A DNA stretch of 64,000 bases. It comes from Ensifer sp. PDNC004. Its GTDB lineage: Bacteria > Pseudomonadota > Alphaproteobacteria > Rhizobiales > Rhizobiaceae. The translations under genes were made by a program, and so were the position numbers. The notes beneath the pieces are model-generated. The model made no database searches and was not told where the DNA came from. It worked only from the letters and a program-made list of their open reading frames with translations. Location: assembly GCF_016919405.1 (NCBI RefSeq), contig NZ_CP070353.1:2914501-2978500 (forward strand). The letters run 5' to 3'. This document shows positions 1-64,000 of the stretch, piece after piece; within the stretch, counting starts at the first letter, position 1; each line of letters opens with the position of its first letter.

Positions 1-195
1 ACAGCAATGACCCCAAGTCGCCGTTTCTGCAATTTCCTGAGGCGCACTAGGCGAACGGACGCTCACGTTTGCGTGCATCCAACCCGTTCCTTCGCCATCC
101 GTCCTCATGTAGCGTTCGAAACGAATCAAACCATGGGCCGCCCGTCGGTCCGGCGGCGTTCCCAAGTTCACGCGACACCGAGAAGAGGCATGTCC
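1..195. other. Upstream region of the nitroreductase gene
   Basis: An open frame crosses this stretch, but its translation has no recognisable domain and precedes the ribosome-binding site of the nitroreductase. I read it as non-coding upstream DNA and see no clear promoter. Confidence 0.4.
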
Positions 196-792
196 ATGAC
201 GGCGACCGACAACAGAAAAGCTGACCATCCGATCGATGCCATGTTCATCGAGCGCTGGTCGCCCCGCGCCTTCACCAGCGAGGAAATCGACGAAAAGACC
301 CTGCTTTCCTTCTTCGAAGCGGCCCGCTGGGCGCCGTCTGCCAGCAACCGCCAACCCTGGCGTTTCGTTTATGCGCGCCGCGGCACGGATCGCTTCCCGG
401 TGCTGCTCGAAACGCTCGACGAGGGAAACCAACGCTGGGCGAAGAATGCGGCAGCACTGCTGATCGTGATTTCAAGAACGCATAATGCAGCACAGAACGG
501 CGAAATGCGGCATGCCTATACCCACGCCTTCGATACCGGGGCGGCCTGGTACAGCCTCGCCTTGCAGGCCTCGCTTGCGGGCTGGCACACCCACGGCATG
601 GCGGGCATCGATCGCGACAAGGCGATGCACGTCCTGAGCGTTCCCGAACACTACCGGGTCGAAGCCGCCGTCGCGATCGGCCGGCTCGCCGATCCCTCGA
701 CATTGCCGGACGATCTGCGCGCACGCGAAATTCCGAGCCAGCGCAAGCCGGTCGACGAATTCGCCTTCGAGGGCCGGTTCAAGGGCGAGTGA
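196..792 (+). CDS. Nitroreductase family protein
   Basis: 198-residue flavin-dependent nitroreductase-like protein, probably a cytoplasmic NAD(P)H:FMN oxidoreductase. The N-terminal RWSPRAF and the following ARWAPSASNRQPWRF segment form the FMN-binding signature of the NfsB-like family. The reading frame is open back to position 7, but a GAGG at 185-188 is 7 nt from the ATG at 196 and only 1 nt from the ATG at 190, so I start at 196. The physiological substrate cannot be read from sequence. It converges on gyrB and shares a terminator with it. Confidence 0.85.
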   Translation: MTATDNRKADHPIDAMFIERWSPRAFTSEEIDEKTLLSFFEAARWAPSASNRQPWRFVYARRGTDRFPVLLETLDEGNQRWAKNAAALLIVISRTHNAAQNGEMRHAYTHAFDTGAAWYSLALQASLAGWHTHGMAGIDRDKAMHVLSVPEHYRVEAAVAIGRLADPSTLPDDLRAREIPSQRKPVDEFAFEGRFKGE

Positions 793-802
793 AGCACAAA
801 CA

Positions 803-830
803 AAAATCCCGGCTCTCAGGCCGGGATTTT
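803..830. terminator. Bidirectional terminator, nitroreductase/gyrB
   Basis: An 11-bp perfect stem (803-813 with 820-830) around a 6-nt loop. A-rich on the left and T-rich on the right, so it can terminate both converging genes. Confidence 0.85.
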
Positions 831-855
831 CTTTTTGTCTCCGCAATGACCTCGA

Positions 856-3339
<2,484 letters not shown>

Positions 3340-3425
3340 TCACGTCTCGGACGCCTCGCGGACTATAGGAAATTTGTCCACGGTTCCAAATCCCGGACCG
3401 CCGGGCAGCGGCCGGAAACAAGCAT

Positions 3426-3803
3426 TCATCCCCTGTCATTATCAGGAAATGTGGCTTTTTCCAAAACATCTTCCAGCTTGCGGATCGTCTCCGGAGACAA
3501 AGCGCGAATTTGCTCGCTCAGACGGTTCGCAAATGCGGTGTGCTCGGGCGTTAGACCCGACGTGTCGAGCACCGTTTTCGGCGAGGAAACATTGGCGATG
3601 CGGAACAAATCCTCCGCCTCGTCCCAGATCACGTTGAAGTAGCCGGTGACGCGCTGGAGGAAATCGAAGCTCGGTGCACCGCGCTTTCCGTGCTCGAGCG
3701 CCGAGAGATAAGCCGCAGAGACACCGATCGCCTTCGCCATCTCCTTCTGCGACACGCCCTTGCGGTGCCGGAGTTCGCGCAGAGCCTGGCCGAAGGGCGT
3801 CAT
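3426..3803 (-). CDS. XRE family transcriptional regulator
   Basis: 125-residue protein with an N-terminal Cro/C1-type helix-turn-helix, about residues 5-60 (GVSQKEMAKAIGVSAAYLSALEHGKRG). The rest is a helical tail without a recognised effector domain. It overlaps the end of the upstream Smr gene by 4 bp (ATGA), so the two are translationally coupled at the end of the leftward run after mltA and smr. Targets are unknown; this arrangement at the end of an mltA-smr operon is common in rhizobia. Confidence 0.85.
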   Translation of the reverse strand: MTPFGQALRELRHRKGVSQKEMAKAIGVSAAYLSALEHGKRGAPSFDFLQRVTGYFNVIWDEAEDLFRIANVSSPKTVLDTSGLTPEHTAFANRLSEQIRALSPETIRKLEDVLEKATFPDNDRG

Positions 3804-4369
3804 AGCGCGCTGCCCCTCACCCGCGCCAGGCGAACATAGAGAGCGCCCTCGCCGCCATGGTTTCGGGCGGCCGGTTCATAGGATGAGATCAGCGGCCGGA
3901 ACTCCGGAAGCGAGAACCAGAGCGGCACGGCTCGCTTCAAGGCGCCGTCACTGCCAAACGAGGTGCCCTTGCCGGTAATGACGAGCACATGCCGCAGCCC
4001 CCGCTCGTGCGCCCTCAGCAGAAACTGCAGAAGAAGACCATGGGCTTCGCTCTGGATCATGCCGTGCAGGTCGATCCGCCCCTCGAGCACCAGGTGCCCC
4101 TTGGCCAGCTTGCGCTTGACCGGTCGCTCCAGAGGATGATGCACTTTTTCGCCGGGCTTCTTCGTCAGCGCTATACCCGATTGCTCGGCCGCCGTTGCCG
4201 GCTGCTGCCGCTGCTGCTTTGCCTTCACCTCTTCCGGAGGCTTTGCCTGTTCGGCCTCGGCCAGAATCTCCATGAGGTCTACGAGCCGACCGGGCATCGG
4301 TCTCGCCGACCGGGCAACCTTGCCCCAGAGAATGCGATCCTCGGCCGAGAGCTTCTTGTCCTTAGCCAT
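3800..4369 (-). CDS. Smr domain protein
   Basis: 189 residues. A disordered, basic and Gln/Pro-rich N-terminal half precedes a C-terminal Smr (MutS2 C-terminal-like) domain with the hallmark DLHGM near residue 98 and ITGKG near residue 131. Smr domains are nucleic-acid-binding and often nucleolytic; the exact substrate here is unknown. It overlaps mltA upstream by 8 bp and the XRE gene downstream by 4 bp, so it is co-transcribed with them. Confidence 0.9.
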   Translation of the reverse strand: MAKDKKLSAEDRILWGKVARSARPMPGRLVDLMEILAEAEQAKPPEEVKAKQQRQQPATAAEQSGIALTKKPGEKVHHPLERPVKRKLAKGHLVLEGRIDLHGMIQSEAHGLLLQFLLRAHERGLRHVLVITGKGTSFGSDGALKRAVPLWFSLPEFRPLISSYEPAARNHGGEGALYVRLARVRGSAL

Positions 4370-5465
4370 GGCCGTAACGGGCCGCGGCCGCCTTGGGAAC
4401 GAAGACGTAGAAGTCGGCCGCGTTGCGAACCGCTCCGGCCCGTTCGCCAGCCTCGAAACCGGACCCGGTGAAGATATCGCCGCGAGCCGGGCCGACGATC
4501 GCCGAGCCGGTATCGAGCGCCAGCATCAGACGCTGGAAGGACTTTCCGTCATCGAGCCGCGTCAGGCTCTCGCTCGCGATAAAAAAGGGAACGCCAAAGG
4601 TATGGATCAGCCGATCGACGGCCAATGAGCGGTTCGGCTCGAGCGAGACCTTGGCGGCGGCAATCGGCCCCAACCGCTCGTCCTCGACCTCTGCCTCGCG
4701 GAAGAAGATGAACGACCGGTTGTGCCAGAGAGCCTCGTCGACCTCGTCGGGATGGGCTTCCAGCCAGTCGCGAATGCTCATCATCGAAACGGTGGCGGCA
4801 TCGATCTTGCCTCGCTCGATCAGCAATTTGCCGACCGCTGAGAAATAGTGCCCGGTCTTGGCCGAATAAGTGACGCGACGACGCGAACCATCCGGGAACC
4901 GGAGCCGTGCGGCACCCTGCACATGAACGAAGAAGATCTCGACCTTGGACTTCGCATAGGCGATCTCCAGACCGCGGCCGGCCAGATGGCCCTGCTCGAT
5001 CGCCTGCCTGTCCGGATACTCGCTGATCCGTCCACCCTCGGAGAGGCCGAATGCAAAGTAGGGATCCATGCCCTCCGGCCGGTTGCCGTCATGAACATCG
5101 ACCAGATCGTCCGGCCGGCGGTAGAGCGGATAACGATAGGTCTCGTCCGGTTCGGCGCGGACATCGATCTCGGGCTCGTAGAAGGCCGTGACAAAACCGG
5201 AACCCGTCTCGGGCATGATCCGGAAGGGGACGAACTGCGCTTCGAAAAACGCTCGCGCGTTCCCTGCGTTTTCCACCTGCTGCTGCGATGCGGAGAAGGC
5301 CGGCGCGAGATCGTCGACCGAAATCCCGAGAGAACCCGTGCGATAGGGTTTGACCGTCGAGACATGCTGGTGACAGCGACGCATCGCCTCGATCACCGTG
5401 GTCGGATCATCATCCTGCCAGCCCGGAAGCTCGGAGAAACGGGCTGGCTCAAGTCGATAGGACAT
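4362..5465 (-). CDS. mltA: Membrane-bound lytic transglycosylase A (MltA family)
   Basis: 367 residues with the MltA barrel signature (GFVTAFYEPEIDVR..., YAKSKVEIFFVHVQGAARLRFPDG split across the central region) and the C-terminal 3D domain, including LMLALDTGSAIVGPARGD. It cleaves peptidoglycan with formation of 1,6-anhydromuropeptides in the periplasm. No obvious lipobox or long signal peptide is visible at the assigned start, which is often the case for rhizobial members. It lies 15 nt after timA and overlaps smr. Confidence 0.92.
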   Translation of the reverse strand: MSYRLEPARFSELPGWQDDDPTTVIEAMRRCHQHVSTVKPYRTGSLGISVDDLAPAFSASQQQVENAGNARAFFEAQFVPFRIMPETGSGFVTAFYEPEIDVRAEPDETYRYPLYRRPDDLVDVHDGNRPEGMDPYFAFGLSEGGRISEYPDRQAIEQGHLAGRGLEIAYAKSKVEIFFVHVQGAARLRFPDGSRRRVTYSAKTGHYFSAVGKLLIERGKIDAATVSMMSIRDWLEAHPDEVDEALWHNRSFIFFREAEVEDERLGPIAAAKVSLEPNRSLAVDRLIHTFGVPFFIASESLTRLDDGKSFQRLMLALDTGSAIVGPARGDIFTGSGFEAGERAGAVRNAADFYVFVPKAAAARYGHG

Positions 5466-5480
5466 CGGTACCGCGTCCGC

Positions 5481-6185
5481 TCAGTTTTCGGATTCGGTGG
5501 CGATCAGCTTCCAGTTCGGATCCCGCGAGCGAATGTCGCGCGCGAAGGTCCAGAGATCGTTGACCTCCGCAACCGACTCGGCGTCGCCGTCGATCAGGCC
5601 GCCCTGCTTGTCGTAGGTCGCCGAGATCAGCTGGCTGACGATGCGAACGGTGATGTTTTCTTCGCTGTCCTTCACTTCGGCGTGAATGATGTCCGCCTTG
5701 TCGATGCCGACGAAGGTGGACTTGACGACTTCGCCCTTGCGCTCGCGATCGGTGATCGCCGCGTCGAAGCCTTCATAGACCTCGCGGGACAGCAGATTCT
5801 TCAGCGTCTTGCGGTCGCCGTCCGCGAAAGCCATGACGATCATCTCGTAGGCCATCTTGGCGCCGTTGACGAATTCCTTGGGATCGAAACCCTGATCCGC
5901 ATCGCTCAACGCCCGCAGCTGGGTGTTCAGCGTCGTTCCGGTCTTGGCGAAGGCGTCGATCGCTTCGTAGCGGTTCGCTTCTTCGTCCGCATTCTCGCGG
6001 CGCGGCAATTGCACGACCTTGCCCTTGTCGCCGTTATCCGGCCCCTGACTCATGTCGCGTGGCGAATACGGATCGAACGGCGGCCGCTCGCTCCCGGTCC
6101 GTCGGCCCAAGACGCTGCGCAGTTGCAGGAAAATGACCACCGCGGCGATCAGGAAAAAAAACGTGATGAAGTCAAAAGAGCCCAT
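5481..6185 (-). CDS. Tim44/TimA family putative adaptor protein
   Basis: 234 residues. One N-terminal transmembrane helix (FDFITFFFLIAAVVIFLQLRSVLG) is followed by a Tim44-like C-terminal domain, about residues 85-230. The family resembles the mitochondrial import motor adaptor Tim44; in alphaproteobacteria the proteins are inner-membrane anchored. ATG 6185 is chosen over the in-frame GTG at 6191. It diverges from fxsA and heads the leftward operon with mltA and smr. Its position near secB fits an envelope or secretion-related role, which is an inference. Confidence 0.87.
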   Translation of the reverse strand: MGSFDFITFFFLIAAVVIFLQLRSVLGRRTGSERPPFDPYSPRDMSQGPDNGDKGKVVQLPRRENADEEANRYEAIDAFAKTGTTLNTQLRALSDADQGFDPKEFVNGAKMAYEMIVMAFADGDRKTLKNLLSREVYEGFDAAITDRERKGEVVKSTFVGIDKADIIHAEVKDSEENITVRIVSQLISATYDKQGGLIDGDAESVAEVNDLWTFARDIRSRDPNWKLIATESEN

Positions 6186-6315
6186 TTCCACCCGGAACCG
6201 CTGTTAGAATTTCTCGTGGCTATTCCATATAGTCCGCAAGAATAGATCATTCAAATGGCGATGTCGCACCCTTAGACGGGGATGTGACACCAGGTTACAT
6301 TTTCGGGCAGCATCG

Positions 6316-6813
6316 ATGCGTTCATTTCTTATCCCCCTTGCCATCCTCGGGCTTCCGCTGGCCGAGATCGCCGGTTTCGTTGTCGTCGGCCGAGAGATCG
6401 GCCTCCTGATGACGTTGCTTCTGGTTCTTGCCAGTGCATTTGTCGGCGTTATCCTGCTGAGAGTCCAGGGATTTACCGTCATTCGTCGGATGCAGGACGC
6501 CGCGCGCAACGGCAGCGACCCGGGCCGGGAGGTGCTTGGCGGCGCATTGTTGTTCGTCGCGGCGATCCTGCTGGTGGTACCGGGCTTCGTCAGCGACGTG
6601 ATCGGCCTCCTGCTGTTTTTGCCTTTCGTGCGCAATGCGGTTGCCGGTTTCCTGCGCAAGCGAATGACGATCGTGACCACTGCTTCCGGTGCCGGTTGGA
6701 CACGGCCGCGCGAACGGGGCCCCTCGCCGCGGGTCATCGATCTGGAAGACGGCGAATTTTCGCGGACGGACGACGAGGACCCGCCGCCGGTCGGCGATCG
6801 CCGCCGGCCCTAG
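6316..6813 (+). CDS. fxsA: FxsA family membrane protein
   Basis: 165 residues. The N-terminal LPLAEIAGFVVVGREIGLL and the hydrophobic block around AGFLRKRM match FxsA, an inner-membrane protein with about four hydrophobic segments, whose E. coli member counters F-plasmid exclusion of phage T7. The last 50 residues are polar. It is divergent from timA. Confidence 0.9.
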   Translation: MRSFLIPLAILGLPLAEIAGFVVVGREIGLLMTLLLVLASAFVGVILLRVQGFTVIRRMQDAARNGSDPGREVLGGALLFVAAILLVVPGFVSDVIGLLLFLPFVRNAVAGFLRKRMTIVTTASGAGWTRPRERGPSPRVIDLEDGEFSRTDDEDPPPVGDRRRP

Positions 6814-6993
6814 CCAAGGCCATGCCGGCAGAATGCAGGAACGGCACGCTATCGCCCATATTCCGGAGCATTCTTTCAGCTCTCCGCTTGGAGCGGAAAG
6901 CCGCGCTTCCGCTGGAAAGCGCCGGGCCCGCAGGGTTGTAAGCCCTAGGCCGAAATGCTAGATGGCCTCACCTATTTTTGTCGAGGAACCCTT

Positions 6994-7491
6994 ATGACGA
7001 CTGATACCGCATCCAACGGCAACGGCAGCGCGCAGCAGAGCCCGACGCTGAACATCCTCGCCCAGTATATCAAGGACCTTTCCTTCGAAAACCCGGGCGC
7101 GCCGCGTTCGCTGCAGGCCCGTGACAAGGCGCCGGCGATCAATATCAACGTCAACGTCAATGCAAACCCGCTCGCAGAGAACGATTTCGACGTCGTGCTC
7201 TCGCTGAACGCAGAAGCCAAGGACGGCGACCGCGTTCTGTTCAACGTCGAACTCGCCTATGGCGGCGTCTTCCGCGTTGCCGGGTTCCCGCAGGAGCACA
7301 TGCTGCCGCTGCTCTTCATCGAGTGCCCGCGCCTGCTGTTCCCGTTCGCCCGTCAGATCGTTGCCGACGCAACCCGCAACGGCGGCTTCCCGCCGCTGAT
7401 GATTGACCCGATCGACTTCGCGCAGATGTTTGCCCAGCGCATGGCCGAAGAAAAGGTTCGCGCCCAGGTTTCGAACGAAACCGCAAACTGA
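6994..7491 (+). CDS. secB: Protein-export chaperone SecB
   Basis: 165 residues, the usual alphaproteobacterial SecB length. SecB keeps preproteins unfolded and delivers them to Sec[20 protein letters not shown] and [19 protein letters not shown] are the diagnostic segments. The frame is open upstream to 6955, but GAGGAA at 6983-6988 fixes the ATG at 6994. It has its own terminator and converges on dnaQ. Confidence 0.97.
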
Positions 7492-7514
7492 TCGAATTTC
7501 AGATTGCTGAAACG

Positions 7515-7542
7515 AAAAGCCCGGCAAATGTGCCGGGCTTTT
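7515..7542. terminator. Bidirectional terminator, secB/dnaQ
   Basis: A 12-bp stem (7515-7526 with 7531-7542, core AGCCCGGCA/TGCCGGGCT) with a 4-nt loop and A/T tracts on the two sides. It sits between the convergent secB and dnaQ. Confidence 0.85.
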
Positions 7543-7553
7543 TCGTACCTGCC

Positions 7554-8258
7554 TCATTCCTGAGGTTCGTATTTTGTCCAGATCGCCTTGGAACCGATCT
7601 TTGCGATCAACGCCGCATGGGCGGCCAGGTCAGCCTCCGAGAGCCGGTTCGGCAAAGGGCGCGGCCGCTGGCCGATAAGGATCGGCGCGTCGTCGAGTTC
7701 GATCGCCTGATCGCTCGATTTGCTGGACACGAGACCGAGGGCCGCCTGACGGCCGCCGATCATCTCGATATAGACTTCCGCCAGCAGCTCGGAGTCGAGA
7801 AGCGCGCCGTGCTTGGCGCGGTGCGAATTGTCGATGCCGTAACGACGGCAAAGCGCGTCGAGCGAGTTCGGCCCCATCGGATGTTTGCGGCGGGCGAGCG
7901 CGAGCGTGTCGGTCACCCGCTCGATGGCGATCGGCGGCATGCCCAGGCGCGCAAACTCCGCGTTGATGAAGCCTATGTCGAAGGTGGCGTTGTGCGCGAC
8001 CCAGCGGGCATCGCCAAAGAACGCGAGGATCTCCTCGACCACATCGGCAAAGGGCGGCTTGTCCTTCAGGAACTCGTCGGTGATCCCGTGGATGGCGAGT
8101 GCATCCGGGTGAACCTTGCGGCTGCCGGGATTGACGAAGATGTGCAGCGTGCGGCCGGTCGGGAACTGGTTCTCGAGCTCGACACCGCCGATTTCGATCA
8201 CCCGGTCCTCGCGATTGTCGAGGCCTGTCGTTTCCGTATCGAAGATGATCTCACGCAT
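7554..8258 (-). CDS. dnaQ: DNA polymerase III epsilon subunit (proofreading exonuclease)
   Basis: 234 residues. DEDDh 3'-5' exonuclease with Exo I FDTETTGL at residues 6-13, Exo [11 protein letters not shown], and Exo III with H and D in [15 protein letters not shown]. It proofreads within the Pol III core. Its start overlaps the end of coaE by 8 bp, so it is the last gene of the ppsR/maf-aroE-coaE-dnaQ cluster. Confidence 0.96.
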
Positions 8259-8853
8259 CCGCGTCTCCGTTGCTGGCTGCGAGTTGGTCGACGACGGCCT
8301 TCACCTGGGCCCGGGTGACGTCGAAACTGTCGCTGGTATCGATGATGTAGTCGGCGCGTTTACGCTTTTCGCTGTCCGGCACCTGCCGCGCAAGGATCAT
8401 CGCAAGTTTTTCCTCGGTCATCCCTGGGCGCTTCAGCGCCCTTTGGCGTTGCAGCTCGGCCGAACAGGTCACGACGACGACGTGATCGACCCGCTTTTCC
8501 GCGCCCGTTTCAAACAGAAGAGGAATGTCGAGGACCACAAAGGGCGCATTGGCGGCGCGGTTTTCCGCAAGGAACTCCTGCTCCTTGCCGCGCACCAGCG
8601 GATGGACGATCGCCTCAAGTTCGCGCAGCCGTTCCGGCGCCTGAACGAGCTGGCGCGAAAGTTCGGCGCGATCGACCTTTCCATCTCTCGTGCTTCCGGG
8701 AAAGGCCGCTTCCACGGGTGCAACCGCCTCGCCGCTATAGAGCTGATGCACGACCTCGTCGGCATCGTTCACCGGCACCCCGAAGTCGCGAAACATCTGG
8801 GCAGTCGTCGACTTGCCCATGGCGATCGATCCGGTGAGCCCGAGGATAATCAT
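8251..8853 (-). CDS. coaE: Dephospho-CoA kinase
   Basis: 200 residues. Catalyses the last step of coenzyme A synthesis, phosphorylating dephospho-CoA. The P-loop [12 protein letters not shown] is at residues 5-16, followed by the [10 protein letters not shown] segment. The frame is open far upstream, but the ATG at 8853 overlaps the aroE stop by 1 bp and begins directly at the family N-terminus, so it is the start. Confidence 0.96.
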
Positions 8854-9710
8854 CAGTGCCTGTCCATGTCGTCGATAATCAGTTGTCGAAGTGCGGCGTC
8901 CACCGTCGGCCGACAGCCGAACCAGAGTTCGAAGCCGGGCACCGCCTGATGCAGAAGCATGCCCAGACCGTCGACGGTCGCAAGGCCTTGCGCCTCTGCC
9001 TGCGCCAGCATCGGCGTCTTCAAGGGAACATAGACGATATCCGTGACGATGGCGCTCGAAGACATGAGACCGAAATCGATTGCCGGTGCTTCGCTGCCGT
9101 CCATGCCGAGTGAGGTGGTGTTGATGAACAGGCCTGCGCCGGTCATTGCGTCCTTGAGTGCGCCCATCGGGTGGGCTTCGACCGCCGGGCCGAACCGGTC
9201 GGCAAGTTCCTGCGCCCGTTCGACGGTGCGGTTGACGACATGGATCGTCTTGATGCCACGGTCGCGAACAGCCTGGATGATCGCCCGGCTGGCGCCGCCG
9301 GCGCCGAGGATGACCGCCGTCGACGTTTTGTCCCAACCGGCCGCCCGCTCGTCGAGGTTGGCAACGAAGCCGCGGCCGTCGGTGTTGGTGGCATGCACCT
9401 TTCCGTCCTGAACCCACAGCGTGTTGGCAGCGCCGAGTTCCTGGCTCAGCTCATCCGGCTGATCCGCCAGCCGACAGGCCACTTCCTTATGGGGAATGGT
9501 GACATTGCCGCCGCTGAAACCGGATGTCCCATCCTTGAGGCTGGCCACGAAGGCGGCGAAGTCTTCGGGCTTGACCTCATGGGCGCGGTAGCTGCCGGGC
9601 AGACCGAGCTTTTTCAGCCAATAACCATGGATCAACGGCGACCGGGAATGCTTGATCGGGTAGCCGGTGACGAAGGCGTGGTTAACAAATGTTTCACGTG
9701 AATCACGCAT
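8853..9710 (-). CDS. aroE: Shikimate 5-dehydrogenase
   Basis: 285 residues. NADPH-dependent reduction of 3-dehydroshikimate in aromatic amino acid synthesis. [13 protein letters not shown] is the substrate-binding N-terminal motif, and GAGGASRAI with VVNRT mark the NADP-binding fold. The ATG at 9710 overlaps the end of maf by 8 bp. Oddly, codons 3-7 (DSRET) are a parS-like sequence, GATTCACGTGAAAC on the coding strand, so the extreme N-terminus doubles as a likely ParB site. Confidence 0.95.
9690..9705. other. parS-like site 1 (inside aroE start and maf end)
   Basis: TGTTTCACGTGAATCA, one mismatch from the ParB consensus TGTTTCACGTGAAACA. It overlaps aroE codons 3-7 and the maf stop. The mismatch creates GAATC, a GANTC site. 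It lies about 1.8 kb from the probable origin. Confidence 0.75.
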
Positions 9711-10305
9711 CGATCGTTCCCAGTTCGCGAAGTTTGGAAAGCAGCGGCAGCATCGGAAGACCGAGGATGGTGAAGTAGTCGCCCTCGATCTTTTCGAAGA
9801 GCTGGATGCCCTCACCTTCCAGCTGGTAGGCGCCGACGCTCGAAAGAGCCTTCTCGCCGACACGCTCCAGATGACGCTCGACGAACTCCACTGTCAGCGG
9901 TCGTACTGTCATGTGGGCGGACGACACGTGCCGCCAGACAACCTCGTCACCACGAAGAAGCACGATCGCACTGTTCAGGCGGTGCGTCTGGCCGGAAAGC
10001 GAAAGCAGGTGAGCCGCGGCTTCCGCCATGGTCTTCGGCTTGTGGTAGACCCGCGAGCCCAGGGACATCGTCTGATCGGAACCGATCACCAGCGCCCCTG
10101 AAAAATGCCGCGCCACATCCCGCGCCTTTGCTTCCGCCAGTTCGAGAGCGACGGTCTCGGGTGCTGCACCTTTATCTTCAAGCGGCTTTTCCAGCGCGCG
10201 CTCATCGATCTCGGCTGCCCTCGCTTTAAAGACCAGACCGGCATTTTCCAGGAGCGCCCGGCGAAACGGGCTGGCCGAGGCCAGGACGAGCGAAGATGTC
10301 ATCAT
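9703..10305 (-). CDS. maf: Maf-like nucleotide pyrophosphatase
   Basis: 200 residues. Maf/Ham1-fold nucleoside triphosphate pyrophosphatase, probably a house-cleaning enzyme acting on non-canonical nucleotides. [19 protein letters not shown] is the family N-terminal signature, with the GSDQTMSLG segment and [11 protein letters not shown] following. Substrate subclass is not decided. It lies between ppsR and aroE on the same strand; a second ATG at 10302 is equally possible. Confidence 0.92.
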
Positions 10306-10333
10306 TCAGGTTCCCGAATTGTTCGAATCCGCT

Positions 10334-11155
10334 CTAACGCAGACGTGGACGCAGGGCAACGATCGCCGCCGCGGTTTCCTCGATCGAACGGCGGGTGACG
10401 TCGATGACCGGCCAATTGTTGCGTGCACAGAGCGACCGGGCATATTTCAGTTCCTCGGTAATCGAGGCCTTGTCTGTGTACTGATCGCCGTGAAAGCCTT
10501 GCGTCGTTCCGAGCACCCGGTGCTGGCGCACCTGCGAAATACGGTCGGCCGTCGCGATCAGCCCGACGACGAGCGGCTTCGTCGCTTCCATCAATCTTTC
10601 AGGCAGAGGCACGCCCGGGACGATCGGGATATTCGCCGTCTTGATACCTCGGTTGGCGAGATAGATGCTGGTCGGCGTCTTCGACGTCCGGCTGATGCCG
10701 ACGAGAACGACATCCGCGTCATCGAAATCGGCCGGCAGCTGACCGTCGTCATGGTCCATGGTGAAGTTGAGTGCGTCGATGCGGGCGAAATATTCCGCAT
10801 CCATCACATGCTGGGCACCGGAGCGCCGCCGCGACGGGGATCCGAGATAGGACTGGAAAAGGTCGATGATCGGATCGAGCACCGAGACGCAGGGAACACC
10901 CATCTCGCGGCAACGGCGATCGATGATGTCAGCGAGTTCGCGATCGACGATCGTATAGAGAACGATGCCCGGTGCGCCATCTATGGCGTCGAGAACCTGC
11001 AGCAGCTGCTTGCGGTTTCGGATCAGCGGATAGACGTGCTCGAGCGCATGCGAGCTTTGAAACTGGGCCGCGGCGGCGCGCCCGGCGGCAATGAGAGTCT
11101 CGCCCGTTGAGTCCGAAATCAGGTGAAGGTGGAAGTAGTTTTTCTTGTTCTCCAC
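10334..11155 (-). CDS. ppsR: Bifunctional kinase/pyrophosphorylase, PEP synthase/PPDK regulatory protein (DUF299)
   Basis: 273 residues. The family phosphorylates and dephosphorylates pyruvate phosphate dikinase or PEP synthase, switching gluconeogenic flux. [13 protein letters not shown] near the N-terminus and the P-loop-like [15 protein letters not shown] (about residues 151-165) are typical. It flanks oriC opposite hemE, the classic alphaproteobacterial arrangement. I infer PPDK as target because rhizobia use PPDK. Confidence 0.93.
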
Positions 11156-11562
11156 GCAATTCTCCTGGTGCTGTTGATAAGCCGGGATGAAACACAGCTA
11201 ACGACGGGGCCTGGATCCAGGCAAGTGGAAAACAGCCGAGTTATTCACAATTGGCGCTGTCGCGGACATTGTTTCGGGACGGATGTGGACAAGACTCGCA
11301 GTGCGGACAAAGTGTCACGCGTATCAACCGCTTTTCCACAGGCGCGGCAAAAATCGAGCGCGGCTTAAAGACATGATTCAAAAAGCGTTTCCGAGATTGA
11401 CCACGCTGTTTTTCCAGAGATCGCTCTCATTGTCCCGCCAGTTGGCGCCGCGATCGCCGGTCGTGGACAAGTCGGTGGGTTGTTTTAATCCTTGATACCC
11501 ACCGACTCTAAGAAATAGAAACCTTCTAAATATCTTTGATTTTAAATTGGGAGAGACGATCC
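11156..11562. other. Probable chromosomal replication origin (oriC)
   Basis: A 407-nt gene-free stretch between divergent ppsR and hemE, the position of oriC in Caulobacter and Sinorhizobium. DnaA-box-like 9-mers: TGTTGATAA (11172-11180), TTATTCACA (11241-11249), TGTGGACAA (11284-11292), TTTTCCACA (11332-11340) and CGTGGACAA (11462-11470). An AT-rich run near 11505-11548 could be the unwinding element. I did not find a convincing full CtrA box. Confidence 0.8.
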
Positions 11563-12594
11563 GTGACCGAAACGCGCAGAAAGGTTCTGGAAGTTTTGGC
11601 AGGGAAGACGGTGTCACCTCCTCCGATCTGGCTCATGCGCCAGGCGGGACGCTACCTGCCGGAGTACAGGGCGACACGTGCTGTCGCCGGAAGCTTCCTC
11701 GATCTTTGCTACACGCCCGATCTCGCCGTCGAGGTCACCTTGCAGCCGATCCGGCGCTACGCTTTCGATGCTGCCATTCTCTTCTCCGACATCCTGGTCA
11801 TTCCCGATGCACTGAAACGCAATGTGCGCTTCGAAGAAGGCCATGGGCCACGAATGGATCCGATCGATGTCGATGGTATCCGTCTCCTGAAGCCAGAGGG
11901 CATCGCTGAGCACCTCCAGCCGGTCTTTGAGACGGTTTCGCGGTTGCGCGCAGAACTTCCCTCGGAAACGACGCTGCTCGGCTTCTGTGGCGCTCCCTGG
12001 ACGGTTGCGACCTATATGATCGCCGGACACGGTACGCCGGACCAGGCTCCTGCCCGTCTCTTCGCCTATCGCAATCCCGAAGCGTTCGATCATCTGCTCG
12101 CGTTTCTGGCGGATGTGTCGGCGGACTATCTCGTGCGGCAGATCGATGCCGGCGCCGATGCGGTGCAGATCTTCGATTCCTGGGCAGGTGTTCTCGGCGA
12201 GGAGGAATTCGCCCGCTACGCCATCAAGCCGGTGCAGCGCATCATCGCCTCCGTTCGGGCGCAGCGGCCGCAGGCAAAGATCATTGCCTTTGCAAAGGGC
12301 GCAGGGCAGCTGCTGAACGGCTATCGGCAGGCGACCGGCGCTGACGCGATCGGTCTCGACTGGACGGTCCCGCTTTCCTTCGCCAAGGATCTGCAGAAGG
12401 AAGGGCCGATACAGGGCAATCTCGATCCGATGCGGGTGGTCGCCGGCGGCGTGGCGCTTGAGGAAGGCATCGACCGCATTCTCGAGGCACTCGGTCACGG
12501 TCCGCTGATCTTCAATCTCGGCCATGGCATAACGCCGCAGGCCGATCCCGATCACGTCTCGGCGCTGGTTGCCCGGGTTCGCGGAGCAAGATGA
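11563..12594 (+). CDS. hemE: Uroporphyrinogen decarboxylase
   Basis: 343 residues. Decarboxylates uroporphyrinogen III to coproporphyrinogen III in haem synthesis. [17 protein letters not shown] and [14 protein letters not shown] are the two family signatures. The GTG at 11563 is chosen because GGGAGAG lies about 7 nt upstream; the open frame starts at a TTG without a site. It overlaps hemJ by 4 bp and is the first gene right of the origin. Confidence 0.96.
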
Positions 12595-13133
12595 TGGCGG
12601 AGAAGCAGACCGACCGGGCGCCGGGCAACAGGGCGCAGCTCAGGGCAGCGATCGCGCTCGGCGCGTTCGCGGCGCTTCTTGCCGGTCTGTTCGTCTGGCG
12701 TCCGGATGATCTCTATCTCTGGATCAAGGCGTTGCACGTTATCGCCGTGATGTCCTGGATGGCGGCGTTGCTCTACATGCCCAGGCTGTTCATCTACCAC
12801 ACGGATGCGGAACCCGGCTCCGCCCAGTCGGAAACCTTCAAGATGATGGAGTTGCGGCTCCTGAAGGTCATCATGAACCCGGCGATGATGATTTCCTGGG
12901 TGCTCGGGCTCTATCTCGCCTGGAGCGTCTATGGCTTCCAGGGTGGCTGGCTGCATGCCAAGCTTCTGTTCGTGGTGCTGCTGACGGTTGTCCACATGCG
13001 TTTCAGCCGTGCGGTGCGCGCCTTTCAGCGCGACGAAAACAGGCACGACGCGCGCTATTGGCGGTTGATGAACGAGGCCCCTACCCTCCTGATGATCCTC
13101 ATCGTCATCATGGTCGTCGTGAAGCCATTTTGA
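12591..13133 (+). CDS. hemJ: Protoporphyrinogen oxidase HemJ
   Basis: 180 residues. Inner-membrane protein of the HemJ family that oxidises protoporphyrinogen IX, the step after coproporphyrinogen oxidation. It has about four to five hydrophobic helices, with the conserved histidine in [15 protein letters not shown] and the MPRLFIYH segment. It is translationally coupled to hemE (ATGATG overlap), joining two haem steps in one operon. Confidence 0.93.
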
Positions 13134-13190
13134 ATTTAATCGATTTGCGGCCTGTCATAGGCGTTTCTAATTTGCGACAGCCCCTTGCAG

Positions 13191-13206
13191 GGTTTCACGT
13201 GAATCG
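13191..13206. other. parS-like site 2 (hemJ-rho gap)
   Basis: GGTTTCACGTGAATCG. The inner 14-mer GTTTCACGTGAATC is identical to that of sites 1 and 8 and is the complement of sites 3 and 6. Contains GAATC. It lies in the rho leader region. Confidence 0.7.
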
Positions 13207-13327
13207 CTATTTTCTGCCATCTCCTCTTCATGGCTTGTGACAAAGACAAGAGCCTGCCCTTTCCAGCTGCAGCTCCCTAATCAATACTCGCCATCTCTCC
13301 ACTACCCATACCAAACATGGATCCTTC

Positions 13328-14593
<1,266 letters not shown>

Positions 14594-14619
14594 GACGCGT
14601 TCATCGCCAAATGTGAAGG

Positions 14620-14648
14620 CCGGTCGACCATGCGTCGGCCGGTTTTTT
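14620..14648 (+). terminator. Intrinsic terminator of rho
   Basis: An 8-bp stem (14620-14627 with 14635-14642, one G-U pair) with a 7-nt loop, followed by six T residues. Confidence 0.8.
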
Positions 14649-14743
14649 CGTTTCTAAACCTTAGCCGGATTCGCCACCGCTTTCGATTCGCTTTCGCAAC
14701 GATCTCCGCTCTACACCCGCCTTTGGATCGCCGTCCCTCCTGC

Positions 14744-14759
14744 TGATTCACGTGAAACA
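14744..14759. other. parS-like site 3 (rho-mnmE gap)
   Basis: TGATTCACGTGAAACA, one mismatch from consensus. The mismatch makes GATTC, a GANTC site. Confidence 0.78.
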
Positions 14760-14965
14760 CGTGCAGGCGTGAAAGACGAGGATGCAGCGGCATCTTGAAA
14801 TTTCAGCATTCTTTCGGCATAAGCACGCCGACCCTTTGAGATACCGTTTGGCTCTGTGTGAGCGCACTCCGCGAAGCAGGACGATCCGGTCGGGAACTTC
14901 GACGATCCCCATTGTTTCGACCATCGACGCGCTTACATGCGCCCGCGGTCTTTTCAGGTGAGCCC

Positions 14966-16294
14966 ATGACAGCGACGCAAACGATCTATGCGCTTTCCAG
15001 CGGAGCTCTGCCCGCCGGCGTCGCAGTCGTGCGTGTCAGCGGAAGGCACACCGAAGCGGTGCTGCAGGCACTATGTGGTGACGTGCCCTCGCCGCGGAAG
15101 GCGGCATTGAGATCGATTCGGTCTCGTAACGGTGATGTCATCGATAGCGGCCTTGTTCTCTACTTTCGCGGACCTGCCTCCTTTACCGGAGAAGATTGCG
15201 CCGAGTTTCAGATCCATGGTGGCCGCGCCGCGGTCAACGCGTTGCTTGAGGAACTCTCGAAGCTCGAGGGTTTGCGCCATGCAGAAGCCGGTGAGTTTTC
15301 GCGCCGCGCTTTCCAGAACGGCAAGCTCGACCTGGTCGAGGTGGGGGGTCTCGCTGACCTGATTGTCGCCGAGACGGAAATGCAGCGTCGGCTTGCGATC
15401 GAGCATTCCGGCGGCGGACAGTCGAAGGTCTATGCCGGCTGGGCGAAGCGCTTGACCCATGCGCGGGCGATGATCGAGGCGGAGCTCGATTTTGCCGATG
15501 AAGACGACGTGCCGGGATCGGTCAGCGAGCGCATCTGGCGGGACATGTCGCTGCTGTCGCAAGAGATCGCAGCGCATATTGCCGACGCTCCAATCGCGGA
15601 GATCATCCGCGATGGGCTGAAGATCGTCATCGCGGGTGAGCCGAACGCCGGCAAGTCGAGTTTGCTCAACGCGCTGGCCCGGCGCGACATTGCCATCGTC
15701 ACTGAGATTGCCGGCACAACCCGCGACGTCCTTTCCGTCGACCTTTCCTTAGCCGGATTCTCCGTGAAACTTTATGACACGGCCGGTCTGCGGGAAACCG
15801 ACGAGAAAGTAGAACAAGAAGGCATTCGTCGCGCGCGAGAAATTATCGAGAGAGCGGATCTGATCTTGCTGCTGGCCGATGCACCGGATGGATTTGATGT
15901 CATATCCGACCTTACATCCGAGATGACGCCGGTGCTGCGCGTTGGAACCAAGCTCGATCGCGGCATTGTTAGTTGGCGCGATGGTTCTGCCGACGTGTTG
16001 GTTTCCACAAAAACCGGCGCCGGCATGGAACAACTGCTGGACGCGATCGCGGGACACCTGCCCGATCTCAGTGGGCGGACGTCGCTGTCGCTACCGTCGC
16101 GGCGGCGACATGTCGATAGCCTTCGGCAGGCACAACGCTCGATCGACGACAGCCTGGCAAGGCAGGATCTGGGGCTGGACATACGCGCGGAACTCTTGCG
16201 CCTTGCTGGCGATGCAATTGGACGGATAACCGGGCGTGTGGATGTTGAGAACCTTCTTGATGTGATATTTTCCGAATTCTGTATCGGGAAATAA
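14966..16294 (+). CDS. mnmE: tRNA modification GTPase MnmE
   Basis: 442 residues. With MnmG it installs the (carboxymethyl)aminomethyl group on the wobble uridine of several tRNAs. Order: N-terminal tetrahydrofolate-binding domain (TIYALSSGALPAGVAVVRVSG), helical domain, inserted G domain (GEPNAGKSSLLN, DTAGLRETD, TKLD) and the C-terminal CIGK motif carrying the catalytic Cys. ATG 14966 is fixed by AGGTGAG at 14956-14962. It lies 95 nt before mnmG with a parS site between. Confidence 0.96.
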   Translation: MTATQTIYALSSGALPAGVAVVRVSGRHTEAVLQALCGDVPSPRKAALRSIRSRNGDVIDSGLVLYFRGPASFTGEDCAEFQIHGGRAAVNALLEELSKLEGLRHAEAGEFSRRAFQNGKLDLVEVGGLADLIVAETEMQRRLAIEHSGGGQSKVYAGWAKRLTHARAMIEAELDFADEDDVPGSVSERIWRDMSLLSQEIAAHIADAPIAEIIRDGLKIVIAGEPNAGKSSLLNALARRDIAIVTEIAGTTRDVLSVDLSLAGFSVKLYDTAGLRETDEKVEQEGIRRAREIIERADLILLLADAPDGFDVISDLTSEMTPVLRVGTKLDRGIVSWRDGSADVLVSTKTGAGMEQLLDAIAGHLPDLSGRTSLSLPSRRRHVDSLRQAQRSIDDSLARQDLGLDIRAELLRLAGDAIGRITGRVDVENLLDVIFSEFCIGK

Positions 16295-16336
16295 TCAGTA
16301 GCGCAGAGCAATACAACGTTTGCGAGTCTTTCATTG

Positions 16337-16352
16337 TGTTTCACGTGAAACG
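16337..16352. other. parS-like site 4 (mnmE-mnmG gap)
   Basis: TGTTTCACGTGAAACG, a perfect symmetric GTTTCACGTGAAAC core. The next base pair begins GATTC, so a GANTC site directly abuts it. Confidence 0.9.
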
Positions 16353-16388
16353 ATTCGTGCCGGGGTCAACCCCGGAGAAGAGGCAAAG

Positions 16389-18269
16389 ATGCAATTTGAC
16401 GTAATCGTCATTGGCGGTGGCCATGCCGGCTGCGAGGCCGCGGCTGCGGCCGCGCGTCTGGGCGCCAGCACGGCGTTGATCACGCACAAGGCATCGACGA
16501 TCGGGGTTATGTCCTGCAACCCGGCCATCGGCGGACTGGGCAAGGGACACCTGGTCCGCGAGATCGATGCGATGGACGGCTTGATGGGGCGCGTCGCCGA
16601 TGCCGGCGGCATTCAGTTTCGTCTGCTCAATCGCCGCAAGGGACCGGCGGTGCGTGGACCGCGCACCCAAGCGGATCGTCGCCTCTATCGCGAAGCCATG
16701 CAGCGGGAGATCGCTGCCATCGACAATTTGACGGTTATAGAGGGCGATGCCTTCGACCTGTTGGAAGACCAGGGCCGTATCCAAGGTGTCGTCATGAAGG
16801 ACGGCCGAAGCTTCCAAGCCAAGTCCATTGTCCTGACGACGGGCACGTTCTTGAAGGGCCTCATTCATATCGGCGATCAAAAGATCCCGGCCGGTCGCGT
16901 TGGTGAGGAACCGTCCGTCGGACTCTCCGGCACCTTGCTACGGTTTGGCTTACGGCTTGGCCGCCTGAAGACTGGAACGCCCGCCCGCCTGGATGGACGC
17001 ACCATCGATTGGGCAAATGTTGGCTGCCAGGGCCCGGACGAGGATCCGGTGCCGTTCTCGTTCATGACCGACAGGATTGTGAACCGCCAGATCGATTGCG
17101 GCGTGACGCGCACCACGGAAGCGACACACAAGATCATTGCCGACAATATCGGCAAGTCGGCAATGTATTCCGGTCAGATCGAGGGTGTAGGACCGCGCTA
17201 TTGTCCGTCCATCGAGGACAAGATTGTACGGTTCGGCGAGCGCGATGGTCACCAGATCTTCCTGGAACCCGAGGGTCTCGACGACGACACGATCTATCCG
17301 AACGGTATTTCGACATCGCTGCCGGCAGACATTCAGGAAGCCTTTATCAAGACGATCCCCGGCCTGGAGAATGTCGCAATCCTCCAGCCTGGTTATGCCA
17401 TCGAGTATGATCACGTCGATCCGCGCGAATTGAACGCGACCCTTGCCGTGCGCAAGATGCCGGGGCTTTTCCTGGCCGGGCAAATCAACGGCACGACTGG
17501 CTATGAGGAAGCGGGTGCCCAGGGTCTCGTTGCCGGATTGAATGCCGCATTGATCGCGACAAACCGTCCCGAGGTCGTGTTCAGCCGGACGCAGTCCTAT
17601 ATCGGTGTCATGATCGACGACCTGACGTCGCGTGGGATCACTGAGCCCTATCGCATGTTCACCTCCCGCGCGGAGTACCGACTGTCGCTGCGGGCTGACA
17701 ATGCCGATGCACGCCTGACACCGCTTGCCATGGAGATTGGTTGCATCTCCGATGCGCGCCGCGATCGCTTCGTCGATTGGCGTGCGCGTTTCGACGAAGG
17801 GCGCGCGCTGCTGAAGAGCCTCTCGGTTACCCCGGCCGAGGGTAACCGTCATGGCCTGAAGCTCAATCAGGATGGCCAACGGCGTACCGCTTTCGAGATC
17901 CTGTCCTATCCCGATCAGTCGATTCCCGGCTTGCAGCAGATCTGGCCCGAGCTGTCGTCGATTGGTCCGCGCGTCGTTGAGGCGCTTGAGATCGATGCGG
18001 TCTATGCCGTCTACATGGATCGCCAGGCCGCGGATATTGCCGGCATTCAGCGCGAAGAAAATCTCGTCATACCCGATGGCTTCGACTTCGATATGCTCTC
18101 GGGCCTCTCCAATGAGTTGAAGCAGAAGCTGAAGCAGCAGGCGCCCCGTAATCTGGCTCAGGCGATGAAGGTCGACGGCATGACGCCGGCTGCGGCATCG
18201 CTGATCCTGGCATGGCTGAAGCGACAGAACCGTACCGTAGAACGTGAAGAAAGGGCCAGTGTACAATGA
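16389..18269 (+). CDS. mnmG: tRNA uridine-5-carboxymethylaminomethyl modification enzyme MnmG (GidA)
   Basis: 626 residues. FAD-dependent partner of MnmE in wobble uridine modification. The N-terminal Rossmann motif [12 protein letters not shown] and the GidA signature [15 protein letters not shown] are present. GAGAAGAGG at 16375-16383 sets the ATG at 16389, although the frame is open upstream through the parS site. It overlaps rsmG by 4 bp, giving the usual mnmEG-rsmG-parAB order. Confidence 0.97.
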
Positions 18270-18904
18270 AGGCGAGTCCAATCGATGTGTTGAACGGACT
18301 GCGTGTTTCACGTGAAACGAATGAACGGCTCGAGCATTTTGCCAGACTTTTTCAGAAGTGGGCGAAGTCGATCAACCTTGTAGCGCCGTCGACGGTAGAG
18401 GATCTTTGGCGCCGGCATATCGTCGATAGTCTGCAACTCGCGCAGCTGTCGCCGGGTCCGAAGACCTGGGTCGATCTTGGCAGCGGTGGTGGTTTTCCCG
18501 GCGTGATCACGGCGATCTATCTCGCCGAGTTTGCTGACGGCTGGGTGCATCTCGTCGAAAGCAACAACAAGAAGGCTGCCTTTTTGCGCGTCGCCTTGGC
18601 AGAAACGGGCGCGCGCGGCTCCGTTCACCCGGTTCGAATCGAAGATGCGGGAGCAATTATTCCCCGCGCCGATGCTGTTTCTGCGCGCGCACTCGCGGAT
18701 TTGACCCTGCTGCTTGACTATTCTGCGCCGTGGATGACGGCACAGGACCAAAAAGCGGTCGCGTATTTTCACAAAGGGCGGGATTACCAGCGTGAAATCG
18801 ACAAAGCCGTTGGCCGCTATCAGTTTGATCTGGTAAAACATCCAAGCGTGGTCGAGCCGGATTCTGTCGTGCTCGAGATCGCAAATCTGTCACGCAAGGC
18901 TTAG
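18266..18904 (+). CDS. rsmG: 16S rRNA (guanine527-N7)-methyltransferase
   Basis: 212 residues. SAM-dependent methyltransferase of 16S rRNA G527. Motif [12 protein letters not shown] is near residue 70 and [10 protein letters not shown] precedes it. Codons 13-18 (RVSRET) are encoded by a perfect parS core, so the N-terminus doubles as a ParB site. The start overlaps mnmG by 4 bp and the stop overlaps the GTG of parA. Confidence 0.95.
18304..18319. other. parS-like site 5 (inside rsmG)
   Basis: TGTTTCACGTGAAACG, perfect symmetric 14-mer core, within the rsmG coding region and 600 nt before parA. Confidence 0.9.
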
Positions 18905-19716
18905 TGATCGCGAGCGGAAACATGTTTGGTGGCAAAAACCGGATAATCACAATCGCAAATCAGAAGGGTGGCGTGGGCAAAACCACGACGGCCATCAACC
19001 TGGCGACCGCATTGGCGGCTATCGGCGAGCGCGTGCTGATCGTCGATCTCGACCCTCAGGGCAACGCCAGCACCGGTCTTGGTATCCAGCGCCGCGATCG
19101 GAACCTGTCGTCCTATGAATTGATGATGGGATCGCACGGGATCGGAGAGATCGCCCAGGAGACCGCGGTCCCAAACCTTGCGATCATTCCTTCGACGATG
19201 GACCTTCTCGGTGTCGAGATGGAAATCGCGCAGGAACCGGATCGCGTCTTCCGTTTGCGCAAGGCCTTGGTCAGTCCCGCCGCAATGGAATATTCCTACG
19301 TGCTGGTCGATTGCCCGCCGTCGTTCAATCTTCTGACGATGAACGCGATGGCAGCGGCCCATTCGGTGCTCGTCCCTCTGCAGTGCGAGTTCTTCGCGCT
19401 CGAGGGCTTGAGCCAGCTGCTGGAGACGGTGGATCAGATACGCCGGACCGTGAATCCAAGCCTGGATATCCAGGGTATCGTCCTGACCATGTTCGATTCG
19501 CGCAACAATTTGGCACAGCAGGTTGTCAGCGACGTCCGGACGCATCTTGGCGACAAAGTCTACCACACTCTGATCCCGCGCAATGTTCGCGTCTCGGAAG
19601 CCCCGTCCTACGGCAAACCGGCCATTCTGTATGATCTGAAATGCGCCGGCAGCCAGGCCTATCTGCAGCTGGCCTCCGAAGTCATTCAGCGCGAGCGCCA
19701 GCGCAAGGCAGCATAA
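18904..19716 (+). CDS. parA: Chromosome partitioning ATPase ParA
   Basis: 270 residues. Deviant Walker ATPase that segregates the origin with ParB-parS. KGGVGKTTTAINLA is the Walker A (residues about 21-34), VDLDPQGNAST the A' box and VLVDCPPS Walker B. The GTG at 18904 shares a base with the rsmG stop; an ATG at 18922 behind GAGCGGA is an alternative that also matches the family N-terminus. parB follows 35 nt later. Confidence 0.96.
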   Translation: MIASGNMFGGKNRIITIANQKGGVGKTTTAINLATALAAIGERVLIVDLDPQGNASTGLGIQRRDRNLSSYELMMGSHGIGEIAQETAVPNLAIIPSTMDLLGVEMEIAQEPDRVFRLRKALVSPAAMEYSYVLVDCPPSFNLLTMNAMAAAHSVLVPLQCEFFALEGLSQLLETVDQIRRTVNPSLDIQGIVLTMFDSRNNLAQQVVSDVRTHLGDKVYHTLIPRNVRVSEAPSYGKPAILYDLKCAGSQAYLQLASEVIQRERQRKAA

Positions 19717-19751
19717 TCATTTCGGTAGCGTAATTTAACTCGGGTGACGAT

Positions 19752-20642
19752 ATGAACGACGATAGCTCGAAGAGGCGGCTCGGTCGCGGACTGGCCGCGT
19801 TGATCGGCGAGATGGATCAGCCGTTGCAAACGGGCGCGGCCGCCCCTGCCCCGGTCAATCCTGACCGGCGCGTGCCGATCGAGTTCGTATCGCGCAATCC
19901 GCGCAACCCGCGTCGCCAGTTCGACGAGGCTGAACTGCAGGATCTTGCCAATTCGATCCGCCAGCACGGGATCGTTCAGCCGGTCGTTGCCCGGACGATC
20001 GGCGCCGATCGCTACGAGATCATCGCCGGTGAGCGCCGCTGGCGTGCGGCACAGTTGGCCGGATTCACCGAAATCCCGGTCATCATTCGCGACGTCGACG
20101 ATCGGACGGCGCTCGAAATCGCCATCGTTGAAAACGTCCAGCGCTCGGATCTCAATCCGCTGGACGAAGCACTTGGCTACGAGCAGTTGATCGCGGAGCA
20201 CGGTTACACACAGAACGATCTCGGCGAGATCATCGGCAAGAGCCGAAGCCATGTGGCCAACAGCCTGCGTCTCTTGAAATTGCCTGAGCCGGTTCGAGAC
20301 ATGTTGTCGGAAGGCACGCTGTCCGCCGGACACGCGCGCGCGCTCATTCCGACGTCGGATCCGGCCACCCTCGCCCGGGCGATCATTGCCAAGGGTCTCT
20401 CGGTGCGTGACGCCGAGCGTATCGCGCAGAACGATATTCGTGCGCAGAACGATCCGAACTACGGCAAGACCGCCCGTCGCGACGAGAAGGATGCAGACAC
20501 GCTGGCGCTCGAGCGTACGCTGTCCGATAGCCTCGGGCTTGAAGTCACCGTGAACCACAAGGCGTCCGGTGGCCATCTGCGCATCGCCTACAAGACGCTG
20601 GATCAGCTTGAAGAAATCTGCCGGCTGCTGGAGCGGCGATAA
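19752..20642 (+). CDS. parB: Chromosome partitioning protein ParB
   Basis: 296 residues. CTPase and DNA-binding protein that loads on parS and spreads. The short N-terminal ParA-interacting region (RRLGRGLAALIGE), the CTP-binding GERRWRAAQLAG box and the HTH around SRSHVANSLRLLKLP are visible. It almost certainly binds the parS-like sites listed in this window. It ends before a strong terminator. Confidence 0.97.
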   Translation: MNDDSSKRRLGRGLAALIGEMDQPLQTGAAAPAPVNPDRRVPIEFVSRNPRNPRRQFDEAELQDLANSIRQHGIVQPVVARTIGADRYEIIAGERRWRAAQLAGFTEIPVIIRDVDDRTALEIAIVENVQRSDLNPLDEALGYEQLIAEHGYTQNDLGEIIGKSRSHVANSLRLLKLPEPVRDMLSEGTLSAGHARALIPTSDPATLARAIIAKGLSVRDAERIAQNDIRAQNDPNYGKTARRDEKDADTLALERTLSDSLGLEVTVNHKASGGHLRIAYKTLDQLEEICRLLERR

Positions 20643-20677
20643 GCCACTCCTTCAGATCTCGAATTCATGCGTTGATG

Positions 20678-20704
20678 GCGCGCCGCCCGAAGAGCGGCGC
20701 GCCT
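20678..20704 (+). terminator. Terminator of parAB
   Basis: A 10-bp GC-only stem (20678-20687 with 20695-20704), 7-nt loop, followed by TAATTGTTT. In the 204-nt gap between converging parB and holA I see no further gene. Confidence 0.75.
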
Positions 20705-20846
20705 AATTGTTTGATATAACGAGATCTTTTCGCATTCAGCCTAATTCGGCTGGTGACTTGAAGGCATCCAAACATCTCCGGCAGACAGGCCGAAAGCCTG
20801 CGGTGAAACTCGGACATGGAAGCAGCAATGGGCCTGGGCGGAGAGC

Positions 20847-21881
20847 TCAGCGTCGCGCCGACTGCACCGCAATCGCCATCAGGTTCTGTAGCACAAGGCT
20901 CTCTTCCAGGCTCGCGCGGCTGCGGCTCTGAAAAATGGTCGTCTGTAGGCGGTTGAGTTCGCGACGGATGGCCGGGCTCGACCAGTGCTTCAAGGCCGCC
21001 TCGACGATCGGCTTGCGGCGAAAGTGCAGACCACGTCCGAGGGTGGCGATCACCTGGCCGGCCTGCTGACGGCTCGCGTCCATCTCGGCGCGCATCACAT
21101 CGAGTTGCTGGAACTGGCGCAGGCACGCCTGCAGCACCAGAAAGGCCGGCGTCTTGGATGTCGTGATCTTCTGCATGGCGTGCAGCAAACCATCGAGGTC
21201 GCCCTTCAGCACCGCATCGACTGCATCGTCGACGGAGATGGCGCTGGCATCGCCAACGATATCGAGAACGTCCTCTTCGTCCACCGTGGACTTGCCACGG
21301 CAGTAGAGCGCGAGCTTTCGCAACTCGTTGCGCGAGGCCAGCCGGTCGCCGCCGAGCGCCTCCAGCAGCCTTTGCCGCGCCGCGGGGCTGATGCCCAGCT
21401 TCTCGTCGCCGAGTTCCTTGTCGATCAGCGCCTGCAGGCTGCGCGTATCGTCACTGTAACAGGCGATACAGGCGGCCGAACGGGCGCTTTCGCCGATCTT
21501 TCGAAGTGCCGACCCCTTCTTCAGGTCGCCGGCCTCGACGATCACATAGCTTCCGGTCGGTGGTTCGGTGGACAGGATCTGCAAGGCATCGACCAGCGGC
21601 TTTTCGTTGGCTGCGCCACGGACCCAGACGAGCTTTTCGCCGCCGAAGAGGCCGATCGAGTTTACCTCATCGAGCAGCCGTCCGGGCGCTTGGGTCAGTT
21701 CGCTGACGTCGAGCTTCAACAGCGAAAAGGGATCGTCGAGCGGCACGCCGCAGCGGCCGGCGATTGCCGAAGCACGCTCGGAGACGAGCCCGCGATCGGG
21801 CCCGTAGAGGATGAAAAGCCGGTAGACTCCGGCCGACTTCTGGAGAAAGGAGTCGAACTCGTGCGACTTGACCTCGCTCAT
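20847..21881 (-). CDS. holA: DNA polymerase III delta subunit
   Basis: 344 residues. Clamp-loader subunit that opens the beta clamp. FILYGPDRGLVSERA near the N-terminus, the central AAA+-like fold and the helical C-terminal collar region fit HolA. It follows lptE after 11 nt, in the leuS-lptE-holA arrangement widespread in proteobacteria. Confidence 0.92.
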   Translation of the reverse strand: MSEVKSHEFDSFLQKSAGVYRLFILYGPDRGLVSERASAIAGRCGVPLDDPFSLLKLDVSELTQAPGRLLDEVNSIGLFGGEKLVWVRGAANEKPLVDALQILSTEPPTGSYVIVEAGDLKKGSALRKIGESARSAACIACYSDDTRSLQALIDKELGDEKLGISPAARQRLLEALGGDRLASRNELRKLALYCRGKSTVDEEDVLDIVGDASAISVDDAVDAVLKGDLDGLLHAMQKITTSKTPAFLVLQACLRQFQQLDVMRAEMDASRQQAGQVIATLGRGLHFRRKPIVEAALKHWSSPAIRRELNRLQTTIFQSRSRASLEESLVLQNLMAIAVQSARR

Positions 21882-21892
21882 GCCGACACCGG

Positions 21893-22417
21893 TTAGCGGC
21901 TGAGAGCCGCGGCGATGTCGGCCCGGATCAGCTCGGCCAGTTCCTTCGCCGCGCGGTTTTCGCCGTCACGAACGGCGCGCACCTTGGCAAATTCCTGAAC
22001 TGGGAAGTCAACGAGGGCCACCGCCGTGCGGTTGCCCGACTTGATGGTCTCGCCCGTACCGATTTTTGTCAGATTGTAGTCCGCCTTGACGACGATACGG
22101 CCAGCGCCGGCGCGGTCCTTGGCCTGATCGTAGAGCACGCCCATCGAGCGGTGGGTGACGGTGAGCGCCAGGTGATATTGCGGGTTCGCAGGCTCGCCCT
22201 GGCCACCTGCGGCCAGGAAGATCAGCGCGTTGCGCACTTCCTGCTCGACGCGGTCGTTGGCTTCGGAAATCTCGATCGCCGCCAGTGCCGTCGAGGTGCC
22301 GACGGGGTCGGAATAGAGCGGCCGGACCTGGCAGCCGGCGAGCGCGGTCAACATGAGCACGCCAGCCAGAACCGGAATCGACCGGATACGGAAACCAGCT
22401 CTATCAGACAACGACAT
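21893..22417 (-). CDS. lptE: LPS-assembly lipoprotein LptE
   Basis: 174 residues. Outer-membrane lipoprotein that plugs LptD and helps place LPS at the surface. A signal peptide ends in the lipobox LTALAGC at about residues 26-32, and the mature part begins QVRPLYSD. The ATG at 22417 overlaps the leuS end by 14 bp. The sequence is divergent, as usual for the family, so identity rests on lipobox, size and position between leuS and holA. Confidence 0.88.
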
Positions 22418-25031
22418 TGACGATCCTCTGGGGCACGACGATGATTTTCTTGGGGCTGCTGCCGTTGAGCGCGGACTTGACGGCATCGAGCGCCAGGACG
22501 GCGCTTTCGATCGCACTCTGATCCGCATCGCGGGCGATTGTCAAATCAGCGCGCTTCTTGCCATTGATCTGCACCGGCATGGTGATTTCGTTCTCGACGA
22601 CCAAGGCTGGGTTGAACGCCGGCCAGCGGCGTTCCGCAATCAGCCCTTCGCCGCCGATCTGGCGCCAGCATTCCTCGGCGAGGTGCGGCATCATCGGTGC
22701 GATCAGGTCGATCAGGATCGTCGTTGCGTCCTTTACGGCACTTGCCAGGGCCGTGTCGGCCTTGCCGGCGGCAACCTGGGTCAGCGGTGCGGCAAGCGTG
22801 TTCACGAGCTCGTAAATGCGCGCCACGGCCTTGTTGAAGGCGAGCTTGTCATAGTCCGCCTCGACCGCACGCAGCGCCTTATGCGCGGCTTGCGAAACCG
22901 ACAGTCCCTCGCCTTCGAGCGCCGGGGCGGCCTCGATTGCGCGCAGCTTCTCGGCCGCTTCGCTGATCAGGCGCCAGACGCGCTGCACGAAGCGATGCGA
23001 TCCTTCGACACCGGCTTCGGACCAGATCACGTCACGATCCGGCGGTGAATCGGAGAGAACGAAGAAGCGGGCGGTGTCGGCGCCGTAGGAGGCGATGATG
23101 TCGTCGGGATCGACGACGTTCTTCTTCGACTTCGACATCTTTTCGATCGAGCCGATGGCGATGTCCTCACCTGTCTCGATCAGCGTCGCACGCCGGCGTC
23201 CATCGATCTCCTCGATGTGGATTTCGGCCGGCGTTACCCATTCGCGCTGGGCGCCTTCGCCGCGGCTATAGGTTTCGTGCACGACCATGCCTTGCGTGAA
23301 CAGGCCCTTGAACGGCTCGTCGACGGCCACATGGCCGGTCGCTTTCATCGCGCGGGTGAAGAAGCGCGAATAGAGCAGATGCAGGATCGCGTGCTCGATG
23401 CCGCCGATGTATTGGTCGACCGGCAGCCAATGGTTGGCGACCTTGGGGTCGGTCGGATTGTCTTCCCACGGCGCGGTGAAGCGCGTGAAATACCAGGACG
23501 AATCGACGAAGGTGTCCATCGTGTCCGTCTCGCGGCGGGCGTCCTTGCCGCATTGCGGGCAGGAAACGTGGCGCCAGGTGGCGTGACGGTCGAGCGGATT
23601 GCCCGGCTTGTCGAAGGTAACGTCCGGCGGCAGCACGACCGGCAGGTCGGCCTTGGGAACCGGCACGACGCCGCAGTCCTCGCAATGGATGACCGGGATC
23701 GGGCAGCCCCAGTAGCGCTGGCGCGAGATGCCCCAGTCACGCAGGCGGAAATTGACCTTGCGCTCGGCACGTGGCGCGCCGTCGAGCATTTCCTTCTCGA
23801 GCTTCGAAGCAACGGTCTCGAAGGCGTCTTCCGTCGACAGGCCATCGAGGAAGCGCGAATTGATCATCACGCCGTCGCCGATATAGGCCTCGTCACCGAT
23901 AGCGAACGTCGCGGCGTCGCCGTCCTTCGGCATGACGACCGGAACGACAGGCAGATCGTATTTGCGCGCGAAGTCGAGGTCGCGCTGGTCGCCGGAGGGG
24001 CAGCCGAAGATGGCGCCCGTGCCGTAGTCCATCAGCACGAAGTTCGCGACATAGACCGGCAGTTCCCAGCTCGGATCGAGCGGGTGCTTGGCGCGGATGC
24101 CGGTGTCGATGCCCTTCTTCTCGGCCGTTTCAAGGGCTGCGAGCGAGGTACCGGCGCGGCGGCATTCCTCGCAGAATGCATCGACGTCCGGATTGCTGGC
24201 CGCCACCTGCCTTGCCAGCGGGTGATCGGCAGCGATCGCGAGGAACGAGGCGCCGAAGAGCGTGTCCGGACGGGTGGTGTAGACGGTGAGTTCGGTTGCG
24301 TCGCCGGCGGTGCCTTCGACGATTTCCCAACGCAGCGAAAGGCCCTCGGAGCGGCCGATCCAGTTCTTCTGCATCAGGCGCACCTTCTCGGGCCACTGAT
24401 CCAGCGTATCGAGCGCGTCGAGCAGTTCCTGGCTGAAGTCGGTGATGCGGAAGAACCATTGCGTCAGTTCGCGCTGTTCGACCAGCGCGCCGGATCGCCA
24501 GCCGCGGCCGTCGATCACCTGCTCGTTGGCGAGCACGGTGTTGTCGACAGGGTCCCAGTTGACCTTGGACTGCTTGCGGTAGACGAGGCCCTTTTCCAGG
24601 AAGTCCAGGAACAGGTACTGCTGGCGCTGGTAATAGGCGGGGTCGCAGGTTGCGAACTCGCGGTTCCAGTCGAGCGACAGGCCCATGACCTTCAGCTGCG
24701 CCTTCATCGAGGCGATGTTCTGGTAGGTCCAGCTGGCCGGGTGCACGCCACGCTCCATGGCGGCGTTTTCGGCCGGCATGCCGAAGGCGTCCCAACCCAT
24801 CGGGTGCAGCACGTTGAAGCCGCGGGCGCGCTTGTAGCGCGCTACCACGTCACCCATGGTGTAGTTGCGCACGTGTCCCATGTGGATGCGGCCCGAGGGA
24901 TAGGGGAACATCTCGAGCACGTAGTACTTTTCGCGCGGATCATCGTTCTCGGTCTGGAAGACCTCGTTCTTTTCCCATTCCTGCTGCCAACGGGGCTCGG
25001 CATCACGCGGATTGTATCGTTCGCTAGACAT
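22404..25031 (-). CDS. leuS: Leucyl-tRNA synthetase
   Basis: 875 residues. Class I synthetase charging tRNA-Leu. The HIGH-type motif [15 protein letters not shown] is near residue 42, an editing domain with [10 protein letters not shown] follows, and KMSKSKKN lies in the last third. ATG 25031 ([10 protein letters not shown]) is the family start; the open frame continues 90 nt upstream without support. It heads the leuS-lptE-holA operon. Confidence 0.98.
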
Positions 25032-25254
25032 GTCTTTTCGATGTTCCGGAAGTTCTGCGGCGCATAGTTGCGCCTCATGATAGTTGGGGTGACCTTCACC
25101 ACGAAACCGCCTGACGGTCAAGTTTTTGAAGGGTTTGGCGCGACACTTTGGCGGATTTGAGCCGGTCCACGACGGAGCGGCCTTGGCAATCGGCTCAACT
25201 TTGCCTAAGCCGCTCGGTCAGTGGTTTGGAAATCCCGTGTCGGAGAGCAGGTCC

Positions 25255-25914
25255 ATGGAAGTTCAAGAGCGGTTGCAGGATGTCGTGAGCCGGATTCAGG
25301 CGGCGGAGAAGTCCGCTGGTCGCGCCAAAGGCGGCGTCACGCTTGTGGCTGTTTCCAAGACCTTCGACGCTGATGCCATCCGCCCGGTGATCGCGGCCGG
25401 GCAGCGGGTGTTCGGCGAGAACCGCGTGCAAGAAGCGCAGGGCAAGTGGCCGGAGCTGAAGGCCGAGACGCCCGGTCTCGAACTGCACCTGATCGGCCCG
25501 CTGCAGTCGAACAAGGCGTCGGAAGCCGTCGCGCTGTTCGATGTCATCGAGACGGTCGATCGCGAGAAGATCGCCCGCGCGCTCGCGGCCGAAATGCAGA
25601 AGCAGGGCCGAACGCTCAGGCTCTATGTGCAGGTCAACACCGGATTGGAGCCGCAGAAGGCCGGCATTGCGCCGGACGAGACCGCCGCCTTCGTGGAACT
25701 CTGCCGCGGCGAGCTGGGCCTTTCGATCGAGGGGCTGATGTGCATTCCGCCGGTCGAGGAAAATCCCGGTCCGCACTTTGCTCTGCTCGCCAAGCTGGCT
25801 GCTGCCTGCAAGCTCGAGAAGCTGTCGATGGGCATGTCTGGCGATTTCGAGACGGCTGTCCAGTTCGGCGCCACCGGCGTTCGCGTCGGTTCGGCCATTT
25901 TCGGCGCACGCTGA
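25255..25914 (+). CDS. YggS family pyridoxal-phosphate homeostasis protein
   Basis: 219 residues. PLP-binding TIM-barrel protein of the YggS/PROSC family, which buffers PLP and affects amino acid balance; no catalytic activity is established. The PLP lysine is in VTLVAVSKTFDAD, GENRVQEAQGKW follows, and MGMSGDFETAVQFGATGVRVGSAIFG is the C-terminal signature. GGAGAG at 25242-25247 fixes the ATG at 25255. Confidence 0.93.
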   Translation: MEVQERLQDVVSRIQAAEKSAGRAKGGVTLVAVSKTFDADAIRPVIAAGQRVFGENRVQEAQGKWPELKAETPGLELHLIGPLQSNKASEAVALFDVIETVDREKIARALAAEMQKQGRTLRLYVQVNTGLEPQKAGIAPDETAAFVELCRGELGLSIEGLMCIPPVEENPGPHFALLAKLAAACKLEKLSMGMSGDFETAVQFGATGVRVGSAIFGAR

Positions 25915-25987
25915 GGTCATCTCGTCACATACCGCTTTCGTCGGGGTTCCCCTCGTCTCTCATTAGCCTATCCTTGTGCAAGAGGAG

Positions 25988-26003
25988 GCCGGACATGTCC
26001 GGC
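25988..26003. promoter_or_regulatory. Perfect 16-bp palindrome upstream of prpE
   Basis: GCCGGACATGTCCGGC, fully symmetric, 23 nt before the start codon of the acyl-CoA synthetase gene. It could be an operator or a short leader hairpin. No known binding protein is recognised. Confidence 0.35.
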
Positions 26004-26026
26004 AACATGCGCAGGGAGGAACGGAC

Positions 26027-27934
26027 ATGGCGAGCAGCTATGCCGAAGTGTACGCGGGCTGGAAAGCGGACCCGCAGAGTTTCTGGTCCAATGCCGCCGA
26101 TACGATCGACTGGTTTGAAAGACCGGCACGGGCGTTCGATGCGGACGCCGGCATCTATGGGCACTGGTTCGCCGATGGCGTTACCAATACCTGCTACAAC
26201 TGCCTGGATCGCCATGTGGCCGCGGGCCGTGGCGAGCAGATCGCCTTTATCTATGACAGCCCCGTCACCGGGCGGGTGGAGCGCATCTCCTACGCATCTC
26301 TGCTCGCCGACGTAGCGGCTCTTGCCGCCGCCTACCGCAAGCTGGGGGTCGGCAAGGGCGACCGGATCATCATCTACATGCCGATGATCCCGCAGGCGGC
26401 GGTTGCGATGCTCGCGGCTGCGCGCATTGGCGCTGTGCATTCCGTGGTCTTCGGCGGCTTTGCCGCCAATGAGCTCGCCGTACGCATCGACGATTGCCAG
26501 GCGAAGCTGATCGTGTCCGCAAGCTGCGGTATCGAGCCCGGTCGTACTGTCGCCTACAAGCCGCTGCTGGATGCGGCGCTCGACATCGCAACCCACAAGC
26601 CGGCCCATTGCCTTGTCTTCCAGCGCGAGATGGCGGAAGCCGCCATGACAGAGGGACGCGACATCGATTTCGCGTCGGCGCTCGCCGCGGCGAAAGAGGC
26701 GGGGGAAGGAACCGAATGCGTGCCGGTCGCCTCGACCGATCCGCTCTATGTGCTCTACACCTCGGGCACGACCGGCCAGCCCAAGGGGGTGGTGCGCGAC
26801 AATGGCGGCCACATGGTCGCGCTCAAATGGTCCATGGAGAACTTCTTCGGCGTGCAGCCGGGTGAAGTCTTCTGGGCCGCGTCGGACATCGGCTGGGTCG
26901 TCGGCCATTCCTACATCGTCTACGGCCCGCTCCTGAACGGCAGCACGTCGATCCTGTTCGAAGGCAAGCCGGTCGGCACGCCGGACCCCGGAACCTATTG
27001 GCGCATCATCGCCGAGCACGGCGTCGTGGTGATGTTCACCGCGCCGACGGCGCTCAGGGCGATCCGCAAGGAGGATCCGGAGGCCTCTCACGTTCGCCGA
27101 TACGACCTGTCGAAGTTCCGCGCCTTGTTTCTGGCCGGTGAACGGGCGGATCCCGACACGATCCACTGGGCCGAGAAGGCGCTTGGCGTGCCCGTCATCG
27201 ATCATTGGTGGCAGACGGAAACCGGATGGCCTGTGGCGGGAAATCCCATGGGACTCGGCCTTCTGCCGGTAAAATACGGTTCGCCGGCCGTTCCGCTACC
27301 GGGATACGACGTCCAGATCCTCGACGATGCCGGACATCCGGTGACAGCCGGTACGCTCGGCAACGTGGTCGTGAAGCTGCCGCTTCCGCCCGGATGCCTG
27401 CCGACGCTCTGGAATGCAGACCACCGGTTCCGCGTGGCCTATCTCGACGAGTTTCCCGGCTACTACAAGACTGCCGATGCCGGCTATCTCGATGAGGATG
27501 GCTATATCTTCATCATGGCGCGAACGGACGACATCATCAATGTGGCAGGCCATCGCCTCTCCACCGGAGCGATGGAGGAGGTCTGCTCGAGCCACCCCGA
27601 TGTTGCCGAATGTGCCGTCATCGGTATTGCCGACGATTTGAAAGGCCAGATCCCGGCCGGCTTCCTCGTCATCAACTCCAATATTTCCCGTGAAACGTCG
27701 GAGATCGAACGCGAAGTCATCAGCCTCGTGCGCGAACGCATCGGACCGGTTGCCGCCTTCCGGCTGGCGATCTGCGTCAAGCGGCTGCCGAAGACGCGGT
27801 CGGGCAAGATCTTGCGCGCCACGATCCAGAAGATCGCCGACCGTCAGCCCTGGAAAATGCCGGCGACGATCGATGATCCTGTCATCCTCGACGAAATCAC
27901 CGTCGCTCTGCATGGGCGAGGCATCGGCGTCTAG
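26027..27934 (+). CDS. prpE: Propionyl-CoA synthetase-like AMP-forming acyl-CoA synthetase
   Basis: 635 residues. Activates propionate (or a similar short acid) to its CoA thioester via acyl-AMP. P-loop YTSGTTGQPKGVVRDNGGH is near residues 244-262, WWQTETGWP in the middle, and DDIINVAGHRLSTGAMEEV plus KTRSGKILR in the C-terminal lid, with the acetylatable lysine. SVHGQ-type details favour PrpE over Acs, a family-level inference. AGGGAGGA at 26013-26020 fixes the start. Confidence 0.85.
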   Translation: MASSYAEVYAGWKADPQSFWSNAADTIDWFERPARAFDADAGIYGHWFADGVTNTCYNCLDRHVAAGRGEQIAFIYDSPVTGRVERISYASLLADVAALAAAYRKLGVGKGDRIIIYMPMIPQAAVAMLAAARIGAVHSVVFGGFAANELAVRIDDCQAKLIVSASCGIEPGRTVAYKPLLDAALDIATHKPAHCLVFQREMAEAAMTEGRDIDFASALAAAKEAGEGTECVPVASTDPLYVLYTSGTTGQPKGVVRDNGGHMVALKWSMENFFGVQPGEVFWAASDIGWVVGHSYIVYGPLLNGSTSILFEGKPVGTPDPGTYWRIIAEHGVVVMFTAPTALRAIRKEDPEASHVRRYDLSKFRALFLAGERADPDTIHWAEKALGVPVIDHWWQTETGWPVAGNPMGLGLLPVKYGSPAVPLPGYDVQILDDAGHPVTAGTLGNVVVKLPLPPGCLPTLWNADHRFRVAYLDEFPGYYKTADAGYLDEDGYIFIMARTDDIINVAGHRLSTGAMEEVCSSHPDVAECAVIGIADDLKGQIPAGFLVINSNISRETSEIEREVISLVRERIGPVAAFRLAICVKRLPKTRSGKILRATIQKIADRQPWKMPATIDDPVILDEITVALHGRGIGV

Positions 27935-27977
27935 TGATTGCTAAGCCGGCTCATGAATTTGCGCAGTGCACGCCGCA

Positions 27978-28847
27978 TTAGGTGTGCACGACCGCGGCAA
28001 ACCAATCACTGAAACTGGCTGCGCTCTTTGAGCGTGTGACTTTGGTGATCAGGAAGTAGCTTTCGTCCTCCAGGGTGGCGATATTGGACAGGATCACCAG
28101 GTCTCCGTTGTCGATTTCGCGCCGGAAGACTTCGACCGGGCAAAGCGCCACACCATGGCCGGCAATGACTGCCGTTGCCAAAAGGTTGAAGTCCTGAAAC
28201 ACAGGGCCACGCAACGTCTGCGCGGCCTCCTGCCCTGCCCTTGCCAGCCAATCGCGCCAGCGTGACGTCGTTTCGTCGTGCAACAGATCGGCTGACGCGA
28301 TCGCCTGCGGTGACGTCAGCGCGCCTTTTCGTTCGAGATAGCGAGGGCTCGCAACCGGACGGTTGATGCGGGAGAACAGCCGGTCGGAACGAGTTCCTTC
28401 GCTCTTGTCGGCCCCGAGTGTGATGAGGACGTCGCAGCCGGTTTGCCGCAATTGCTGCTCGGCCATCGCATAGACGACCTTGACGTCCACCTCCGGGTGA
28501 CGGTGCAGGAATTCGCCGAGCGCCGGGATCAGCCAGCGCGTGGCGATCGAGGGTATGCAGGCAACGCTCACCTGCGCCTTGGCGTTCAGTCGCAGCAGTT
28601 CCGTTTCCGCAGCGATGCGCTCCAATGCCGATGTCAATACCGCGGCCAGGTTCTCGGCCTCTGGCGCCAGCCTGACCCCACGCTTCTCGCGCACGAAGAG
28701 CGGTCTGCCGAACCACTCCTCCAACAGCCGGATCTGGTGACTGATGGCCGCGTGCGTCACATGTAGCTCGTCGCCAGCGCGGGAGAAGCTCGCCAGACGC
28801 GCCGCGGCTTCGAAGGCGCGCAGCATGCCGAGTGGTGGCAACATCAT
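27978..28847 (-). CDS. LysR family transcriptional regulator (GcvA-like)
   Basis: 289 residues. N-terminal winged HTH (LGMLRAFEAAARLASFSRAGDELHVTHAAISHQIRLLEEW, shown in part by SFSRAGDELHVTHAAISHQI) and a C-terminal substrate-binding domain. The start at 28847 is preferred for GAGGAA 9 nt upstream; the frame opens at a TTG at 28907. It is divergent from the solitary ectC, separated by 139 nt, so ectC is its likely first target. The inducer is unknown. Confidence 0.85.
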   Translation of the reverse strand: MMLPPLGMLRAFEAAARLASFSRAGDELHVTHAAISHQIRLLEEWFGRPLFVREKRGVRLAPEAENLAAVLTSALERIAAETELLRLNAKAQVSVACIPSIATRWLIPALGEFLHRHPEVDVKVVYAMAEQQLRQTGCDVLITLGADKSEGTRSDRLFSRINRPVASPRYLERKGALTSPQAIASADLLHDETTSRWRDWLARAGQEAAQTLRGPVFQDFNLLATAVIAGHGVALCPVEVFRREIDNGDLVILSNIATLEDESYFLITKVTRSKSAASFSDWFAAVVHT

Positions 28848-28986
28848 CTGTAAGCGTTCCTCATCAATGCCTTGAGGAAAGGTCGTTTGATTGGTCACCA
28901 TTGTCAACGGATACTGGGCCTACCACCGGATTGGGAGAGAGTTTCCTGTCCGTAGACATTAGAAATCCTTACAGATGGAGAGACCT

Positions 28987-29373
28987 ATGTTCGTGCGCAG
29001 CCTGCAGCAGATCGAAGATACCGACCATTTTGTCGAATGGGGCAGCGGGACCAGCCACCGGCTGCTGACCGAGCGGGATGGCATGGGTTTCACTGTCTGC
29101 CACACGGTCGTTCGTGCCGGAACGGTATCGTTGCTCGAGTACCGAAACCATCTGGAGGCGTGTTACTGCATTGCCGGCCATGGCGAGGTCGAGGACATGC
29201 AGGGCAAGGTCTTCCCGATCAACAAGGGCGATATCTACGTGCTCGACCAGCACGACAAGCATTTCCTGCGCGGCGGCAAGGACGAAGACCTGATCCTCGT
29301 CAGCATCTTCAATCCGCCTCTCAAGGGGACCGAGCGGCACAATCTCAACGATCCGTCCGGCTCGGCCTACTGA
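28987..29373 (+). CDS. ectC: Solitary L-ectoine synthase
   Basis: 128 residues, normal for EctC. The cupin enzyme cyclises N-gamma-acetyl-diaminobutyrate to ectoine. The conserved HLEA glutamate, IYVLD tyrosine and DKHFL histidine match the iron-binding residues known for the family, and [13 protein letters not shown] is the C-terminal signature. GGAGAG at 28977-28982 precedes the ATG. No ectA, ectB or ectD lies nearby, so ectoine could not be made de novo by this locus alone. A LysR regulator is divergent. Confidence 0.9.
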
Positions 29374-29397
29374 ACTCGTTGCCGAGCACCGACCAAC

Positions 29398-29430
29398 AAA
29401 AAAGCCCGGATCGAAGATCCGGGCTTTTTT
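29398..29430. terminator. Bidirectional terminator, ectC/trcR
   Basis: A 15-bp perfect stem (29398-29412 with 29416-29430) with a 3-nt GAA loop, flanked by A6 and T6 tracts. It serves ectC and the convergent trcR. Confidence 0.9.
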
Positions 29431-29448
29431 CATTGGGCTGGACGGCGA

Positions 29449-30150
29449 TCAGTACTGATCGTCTTCGTCCTCGTCCTTGCGGTCCGACTTCAGCGACTTG
29501 AGCTTGGCGAAGACGGCATCGGCGTCGATTTCCTTCTCTTCTTCGCGCTCGTAGCTGAAGCCCAGTTTTTCGGTTTCCTGGGCCGATTCCAGCGTCTGGC
29601 CGAGTTCGGCAGCCGTCGGCAGCGGACGGCCCTTGGAAGCGCGTTCGACTTCGAGGTCGAGGTCGATCTGCGAGCAGAGGCCGAGGGTTACCGGGTCCAT
29701 CGGCGTCAGGTTGGCGGAGTTCCAGTGGGTGCGCTCGCGGATCTGTTCGATCGTCGACTTGGTGGTGCCGACGAGACGCGAGATCTGCGCGTCCTTGAGT
29801 TCCGGATGGTTGCGAACCAGCCACAGAATGGCATTCGGGCGATCCTGGCGCTTGGAAACCGGGGTGTAGCGCGGGCCCTTGCGCTTGCTATCAGGTACGC
29901 GAACCTTCGGCTCGGACAGCTTCAGCTTGTGGTTGGGGTTGCCTTCGGCGCGGGCGATCTCGTCGCGCGAAAGCTGACCGGTCGCGATCGGGTCGAGGCC
30001 CTTGATGCCCTGCGCGGATTCACCGTCGGCGATCGCCTTCACTTCGAGCGGGTGCAGCTTGCAGAACTGCGCGATCTGGTCGAAGGACAGCGCGGTATTG
30101 TCAACCAGCCAGACGGCGGTCGCCTTGGGCATAAGCAGTTGCTGAGCCAT
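29449..30150 (-). CDS. trcR: Cell cycle transcriptional regulator TrcR (DUF1013)
   Basis: 233 residues. DUF1013 protein conserved across alphaproteobacteria, annotated as a cell-cycle transcription regulator. MPKATAVWLVDNTALSFDQIA, RRQDRPNAILWLVRNHPELKD (here KRQDRPNAILWLVRNHPEL) and the HTH-like LVGTTKSTIEQIR are diagnostic. The C-terminus is acidic (DRKDEDEDDQY). The ATG at 30150 is used, as the frame opens further up without support. Divergent from acsA. Confidence 0.88.
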   Translation of the reverse strand: MAQQLLMPKATAVWLVDNTALSFDQIAQFCKLHPLEVKAIADGESAQGIKGLDPIATGQLSRDEIARAEGNPNHKLKLSEPKVRVPDSKRKGPRYTPVSKRQDRPNAILWLVRNHPELKDAQISRLVGTTKSTIEQIRERTHWNSANLTPMDPVTLGLCSQIDLDLEVERASKGRPLPTAAELGQTLESAQETEKLGFSYEREEEKEIDADAVFAKLKSLKSDRKDEDEDDQY

Positions 30151-30377
30151 GGATATAGTCCTTTTGTCCGCCGCGCCGGTGTCGCGGGCCGTGGAGTCTA
30201 CCACTGATTTCCGGGAAATGTGGGCCTCTATACCGTCGTTGTCGCGAAATTGCAATTCTTCAGTTCCAAATGTCCTTTTGTCTAATTGCGGCGGGCATTT
30301 GACCTGCTATGAATGTGCGCGAAACGGGGGAGCCCTAGGAGGGGCGAACCGCACTAGGAATGCGTAGGGAGGAAAAT

Positions 30378-32327
<1,950 letters not shown>

Positions 32328-32335
32328 CCTTGAAA

Positions 32336-32366
32336 ACCGCCGCGCGTCTATCGGACGCGCGGCGGT
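32336..32366 (+). terminator. Terminator of acsA
   Basis: A 13-bp perfect GC-rich stem (32336-32348 with 32354-32366), 5-nt loop, only a short T-containing tail. It may rely on the stem strength. Confidence 0.7.
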
Positions 32367-32489
32367 CTCCAATCGTCGCAGACGATGTAAGAATTTCTAA
32401 GCCGCCAATGCGGCACCCATTCCGGCCGCCCAACAATTTCGTGAGCCGGATTCAGATCGTCTTTTCAGGCGCGGGCGCCCGACCCGAAC

Positions 32490-32690
32490 TTAGAAGTCGA
32501 TAGCGCGACCCTTGATCTCCCAGTCGCCGTAGCGGGCCGGATCTTCGCCCCCGCGCCCGCCGATCTCCGGCGGCAGCTCTTTCTTGATCTCCGCCTGACG
32601 CCGCTCTTCCGCTTCCTTCAGCGCCCGCACGGCGGCAGGCGGCAGCGGCTTCTTCGGGCGGTCGGCGGCGTTGTCATTGTCGTTCTGCAT
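32490..32690 (-). CDS. DUF1674 / SDHAF4-like protein
   Basis: 66 residues. A disordered, charged N-terminus precedes the C-terminal signature [20 protein letters not shown]...DF of the DUF1674 family. The eukaryotic homologue SDHAF4 helps assemble flavinated succinate dehydrogenase, so a similar role in complex II is likely, though sdh genes are not in this window. The gene is alone on its strand, divergent from htpX. Confidence 0.85.
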
Positions 32691-32778
32691 CTGAACGGTA
32701 TCCGGATTCGAGCATCAATATTGAAGAATTGGGTGTTTGCACCCATCATATAGGATGCCGTTCCCCGTACGGGAACCC

Positions 32779-32794
32779 TGATTCACGTGAAACG
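32779..32794. other. parS-like site 6 (upstream of htpX)
   Basis: TGATTCACGTGAAACG. Core GATTCACGTGAAAC identical to site 3. Contains GATTC. It lies 21 nt before the htpX start codon. Confidence 0.72.
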
Positions 32795-32815
32795 TCGACG
32801 ACCCGGAGCCTTCTG

Positions 32816-33775
32816 ATGAACCTTGTCCGCACCGCCATGCTGCTTGCAGTCATGACCGCCCTGTTCATGGCGGTAGGCTTCGCCATCGGCGGACGCGGTG
32901 GCATGATGATCGCCTTCGTCATGGCCGCAGGCATGAACTTCTTCTCCTACTGGAACTCCGACAAGATGGTGCTGCGCATGTACCGCGCGCAGGAGGTCGA
33001 TGAGCGCAGCGCGCCGGAATATTACGGCATCGTTCGCGATCTCGCGCGCAATGCCGGGCTGCCGATGCCGCGTGTCTATGTGATCGACAGCCCGCAGCCG
33101 AACGCGTTTGCCACCGGCCGCAATCCGGAGAATGCTGCGGTCGCCGCTTCGACCGGCTTGCTTCACGCTCTCAACTATGACGAGGTCGCCGGCGTGATGG
33201 CGCATGAACTCGCCCACGTACAGAACCGCGACACCTTGACGATGACGCTGACGGCCACCCTTGCCGGCGCGATCTCGATGCTCGGCAACTTTGCCTTCTT
33301 CTTCAGCGGCAACCGTGAAAACAACAATCCGCTCGGCTTCATCGGCACGCTGGTGGCGATGATCGTGGCGCCGATGGCGGCGATGCTGGTGCAGATGGCG
33401 ATCAGCCGGACGCGCGAATACTCGGCCGATCGTCGCGGCGCCGAGATTTGCGGCAGGCCGCTGGCGCTCGCTTCGGCGCTGCAGAAGATCGCAGGCGCCG
33501 CCCATCAGATCCACAACGACGATGCCGAGCGCAACCCGGCTACAGCGCATATGTTCATCATCAATCCGCTCTCCGGCGAGCGCATGGACAACCTGTTTTC
33601 GACCCATCCGAACACCGAAAACCGCATCGCTGCCCTGCAGCAGATGGCCCAGGAGATGTCTTCGGTCTCGACGCCGCCGGTTCGGGCTGATAATCCCGTG
33701 CGCAAATCGCGCTCTGTTCCCTCTACCGGTTGGGGTCGCGGTGGTTCCGAACCGCCCAAAGGTCCCTGGTCCTGA
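32816..33775 (+). CDS. htpX: Membrane metalloprotease HtpX
   Basis: 319 residues. Inner-membrane M48 zinc protease in quality control of membrane proteins. Two N-terminal helices, then zinc motif [10 protein letters not shown] near residue 131, two further hydrophobic segments and the third-ligand region [18 protein letters not shown] 32816 is the family start; the earlier frame is unsupported. Its stop overlaps the rsmB ATG by 1 bp. Confidence 0.96.
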
Positions 33776-35187
33776 TGTCCGCAGAAAACAACAACGATTC
33801 ACGTCCGAAACGATCGCACCGCAACGGTGGCGCAGCAAAGTCGAAGAAGCCTGCCCCGGCGCCGCGTGGTCCGGAGAAGCCTGGCCTGAGAGCGCGTCAG
33901 GCCGCCGCGAAGATCCTGGCGGCCGTTATCGACCGCAAGACGTCGCTCGACGGCATGCTCGACAGCGAGCACGGCAACCCGGCCTATCGCGAGCTGAATG
34001 AAGCCGACCGCGCCCTGGTCCGGGCAATTCTCAATTCCGCCCTTCGCCATCTGCCGCGCGTGCAGGCTGCGATCAACTCGCTGCTGCAGACGCCCTTGCC
34101 GGAGGGTGCGCGGGCGCTCGACCACGTGCTTGCCGTGGCGGCGGCACAGATCCTCTATTTGGACGTGCCTGATCATTCCGCTGTCGATCTCGCTGTCGAA
34201 CAGGCACAGAACGATCCGCGTAACCGCCGTTTCGCCAATCTCGTGAACGCCGTGCTGCGGCGACTGTCGCGTGAAAAGGATGCCGTTCTCGAAAGCACGC
34301 GCCACATTCCGGCGATGCCGGAATGGTTCTTCGAGCGCCTCATTGTCCACTACGGCGCAGCGGCGGCCGAGAAGATCGCCGAGGCACAGCTGACGCCGGC
34401 GGCGATCGATCTTTCCGTCAAGTCCGAGCCTGCGGCTTGGGCCGAGCGGCTTGGTGGCACAGTCTTACCGACCGGCTCTGTGCGGCTCGGCGCATTCTCC
34501 GGCTCGATTCCTTCCTTAGCCGGATTCAATGATGGTGCTTGGTGGGTTCAGGACGCGGCCGCATCGATCCCGGCGCGGCTCTTCGGCGACCTTAAGGGCA
34601 AGCGGACCGTCGATCTCTGCGCCGCACCCGGCGGCAAGACCGCCCAGCTCATCCTCGCCGGCGCCGAAGTGACGGCGCTCGACCAGTCCGGTAGCCGCTT
34701 GCGTCGACTGAAGGGCAATCTCAAGCGGCTTGGGCTCGAAGCCGAGACCACGGAAGTCAACATGGCGGACTTCCAGCCGGAGACGCTGTTCGATGCCGCC
34801 CTGCTCGACGCCCCCTGCTCTTCGACCGGCACGACCCGCCGTCACCCTGACGTGCTGTGGACCAAGGGACCGGAAGACATCGAAAAGCTCGCCGACCTGC
34901 AGGAGCGGCTGCTTCGTCATGCGCTGACGGTGGTCAAGCCCGGCGGCACGGTCGTCTTCTCCAATTGCTCCCTCGACCCGCGCGAAGGTGAAGAGGTCGT
35001 TTCTCGGGTCATCGGTTCTGGCGAAAGCTACGAGCGGGTGCCGATTTCCGCCGCCGACTGGCCGGGGCTCGAGGACGCGATCACGCCGATCGGCGAAATG
35101 CGGACGACGCCTGCCATGCTGCCACTCGATGCTCCGTTTTCGAGTGGCCTCGATGGTTTCTACGCAGCGGTGATTCGCCGCAAATAA
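33775..35187 (+). CDS. rsmB: RsmB/NOL1/NOP2 family RNA m5C methyltransferase
   Basis: 470 residues. A NusB-like N-terminal RNA-binding domain (about residues 40-170) is fused to a SAM-dependent m5C methyltransferase with CAAPGGKTAQL, DAPCSSTGTTRRHPDV (catalytic Cys in the PCS motif) and SNCSLDPREGE with the second Cys. The target is probably 16S rRNA, as for RsmB, but other rRNA or tRNA targets are possible. Coupled to htpX through TGATG. Confidence 0.9.
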   Translation: MSAENNNDSRPKRSHRNGGAAKSKKPAPAPRGPEKPGLRARQAAAKILAAVIDRKTSLDGMLDSEHGNPAYRELNEADRALVRAILNSALRHLPRVQAAINSLLQTPLPEGARALDHVLAVAAAQILYLDVPDHSAVDLAVEQAQNDPRNRRFANLVNAVLRRLSREKDAVLESTRHIPAMPEWFFERLIVHYGAAAAEKIAEAQLTPAAIDLSVKSEPAAWAERLGGTVLPTGSVRLGAFSGSIPSLAGFNDGAWWVQDAAASIPARLFGDLKGKRTVDLCAAPGGKTAQLILAGAEVTALDQSGSRLRRLKGNLKRLGLEAETTEVNMADFQPETLFDAALLDAPCSSTGTTRRHPDVLWTKGPEDIEKLADLQERLLRHALTVVKPGGTVVFSNCSLDPREGEEVVSRVIGSGESYERVPISAADWPGLEDAITPIGEMRTTPAMLPLDAPFSSGLDGFYAAVIRRK

Positions 35188-35400
35188 CAGCGCAAACTCG
35201 CATTTCAGCGCTTGGAACTGGGCCTCAAGGCCCTGTTCCACCGCATCATTTGACGCTTTCGACCGGGAAGCCTATCAAAGATGGCAGGATTGATAAAAGT
35301 TTAATGGTCTTCGCGGCACCATGCGGGCGCTGGCGCGAGGTCCTGGCCGGCTCCGATGACGTGAGCGATCGTGCCAGAGATGAGGTAACCGGCGGCGTTG

Positions 35401-37086
35401 ATGTTGTTTTCCGGCAGGCGAAGGCTTTCTTACCTGTATGTGCGTGAAGGCTGGCGCCGTGTGTCGCGTCGCCTGTCGATCGGGCGCGTCTCCACGCTGC
35501 GCTTCACCGGCTCCACCCCCAATCGTCTGATTGTTGCGCCGACGGATCTCAGGGCCGTCGATCCCTTTGTCGCGGAAGAGATTCTTGCCGGGCGTTTCCC
35601 GCTTGCCGGCCGCGTGCTCGACACGGAGGGCGAGTCGCCGTTCGAGATCGATCTGCCGTCGCGCGAATTTGCCGCCCGGCTGCATTCCTTCGGCTGGCTG
35701 CGACACCTGCGGGCGATCCGCGAGGACGCAGGCTTCGTCCGGCTACGGCAGATCGTCGACGACTGGATCGGCACCCATGGACGCGATCTCGGCGGCGTTG
35801 CCTGGGATGCGGATATCATGGCGCAGCGCATCATCGCCTGGCTTTCCCATTCGCCCGTCGTGCTGCGCAATGCCGAACATGGCTTCTACCGACGCTTCCT
35901 CAAGAGCCTGGCGCTGCAGGTACGCTATCTCCGGCATATCGCCGATACGGTGCGCGACGGCGAGCAGAGGCTTCGGGTGCGGCTTGCGCTTGCCATGGCG
36001 TCGGTTTCCATGCCGGCATCGCCCAGCGCCATCCGCAAGGCATCGCGCCACCTCGATCTCGAACTCGACCGGCAGATCCTGCCCGACGGCAGCCACTTCT
36101 CGCGCAGCCCGCGCGCCGGCCTCGAACTGCTGCTGGACCTGCTGCCGCTCCGCCAGACCTACGTCAATCTCGGCCATGACGTGCCGTCGCGCCTCATTCC
36201 CTGCATCGACCGGATGTACCCGGCCCTGCGCTTCTTCCGGCATCAAGGTGGTGAGTTGGCGCTGTTCAATGGCGCTACCTCGGTTCTGGCGCATGAACTG
36301 GCGTCGGTGCTGCGTTATGACGAGACGGCTGGCGAACCCTTCCGCTCGCTGCCCCACGCCCACTATGAACGTATGGCGATGGAAAACACCGTCGTGATCA
36401 TGGATACCGGCCGGCCGCTTTCGGTCGACCTGTCGCGTAGCGCCCATGCCGGTTGCCTATCCTTCGAAATGTCCTCGGGCAAGACGCGCTTCGTCGTCAA
36501 TTCCGGTGCGCCGAAGTTTGCCGGGGAGCGTTTCCGCCAGATGGCGCGGATGACGGCTGCCCATTCGACCGTGACGGTCAACGACACCTCGTCATCACGC
36601 TTCTCGCAGTCGCGCTTTCTCGGACCGATCATGACGTCGGGCGTCAGACAAGTGACTGCGGCTCGCAAGGACGAGGCGGGCGGGCTCGAGTCGGTGACGG
36701 CAAGCCATGACGGCTACCTTTCCGCCTTCGGCCTCGTTCACGAGCGTGGCATCGGTGTCCTGAACGGCGGCCGCATGATCCGCGGCCGCGACCGGCTGTC
36801 GCGCGCCGACGGCAGCGACCCTGAGGCAGGCGATACGGGGGTTGCCGTAGCACGATTCCACATTCACCCCGCGGTCGCCATTCGCCAGAACAGCGCGCGC
36901 GAGATCTTCCTGACGGCGCCCGACGGCGAGATCTGGCTGTTTGCTTGCCAAGACGGGGACCTTGCGGTCGAGGAGGATATCTTCTTTGCCGATCCCTCGG
37001 GTATCCGGGCCTCGCAGCAGCTGACGGTGACCTTTGCGATCGCGCAGCAGCCGGAGATCCAGTGGACGTTTTCACGCGCCAACTGA
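35401..37086 (+). CDS. Heparinase II/III family protein
   Basis: 561 residues. Alpha-toroid N-terminal domain followed by a beta-sandwich heparinase II/III domain (about residues 320-545, including GHYERMAM-like AHYERMAMENTVVIMDTG). The family degrades uronic-acid polysaccharides, but rhizobial members of this size have unknown substrates. No signal peptide is obvious; the N-terminus is basic. The ATG at 35401 is used instead of the TTG at 35398. A 213-nt gap separates it from rsmB; purH follows. Confidence 0.85.
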   Translation: MLFSGRRRLSYLYVREGWRRVSRRLSIGRVSTLRFTGSTPNRLIVAPTDLRAVDPFVAEEILAGRFPLAGRVLDTEGESPFEIDLPSREFAARLHSFGWLRHLRAIREDAGFVRLRQIVDDWIGTHGRDLGGVAWDADIMAQRIIAWLSHSPVVLRNAEHGFYRRFLKSLALQVRYLRHIADTVRDGEQRLRVRLALAMASVSMPASPSAIRKASRHLDLELDRQILPDGSHFSRSPRAGLELLLDLLPLRQTYVNLGHDVPSRLIPCIDRMYPALRFFRHQGGELALFNGATSVLAHELASVLRYDETAGEPFRSLPHAHYERMAMENTVVIMDTGRPLSVDLSRSAHAGCLSFEMSSGKTRFVVNSGAPKFAGERFRQMARMTAAHSTVTVNDTSSSRFSQSRFLGPIMTSGVRQVTAARKDEAGGLESVTASHDGYLSAFGLVHERGIGVLNGGRMIRGRDRLSRADGSDPEAGDTGVAVARFHIHPAVAIRQNSAREIFLTAPDGEIWLFACQDGDLAVEEDIFFADPSGIRASQQLTVTFAIAQQPEIQWTFSRAN

Positions 37087-37163
37087 GCCTTCCGTCTTGA
37101 GATCGGGTGCGCCCGAGAAAGCGCCTCAGGTTTTCCGGTCACGTTTCAGGAACGGTCGCATTC

Positions 37164-37194
37164 ATGAATTTGGATCGATCCGATCCAAATTCAT
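37164..37194. promoter_or_regulatory. 31-nt perfect inverted repeat between heparinase gene and purH
   Basis: 14-bp arms ATGAATTTGGATCG / CGATCCAAATTCAT around a 3-nt spacer. No T tract follows in either direction. It lies 110 nt before purH and could be an operator or a hairpin for the heparinase transcript. No purine riboswitch features are visible. Confidence 0.5.
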
Positions 37195-37303
37195 CGCGAT
37201 CTTCAGGCCGCGCGAGGTTCCTTCGCCCGGCAAGCTATGCTAACGGGCAGCCATCTCAACCGCCGGAGCTTCCTCCCGGGGCGTCCGGCGCCGCCAAAGG
37301 AGC

Positions 37304-38920
37304 ATGGTTGTGGCTGTCGCCTCCAAGAAAATCCCCGCCCCGAACGAGGTTACGGTCCGCACCGCCCTCCTCTCCGTCTCCGACAAGACGGGTGTCGTCG
37401 AGCTCGCGCGCGCTCTTAACGAGAAGGGCATCCGGCTCGTTTCGACGGGCGGCACGCACAAGGCGCTCTCCGAGGCCGGCCTGCCGGTGAGCGACGTTTC
37501 CGAGCTGACCGGTTTCCCCGAGGTCATGGACGGCCGCGTGAAGACGCTGCATCCGGGCGTTCACGGCGGCCTCCTGGCGATCCGCGACGATTCGGATCAC
37601 GTTGCCGCCATGTCGACGCACGGCATCACCGCCATCGATCTTGCGATTATCAACCTCTATCCCTTCGAGGAAGTCCGGGCCAAGGGCGGCGACTACCCGA
37701 CAACCGTCGAAAACATCGATATCGGCGGTCCGGCCATGATCCGCGCTTCGGCCAAGAACCATGCCTATGTGACGATCGTCACCGATCCGGCCGACTATCC
37801 GGTGCTGCTCGAAGAGCTTGCCTCCGGCAAGACGACCTACGCCTTCCGCCAGAAGATGGCCGCCAAGGCCTATGCCCGCACCGCGGCTTACGACGCCGCC
37901 ATTTCCAACTGGTTTGCCGAAGCGCTCGACACACCGATGCCGCGCCACCGGGTGATCGGCGGCGTCTTGAAGGAAGAGATGCGCTACGGCGAGAACCCGC
38001 ACCAGAAGGCGGGCTTCTATCTGACCGGCGAGAACCGCCCGGGTGTCGCTACCGCGACGCTGCTGCAGGGCAAGCAGCTCTCTTACAACAACATCAACGA
38101 CACGGATGCGGCCTTCGAGCTGGTGGCCGAGTTCCTGCCCGAGAAGGCACCGGCTGTCGCCATCATTAAGCACGCCAACCCTTGCGGCGTCGCGACTGCT
38201 CCGACGCTCGCCGAAGCCTATCGCCGGGCGCTTGCCTGCGATTCCACCTCGGCCTTCGGCGGCATCATCGCGCTCAATCAGGAACTCGACGCGGAGACGG
38301 CCGAAGAGATCGTCAAGCTCTTCACCGAAGTGATCATCGCGCCTGCTGTCAGCGACGCGGCCAAGGCCGTGATTGCCCGCAAGCCGAACCTGCGTCTGCT
38401 TGCGACCGGTGGCCTGCCGGATCCGCGCATTCCGGGTCTTGCCGCAAAGACCGTCTCGGGCGGTCTGCTCGTGCAGACGCGCGACAACGGCATGGTCGAG
38501 GATCTCGAACTCAAGGTCGTCACCAAGCGCGCGCCGACGCCCCAGGAACTCGAAGACATGAAGTTCGCCTTCAAGGTGGCCAAGCACGTGAAGTCGAATG
38601 CGATCGTTTATGCCAAGGACGGCCAGACGGCCGGCATCGGCGCCGGCCAGATGAGCCGTGTCGATTCCGCCCGCATCGCCGCGATCAAGGCCGAAGAAGC
38701 CGCAAAGGCGCTGGGCCTTGCAACGCCGCTCACGAAGGGTTCGGCTGTCGCCTCCGAAGCCTTCCTGCCGTTTGCCGACGGTCTGCTCTCGGCGATCGCC
38801 GCGGGTGCTACGGCCGTCATCCAGCCGGGCGGCTCCATGCGTGACGAAGAGGTGATTGCGGCTGCGAACGAGCATGGCGTCGCCATGGTCTTCACCGGCA
38901 TGCGCCACTTCCGCCACTAA
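37304..38920 (+). CDS. purH: Bifunctional AICAR transformylase/IMP cyclohydrolase
   Basis: 538 residues. Performs the last two steps of IMP synthesis. The N-terminal MGS-like IMP cyclohydrolase domain ([17 protein letters not shown]) covers about residues 15-150; the C-terminal AICAR formyltransferase contains [10 protein letters not shown] and [14 protein letters not shown] [10 protein letters not shown], with the GMRHFRH end. Full length, with its own terminator. Confidence 0.97.
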
Positions 38921-38976
38921 GATCGTCGGGGCGGGCGCTGGGCGTCTGTCCGGAATTGGCCGCTAAGGCCCAACAG

Positions 38977-40404
38977 TCAGAAGCCGTCGCTTCCCCAGGA
39001 CGCGGCGGCTTTTTTGCGACCGTCATCGGCCGGATAGGGCGTGCGCAGAAGGATCAGCAGGCCGATCACCAGAAAAGCAATCAGCGCCATCATGCCGATC
39101 CGTGCCGAGCCGGTGGCAAGCGTGATCGTGGCAACGGTTGCGGGGGCGAGGAACGAGGTGGCCCGGCCGGACAGCGCATAGAGGCCGAAGTAGCGACCGG
39201 CCTCGTCGAGGCTGACGCTGCGGGCGAGGTAGGAGCGCGACGAGGCCTGAACGGGGCCGAAGGCGACACCGACGAGCAGGCCGTAGAGAATGTAAGCCTT
39301 TTCGGCGGCCGTGCCGAACAGGCCGCCGGTATCTTCCATCGACAGCGGCAGCAGCCCAAAGAGCGTGAAGCCGGGGCCCGTCGAGACGATGCCGATCGTG
39401 GCAATCGTCAGGCAGATCAGGCTGGCGGTGACGATCACCTTGGAGCCAAGGTGCGCATCCAGCCAGCTGGCGCAGAGGCAGCCGCCGATCGCGACGACGT
39501 TGAGAATGATGCCGTAGACGCCGAGCTCCAGGGTCTGCCAGGCGAACATCGCGGCCGCGAAGGTGCCGCCGAGCGCCAGCAGACCATTGACGCCGTCCTG
39601 GAAGACCATGCGCGCGATCAGGAAGCGCAGGATCCCACGCCTTTCTCGAAGCTCGACGAGCGTGCCCTTGAGCTCCCTGAGGCCAGTGACGGTTGCCTTA
39701 CCGAGCGACATCGCCGCCTTGGTGGCATCGGGCGTGAACAGGAACATCGGCAGGATAAAGACGAGGTACCAGACGGCGGAGATCGGGCCGGTGATGCGCG
39801 CATCCTCGCCCTCAGCCGGATCGAGGCCGAACAATGGGTCGATGCCAAGGGCCGTCTTGCCGCTCTCTGGACTTCCGGCAAGCAGCGCCACCACGGCGAT
39901 CAGCACGATCATGCCGCCGAGATAGCCGAGCCCCCAGGCGATGTTGGAAATGCGCCCCACGTCCTTCTCCGCCACCAGCCGGGGCATCATCGAATCGTTG
40001 AAGACGATCGAGAATTCGGCTGCAACCGTCGCAAGGATCATGAAGATCGCCGGATAGAGAATCGGCGAGCCGGGGGCCGCGAACCAGAGCATAGCCAGCG
40101 ATCCGATCTTGATGACGGCGAAGAAGGCGATCCAGGGCTTGCGCGGCCCGGTGGCGTCGGCGATCGAGCCAAGCACCGGCGAAAGCACCGCGATGACGAT
40201 GCCCGAAACGGTGAGTGTGTAGCCCCACATCGCCTGGCCGACCGCATGGTCCTCCGTCAGCCGCGATACGAAATAGGGGCCGAAGATGAAGGTGGTGATG
40301 ACGGTGAAGAAGGGCTGCGCCGCCCAATCGAACAGCATCCAGCCGGCAATGCCCGCACGGGACGTGCGTGGCTGGTCTTCAGTCCTCTCGGCCGAAATCT
40401 GCAA
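38977..40404 (-). CDS. MFS transporter (UMF1/Atg22-like)
   Basis: 475 residues with about 12 transmembrane helices. GWMLFDWAAQPFFTVITTFIFGPYF near the N-terminus (shown in part by MLFDWAAQPF) is the UMF1 signature, related to yeast Atg22 vacuolar amino acid efflux proteins. Substrate unknown. I choose the TTG at 40404 because GGAGGGGA lies a few bases upstream; an ATG at 40338 would cut the cytoplasmic lead. The C-terminus overlaps the purH terminator. Confidence 0.82.
   Translation of the reverse strand: MQISAERTEDQPRTSRAGIAGWMLFDWAAQPFFTVITTFIFGPYFVSRLTEDHAVGQAMWGYTLTVSGIVIAVLSPVLGSIADATGPRKPWIAFFAVIKIGSLAMLWFAAPGSPILYPAIFMILATVAAEFSIVFNDSMMPRLVAEKDVGRISNIAWGLGYLGGMIVLIAVVALLAGSPESGKTALGIDPLFGLDPAEGEDARITGPISAVWYLVFILPMFLFTPDATKAAMSLGKATVTGLRELKGTLVELRERRGILRFLIARMVFQDGVNGLLALGGTFAAAMFAWQTLELGVYGIILNVVAIGGCLCASWLDAHLGSKVIVTASLICLTIATIGIVSTGPGFTLFGLLPLSMEDTGGLFGTAAEKAYILYGLLVGVAFGPVQASSRSYLARSVSLDEAGRYFGLYALSGRATSFLAPATVATITLATGSARIGMMALIAFLVIGLLILLRTPYPADDGRKKAAASWGSDGF
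38981..39015 (+). terminator. purH terminator embedded in the end of the MFS gene
   Basis: A 10-bp stem (38981-38990 with 39002-39011, one G-U) followed by TTTTTT. It overlaps the last codons of the convergent permease gene. Confidence 0.75.
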
Positions 40405-40422
40405 AGTCCCCTCCCGAAACGA

Positions 40423-40456
40423 CTGCGCCGCGCGTCCCCTCGAACGCGCGGCGCAG
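40423..40456 (-). terminator. Strong hairpin between gdh and the MFS gene
   Basis: A 13-bp perfect stem (40423-40435 with 40444-40456), 8-nt loop, with TCGTTT following on the minus strand. It would end the glutamate dehydrogenase transcript. A smaller 8-bp hairpin at 40498-40522 lies nearer the stop codon. Confidence 0.65.
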
Positions 40457-40531
40457 CCTATCTTCAATTGAACCGATTCCAAAAGGTCTGGAACCGGATG
40501 CGGGCGAAAAAACTGCCCGCATTTTTGTCCG

Positions 40532-43500
40532 TTACTTCGCCCTGCCGCGTGCCAGGTCGTTGAGCAGACCGGCAGCGACGGTGATCTTGGCAAGCGTGGT
40601 TTCACCCTTCTCGGTCAGAAGGCGCAGCTGGCCGGTCGCCTGGGCGACGCGAACGCGTTCGTTCTCTTCCCAGGCGGCAACCGGATTGCGCTCCTTCTTC
40701 TGCTCGCGCAGGGCCGCCGCGGTGATATCGCGCCGGGCAGCGGCGATATCGGAGACGGCGCGAGACAGTGCCATGGCCTCGAACTGCTCGGTTGCCGGAA
40801 CCCGATCGGATGCCGCCAGCAGGCGGTTGATGCGCAGCGTGTCGGTGATGGCGAAGTAGCCCTGCGCCGTGCGGCTCAGCGTCTCGCCGGTTTCAGCGGC
40901 GATCTGCATGATCTCGGGCACCAGCGTCATCAGCGCCAGTTCCGAGATTTCCTCGGCGAGCTTGGCGGGGACGCCGCCCTCGACGAAGGCTGCGGTCTTC
41001 AACCGAGCTTCTTCGGCGCTTTCGCCGGAGACTGCAGTGCGCATGGTCGCGCGCAGCTTCTGCAGGCCATCGCCGAGGCGTGACACGGCCTCGGAGACCG
41101 AGCCGGTCGCCGCATGGGTGCGCAGCGTCCGCTCGGTGACGAGCGTGAAGATGCGGCCCACTTCCTGGTAGAGGATGTTCTGCAGGCCGCCGCCGATCTT
41201 GTTGTCGAGCGCGTCGATCTCGTCATAGATCCGCGGCAGGTCGAAGCCGTCGAGCGCCAGCACGGCCGCCTTGACGACGTCGGCCGAGAGGAAACCGGTG
41301 GCGTCCGTCAGGGTCGAAACGAAGGCCGGACCACCGCGGTTGATGACCTCGTTGGCGAGGATCGTCGCGATGATTTCCCGGCGCAGGCGGTGGCCGTGGA
41401 TGTCGCCGGCATAGGCCTTGCGCATCTTGCCCGGGAAATAGCGCTCGAGCGTTGCCGTGAAGTACGGATCGTCGGGCAGCTCGCTTGCAATCAGCTCATC
41501 GAAGAGAACGAGCTTGGAATAGGAGAGCAGCACCCCGATTTCCGGGCGGGTCAAAGGCTTGCCCGCCTGGTAACGCTCGGTCATCGCCTGGTCGGTCGGC
41601 AGCGTCTCGACCTTGCGGTTGAGATGGCCGTCGGCCTCGAGGCGAGTCATGAGCCGGCCCAGTGTCGTGCGGTTGCCAAGCCCCTGCATGGCGGTCAGCG
41701 AGATCGCCAGCGACTGCTCGTAGTTGTTGCGCAGCACCAGGTGGCCCACTTCCTCGGTCATCGAGGCGAGCAGCGTGTTGCGCTTCGGACGGGTCAGGCG
41801 ACCGTCGCGCATGGCGGAGGCAAGCGCGATCTTGATGTTGACCTCGACGTCGGACGAGTTGACGCCCGCCGAGTTGTCGATGGCATCCGAGTTGCAGCGG
41901 CCGCCGTTGAGGCCGAAGCCGATGCGACCCTTCTGGGTAACGCCGAGGTTGGCGCCCTCGCCGATAACACGGGCGCGGACCTCTTCGGCTGCCACGCGAA
42001 TGGCGTCGTTGGCGCGGTCGCCGACTTCGGCGTCCGTTTCGTTGCTGCCGCGCACATAGGTGCCGATGCCGCCGAACCAGAGCAGGTCGACCTGGCTCTT
42101 CAGGATCGCGTTCATGATCTCGAAGGGCGTTGCCTTGTGCTTGTCGAGGCCGATGGCGGCCATCGCCTCAGGCGTCAGCGTCACCGACTTTTCGGCACGC
42201 GAGATGATCATCGCGCCGTCCGAAAGCGTCTTGCGGTCATAGTCCTGCCAGCTCGAACGCGGCAGGTCGAACATGCGCTTGCGCTCGGCAAAGGAGGCAT
42301 CGATATCCGGCGACGGATCGATGAAGATGTCGCGGTGATCGAAGGCGGCGATCAGGCGGATCTTTTCGGAGAGCAGCATGCCGTTGCCGAAGACGTCGCC
42401 CGACATGTCGCCGACGCCGGCAACGGTGAAGGGCGTCGTCTGGATATCGATGTCCATCTCGCGGAAGTGTCGCTTGACGGTTTCCCAGGCGCCGCGGGCG
42501 GTGATGCCCATCTTCTTGTGGTCGTAACCGGCCGAACCGCCCGATGCGAAGGCGTCGTCGAGCCAGAAGCCTGCTTCCTGCGCCAGGCCGTTGGCCGTGT
42601 CGGAGAAGGTCGCAGTGCCCTTGTCGGCGGCCACGACGAAGTAGGGATCGTCGCCGTCATGGCGTTGCGTGTCGGCCGGCGGTACGACGTCCTGGCCGAC
42701 GATGTTGTCGGTGACCGACAGAAGCGTGCGGATGAAGGTCTTGTAGGCTTCGGTACCGGCCTTGAAGACCTCGTCGCGGGTGCCGCCCACCGGAAGCAGC
42801 TTCGGATAGAAGCCGCCCTTGGCGCCAACGGGCACGATAACGGCGTTCTTCACCTGCTGCGCCTTGACGAGGCCGAGCACTTCCGTGCGGTAGTCCTGGG
42901 CGCGGTCCGACCAGCGAAGGCCGCCGCGGGCGACCTTGCCGAAGCGCAGGTGCACGCCCTCGACCTCGGTGCCGTAGACGAAGATTTCGCGGAACGGATG
43001 CGGTTCCGGTAGGCCGTCGAGCTGCTTCGGGTCCAGCTTGAAGGCGAGGACCGCGCGCGGCTTGCCGTCGGCGTCATGCTGGAAGTAGTTGGTCCGGAGC
43101 GTTGCTTCGATCGCGTTGACGTAGCGTCGCAGAATCCGGTCCTCGTCGAGGCTCGGAACGGCCGAGAGCGCGTCCTCGATCGCCGACAGCAGCGCGTTGC
43201 ACTTCTTGGCGCGCGGCTTTTCCTCGAGCTTCGGATCCATGCGGGTCACGAACAGCTTGAAGATGTCGGCGGCAATCGCCGGATACTTGTTCAGCGTGTC
43301 GGCGATATAGCCCTGCGAGTAGGTGATGCCGGCCTGGCGCAGATAGCGGGCATAGGCGCGCAACACCGTCACCTCACGGGCGTTGAGGCCCGCAAGCAGG
43401 ACCAGCCGGTTGAAGTTGTCGTCCTCGGTCGTGCCGTTCCAGGCGGCCAGGAACGCTTCTTCGAGCGCCGGTCCGGATTTTTCAAGGTTCAGCGCGTGGC

Positions 43501-45325
43501 CGTCACGGTGGATGAGCTCCATGTCGTGGAGCACGACCTTGCGCTTCTCTTCGCCGTGGGCGTTGACGCCGATGTCGTAGGTCTGTTCGCTGATCACTCG
43601 GAAGCCGAGGTTTTCAAGCAAGGGCACGCGGCGCGACAGCGACACGGGTTCGCTGGCGTGGAAGATCTTGAGCTCGGCGGTATCGGGCCGCGAAACGGTA
43701 CGGGGATAGTGATAGAACTCGATCCGGATCGGATCCGGGCCCTTGCAGGCGGCGATATCTGCCAGATCGGCATAGGCTTCAGCCGGCGTGAAGAACGACT
43801 GGTAGGCGTTGTCGACATCGAGTTCGATGCCGTCCTTGCGGGCAAGCAGGTCGAACCGGTCGATCCAGCGGGTGACGATGCCGCGAACCGCCTCTTCGAG
43901 CTTTGCCTGCGGAATGCGCGGCGTCTTGCCGGCGGAGCGGCCGATAATGAAGTGGACGCGGGCAAGGCCGCCTTCCGGGAAAGCCGGGTAGTAGGCGGAG
44001 ACGCGACCGTCATAGACCGTCTTCAAATAGTCGCCGATCTTCTCGCGAACATCCGAATCGTACTGCTCGCGCGGCACGAAGACGATGACCGAGACGAAGC
44101 GGTCGAAATGGTCGATACGCGGCAACACGCGGATGCGCGGCCGATCGCCGAGCTCGTTGATTTGTTCGCAGAAGGCGGCAAGCAGGCCGACATCGATCTG
44201 GAACAGGTCGTCGCGCGGATAGGATTCCAGCGTGTTGGCCAGCATCTTGCCGGAATGGCTTTGCGGATCATAACCGAAGTGATCGACGATCTTTTCGATC
44301 TTGTGGCGCAGAAGCGGAATTTCAGCCGCCTGGCGGGTGTAGGCCGAGGAGGTGAACAGGCCGACGATGCGCAACTCGCCAGCGACGTTGCCATCGGCGT
44401 CGAAGCGCTTGACGCCGATGTAGTCCATGTAGGCGCGGCGATGCACGACCGACTTGACGTTGGCCTTGGTGACGATCAGGAAATCGGGGCCATCGAGGAA
44501 GGCGAGAATTTCAGGTGTGGTCAGCACCGCGTCCTTGCCCTGGCGCAGAACGCGCACATCCGGGTTGGAGAGGATGCCGAGGCCCCTGCCCTTGCCGCGT
44601 TCGACGGCTGCCTTCTCGCCCTTGCCCGAGTAGGTGTATTCGCGCATGCCGAGGAAGGTGAAGTTGTTGTCTCGCAGCCAGCGAAGGAAGGCGAGCGCCT
44701 CGTCGCGGTCGCTCTTCTTGCGCGTCGCGTTGTAGGTTTCGAGTTCCGACATGGCCTGATCGAGCAAGGTCGTCATCGCCGGCCAGTCGTGCACGGTCTG
44801 GTGGACCTGCTCCAGCACGTCGCGGATGCGGTTGCTGAGCTGCTCCGCCTCGACGGGCGCAAGCTTGGTCAGGTGGATCTGGATATGGCTGACGCGGTGC
44901 GACGGATCGCTTTCCTCTTCCGGATCGAAGAGCTTTGCCGGCTTGCCCGGTTCCTTGACCAGGATGGGATGGATCGCGAGGTGAATGTCACGGTGGGTGC
45001 TGGTGATTTCCCCCATGACCGAGTCATAGAGGAACGGCATGTTGCGTTCGGTTACGGCGATGACCGATACCTCGGTACCACCCGGCACGATGCCGGCGAC
45101 GGCTTCGACCGAAACCTGCGGCTTGCCGCCATCCCAGCGGGCGAGTTCACGAGCCGCATGGGCTGCGGTCAGCGCCAGCATGTCCGCCGAATAGAGATCG
45201 AGGTCATCGTTGCTGGCTCCACCGAAGAGGATCTCCGGCGCCAGCGCCTCGACGCCCAGTTTGATGGCGGCCGCCTTCGCTGCGTCGATGTGTCTGTCCC
45301 GCTTCGGATTGTATTTCACGCCCAT
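40532..45325 (-). CDS. gdhB: NAD-specific glutamate dehydrogenase, large (180 kDa) class
   Basis: 1597 residues. Oxidative deamination of glutamate to 2-oxoglutarate with NAD. The long N-terminal ACT-rich regulatory half is followed by the catalytic core with KGGFYPK, and the NAD-binding region with GGIGTYVRG and EGANLGVTQ. The C-terminal helical region completes the L-GDH class known from Streptomyces, Caulobacter and rhizobia. GGGAGAG a few bases upstream favours ATG 45325 over 45343. The symbol is by analogy. Confidence 0.94.
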   Translation of the reverse strand: MGVKYNPKRDRHIDAAKAAAIKLGVEALAPEILFGGASNDDLDLYSADMLALTAAHAARELARWDGGKPQVSVEAVAGIVPGGTEVSVIAVTERNMPFLYDSVMGEITSTHRDIHLAIHPILVKEPGKPAKLFDPEEESDPSHRVSHIQIHLTKLAPVEAEQLSNRIRDVLEQVHQTVHDWPAMTTLLDQAMSELETYNATRKKSDRDEALAFLRWLRDNNFTFLGMREYTYSGKGEKAAVERGKGRGLGILSNPDVRVLRQGKDAVLTTPEILAFLDGPDFLIVTKANVKSVVHRRAYMDYIGVKRFDADGNVAGELRIVGLFTSSAYTRQAAEIPLLRHKIEKIVDHFGYDPQSHSGKMLANTLESYPRDDLFQIDVGLLAAFCEQINELGDRPRIRVLPRIDHFDRFVSVIVFVPREQYDSDVREKIGDYLKTVYDGRVSAYYPAFPEGGLARVHFIIGRSAGKTPRIPQAKLEEAVRGIVTRWIDRFDLLARKDGIELDVDNAYQSFFTPAEAYADLADIAACKGPDPIRIEFYHYPRTVSRPDTAELKIFHASEPVSLSRRVPLLENLGFRVISEQTYDIGVNAHGEEKRKVVLHDMELIHRDGHALNLEKSGPALEEAFLAAWNGTTEDDNFNRLVLLAGLNAREVTVLRAYARYLRQAGITYSQGYIADTLNKYPAIAADIFKLFVTRMDPKLEEKPRAKKCNALLSAIEDALSAVPSLDEDRILRRYVNAIEATLRTNYFQHDADGKPRAVLAFKLDPKQLDGLPEPHPFREIFVYGTEVEGVHLRFGKVARGGLRWSDRAQDYRTEVLGLVKAQQVKNAVIVPVGAKGGFYPKLLPVGGTRDEVFKAGTEAYKTFIRTLLSVTDNIVGQDVVPPADTQRHDGDDPYFVVAADKGTATFSDTANGLAQEAGFWLDDAFASGGSAGYDHKKMGITARGAWETVKRHFREMDIDIQTTPFTVAGVGDMSGDVFGNGMLLSEKIRLIAAFDHRDIFIDPSPDIDASFAERKRMFDLPRSSWQDYDRKTLSDGAMIISRAEKSVTLTPEAMAAIGLDKHKATPFEIMNAILKSQVDLLWFGGIGTYVRGSNETDAEVGDRANDAIRVAAEEVRARVIGEGANLGVTQKGRIGFGLNGGRCNSDAIDNSAGVNSSDVEVNIKIALASAMRDGRLTRPKRNTLLASMTEEVGHLVLRNNYEQSLAISLTAMQGLGNRTTLGRLMTRLEADGHLNRKVETLPTDQAMTERYQAGKPLTRPEIGVLLSYSKLVLFDELIASELPDDPYFTATLERYFPGKMRKAYAGDIHGHRLRREIIATILANEVINRGGPAFVSTLTDATGFLSADVVKAAVLALDGFDLPRIYDEIDALDNKIGGGLQNILYQEVGRIFTLVTERTLRTHAATGSVSEAVSRLGDGLQKLRATMRTAVSGESAEEARLKTAAFVEGGVPAKLAEEISELALMTLVPEIMQIAAETGETLSRTAQGYFAITDTLRINRLLAASDRVPATEQFEAMALSRAVSDIAAARRDITAAALREQKKERNPVAAWEENERVRVAQATGQLRLLTEKGETTLAKITVAAGLLNDLARGRAK

Positions 45326-45426
45326 GAAGTCTCTCCCATTCATGATAGGCCAAACCCTATCAGAACCATGGCTAATGGCGACCGCTTTTTACGCTGATTT
45401 CGGCAAAATCGAGCCCAAAATCGGAG

Positions 45427-45442
45427 AATTTCACGTGAAAAC
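45427..45442. other. parS-like site 7 (upstream of gdh)
   Basis: AATTTCACGTGAAAAC. The central 12-mer TTTCACGTGAAA is perfect, but the outer bases differ from consensus, so it is the weakest of the set. Confidence 0.5.
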
Positions 45443-45610
45443 AGCTTAAATCCATTTAAATCGAAGGTAATTTCGCGAAAATTGCTCGAAAATCGAAGAA
45501 AAAGCACGAAAACGCCAGAGGCTTCTCCGGAGCCTATCTGCCATCGGCTGTTGACAGGGCGGTGACAGTCGGGTGAACAGAGTTTCGAGATCGTAGGATT
45601 GGACTGGTCG

Positions 45611-46493
45611 ATGCCCGAAATGCCCTCCCTGCCCGGCGCCGTCATCGTCATCTCGAGCCATGTCGTGCGCGGCAAGGTGGGCAACAGGGCCGTGGTCTTC
45701 GCGCTGGAGACCCTGGGGCATCCGGTCTGGGCCCTGCCGACCGTCATCCTCCCCTGGCATCCGGGTCATGGCCCCTCGACGCGGATCGCCATTTCCGATC
45801 AGGATTTCGGGGCGGTGATCGATGACCTTATTGCAGCACCCTGGGCCGGAGAGGTGCGCGCCGTGCTTTCGGGCTACCTCGGCTCGGCGGGACAGGCGGA
45901 AGCCGTGGCGCGGCTGGTGACGGCGCTGAAGGAGCGCGATCCCAAGCTGATCTATGCCTGCGACCCCGTGGTCGGCGATGCCGGCGGTCTCTATGTGCCG
46001 GAAACCACGGCGGTTGCCATTCGCGACCGCCTGCTGCCGCTTGCAAATCTTGCGACCCCCGAACCGCTACGAGCTCGCCTGGCTCGCTGGCGCGACGCTG
46101 GAGACGAACACGGCGATCCTCGACGCGGCGCTCGGCCTCGGTCCGGCCCGCGTGCTGGTCACGTCCGCCGTACCGATGATGAGCGGCGGGACCGGCAATC
46201 TCTTTCTTTCGGGCAACCACGCGCTGCTTGCCGAACATCGTCTGGTCGAAAACCCGCCGAACGGCACGGGTGACCTGTTGGCGGCGGTGTTTCTCGCCCG
46301 GATCCTTGAAGGACTTTCAGAGGAACGCGCCTTGCAGATGGCGACGGCGAGCGTATTTGAGATCATCGCGCGGAGCGTCAAGCGCGGCGCAGATGAATTG
46401 ACCATCGAGCAGGACGCGTCGAGCCTCTCGACGCCCATGGCGATGGTGCAGATGCGCCGGCTGGTTCATCCGAATCAGATGCGGCGCAAGTGA
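45611..46493 (+). pseudogene. pdxY: Pyridoxal kinase PdxY, interrupted by a single-base frameshift
   Basis: Two overlapping frames give one PdxY of about 293 residues. The first, from 45611, carries ISSHVVRGKVGNRAVVFALE, PWHPGHG and CDPVVGDAGGLY; the second resumes with NRYELAWLAGATLETN and carries NPPNGTGDLLAAVFLARIL. The shift falls in a run of five C at 46056-46060; four C would restore ATPNRYELAWLAG. PdxY phosphorylates pyridoxal. This is either a true mutation or a sequencing error; the rest of the gene looks under selection. Confidence 0.85.
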
Positions 46494-46621
46494 AGAAGCT
46501 GTTCACGGACCGCCACCCTATGGCATCGTGGATTGAATTTTAGATCGCGATCATTTTCATGACGGAGGTGCGGGTGGGCGAAAGCCGGCCATGCCGCCTT
46601 GAAGCACGAGCGGAGCAATCG

Positions 46622-47275
46622 ATGGACAAGCAGCAGCAGCGTTTTCCGGACTATCTTCTGAACGGCTACCACAATTTCATGAACGGTCGCTTCAGCGAAC
46701 AGCAGAAACGCTACAAGGCGCTGGCGGAAACCGGGCAAAAGCCGAAGACAATGGTCATTGCCTGTTGCGACTCGCGCGCTGCGCCGGAAACGATCTTCGA
46801 CAGCGGCCCTGGCGAACTCTTTGTCGTGCGCAACGTCGCCAATCTCATGCCGCCCTACGAGCCGGATGGGCACTACCACTCGACTTCGGCGGCGCTGGAG
46901 TTCGCCGTACAGTCGCTGCGCGTCAGCGACATCGTCGTCATGGGCCACGGCCGCTGCGGTGGTATCAAGGCGGCACTCGATCCGGATGCCGAGCCGCTGT
47001 CGCCGGGCGATTTCATCGGACGCTGGATGCATCTTCTGAAGCCCTCGGCCGAGCAGATCCAGAGCAATGACGTGATGACTCAGGCTGAGCGCCAGCGCGC
47101 GCTCGAGCGGGTTTCGATCCGCAACTCGCTTGCCAATCTGCGCACGTTCCCATGCGTCCAGATCCTCGAGGCCAAAGGCAAGCTCCACCTGCATGGCGCC
47201 TGGTTCGACATCTCGACCGGCGAACTCTGGGTGATGGACCCGGTTACCGGCGACTTCTCCCGCCCGGGAATGTAA
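46622..47275 (+). CDS. Beta-carbonic anhydrase
   Basis: 217 residues. Zinc enzyme interconverting CO2 and bicarbonate, cytoplasmic. CCDSRAAPETIF supplies the Cys and the Asp-Arg dyad; MGHGRCGGIKAAL supplies the His and second Cys ligands. ATG 46622 (MDKQQQRFPDYLL) is the family start; the open frame begins 63 nt upstream. It lies 128 nt after pdxY and has its own terminator. Confidence 0.94.
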   Translation: MDKQQQRFPDYLLNGYHNFMNGRFSEQQKRYKALAETGQKPKTMVIACCDSRAAPETIFDSGPGELFVVRNVANLMPPYEPDGHYHSTSAALEFAVQSLRVSDIVVMGHGRCGGIKAALDPDAEPLSPGDFIGRWMHLLKPSAEQIQSNDVMTQAERQRALERVSIRNSLANLRTFPCVQILEAKGKLHLHGAWFDISTGELWVMDPVTGDFSRPGM

Positions 47276-47285
47276 TCGATCAGCA

Positions 47286-47317
47286 AAAAGGCCCGGCTCT
47301 TCCGAACCGGGCCTTTT
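47286..47317. terminator. Terminator, carbonic anhydrase/MltB-like gene
   Basis: An 11-bp stem (47286-47296 with 47307-47317) with a 10-nt loop, A-rich on the left and T4 on the right. Confidence 0.8.
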
Positions 47318-47357
47318 GTCTGTTTGGAACGACTAAGTGTTCCGAAAGACGCAAATC

Positions 47358-48194
47358 CTAGAGACCGTCGATCTCGGCGCCGATGATGGCGATCGCCTGC
47401 TGGTAGACGGTTGCCGCATTCCAGCCCTGGATCGCGGCGAAGTTCGCCTGACCCTGCTGATAGCCGGCGCCCGGCTGCCAGCCATGGCCGCGCAGGAAGT
47501 TGGCGGTGGACGCCAGCGCGTCGGCCTTGGAGCGAACCATGTCGACATGGCCGTTGCCGTCGCCATCGACGCCGTATTTCAGGACGTTGGCGGGCAGGAA
47601 CTGGGTCTGGCCGATTTCGCCGTGGGCGGCGCCCCGCGCATCCGGGCTCAGGTCGCCGCGCTGCACGAGCTGCAGGGCCGCATAAAGCTGGTTGGTGAAG
47701 TAGTCCGAGCGACGGCAGTCATAGGCGAGCGTCGAAACGGCCGAGAGCGTGTGCTCCTTGCCCATGAAGCCGCCGAAACCGGTTTCCATGCCCCAGATGG
47801 CGATCAGCGGGCCGGCCGGTACGCCGTAGCGCCGCTCGATGCTGGCAAAAAGGGCAGCGTTCTGCTGCTTCATCTTTTTGCCGCGGGAAATGATCACCTG
47901 GCCGCCACGCTTCTGCATGAACTGGTCCAGCGACAGCTTGAAGCTCTTCTGGCCGCGGTCGGCGCGGATCGTCGCCTTGTTGTAGGAGACGCCGGAGAGT
48001 GCACGGTCGAGCACCTGCGGGCTGATGCCGCTGCCGGAAGCCTGCCGCTTAAAGTTCTGAACCCAGGCTTCAAAGCCGCTTCCGTCATTGCCGCATTGGG
48101 CGGCAGATGCCACCGCCGGAAAAACTGCAGTCGAAATCAGGGCAACAAGCCCCACTGCTGCGCACTTCGCCCTGTGCATGAAATACCCCGTCAT
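47358..48194 (-). CDS. Lytic murein transglycosylase, MltB/SLT_2 family
   Basis: 278 residues. A signal peptide (AAVGLVALISTAVFPAVASA, cleaved before AQC) leads to the SLT_2 domain. The catalytic Glu is in IWGMETGFGG, and GEIGQTQFLPANVLKYGVDGDG is the family signature. It cleaves periplasmic peptidoglycan. The C-terminal LRGHGW motif is present but no PG_binding domain follows. ATG 48179 is an alternative start. Confidence 0.92.
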   Translation of the reverse strand: MTGYFMHRAKCAAVGLVALISTAVFPAVASAAQCGNDGSGFEAWVQNFKRQASGSGISPQVLDRALSGVSYNKATIRADRGQKSFKLSLDQFMQKRGGQVIISRGKKMKQQNAALFASIERRYGVPAGPLIAIWGMETGFGGFMGKEHTLSAVSTLAYDCRRSDYFTNQLYAALQLVQRGDLSPDARGAAHGEIGQTQFLPANVLKYGVDGDGNGHVDMVRSKADALASTANFLRGHGWQPGAGYQQGQANFAAIQGWNAATVYQQAIAIIGAEIDGL

Positions 48195-48274
48195 AGCCCG
48201 AATCTCGTTGCTCTTAAAAATGCCAGCCTTCGCCGGCCGTGTCACCTCCCGCAAGCGGCAGGTAACTTTATCGT

Positions 48275-48290
48275 GGTTTCACGTGAATCC
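48275..48290. other. parS-like site 8 (asd-MltB gap)
   Basis: GGTTTCACGTGAATCC. Inner 14-mer GTTTCACGTGAATC identical to sites 1 and 2. Contains GAATC. It is the site furthest from the origin in this window, about 37 kb away. Confidence 0.7.
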
Positions 48291-48321
48291 GGGAAGGATC
48301 AGCCCCTCGTGAAACAGGAAA

Positions 48322-48349
48322 CCCGCCAGGCCCGAAAGAGCCTGGCGGG
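48322..48349 (-). terminator. Terminator of asd
   Basis: A 10-bp stem (48322-48331 with 48340-48349), 8-nt loop, followed on the minus strand by TTTCCTGTTT. Confidence 0.7.
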
Positions 48350-48372
48350 AGTGAATGGTTCTAGTGCCGTTT

Positions 48373-49407
48373 TCAGGCAGCCTGCTTGCGCGGCTTGATC
48401 AGGCCACGGTTGACCAGGAGCTCGGCAATCTGGATGGCGTTGAGAGCAGCGCCCTTGCGCAGGTTGTCGGAGACGACCCACAGGTTGAGGCCGTTCTCGA
48501 CGGTCGCGTCCTCGCGGATTCGCGAGATGTAAGTCGCATCTTCGCCGGCGCATTCGTAAGGGGTGACGTAGCCGCCGTTCTCGTGCTTGTCGACGACCAG
48601 GCAACCCGGCGCTTCGCGCAGGATGTCGCGCGCTTCGTCGGCGGTGATCTCGTTTTCGAACTCGATGTTGACCGATTCCGAATGGCCGATGAAGACGGGA
48701 ACGCGCACCGCCGTGCAGGTCACCTTGATCTTCGGGTCGAGCATCTTCTTGGTTTCGGCCAGAACCTTCCACTCTTCCTTCGTGTAGCCGTCTTCCATGA
48801 ACACGTCGATGTGCGGAATGACGTTGAAGGCGATGCGCTTGGTGAACTTCTTCGATTCGATCGGATCGGCGACGAAGACGGCGCGGGTCTGGTTGAAGAG
48901 TTCGTCCATGCCGTCCTTGCCGGCGCCGGAAACCGACTGGTAGGTCGAGACGACGACGCGCTTGATCTTGGCGTGGTCGTGCAGCGGCTTCAGCGCGACG
49001 ACGAGCTGGGCGGTCGAGCAATTCGGGTTGGCGATGATGTTCTTCTTGGTGAACTGCGCGATCGCGTCCGGGTTCACTTCCGGAACGATCAGCGGCACTT
49101 CGGCGTCGTAGCGCCAGGCCGAGGAGTTGTCGATGACGACGCAGCCCTGCTGGCCGATCTTCGGCGAATACTTCAGCGATACGGCGCCGCCGGCCGACAT
49201 CAGGCAGATATCGGTGTCGGAGAAGTCGTAGTTTTCGAGGTTCTTGACCTTGAGGGTCTTGTCGCCGAAGGAAACTTCGGTGCCCTGGGAGCGGGCGGAA
49301 GCGAGGGCGACCACTTCATCCGCGGGAAAGCCGCGTTCGGAAAGGATGTTCAGCATCTCCCGGCCGACATTGCCGGTGGCGCCTGCGACTGCAATCTTGA
49401 AACCCAT
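48373..49407 (-). CDS. asd: Aspartate-semialdehyde dehydrogenase
   Basis: 344 residues. NADPH-dependent reduction of aspartyl phosphate, the branch point for lysine, threonine, methionine and diaminopimelate. VAGATGNVGREML is the nucleotide-binding N-terminus; the catalytic Cys is in IIANPNCSTAQLV; and the Arg/His-rich VRVPVFIGHSESVNIEFE follows. A monocistronic gene by its flanks. Its location a few kb from leuB matches rhizobial chromosomes. Confidence 0.96.
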   Translation of the reverse strand: MGFKIAVAGATGNVGREMLNILSERGFPADEVVALASARSQGTEVSFGDKTLKVKNLENYDFSDTDICLMSAGGAVSLKYSPKIGQQGCVVIDNSSAWRYDAEVPLIVPEVNPDAIAQFTKKNIIANPNCSTAQLVVALKPLHDHAKIKRVVVSTYQSVSGAGKDGMDELFNQTRAVFVADPIESKKFTKRIAFNVIPHIDVFMEDGYTKEEWKVLAETKKMLDPKIKVTCTAVRVPVFIGHSESVNIEFENEITADEARDILREAPGCLVVDKHENGGYVTPYECAGEDATYISRIREDATVENGLNLWVVSDNLRKGAALNAIQIAELLVNRGLIKPRKQAA

Positions 49408-49893
49408 GATCTAAGCTCTCTTTTCTGTCTCTCCTCGTCGGGTGAGGGGGAAACCGCGCGACCTGCCGCGAGGGTTCCTGTCCCCGGCCAAACCGGGGAG
49501 AGAGCGGAGGGCCAGAGACGTCAGACGGTTTTCGTCGTCGTTTTGGCCGTTGTTTTGCAAGCGAACGAAAAATCGACATCCTGCCCCGCGGCAAGAGCCG
49601 GCAGGATCAAAGCAGCGATGGCTGGACCGATCGGTCGCATGGTGGTGATTTCCTCGTTCGTCGCTGCTCTTACGCGGTTTTGGGGAAGAGTCAAGACATT
49701 GCCGCGCGCCGGCACGCTCCCCGCCCTGCCCGCGATCGATCGCCGCATTAGACGAAAGTCATAAGCCGAAAGCATCTCTGCCTGTGATGACACTTTTCTG
49801 ACATCCTCATTTCAGGCGCACCACGTCCGGACGTTCGAGGGAGGAATGCTGGACCAGCCAATGGGCGCTCCTTTGGAGTGGAGGATTATCAAA
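49408..49893. other. Divergent gap between asd and the MHS transporter
   Basis: 486 nt. Apart from the 39-residue ORF on the minus strand I see only upstream DNA. The open frame from 49846 belongs to the transporter gene but precedes its ribosome-binding site. Confidence 0.5.
49521..49640 (-). CDS. Small ORF with signal-peptide-like N-terminus, 39 residues
   Basis: Starts MRPIGPAIAALILPALAAGQ, a short hydrophobic stretch resembling a signal peptide with a possible cleavage after AAG or AA. The tail is DVDFSFACKTTAKTTTKTV. GAGGAAA lies about 8 nt before the ATG. No family is recognised. It may be a real exported peptide or chance; the gap has no other gene. Confidence 0.35.
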   Translation of the reverse strand: MRPIGPAIAALILPALAAGQDVDFSFACKTTAKTTTKTV

Positions 49894-51783
49894 ATGGCAA
49901 ATGTCGCGACAGCGGACGACGCAAAAACGCGTCCGATGACCGGCGAGGAGAAGAAGGTCATCTTCGCCTCGTCGCTCGGTACCGTCTTCGAATGGTACGA
50001 TTTCTATCTCTACGGTTCGCTCGCCGTCTACATCGGCGCGACCTTCTTCAGTTCCTACCCGGAAACGACGCGTAACATCTTCGCGCTTCTGGCCTTTGCC
50101 GCGGGCTTCCTGGTTCGCCCGTTCGGCGCGCTCGTCTTCGGTCGCCTGGGTGACCTCGTTGGCCGCAAATATACCTTCCTCGTGACGATCCTGATCATGG
50201 GTCTGTCGACCTTCCTGGTCGGCATCCTGCCCGGCGCTGCCTCGATCGGCATTGCCGCGCCGATCCTGCTCATCGTGCTGCGCATGCTGCAGGGCCTGGC
50301 GCTCGGCGGTGAATATGGCGGTGCGGCAACCTACGTGGCCGAACACGCGCCGCATGGGCGTCGCGGCTACTTCACGTCCTGGATCCAGACCACGGCGACG
50401 CTCGGTCTGTTCCTGTCGCTGGTGGTGATCCTGCTCGTGCAGTTCGCGCTCGGCAAGGAAGCCTTCGCCGCCTGGGGCTGGCGCATTCCGTTCCTGCTGT
50501 CCTGCGTGCTTCTCGGCATTTCCGTCTGGATCCGTCTGAAGATGAACGAATCCCCGGCCTTCAAGAAGATGAAGGAAGAGGGCAAGGGCTCCAAGGCGCC
50601 GCTTCGGGAAGCCTTCGGCCAGTGGAAGAACGCCAAGATCGCGCTTCTGGCGCTGTTCGGTGCCGTCGTCGGACAAGCCGTGGTCTGGTACTCCGGTCAG
50701 TTCTACGCGCTGTTCTTCCTGACCGGCGTCCTGAAAGTAGACGGTCAGTCGGCCAACATCATGGTCGCCGCCTCGCTTTTGATCGGCACGGGCTTCTTCG
50801 TGCTCTTCGGCTGGCTCTCCGACAAGATCGGCCGCAAGCCGATCATCATGGCCGGTCTGCTGCTTGCGATGCTCACCTACTTCCCGCTGTTCAAGGCGCT
50901 GACCTGGGCCGGTAACCCTGCACTCGCTGAAGCCCAGGCAACCGTTCGCGCAACGGTGACCGCGGCTCCCGGCGACTGCAAATTCCAGTTCAACCCGACG
51001 GGCACGGCGAAGTTCACGACCTCGTGCGACATCGCAACCGCGTTCCTTACCAAGAACTCCGTTCCCTATGACGTCGTCACGACGGCAGCGGCGGGCACGG
51101 CGGCGACGGTCAAGGTCGGCGACACCACGATCAACAGCTACGACGCAGTCGCTGCTGGCGATGGTGCCAAGGCCGCCAACGCCGCCTTCGAAAAGCTGAC
51201 CAACATGGCGCTCCACAATGCCGGCTACCCGCTGGTTCGTGGCGCGGCGAAGGTTCCGGACGCCAAGCTTGACGGTTTTGTCACCGCCAACCCGGAACTG
51301 TCGCTTGACGCAGCCGCAGTGCGCGGCGGTGAAAAGACCATGGTTCCGGCCGAAAAGCTCATCGCTGACAAGCTGCTGACCAAGGATGAAGTGGGCGCTG
51401 CCACCGAAATGGCCGTCTACACGATCGCCGGCGGCGGCACCTACGCGATGGTCGCGGATCCTGCCAACGTCAACTGGACGACGATCATCGCGGTGCTCAC
51501 CGTGCTCGTCATCTACGTGACGATGGTCTACGGCCCGATCGCAGCCCTGCTGGTCGAACTCTTCCCGACCCGCATCCGCTACACCGGCATGTCGCTGCCC
51601 TACCACATCGGCAACGGCTGGTTCGGCGGGCTGCTTCCGGCAACGGCCTTCGCGATGAGTGCTGCCCAGGGCGATATCTACTACGGCCTCTGGTACCCGA
51701 TCGTCTTTGCAGGGATCACGCTGGTCATCGGCCTCCTGTTCCTGCCGGAAACGAAGGATCGCGACATCCACGCGATGGATTAA
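49894..51783 (+). CDS. MHS family MFS transporter with a large periplasmic insertion
   Basis: 629 residues, about 190 longer than usual for metabolite:H+ symporters. SSLGTVFEWYDFYLYGSLA and GRLGDLVGRK in the N-half, GWLSDKIGRKP in the C-half, and LPYHIGNGWFGG near the end are MHS signatures. A segment of about 185 residues (about 340-525) lies between predicted helices 9 and 10, which places it in the periplasm; it is Ala/Thr-rich and has Cys362 and Cys378. Substrate unknown, probably a carboxylate or osmolyte. GGAGTGGAGG precedes ATG 49894. Confidence 0.88.
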   Translation: MANVATADDAKTRPMTGEEKKVIFASSLGTVFEWYDFYLYGSLAVYIGATFFSSYPETTRNIFALLAFAAGFLVRPFGALVFGRLGDLVGRKYTFLVTILIMGLSTFLVGILPGAASIGIAAPILLIVLRMLQGLALGGEYGGAATYVAEHAPHGRRGYFTSWIQTTATLGLFLSLVVILLVQFALGKEAFAAWGWRIPFLLSCVLLGISVWIRLKMNESPAFKKMKEEGKGSKAPLREAFGQWKNAKIALLALFGAVVGQAVVWYSGQFYALFFLTGVLKVDGQSANIMVAASLLIGTGFFVLFGWLSDKIGRKPIIMAGLLLAMLTYFPLFKALTWAGNPALAEAQATVRATVTAAPGDCKFQFNPTGTAKFTTSCDIATAFLTKNSVPYDVVTTAAAGTAATVKVGDTTINSYDAVAAGDGAKAANAAFEKLTNMALHNAGYPLVRGAAKVPDAKLDGFVTANPELSLDAAAVRGGEKTMVPAEKLIADKLLTKDEVGAATEMAVYTIAGGGTYAMVADPANVNWTTIIAVLTVLVIYVTMVYGPIAALLVELFPTRIRYTGMSLPYHIGNGWFGGLLPATAFAMSAAQGDIYYGLWYPIVFAGITLVIGLLFLPETKDRDIHAMD

Positions 51784-51857
51784 GCCTGGCGCTCCCGGAG
51801 AGAGCACATCCCGGGAGCACCTCAAATCTTCCCCGAGCTATTATGGCTCTCCTGACT

Positions 51858-51886
51858 CCGGCGCGGTCTTCCGCGCCGGCTTTTTT
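51858..51886. terminator. Terminator, MHS transporter/PAP2
   Basis: A 9-bp stem (51858-51866 with 51871-51879), TCTT loop, then CTTTTTT. The T tract reaches the stop codon of the convergent PAP2 gene. Confidence 0.8.
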
Positions 51887-52574
51887 ATTGGGTCGGCTCG
51901 CTGCGTCCGGCAAGCGGCCAACCGCCCGGGCCGAGGCGAAACAGGCGACCGTATTTGGCGAAGACAAACGCCATCATCACCGATGTCCAAAGGCCGAGCA
52001 GCAGCCCGGCGGCGACGTCGCTCGGATAGTGTGCGCCAACGATGACGCGGGAAACACCGATTATCAGCGCCAGGACCAGAAACAGTGGCCTCAGTCTCGG
52101 CAGCAGCATGGCGAAGACGCCGAAAAACGCACCGGCCGCGGTCGAGTGCCCGGACGGAAAGCTTTCATAGAGATCACTGGTGGCGAACGGCGTCAGGCTG
52201 TAGGCGCCGAGCTCGGCAAAGAGTTCCGGTCGTGCCCGTCCGATCAGGAGCTTCAGCGTGTGCACGAGGCCGCTGGCCGTGCCGATCGTCAGCAGGAAAT
52301 AGGCGGCGAGATCGCCGGCGGCGCGCGCCTTGTTCTGAAGCGGCCCCTGGCCTGCCGCCCGGCGCAGCACGAAGGCCCCCGCAAGCAGGATACCCGAAAG
52401 ATAGATCATCCAGCCAAAGGTACCGAAATCGGTGATCCGTTCATTGAAGGTGACGATGCTGTCCGGCAGGCCCTGAGCGCGCTGCGACAGGAACGGATCG
52501 AGCGGGATGAGCGCGAACACGAGGACGGCAGTCGTCAGCACGATCCATCCGGTGGCCGCAAGTGGTCGGTTCAT
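51885..52574 (-). CDS. PAP2 superfamily phosphatase
   Basis: 229 residues with about five to six transmembrane helices. The three phosphatase motifs are present: KLLIGRARP, PSGHSTAAG and SRVIVGAHYPSDV. Likely an inner-membrane lipid phosphatase facing the periplasm, e.g. undecaprenyl diphosphate or a lipid A/phosphatidyl substrate; this cannot be decided from sequence. It lies 229 nt after leuB, beyond a terminator. Confidence 0.88.
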   Translation of the reverse strand: MNRPLAATGWIVLTTAVLVFALIPLDPFLSQRAQGLPDSIVTFNERITDFGTFGWMIYLSGILLAGAFVLRRAAGQGPLQNKARAAGDLAAYFLLTIGTASGLVHTLKLLIGRARPELFAELGAYSLTPFATSDLYESFPSGHSTAAGAFFGVFAMLLPRLRPLFLVLALIIGVSRVIVGAHYPSDVAAGLLLGLWTSVMMAFVFAKYGRLFRLGPGGWPLAGRSEPTQ

Positions 52575-52717
52575 GGTTCTCCTGTCCTGCCGGCCAGATC
52601 GCGCGGCAATTGTCTGCTCCCGTCGGGGCTTGGTGCAGGGCGCTCGCTGCGCCAGGCGGCCCGGGCTGTCTTCCCCGATGTGTCGGTTCTTTTGGCAAAT
52701 TCAAGGCCGTAAATGCA

Positions 52718-52748
52718 AAACACCTCCGGATGCGCTCCGGAGGTGTTT
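52718..52748 (-). terminator. Terminator of leuB
   Basis: A 13-bp perfect stem (52718-52730 with 52736-52748), 5-nt loop. On the minus strand it ends in TTT and a TTT-rich tail. Confidence 0.75.
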
Positions 52749-52803
52749 GTTTCTCAAGTTCCCGCTGGCGTCGGTGGGACGCCCGCATCTGATCTGTCGT
52801 CGT

Positions 52804-53916
52804 TTAAGCCGACAGCGCCTTGAACTCGGCGAGGATGGCGTCGCCCATTTCGGTCGTTCCGACCTGCCTGGCGCCTTCGGCCATGATGTCGCCGGTGCGG
52901 ATGCCCTGGTCGAGCACGTTGGCGATCGCCTTCTCCAGATTGTCGGCTTCCTTCACGAGGTTGAAGGAGTAGCGCAGGCACATGGCAAAGGACGCGATCA
53001 TCGCGATCGGGTTGGCAATGCCCTTGCCGGCAATGTCCGGCGCCGAACCATGCACCGGCTCGTAGAGCGCCTTGCGCTTGCCGGTGACGCCATCCGGCGC
53101 GCCGAGCGAGGCCGACGGCAGCATGCCGAGCGAACCGGTGAGCATGGCGGCCACGTCCGACAGCATGTCGCCGAACAGGTTGTCGGTGACGATGACGTCG
53201 AACTGCTTGGGCTGGCGCACCAGCTGCATGCCGCCGGCGTCCGCCAGCATGTGCTCGAGCTGGACGTCGGAGTACTTCGCCTTGTGCGTCTCGGTCACCA
53301 CCTGGTTCCAAAGCACGCCCGACTTCATGACGTTGCGCTTTTCCATCGAGCAGACGCGGTTTTGCCGCGTGCGGGCGAGCTCGAAGGCAACGCCGGCGAT
53401 GCGCTCGATCTCGTAGGTGTCGTAGACCTGGGTGTCGATGCCGCGCTTCTGGCCGTTGCCGAGATCGACGATCTCCTTCGGTTCGCCGAAATAGACGCCA
53501 CCGGTCAGCTCGCGCACGATCAGGATGTCGAGGCCTTCGACCAGTTCGGGCTTCAGCGACGAGGCGGCCGCGAGCGCCGGATAGCAGATCGCCGGGCGCA
53601 GGTTGGCGAAGAGTTCAAGGTCCTTGCGCAGGCGCAGCAGGCCGGCTTCCGGGCGAACCTCGTAAGGCACCGCATCCCACTTCGGACCGCCGACGGCGCC
53701 GAACAGCACCGCGTCGGCGGCGAGCGCCTTTGCCATGTCCCCTTCCGAGATCGCCTGACCGTGGGCGTCATAGGCCGAACCGCCGACCAGGCCCTCGTCG
53801 GTCACGAAGCCGGCAGAAAGCTCGGCATTCATGTAGGCGATGATTTTGCGGACTTCCGCCATGGCTTCCGGGCCGATGCCGTCGCCGGGCAGAAGGAAGA
53901 GGTTGCGCACAGTCAT
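52804..53916 (-). CDS. leuB: 3-isopropylmalate dehydrogenase
   Basis: 370 residues. NAD-dependent oxidative decarboxylation in leucine synthesis. [14 protein letters not shown] is the N-terminus, the substrate loop carries [10 protein letters not shown], and [20 protein letters not shown] is the C-terminal signature with metal-binding Asp residues. ATG 53916 is the family start, although the frame is open for another 120 nt through a large hairpin. Confidence 0.96.
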
Positions 53917-53944
53917 GGATAGTCCTTCTCGCGGGGGGAAAACC

Positions 53945-53992
53945 GGCTGCATGTTTCCTGAAATCGCAGTCGATTTAAGGAAACATGCAGCC
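53945..53992. repeat. 48-nt near-perfect hairpin upstream of leuB
   Basis: Outer arms GGCTGCATGTTTCCT / AGGAAACATGCAGCC (15 bp), one G-A mismatch, inner arms AAATCG / CGATTT and a 4-nt CAGT loop. It begins 29 nt upstream of the leuB start codon. It is too long and symmetric for an ordinary operator and lacks a T tract; possible leader structure or mobile-repeat remnant. Confidence 0.75.
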
Positions 53993-54215
53993 CTCCTAAG
54001 TTCTGCAGCGGCCGCGGTGCGCCTGAACATGCGCACCGCTCTGCCGGGCGCGTTCTAGCGCAACTTCGTATCGAGGGAAATCGGCGAAACGAAAGATTTG
54101 TGCGCGGCCGCGAGCGACATGTTCCCGACGTAACAGCTGATCAGCCGGGGGACTGCGATGATTTTTTCAGAAACCGCGTGCCTGCCCGGCCATCGATCCC
54201 TCAAGGAGAAAGAAC

Positions 54216-54347
54216 ATGCGCAACTTCGTCCACGCCGTCGCCGCCCATATCCGCGCCACGACCAAGAACCTGACCTTTGCTGGCCGTCCGTCCGCCCGGC
54301 GCTCACCGGCCTCGTCCTATAGCTGGCTTAGCTTTCCTCTTGACTGA
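54216..54347 (+). CDS. Small ORF of 43 residues, unknown
   Basis: Preceded by AAGGAGAAAG, one of the best ribosome-binding sites in the window, 6 nt before the ATG. The product begins MRNFVHAVAAHIRATTKN and ends SYSWLSFPLD; it is basic and has no signal peptide or membrane helix. It lies 47 nt upstream of the lysE-like gene and could be a leader peptide or a small protein. No family is recognised. Confidence 0.45.
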   Translation: MRNFVHAVAAHIRATTKNLTFAGRPSARRSPASSYSWLSFPLD

Positions 54348-54394
54348 ATCGGTGCCTCCGGATCGAATGCGGGCAACACAACTGGGAACCCGCC

Positions 54395-55036
54395 ATGTCC
54401 GAGACGCTGCTGATCGGAGCCTTTCTCGCCGCCCTCTCCTATGTCCTTATTCCCGGGCCGGCGTTTCTGGCGCTCCTCGGCATCGGCGCCGGCCAGGGGC
54501 GCAAGGCAGGCGCTCTGTTCATGGGCGGGCATCTTGCCGGTGACGTTCTCTGGTCGACCCTGGCGCTGGTCGCAATCGTCGGCGCCCGCTCCGTCGGCAC
54601 GACGATCTTCGATATCCTTGGTCTCTTCTGCGGCGCCTATCTCGGCTGGATCGGCTGGACGGCACTGCGCGCACGCCCCGCCGGCGAAAACCGTGCGCTC
54701 GTGACTGTCGAGCGCCCCCTAAGGCGCGGACTGATTTTCGGACTCACCAATCCCAAGGGTTATCCGGTGGCGCTCGCAACCTTCACCGCGCTGCTTGCCA
54801 GTTCGGCCAACGCGCTCGAGTTCGATGCGCTGCCGGCGCTGCTCGGCGTCTCGCTGATCGGATTTCTCGTTGCCGACCTGATCCTGATCGTCATCATCGG
54901 AACCTCCGTCGTGCGGCGTTTCTACCGGCGCCACGAACTCGCGATCGTCCGGCTTTCCGGTCTCCTGTTCATCGGCTTTGCCGTTCAGGCGGTCTGGCAC
55001 GCAGCCCCCGGACTTCTCGGTTTGCGCAGGCCTTGA
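54395..55036 (+). CDS. LysE family translocator
   Basis: 213 residues with about six transmembrane helices. LysE/RhtB amino acid exporter: SYVLIPGPAFLALLGIGAGQGRK at the N-terminus (shown in part by VLIPGPAFLALL), GAYLGWIGWTALRA and GLTNPKGYPVALATF are typical. Exports amino acids or derivatives; the substrate is unknown. It follows the 43-residue ORF and precedes the M3 peptidase by 106 nt. Confidence 0.9.
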   Translation: MSETLLIGAFLAALSYVLIPGPAFLALLGIGAGQGRKAGALFMGGHLAGDVLWSTLALVAIVGARSVGTTIFDILGLFCGAYLGWIGWTALRARPAGENRALVTVERPLRRGLIFGLTNPKGYPVALATFTALLASSANALEFDALPALLGVSLIGFLVADLILIVIIGTSVVRRFYRRHELAIVRLSGLLFIGFAVQAVWHAAPGLLGLRRP

Positions 55037-55142
55037 CGGCAAGCCACTGCGCGACCACCTCCATTGCCTCCGCGCCTCGATGTCATAGATCAGTGGCGCC
55101 CCTCCCCGGCCCCGCGTCGGACCGCATGCGAAAGGATTTCTG

Positions 55143-57206
55143 ATGACCACCAGCACCCCGCTCAATCCCGCGCTCACCGCATGGACCGGCCACGAAGGCC
55201 TGCCGCGTTTCGATCTGGTGAAGGACGAGGATTTTGCCCCGGCGTTCGACGCAGCTTTCCGGGAGCATGAGGCGGAGATCGACGCGATTGCCGAAAACCC
55301 GGCGGCGCCGACCTTCGAAAACACGATCGTTGCGCTGGAGGTCGCCGGCGACGGACTTTCGCGCGTATCCTCGATCTTCTGGAACAAGGCCGGCGCCGAC
55401 ACCAACGAGGCGATCCAAGCGCTGGAGCGCGATATCGCGCCGAAGATGTCGCGGCACTATTCGAAGATCGGCATGAATGCGGCGCTGTTCAAGCGCATCG
55501 ACACGCTCTGGGAAGGGCGCGCGGCGCTCGGCCTCGATCTCGAAGCGACGCGGGTGCTCGAACGGCACTGGAAGGGCTTCGTGAAGTCCGGCGCCAAGCT
55601 CGCAAAGCCCGAGCAGGAGCGGCTGGCAGCGATCAACGAAACGCTCGCCGGTCTCGGCGCCAAGTTCGGGCAGAACGTGCTCGCCGATGAGAAGAGCTGG
55701 GTTCTGTTCCTGGAGAGCGAGGAGCAACTCGCCGGGCTACCGGACTTCCTGCGTGACGCCATGGCCGCAGTCGCCGAAGACCGCGGCCAGAAGGGAAAAT
55801 ACGCGGTCACCCTGTCGCGTTCGATCATCGAACCGTTCCTGACCTTCTCCGACAATCGCGAGCTTCGCGAGCAGGCCTTCCGCGCCTGGATCGCGCGCGG
55901 TGAAAGCGGTGGCGCGACCGACAATCGCGGGCTGATCGCCGAGACGCTGGCGCTGCGGGCGGAAAAGGCAAAGCTGCTCGGATACGAAAACTTCGCGTCG
56001 CTGAAACTCGACGACACCATGGCGAAGACGCCTGATGCCGTGAACGGCCTCTTGATGCAGGTATGGGAAAAGGCGGTTGCCCGTGCGCGCGAGGAAGAGG
56101 CCGAGCTTGCCCGGCTGGTTGCCGACGAGGGCCGCAATCACGACGTCATGCCCTGGGACTGGCGCCATTACGCCGAGAAGCTCCGCGCCGAGAAGTTCAA
56201 TTTCTCTGAAGGCGAACTCAAGCCCTACCTGCAGCTCGAAAAGATCATCGAGGCCTGCTTCGATGTCGCCAAGCGCCTGTTCGGCATTACCGCGACGGAG
56301 AAGAAGGGCATTGCCGCCTACCATCCCGACGTGCGTGTCTTCGAGATCAAGGATGCATCCGGCAAGCTGGTGGCGCTGTTCCTCGGCGATTACTTCGCCC
56401 GGTCCTCGAAGCGCTCGGGTGCCTGGATGAGCTCGTTCCAGTCGCAGCACAAGCTCAAGCTGAAGAACGGTGCGGAAGGCGAGCTGCCGATCATCTACAA
56501 CGTCTGCAATTTCGCGAAGCCCGCCGAGGGCAAGCCGGCGCTGCTGTCGCTCGACGACGCCCGCACGCTCTTCCACGAGTTCGGACACGCCTTGCATGGC
56601 ATGCTATCCAACGTCACCTACCCTTCGGTGTCCGGCACGGGTGTGTCGCGTGACTTCGTCGAGCTGCCGTCGCAGCTTTACGAACATTGGCTGACGGTGC
56701 CGGAGATCCTGAAGCGTTATGCGGTGCACTACCAGACCGGCGAGCCGATGCCGCAGGTGCTGCTCGACAAGGTGCTGGCGGCGCGAACCTTCAATTCGGG
56801 CTTCGCCACGGTCGAGTTCACCTCCTCCGCACTGGTCGATATGGCCTATCATACGGCCGCGGTGACGGCGGAACCGATGGCGCTCGAAGCCAAGAAGCTC
56901 GATGAGATCGGCATGCCGAAATCGATCGTCATGCGCCACCGCAGCCCGCATTTCCTGCACGTCTTCTCGGGCGACGGCTACTCGGCCGGCTACTATTCCT
57001 ACATGTGGTCGGAAGTGCTCGACGCGGACGCGTTCGCTGCCTTCGAGGAAACCGGCAACGCCTTCGATCCGGCCATGGCCGCTCGTCTCAAGAGCAACAT
57101 CTATTCGGTCGGCGGTTCGATCGATCCGGAGGATGCCTACAAGGCCTTCCGTGGCAAGCTGCCGAGCCCGGATGCGATGCTGGCGAAAAAGGGCCTGGCC
57201 GCCTGA
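55143..57206 (+). CDS. M3 family metallopeptidase (oligopeptidase A/Dcp-like)
   Basis: 687 residues. Thimet oligopeptidase family: zinc motif HEFGHALHGML at about residues 477-487, with the Glu of the third-ligand helix downstream in SRDFVELPSQ. It degrades short peptides in the cytoplasm; no signal peptide. Whether it is PrlC or Dcp cannot be decided. It converges on the TrpD2 fusion. Confidence 0.92.
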   Translation: MTTSTPLNPALTAWTGHEGLPRFDLVKDEDFAPAFDAAFREHEAEIDAIAENPAAPTFENTIVALEVAGDGLSRVSSIFWNKAGADTNEAIQALERDIAPKMSRHYSKIGMNAALFKRIDTLWEGRAALGLDLEATRVLERHWKGFVKSGAKLAKPEQERLAAINETLAGLGAKFGQNVLADEKSWVLFLESEEQLAGLPDFLRDAMAAVAEDRGQKGKYAVTLSRSIIEPFLTFSDNRELREQAFRAWIARGESGGATDNRGLIAETLALRAEKAKLLGYENFASLKLDDTMAKTPDAVNGLLMQVWEKAVARAREEEAELARLVADEGRNHDVMPWDWRHYAEKLRAEKFNFSEGELKPYLQLEKIIEACFDVAKRLFGITATEKKGIAAYHPDVRVFEIKDASGKLVALFLGDYFARSSKRSGAWMSSFQSQHKLKLKNGAEGELPIIYNVCNFAKPAEGKPALLSLDDARTLFHEFGHALHGMLSNVTYPSVSGTGVSRDFVELPSQLYEHWLTVPEILKRYAVHYQTGEPMPQVLLDKVLAARTFNSGFATVEFTSSALVDMAYHTAAVTAEPMALEAKKLDEIGMPKSIVMRHRSPHFLHVFSGDGYSAGYYSYMWSEVLDADAFAAFEETGNAFDPAMAARLKSNIYSVGGSIDPEDAYKAFRGKLPSPDAMLAKKGLAA

Positions 57207-57220
57207 GTCACGCCTATCTC

Positions 57221-57244
57221 CGATCACGCCATCCGGCGTGATCG
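57221..57244. terminator. Terminator, M3 peptidase/TrpD2 fusion
   Basis: A 10-bp perfect stem (57221-57230 with 57235-57244) with a 4-nt ATCC loop. It overlaps the stop codon of the minus-strand gene; the T tract is poor. Confidence 0.6.
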
Positions 57245-58693
57245 GTTGTTCCAAAGTCCCCGCACTGTCTCGCAAGCAGCCTCGAAGTCGTCGTGATTGC
57301 GCAGACTGACAAGGGCGGCAGCCGCCGTGGTAATGATGGTGGTTTCCGCGCGCTCGTCGCGGGCAGCACCAGTCCAAACCGCCTGCCAGTATTCGCGGCT
57401 GCTCAAGCCGGTGCGCGGTTCGGCCGGCGGCGCGATTTTCGCGGGAATGATGACGTCGGAAGCTTCGCCGCCGACAAGGCGGAAAAGGGGCGTCTGGCGG
57501 TAGGGCGTGAACTCAGCGTGGTCGCGGGTATTGCCGAGGATCGTCAACTCTCTTGTGCCGAGCAGCATGGCGATGTCGCGGCTGAGCGTGCGGCTCGAGG
57601 GATTGGCGACTCCGAGCAGGCTTGTCCGTCCGCCCATCGGATTGATGAGGTGAATGGCGGCGTTTAGCGGCATGCGCATCTCCATCAGCCGATAGAGCCC
57701 CAGCAAGCGATAGACCTGCGGCGCAAAGGCCGAGAGCGGCAGATAGGCGATGCCTGCCGACCGAAGCGCTGTCTTGGCGGCCGTGATCGACGTGCAGATC
57801 GGGATGCCGGCTGCGGAAGCGGCCACCTCCAGCTTGTGCCGATCCGTACCCTCTTCACCGTAGCTTCCATGCAGCACGACGCGATGCCCGGCATCGACGA
57901 CAAGCCGTGCCGCATGCAGGAACCAGGGCGCAGTCTTCAATTTGGGCGAGAGGTAGCAGGGCCAATCGAGGTCGGCGATGCCGTTTCCCGGTTCAATTGC
58001 GCCGATATGGCGGCGCATGGCGCGCACGAAACCGGCCACCTCCACCGCCGTCGGTCCGCGATAATGCAGCACCGTCATCAGCGCACCGATCTGCACCGGG
58101 TCCGCTTCGCCGGCAAGGATGATCGCCAGCGCGTCCTCGGCCTCCTCTTTGCTCAAGGGGCGGCTGCGGCCGGCGCCGGTGCCGACAGTCGCGATGCAGC
58201 GAGCCAATCGTCGTTCAGGGGCGGCATCGTCCCCGATTTCGGCCAGCTTTGCGGCGAACTGTTCCGGCGCCGGCTCCCCCTCAAGCAGGCGGCTTGGCCG
58301 GACCGCCAGCGGTGGTGCGTCGGTCAGGGCCTGCCCTCCCCAACCGGCGTGACCCGTCGCTGTGGAGGCGGAGGCAGTGGAGCGTGCGTCAAGCAGGGCT
58401 TCGGTCTCTGCGGCAAGTGCGCGCACGCGTAGCCGCAGAGACTCGGCAAGCGGGGTCGGGCGCAGCCCGTGACCGGTGCGCAGAAACAGCGGATCAGCAT
58501 AGTCCTCACGCAATTGACCGAGCAAGCGGCTCATCGCCGAGGGCTGCAGGCCGACGCTTGAGGCGGCACGGCTGACGCTGTTTTCGCGCAGCAGCGCGTC
58601 GAGCGCCACCAGCAGGCGCAGCTTGCTCAGATCCGTCTGACGTTCGTTCGAGACCGGCTTTCCAACTGCTTCGCCCGTTCGTTCTTCCGCCAT
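57224..58693 (-). CDS. LysR-type HTH fused to a TrpD2/YbiB-like glycosyltransferase domain
   Basis: 489 residues. Residues about 20-100 form a LysR winged helix (LVALDALLRENSVSRAASSVGLQPSAMSRLL, seen in NSVSRAASSVGLQPSAMSRL). After a linker to about 130, the rest resembles anthranilate phosphoribosyltransferase fold proteins: SKEEAEDALAIILAGEADPVQIGALM, PWFLHAARLVVDAGHRVVLHG. It lacks the LysR effector domain. E. coli YbiB (TrpD2) binds nucleic acid and lacks the transferase activity, so a regulator role is plausible. Divergent from the TonB receptor, sharing a palindrome upstream. Confidence 0.85.
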   Translation of the reverse strand: MAEERTGEAVGKPVSNERQTDLSKLRLLVALDALLRENSVSRAASSVGLQPSAMSRLLGQLREDYADPLFLRTGHGLRPTPLAESLRLRVRALAAETEALLDARSTASASTATGHAGWGGQALTDAPPLAVRPSRLLEGEPAPEQFAAKLAEIGDDAAPERRLARCIATVGTGAGRSRPLSKEEAEDALAIILAGEADPVQIGALMTVLHYRGPTAVEVAGFVRAMRRHIGAIEPGNGIADLDWPCYLSPKLKTAPWFLHAARLVVDAGHRVVLHGSYGEEGTDRHKLEVAASAAGIPICTSITAAKTALRSAGIAYLPLSAFAPQVYRLLGLYRLMEMRMPLNAAIHLINPMGGRTSLLGVANPSSRTLSRDIAMLLGTRELTILGNTRDHAEFTPYRQTPLFRLVGGEASDVIIPAKIAPPAEPRTGLSSREYWQAVWTGAARDERAETTIITTAAAALVSLRNHDDFEAACETVRGLWNNRSRRMA

Positions 58694-58756
58694 GGTTCGT
58701 CCTGCCTTCCTGTCTCATCCGGCATATTCGCGGGCGCTGTTTTGCGTCGTTTCGTA

Positions 58757-58773
58757 TTTGGAACCGTTCCAAA
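58757..58773. promoter_or_regulatory. LacI-type operator between TrpD2 fusion and TonB receptor
   Basis: TTTGGAACCGTTCCAAA, a perfect 17-bp palindrome with a central C. Same half-site as those before lacI and the DUF993 gene. It lies 72 nt upstream of the TonB start and 63 nt upstream of the fusion start, so it could act on either. Confidence 0.7.
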
Positions 58774-58845
58774 ACAGCGTCGTTGACCGCCTCCCTCGCC
58801 AATAACTAAGTGGAGTTCATTACTCAAGATATATGCGGGGCGAAG

Positions 58846-61014
58846 ATGATGAAGCGGATGGGGCTTGCGACCGAAACCGAGGGGCAGCGGCAAGGGGCCC
58901 GCCGGAACCGGTGCGGTCCGGGCGGATGGTCACGTCGTTTCGCCGGCGCCTGCCTTGCCGGCACGGCGTTGACAGTGCCGACGGACGCCTTGGCGCAGAA
59001 GGCCAAGGAAGAGGATAAGGAGAAAGCGACCGAGCTTGAGCAGATCGTGGTGACGGCGACCGGATTCGAGCAGAACGTCAAGGATGCGCCGGCGAGCATC
59101 ACGGTGGTCACGGGCGAAGACCTGCAGAAGCGGTCGTTCCGCGATCTCACCGATGCGCTGCGTGACGCGCAAGGGGTGGCGGTGACCGGTGTCGCCAACG
59201 AGCGCGACATCTTCATCCGCGGCCTGCCCGGCTCCTACACGCTGATCCTCGTCGACGGCAAACGCCAGAGCACGCGCGACGCGCGCACCAACGGCAATTC
59301 CGGCGTCGAGCAGAGCTTCATCCCGCCCGCCGCCGCCATCGAGCGCATCGAGATCGTGCGCGGCCCGATGTCGTCGCTCTACGGTTCCGATGCCATGGGT
59401 GGCGTCATCAACATCATCACCCGCAAGGTCGCCGACAGCTGGACCGGCTCGGTCACCACCGACGGCACGATGCAGCAGCACAGGCAGTTCGGCAATTCAG
59501 GCCAGATGTCGTTCTACACCAGCGGTCCGATCCTGAAAGACACCCTCGGCGTGCAGATCTGGGGCCGCGGCCTGAAGCGCAGCGAGGACAAGTTCCTGTC
59601 CGGCATCACCGGCGCGAAGGAGCACGATCTGACGGCGCGGCTTTCCTATACGCCGAACGAGGATCACGACTTCTTTCTGGAAGGCGGCACGGCGCGGCTG
59701 AAGCGCGACGCCAATGTCGGCAACACCATTGCGCCCGGTCCGCGCGCCGTCAGCACCTACAACGAAAACGACCGCGATCATTGGTCGTTTTCCCATACCG
59801 GACGCTGGGGCCCGACGACGTCCGACTTCTCCATCCTGCAGGAATGGGCGGAGCGCCGGAACTACAATTACAGCCAGGCGGACGGCCGTTTCATCAAGCA
59901 GCCACGCGCACCCGAAGTCCGCAACACCGTCATCGACGGCAAGTTCACCACCCCCTTCGATCTCGGCGGCAGCCACACGCTGGTGACCGGCGGGCAATAT
60001 TTCGAGGCGCGGCTTTCCGACCAGAATCCGGGTCGACGCACGGGCAAAACCGAAACTTTCTCGGCCACCCAATGGGCGCTGTTTGCCGAGGACGAATGGC
60101 GCATGGTCGATGACTTCGCGCTGACCACCGGCCTGCGTCTCGATCACCACGAGGAATATGGCTACCATCTGAGCCCACGCATCTATGGCGTCTGGAACGC
60201 GACCGACATGCTGACGGTGAAGGGCGGCGTCTCCACCGGCTTCCGCGCGCCCGATATCCGCAGCATCGCCCCGGGCTATGCCTACACCACCGGTGGCGGC
60301 GGTTGCACCTACGGGCCGACCGGCACCTGCGGCGTCATCATCGCGGACCCGAACCTGAAGGCCGAATCGAGCACCAGCTATGAAATCGGCGCGGTTTGGG
60401 ACAATGGCGATGTCATCCTCGGCGGAACCTATTTCTACACGGACTTCCGGGACAAGATCGCCAACATGCCGGTGATGGACGCCTCGGGCAATCCGGTCCG
60501 TTGGAGCGAGGATCCGAACTACCGCCTCTGGTACAACTACAACATCGACGACGCGATTATCCAGGGTGTGGAACTGACGGCGACCTGGAATGCGACCCCG
60601 GATCTGACACTTCGCGCCAGCTATACCTATACGCAGTCGGAACAGCAGACCGGAGATTTTGCCGGCTTCCCGCTGGCGCGCACACCGGAGCACATGGCCA
60701 ATCTGAGAGCTGACTGGTTCACGCCGGTCGAAGGGCTCGAGGCCTGGGCATCGGTCAACTATCGCGGCGAGGAAGTCTCTGCCGGCCCGCGTGTCTCGAC
60801 CACCAGCGGCAAGCCTGTGAAGATCAACGGCAAAACGGGCTACAAGTATGATGCCTACACCACCGTCGATATCGGCACGAAATATGATGTCGGCGAAGGC
60901 CTGACGCTGAACGCAGCCGTCTACAACCTTTTCGACAAGGAAGTGGAGCCGACCGATTTCAACGCCGTCGGGGAAGGTCGCCGTTTCTGGTTGAGCCTGA
61001 CGGCGACATTCTGA
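58846..61014 (+). CDS. TonB-dependent outer-membrane receptor
   Basis: 722 residues. A signal peptide (CLAGTALTVPTDALAQ) and polar linker precede the TonB box region EQIVVTATG, the plug domain (VTGEDLQKRSFRDLTDALRD, FIRGLPGSYTLILVDGKR-type segments, RGPMSSLYGSDAMGGVINI) and a beta-barrel ending in F. The plug resembles CirA/FepA-like siderophore receptors, but its neighbours (LacI, DUF993, oxidoreductase) suggest a carbon compound. Start codon among 58846/58849/58858 is uncertain. A terminator follows. Confidence 0.92.
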   Translation: MMKRMGLATETEGQRQGARRNRCGPGGWSRRFAGACLAGTALTVPTDALAQKAKEEDKEKATELEQIVVTATGFEQNVKDAPASITVVTGEDLQKRSFRDLTDALRDAQGVAVTGVANERDIFIRGLPGSYTLILVDGKRQSTRDARTNGNSGVEQSFIPPAAAIERIEIVRGPMSSLYGSDAMGGVINIITRKVADSWTGSVTTDGTMQQHRQFGNSGQMSFYTSGPILKDTLGVQIWGRGLKRSEDKFLSGITGAKEHDLTARLSYTPNEDHDFFLEGGTARLKRDANVGNTIAPGPRAVSTYNENDRDHWSFSHTGRWGPTTSDFSILQEWAERRNYNYSQADGRFIKQPRAPEVRNTVIDGKFTTPFDLGGSHTLVTGGQYFEARLSDQNPGRRTGKTETFSATQWALFAEDEWRMVDDFALTTGLRLDHHEEYGYHLSPRIYGVWNATDMLTVKGGVSTGFRAPDIRSIAPGYAYTTGGGGCTYGPTGTCGVIIADPNLKAESSTSYEIGAVWDNGDVILGGTYFYTDFRDKIANMPVMDASGNPVRWSEDPNYRLWYNYNIDDAIIQGVELTATWNATPDLTLRASYTYTQSEQQTGDFAGFPLARTPEHMANLRADWFTPVEGLEAWASVNYRGEEVSAGPRVSTTSGKPVKINGKTGYKYDAYTTVDIGTKYDVGEGLTLNAAVYNLFDKEVEPTDFNAVGEGRRFWLSLTATF

Positions 61015-61050
61015 TCATCCGGCCGGCCCTTCCCGGCTTCGGATCGAGAA

Positions 61051-61086
61051 CAGACGGCGCCTTCCCGGGCGCCGTCTGCGCTTTTC
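61051..61086. terminator. Terminator, TonB receptor/DUF993
   Basis: An 11-bp perfect stem (61051-61061 with 61068-61078), 6-nt loop, followed by CGCTTTTCT. Confidence 0.75.
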
Positions 61087-61103
61087 TCAAGCGCCCCTCT
61101 TTC

Positions 61104-62276
61104 TCAAGCGTTTTGGTCCACGCCAAAAGTCGATAGCAGGCTTTGCATCCGCTGCGCCGCCAGTTCCGGCCGGTCGAGTACATTGGCGCGGTCGGCGAGG
61201 CGGAAGATGTCGGCGTAGTGCAGCACCCCGCGGGCGGACTGCATGCCGGCGGGCATGGTGAAGTGGCGCTGGTGACCGTTCAGCCAGGCGAGGAGAACGA
61301 CGCCGGCCTTGTAGTATTGCGTCGGCGCTTCGAAGATCTTGCGGGACAGCGGCACGGTCGGCTCGATCACGCCGCGGAAGGTCGCTAGATCGCCTTTCGC
61401 GAGTGCCGCCAAGGCCTTGGAGGCAGATGGCGCCACCGCATCGAAGATGCCGAGCAGCGCGTGGCTATACTTCGTGCCGTCGCCTTCGATCAGTTCGGCA
61501 TAGTTGAAGTCATCGCCGGTGAAGCAGAGCACCCCTTCGGGCAGGCGATTGCGCAGTGCCACTTCCTTGGTGTTGTCGAGCAGCGAGATCTTGATGCCTT
61601 CAACCTTGTCGCGGTTGGCCTCGATGATCGACAGCACCGTATCGAGCGCCTTGTCGAAATCCTCCGAACCCCAGTAGCCCCGAAGCTGCGGATCGAACAT
61701 GTCGCCGAGCCAGTGCAGCACCACCTTTTTTCGGGTCTGGCCGAGGATGCGGCCATAGACGTGGCGATAATCGTCGGCGGAACGGGCGACGCGGGCAAGC
61801 GCCCGGCTTGCCATCATGATCGCCCTGCCCCCCTCGCCTTCGACAAAGCCGACCTGTTCCTCATAGGCCGCAATCACGTCGTCCAGCGACCGCGCGTCTG
61901 CCGGGGCGAGATGATCGGTGCCGGCGCCGCAGGCAAGATCAGCGCCTGGAATTTGCCGCGCTTCGCCGAGCGAGCGGCGGATCAGTTCCTGCGCGCCCGG
62001 CCAGGCAAGGCCCATGCCGCGCTGGGCGGTGTCCATCGCCTCGGCGATCTTGAAGCCCAGGCTCCAGAGGTGATGGCGAAACGCCATGGTCGCGTCCCAG
62101 TCGATCGCCGGATTGCCCCAGGGATCGAGGTCGCGAAGCGGATCCGAAACCACATGGGCGGCCGCATAGGCGATGCGGTTGAAGGTCGGCGGCGTGCTGG
62201 GCCGTTCGATCGGCGTTCCGGTCAGACGATACTGTTCAAGCGAACCGTCTTGGCACGGCAGCGTCAGGCTTGTCAT
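61104..62276 (-). CDS. DUF993 / dihydrodipicolinate synthase-like family protein
   Basis: 390 residues. Predicted TIM-barrel, distantly related to the DHDPS aldolase family and annotated as DUF993. VEGIKISLLDN contains a lysine in a position consistent with a Schiff-base lysine, which is an inference. Reaction unknown. GGAGGAGA precedes ATG 62276; the frame opens at 62330. It is divergent from lacI and has an operator in its promoter, so it is probably part of a LacI-controlled catabolic set. Confidence 0.8.
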   Translation of the reverse strand: MTSLTLPCQDGSLEQYRLTGTPIERPSTPPTFNRIAYAAAHVVSDPLRDLDPWGNPAIDWDATMAFRHHLWSLGFKIAEAMDTAQRGMGLAWPGAQELIRRSLGEARQIPGADLACGAGTDHLAPADARSLDDVIAAYEEQVGFVEGEGGRAIMMASRALARVARSADDYRHVYGRILGQTRKKVVLHWLGDMFDPQLRGYWGSEDFDKALDTVLSIIEANRDKVEGIKISLLDNTKEVALRNRLPEGVLCFTGDDFNYAELIEGDGTKYSHALLGIFDAVAPSASKALAALAKGDLATFRGVIEPTVPLSRKIFEAPTQYYKAGVVLLAWLNGHQRHFTMPAGMQSARGVLHYADIFRLADRANVLDRPELAAQRMQSLLSTFGVDQNA

Positions 62277-62309
62277 TGGGGTTGGTCTCCTCCGCGGACG
62301 TTTGTCTTG

Positions 62310-62338
62310 GAATACTTTGGATCGTTCCAAATGGCAAG
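62310..62338 (-). promoter_or_regulatory. DUF993 promoter with LacI-type operator in the spacer
   Basis: On the minus strand: CTTGCC (62338-62333), 17-nt spacer, GTATTC (62315-62310). The palindrome TTTGGATCGTTCCAAA (62316-62331, one mismatch) fills the spacer, so bound repressor would block polymerase. Confidence 0.6.
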
Positions 62339-62507
62339 CGACAATGTTTTTCAGGTGAGTGCCTCTCCTCTTGGTGATTGCGAATTTCCGATAATATTAT
62401 TGAAATTCAATCGAATATTCTGCCTATAGCGCAAATCTTAACGTCTCTCTGGATGTCTTGTCTCTGCGTCGGGCGCGGCCGGACTCGAAAAAAGTGATCA
62501 GCGAACA

Positions 62508-62536
62508 CTTGACGAAATTGGAACGTTCCAATTATG
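62508..62536 (+). promoter_or_regulatory. lacI promoter with perfect operator in the spacer
   Basis: CTTGAC (62508-62513), 17-nt spacer, ATTATG (62531-62536). The perfect 18-bp palindrome AATTGGAACGTTCCAATT (62516-62533) lies between and overlaps the -10 element, indicating autorepression. Confidence 0.7.
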
Positions 62537-62573
62537 AAAGAGAAAAGCAGGCAGAAGAATTCGGGAGGATGCT

Positions 62574-64000
<1,427 letters not shown>

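Follow-up and report, generated by a model that had tools for sequence, protein, structure and literature searches.

The window analysed here, a 64,000-nucleotide stretch of DNA from Ensifer sp. PDNC004, is the origin and parAB region of the Ensifer chromosome. It encodes ParA (18904..19716, forward strand), which matches ParA-family partition models with scores under their curated cut-offs, and ParB (P0001; 19752..20642, forward strand), which scores above the TIGR00180 cut-off and matches Caulobacter ParB (6t1f) with an E-value of 9.6e-66. This ParB is encoded near the sites described below and displays the parS-reading residues, namely the recognition helix GKSRSHVAN together with G201 and R204 (Caulobacter numbering). 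Judging from S. meliloti and Caulobacter, we expect oriC in the intergenic region beside hemE (11156..11535), which includes three GANTC motifs. Within the window, the cumulative GC skew reaches its minimum at position 15015, and scans of the window for Rfam families and tRNAs returned no matches.

Seven sites of the window are within zero or one mismatch of the symmetric parS core GTTTCACGTGAAAC, and the division of these origin-proximal sites into two classes, first proposed in a sequence-only reading of this DNA, is supported. Two of them are exact symmetric copies: one between mnmE and mnmG (16338..16351), directly followed by the CcrM target GATTC (16352..16356, forward strand), and one at the start of rsmG (18305..18318), where it encodes VSRET. 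The five others share an identical asymmetric core, GATTCACGTGAAAC, which contains GANTC (hereafter the GANTC class). They are located within the opening codons of aroE, on the assumption that this gene starts at MRDSRET (9691..9704, reverse strand), between hemJ and rho (13192..13205, reverse strand), between rho and mnmE (14745..14758, forward strand), immediately upstream of htpX (32780..32793, forward strand) and between the genes for a lytic murein transglycosylase and a semialdehyde dehydrogenase (48276..48289, reverse strand). All the sites named in the earlier reading, with both cores and the adjoining GATTC, were recovered at the positions given there, and the pattern proved stronger than first noted. 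Its count of eight close sites stands when up to three mismatches to the 16-mer are allowed (eight in the window versus 0.07 expected, with a maximum of one over 100 shuffles), but the eighth hinges on this cut-off, being a three-mismatch match at 27682 (TATTTCCCGTGAAACG). It lacks GANTC, as does a still weaker match at 45428 (ATTTCACGTGAAAA). The degenerate 14-mer concerned, ATTTCCCGTGAAAC (27683..27696, forward strand), lies inside an acyl-CoA ligase gene of the acetate/propionate-CoA ligase type; among the matches listed, relatives mostly carry GTTTCCCGTGAAAC at this site, and 41 of the 44 degenerate sites in named loci fall within the ligase match.

Rarity of the asymmetric 14-mer far from the origin had been set beforehand as a check. 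Counting either strand, GATTCACGTGAAAC occurs six times in the 6,778,202 bases of the genome, five times in the window and once 40 kb to its left (C2:2873960); all copies are inside 89 kb around the origin, with none elsewhere in the genome, and the reversed control of this 14-mer has no match genome-wide. The symmetric GTTTCACGTGAAAC is present in two copies genome-wide, and an additional site, GTTTCATGTGAAAC, was found at C2:2900178. The nine parS sites of the genome with zero or one mismatch are all located between C2:2873960 and 2962789. At two mismatches, eight sites were detected genome-wide versus four reversed-control matches, a level near background which makes individual sites of this kind uncertain; three of the eight belong to the origin region (GCTTCACGTGAATC at C2:2863337, which carries GANTC, and window positions 27683 and 45428).

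The GANTC-class sites display the target sequence of CcrM in a genome that encodes this methylase (E-value of 1.8e-160 against 6pbd). A CcrM homologue (E <= 1e-30) was identified in 297 of the 297 sampled genomes of the order, among which there is therefore no CcrM-negative control, and a passage of PMC11711589 gives an average GANTC methylation of 0.99 for S. meliloti.

Conservation of the variant in relatives was the second check set beforehand, and corresponding positions (slots) indeed keep it: many predicted ParB sites in this Ensifer and most of the relatives examined contain a built-in CcrM target that evolution has kept in place. Six GANTC slots are present in at least seven members of the genus, among those listed, and a single copy differs, the site matching the 48276 spacing in G006 being GCTTCACGTGAAAC, with GCTTC, in one of its six slots. 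Across the family, GANTC was retrieved in 57 of 57 sites of the aroE slot (56 of 56 without duplicate genomes), 38 of 39 of the hemJ–rho slot (36 of 37) and 33 of 34 of the rho–mnmE slot (31 of 32), that is, in 123 of 125 sites once duplicates are removed, whereas the rsmG slot was symmetric in 121 of 121 sites (118 of 118). No symmetric site was observed among the 130 sites of the first three slots (125 without duplicates). These counts refer to sites found within two mismatches, slots devoid of such a site not being scored as losses. Parsimony likewise yields 0 to 2 changes per core position in the three slots versus flank means of 3.4 to 12.7 (duplicates included); part of the constancy of the aroE and rsmG sites, which lie in coding sequence, reflects protein constraint. 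Unless stated otherwise, duplicate genomes are counted twice in the slot, parsimony, GANTC-adjacency and ParB-residue figures; removing those shared by the unnamed and named sets (L011/L155, L012/L174 and L019/L204) left the assessment unchanged.

The earlier description of five independent occurrences has to be qualified: the genus has at least six slots, but copies within a slot are related by descent, and independence therefore holds across slots and lineages and not for every copy. The GANTC half keeps a constant orientation within each of the aroE, hemJ–rho, rho–mnmE and mnmE–mnmG slots. A fixed orientation relative to the origin was also considered, but slots differ and no rule was found. 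Within the order, exact copies of the variant occur in only 104 of 219 genomes, and seven of 39 family genera are without a GANTC-bearing parS in about 19 kb. Most sampled alphaproteobacterial loci outside the order lack the variant, in groups where CcrM is nonetheless reported (PMC3973325, in part).

In the asymmetric core, position 2 of one half-site has A in place of the T of the symmetric core (T2A), which turns GTTTC into GATTC and thereby creates GANTC. In 39 further genera of the family, T2A accounts for 52 of the 59 parS sites near mnmG that have a single mismatch, versus one of 10 in 40 loci from other alphaproteobacterial orders (Fisher test, 1.8e-6) and two of 10, in L141 and L145, in 40 loci from other classes of the phylum (2.8e-5), kinship being ignored in both tests. 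The commonest change elsewhere is T4C (6/10 in other orders and 8/10 in other classes), which represents only two of the 59 family sites. This comparison covers a region around mnmG of at most about 19 kb in each genome, and less for some contigs; 11 of the 40 other-class loci have no parB nearby. One of the 21 possible single changes in a half-site creates GANTC, and the variant could in principle stem from chance or from the decay of symmetric sites; the predominance of T2A, the conservation of slots and the lack of reversion nevertheless make such an origin extremely improbable. The sequence-only reading had likewise judged the deviation unlike decay.

A more serious alternative, although one we consider rather unlikely, is that ParB of this clade accepts the T2A change in one half-site, the altered sites being weaker parS sites, by tolerance or affinity tuning, and GANTC a by-product. 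Indeed, T2A also appears in the other classes mentioned above, and one-sided divergent parS sites with a conserved GTGAAA half are known in Caulobacter (PMC5815017, from a partial text). In addition, ParB position 184 is a lysine in 119 of 121 family rows, the only clear peculiarity of the family at the positions inspected, and this residue is termed permissive in a portion of PMC7383237. Some family lineages also use other departures from the core: GTCTC, which is changed at position 3 and has no GANTC, gave 12 matches in seven of 71 family genomes (reversed control, one; position relative to the origin checked for some of the matches), and GSTTC seven matches in six of 71 (reversed control, one). 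However, neutral tolerance would produce A-to-T reversions in the slots, of which the 130 sites found show none, and tuning would produce mixed weakening changes, at odds with the scarcity of T4C in the family. The main ParB contacts are moreover unchanged: K171, S172, R173, N178, G201 and R204 are invariant in the 121 family rows, and 60 other alphaproteobacteria display identical contact residues save K171R in three. Altered ParB specificity residues were accordingly rejected as a cause, the main contacts being the same in users and non-users of the variant. Position 184 fares little better, as three of the five other alphaproteobacteria with a GANTC-bearing site have G, A or N there (the two others have K and R).

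Tolerance and tuning also have to face the pattern of second changes, which in the altered half hit the free N of GANTC. All 16 second changes in the GANTC half, from 12 loci, preserve GANTC (15 T3C, giving GACTC, and one A6C), whereas the five in the other half all fall at positions 1, 2 or 4 (p = 5e-5 by site and 1.6e-4 by locus, kinship ignored). In mnmG sites with GANTC, a set in which positions 1, 2, 4 and 5 of that half are fixed by selection of the set, only the N varies among the ten free core positions, with eight T/C changes, while the same position shows no change in 110 mnmG and 120 rsmG rows without GANTC. GACTC itself gave 28 matches in 18 of 71 family genomes (reversed control, zero; position again checked for some of the matches); the free N is only ever T or C, all 28 being GACTC, and neither A nor G was found. 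Four of the seven GTCTC genomes also contain GACTC, and the existence of GTCTC besides GACTC indicates that some lineages have a more relaxed position 3 for a different reason. GANTC in both halves was detected in none of 494 sites (duplicates removed), versus approximately 22 expected under independent halves.

GANTC might also serve promoters or origin control, through CcrM/GcrA regulation or oriC-type clustering, its overlap with parS resulting from crowded short intergenic regions. Intergenic DNA of the origin region is indeed generally rich in GANTC in the family, with 11.1 per kb between mnmE and mnmG (36 of 39 loci measured), 10.4 between rho and mnmE (21 of 39) and 11.2 between ppsR and hemE (29 of 39). 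In the window, a simple longest-ORF rule gives 9.2 per kb of intergenic DNA at 9–19.5 kb, versus 1.8 beyond 19.5 kb and 1.0 to 3.5 in four distant 12 kb samples, and GANTC is described, in an excerpt of PMC8725594, as about twofold commoner in Ensifer intergenic DNA. This richness partly explains the motifs adjoining symmetric mnmE–mnmG sites, where GANTC lies within 10 bp in 13 of 30 cases from the genus and the 39 genera, and in 76 of 79 from the named and window set. No such enrichment is seen beside symmetric rsmG sites (3/41 and 2/80) or at the same two places in other alphaproteobacteria (3/47 and 6/51). However, the same 14-mer is also found within coding sequence (the aroE slot in 57 family loci and a hemE-aligned stretch in five loci) and just beyond the end of a gene (L001), and GANTC occupies one fixed position within the ParB half-site, which leaves promoter or origin control improbable as the explanation.

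Taken together, the predominance of T2A, the conservation of slots, the pattern of second changes and the shared ParB contacts make selection for a methylation target likelier than decay or simple tolerance, as far as sequence comparison can tell. On balance, we favour the view that the array is the Ensifer chromosomal centromere (ParB–parS), composed of two parS classes, one half of the GANTC class probably being selected as a methylation target. Also in favour of this view are the confinement of all six copies to the origin region, the lack of sites with GANTC in both halves, the CcrM homologues of the order and the high intergenic GANTC density at 9–19.5 kb of the window. The symmetric sites (rsmG, and mnmG with its adjoining GANTC) would simply serve to nucleate ParB; in the GANTC class, one intact ParB half-site would be combined with a CcrM target, GA(T/C)TCAC, kept as a methylation target and not as a ParB half-site alone. 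We infer that ParB binds these sites, that they are methylated and that one may influence the other. As the origin replicates first, GANTC-class sites would lose full methylation when S phase begins and would remain hemimethylated until late in the cycle, when CcrM is produced. ParB loading on the GANTC class may then change in response to methyl groups in one half-site or, alternatively, ParB may protect these sites from CcrM. In both scenarios, replication state would be reported by part of the centromere, the symmetric class remaining constitutive. Methylation is not needed at every site, given that the rsmG sites are symmetric and without GANTC (121/121). Further points against the favoured view are the genera without a GANTC-bearing parS, the GCTTC copy of G006, the GTCTC sites, the lack of A or G at the free N, the T2A sites of L141 and L145, and the rarity of the variant outside the order together with its limited spread within it.

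More tentatively, and with somewhat less than even confidence, the parS array of Rhizobiales could be regarded as a methylation-gated centromere, partly switched by CcrM, in which ParB loading shifts at fork passage and resets with CcrM. If true, either the onset or the completion of segregation would be coupled to replication without a dedicated regulator. The matter bears on the synchrony of segregation and replication, and on the difference in CcrM essentiality between Caulobacter and other Alphaproteobacteria, CcrM being seemingly essential in the latter and not in Caulobacter (PMC6090056, in part). Centromere sites bearing a cell-cycle methylation mark would offer a direct link open to testing, and the family concerned comprises Ensifer, Sinorhizobium and Rhizobium among others.

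A parS class with an internal GANTC is apparently not in print: no description of GANTC inside parS was found in the titles, abstract openings and passages of the open-licence literature, and the exact 14-mer had no match in open-licence full text. As in the chromosomal systems of the ParB/Spo0J family (Caulobacter, Bacillus and Agrobacterium parS1), the array here has the core GTTTCACGTGAAAC and forms an origin cluster beside parAB. The one-sided divergent sites of Caulobacter (PMC5815017) resemble the GANTC class, but the portions of this literature consulted describe no divergent class that is uniform and bears a CcrM target, and the commonest change in the loci sampled outside the order is T4C and not T2A. 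CcrM sites near partition sites are known in Alphaproteobacteria from GANTC-rich repABC origins and from the 3parS locus of pAMI4 (passages of PMC9040568 and PMC11514494). In those cases, however, GANTC lies beside parS, with five motifs approximately 500 bp from parS3 in pAMI4, these passages do not describe it as part of a half-site, and partition relies on RepAB. A further parallel is offered by the RctB sites at the origin of Vibrio cholerae chromosome 2, where, according to part of PMC6090056, 11/12-mers are methylation-dependent and 29/39-mers independent. Both cases involve two site classes for one protein, the gating being a proposal in ours; RctB, however, is a gammaproteobacterial initiator acting with Dam and SeqA, whereas the array described here is a centromere that would rely on ParB and CcrM.

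Every parS site named in the sequence-only reading was found in the window, which lies at C2:2914501-2978500 of a 6.78 Mb genome in three contigs (C2 being the host contig). Among named ParB loci, those of Ensifer adhaerens are nearest, at 99% identity. The gene order is coaE-aroE-maf-ppsR-[expected oriC]-hemE-hemJ-rho-mnmE-mnmG-rsmG-parA-parB-holA; in S. meliloti and Caulobacter, oriC is located beside hemE. The asymmetric 14-mer GATTCACGTGAAAC, in which one half-site carries T to A at position 2 (T2A, GTTTC to GATTC, creating a GANTC), proved confined to the origin region, with six copies genome-wide, all in C2:2873960-2962789, and none for the reversed control. The symmetric 14-mer occurs twice, GTTTCATGTGAAAC at C2:2900178 is the sole further single-mismatch site, and the eight two-mismatch sites are near the reversed-control count of four. 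The symmetric and GANTC-class sites are very probably ParB sites.

Two other parS-like elements are present. A site with one A6C half (window 27683-27696; ATTTCCCGTGAAAC here, GTTTCCCGTGAAAC elsewhere) lies inside an acyl-CoA ligase gene, as do 41 of the 44 A6C sites in named loci (L151-L230), and looks like half of a Noc site. ATTTCACGTGAAAA (window 45428-45441) is a weak two-mismatch palindrome. Three parS sites that lie within the coding sequence of unrelated genes share an SRET peptide core, at window 9691 (aroE, DSRET), 18305 (rsmG, VSRET) and 27683 (ligase, ISRET).

Within the genus, each of 16 genomes searched, our own included, has 9 or 10 sites with at most one mismatch. The asymmetric class is indeed kept in relatives: in the seven other genomes whose sites were compared in full (G001-G007), site number and spacing agree with the six T2A slots of our genome. 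GATTC, on either strand, is found in 47 of the 48 slot copies of these eight genomes, for which slots were matched from site coordinates, the remaining copy, in G006, having GCTTC.

Across 121 family loci (Rhizobiaceae; sites found only, three genomes entered twice), GANTC occupies 57/57 aroE, 38/39 hemJ-rho and 33/34 rho-mnmE slots (56/56, 36/37 and 31/32 with duplicates removed), and the rsmG slot is symmetric in 121/121 (118/118). Sites in the mnmE-mnmG region number 109 symmetric, 68 GANTC and 2 of other kinds (106, 67 and 2). Both non-GANTC exceptions, in L024 and L034, are two-mismatch sequences and may be a different element from the parS of the slot. Mapped on a tree built from five concatenated proteins, core columns of the aroE, hemJ-rho and rho-mnmE slots show 0 to 2 changes, whereas flanking-column means are 3.4 to 12.7. 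The hemJ-rho and rho-mnmE sites are intergenic; since those of aroE and rsmG are coding (for DSRET and VSRET, respectively), their constancy is in part protein constraint.

The variant spectrum was drawn from 140 fetched loci, each spanning at most 19 kb about mnmG, counting every site with two mismatches or fewer. The family (39 genera) gave 69 symmetric, 59 single-mismatch (52 of them T2A) and 19 double sites (12 being GACTCACGTGAAAC). Other orders of the class (40 loci) gave 87 symmetric and 10 single (T4C 6, T2A 1), another 20 loci, from the order or the class, 38 and 14 (T2A 7), and other classes of the phylum (40 loci, 29 with parB nearby) 17 and 10 (T4C 8, T2A 2). Eighty named Rhizobiaceae-type loci held 158 symmetric, 137 T2A, 44 A6C, 1 T4C and 1 G1T sites. 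At least one exact T2A site occurs in 104 of 219 order genomes (reversed control, one match); several families have none, and two are T2A-rich (f165, 4 to 10 sites; f195, mostly 6 or 7). The arrays of these two comprise 4 to 10 GATTC-class parS, with pairs or triplets some 36 to 51 bp apart. Four other alphaproteobacterial loci (L088, L089, L105, L106) carry GTTCCACGTGGAAC or GTTCCACGTGAAAC instead.

Further change within GANTC sites bears on whether GANTC, or merely T2A, is kept. Four positions of the mnmG GANTC sites are fixed by the set's selection; of the remaining ten, position 3 (GANTC's N) shows 8 changes and the nine others none. In the non-GANTC rows (110 mnmG, 120 rsmG) position 3 shows none. 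Where a two-mismatch site has one T2A half, a set chosen without conditioning on GANTC, the second change hits that half at 16 sites (15 T3C, 1 A6C; 12 loci), GANTC being intact in all, and the opposite half at 5 sites (T4C 3, G1C 1, T2C 1; 5 loci). An S. meliloti locus (L191) keeps its GANTC half and has GCTTC as the other; with duplicates removed, the 494 sites include none whose two halves both carry GANTC. In searches of 71 whole family genomes, GACTC gave 28 matches in 18 genomes (control 0), GTCTC 12 in 7 (control 1) and GCTTC or GGTTC 7 in 6 (control 1). GTCTC weakens the GANTC argument, because position 3 varies in both contexts in four genomes (G180, G183, G197, G198).

A methylase is at hand: a profile search found one N6/N4 methylase-family match (PF01555) in the genome, a 378-aa protein resembling CcrM of PDB 6pbd (E 1.8e-160), and all 297 order genomes searched have a CcrM homologue (E <= 1e-30). 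The parS-contacting ParB residues, as defined in PMC7383237, are common to the family and other alphaproteobacteria. ParB position 184 is K in 119/121 family rows, and G, A, R, N and K in the five other alphaproteobacteria with a GANTC-bearing site. GANTC is depleted overall in family loci (observed/expected 0.68); intergenic DNA near the expected origin (window 9000-19500) has 9.2/kb versus 1.8/kb beyond 19.5 kb, and four distant samples 1.0 to 3.5/kb. Intergenic regions near the origin are comparably GANTC-rich in other family genera.

As A is kept against T, further change is concentrated at GANTC's N position and the usual T4C is scarce, selection for the CcrM target is the best account; taken together with direct ParB-CcrM interplay, we favour it at slightly better than even confidence. 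Such interplay could run in either direction: methylation would gate ParB, or ParB would shield the site. The closest working analogy to the two-class parS array is that of the RctB sites of Vibrio cholerae, which also form two classes (PMC6090056).
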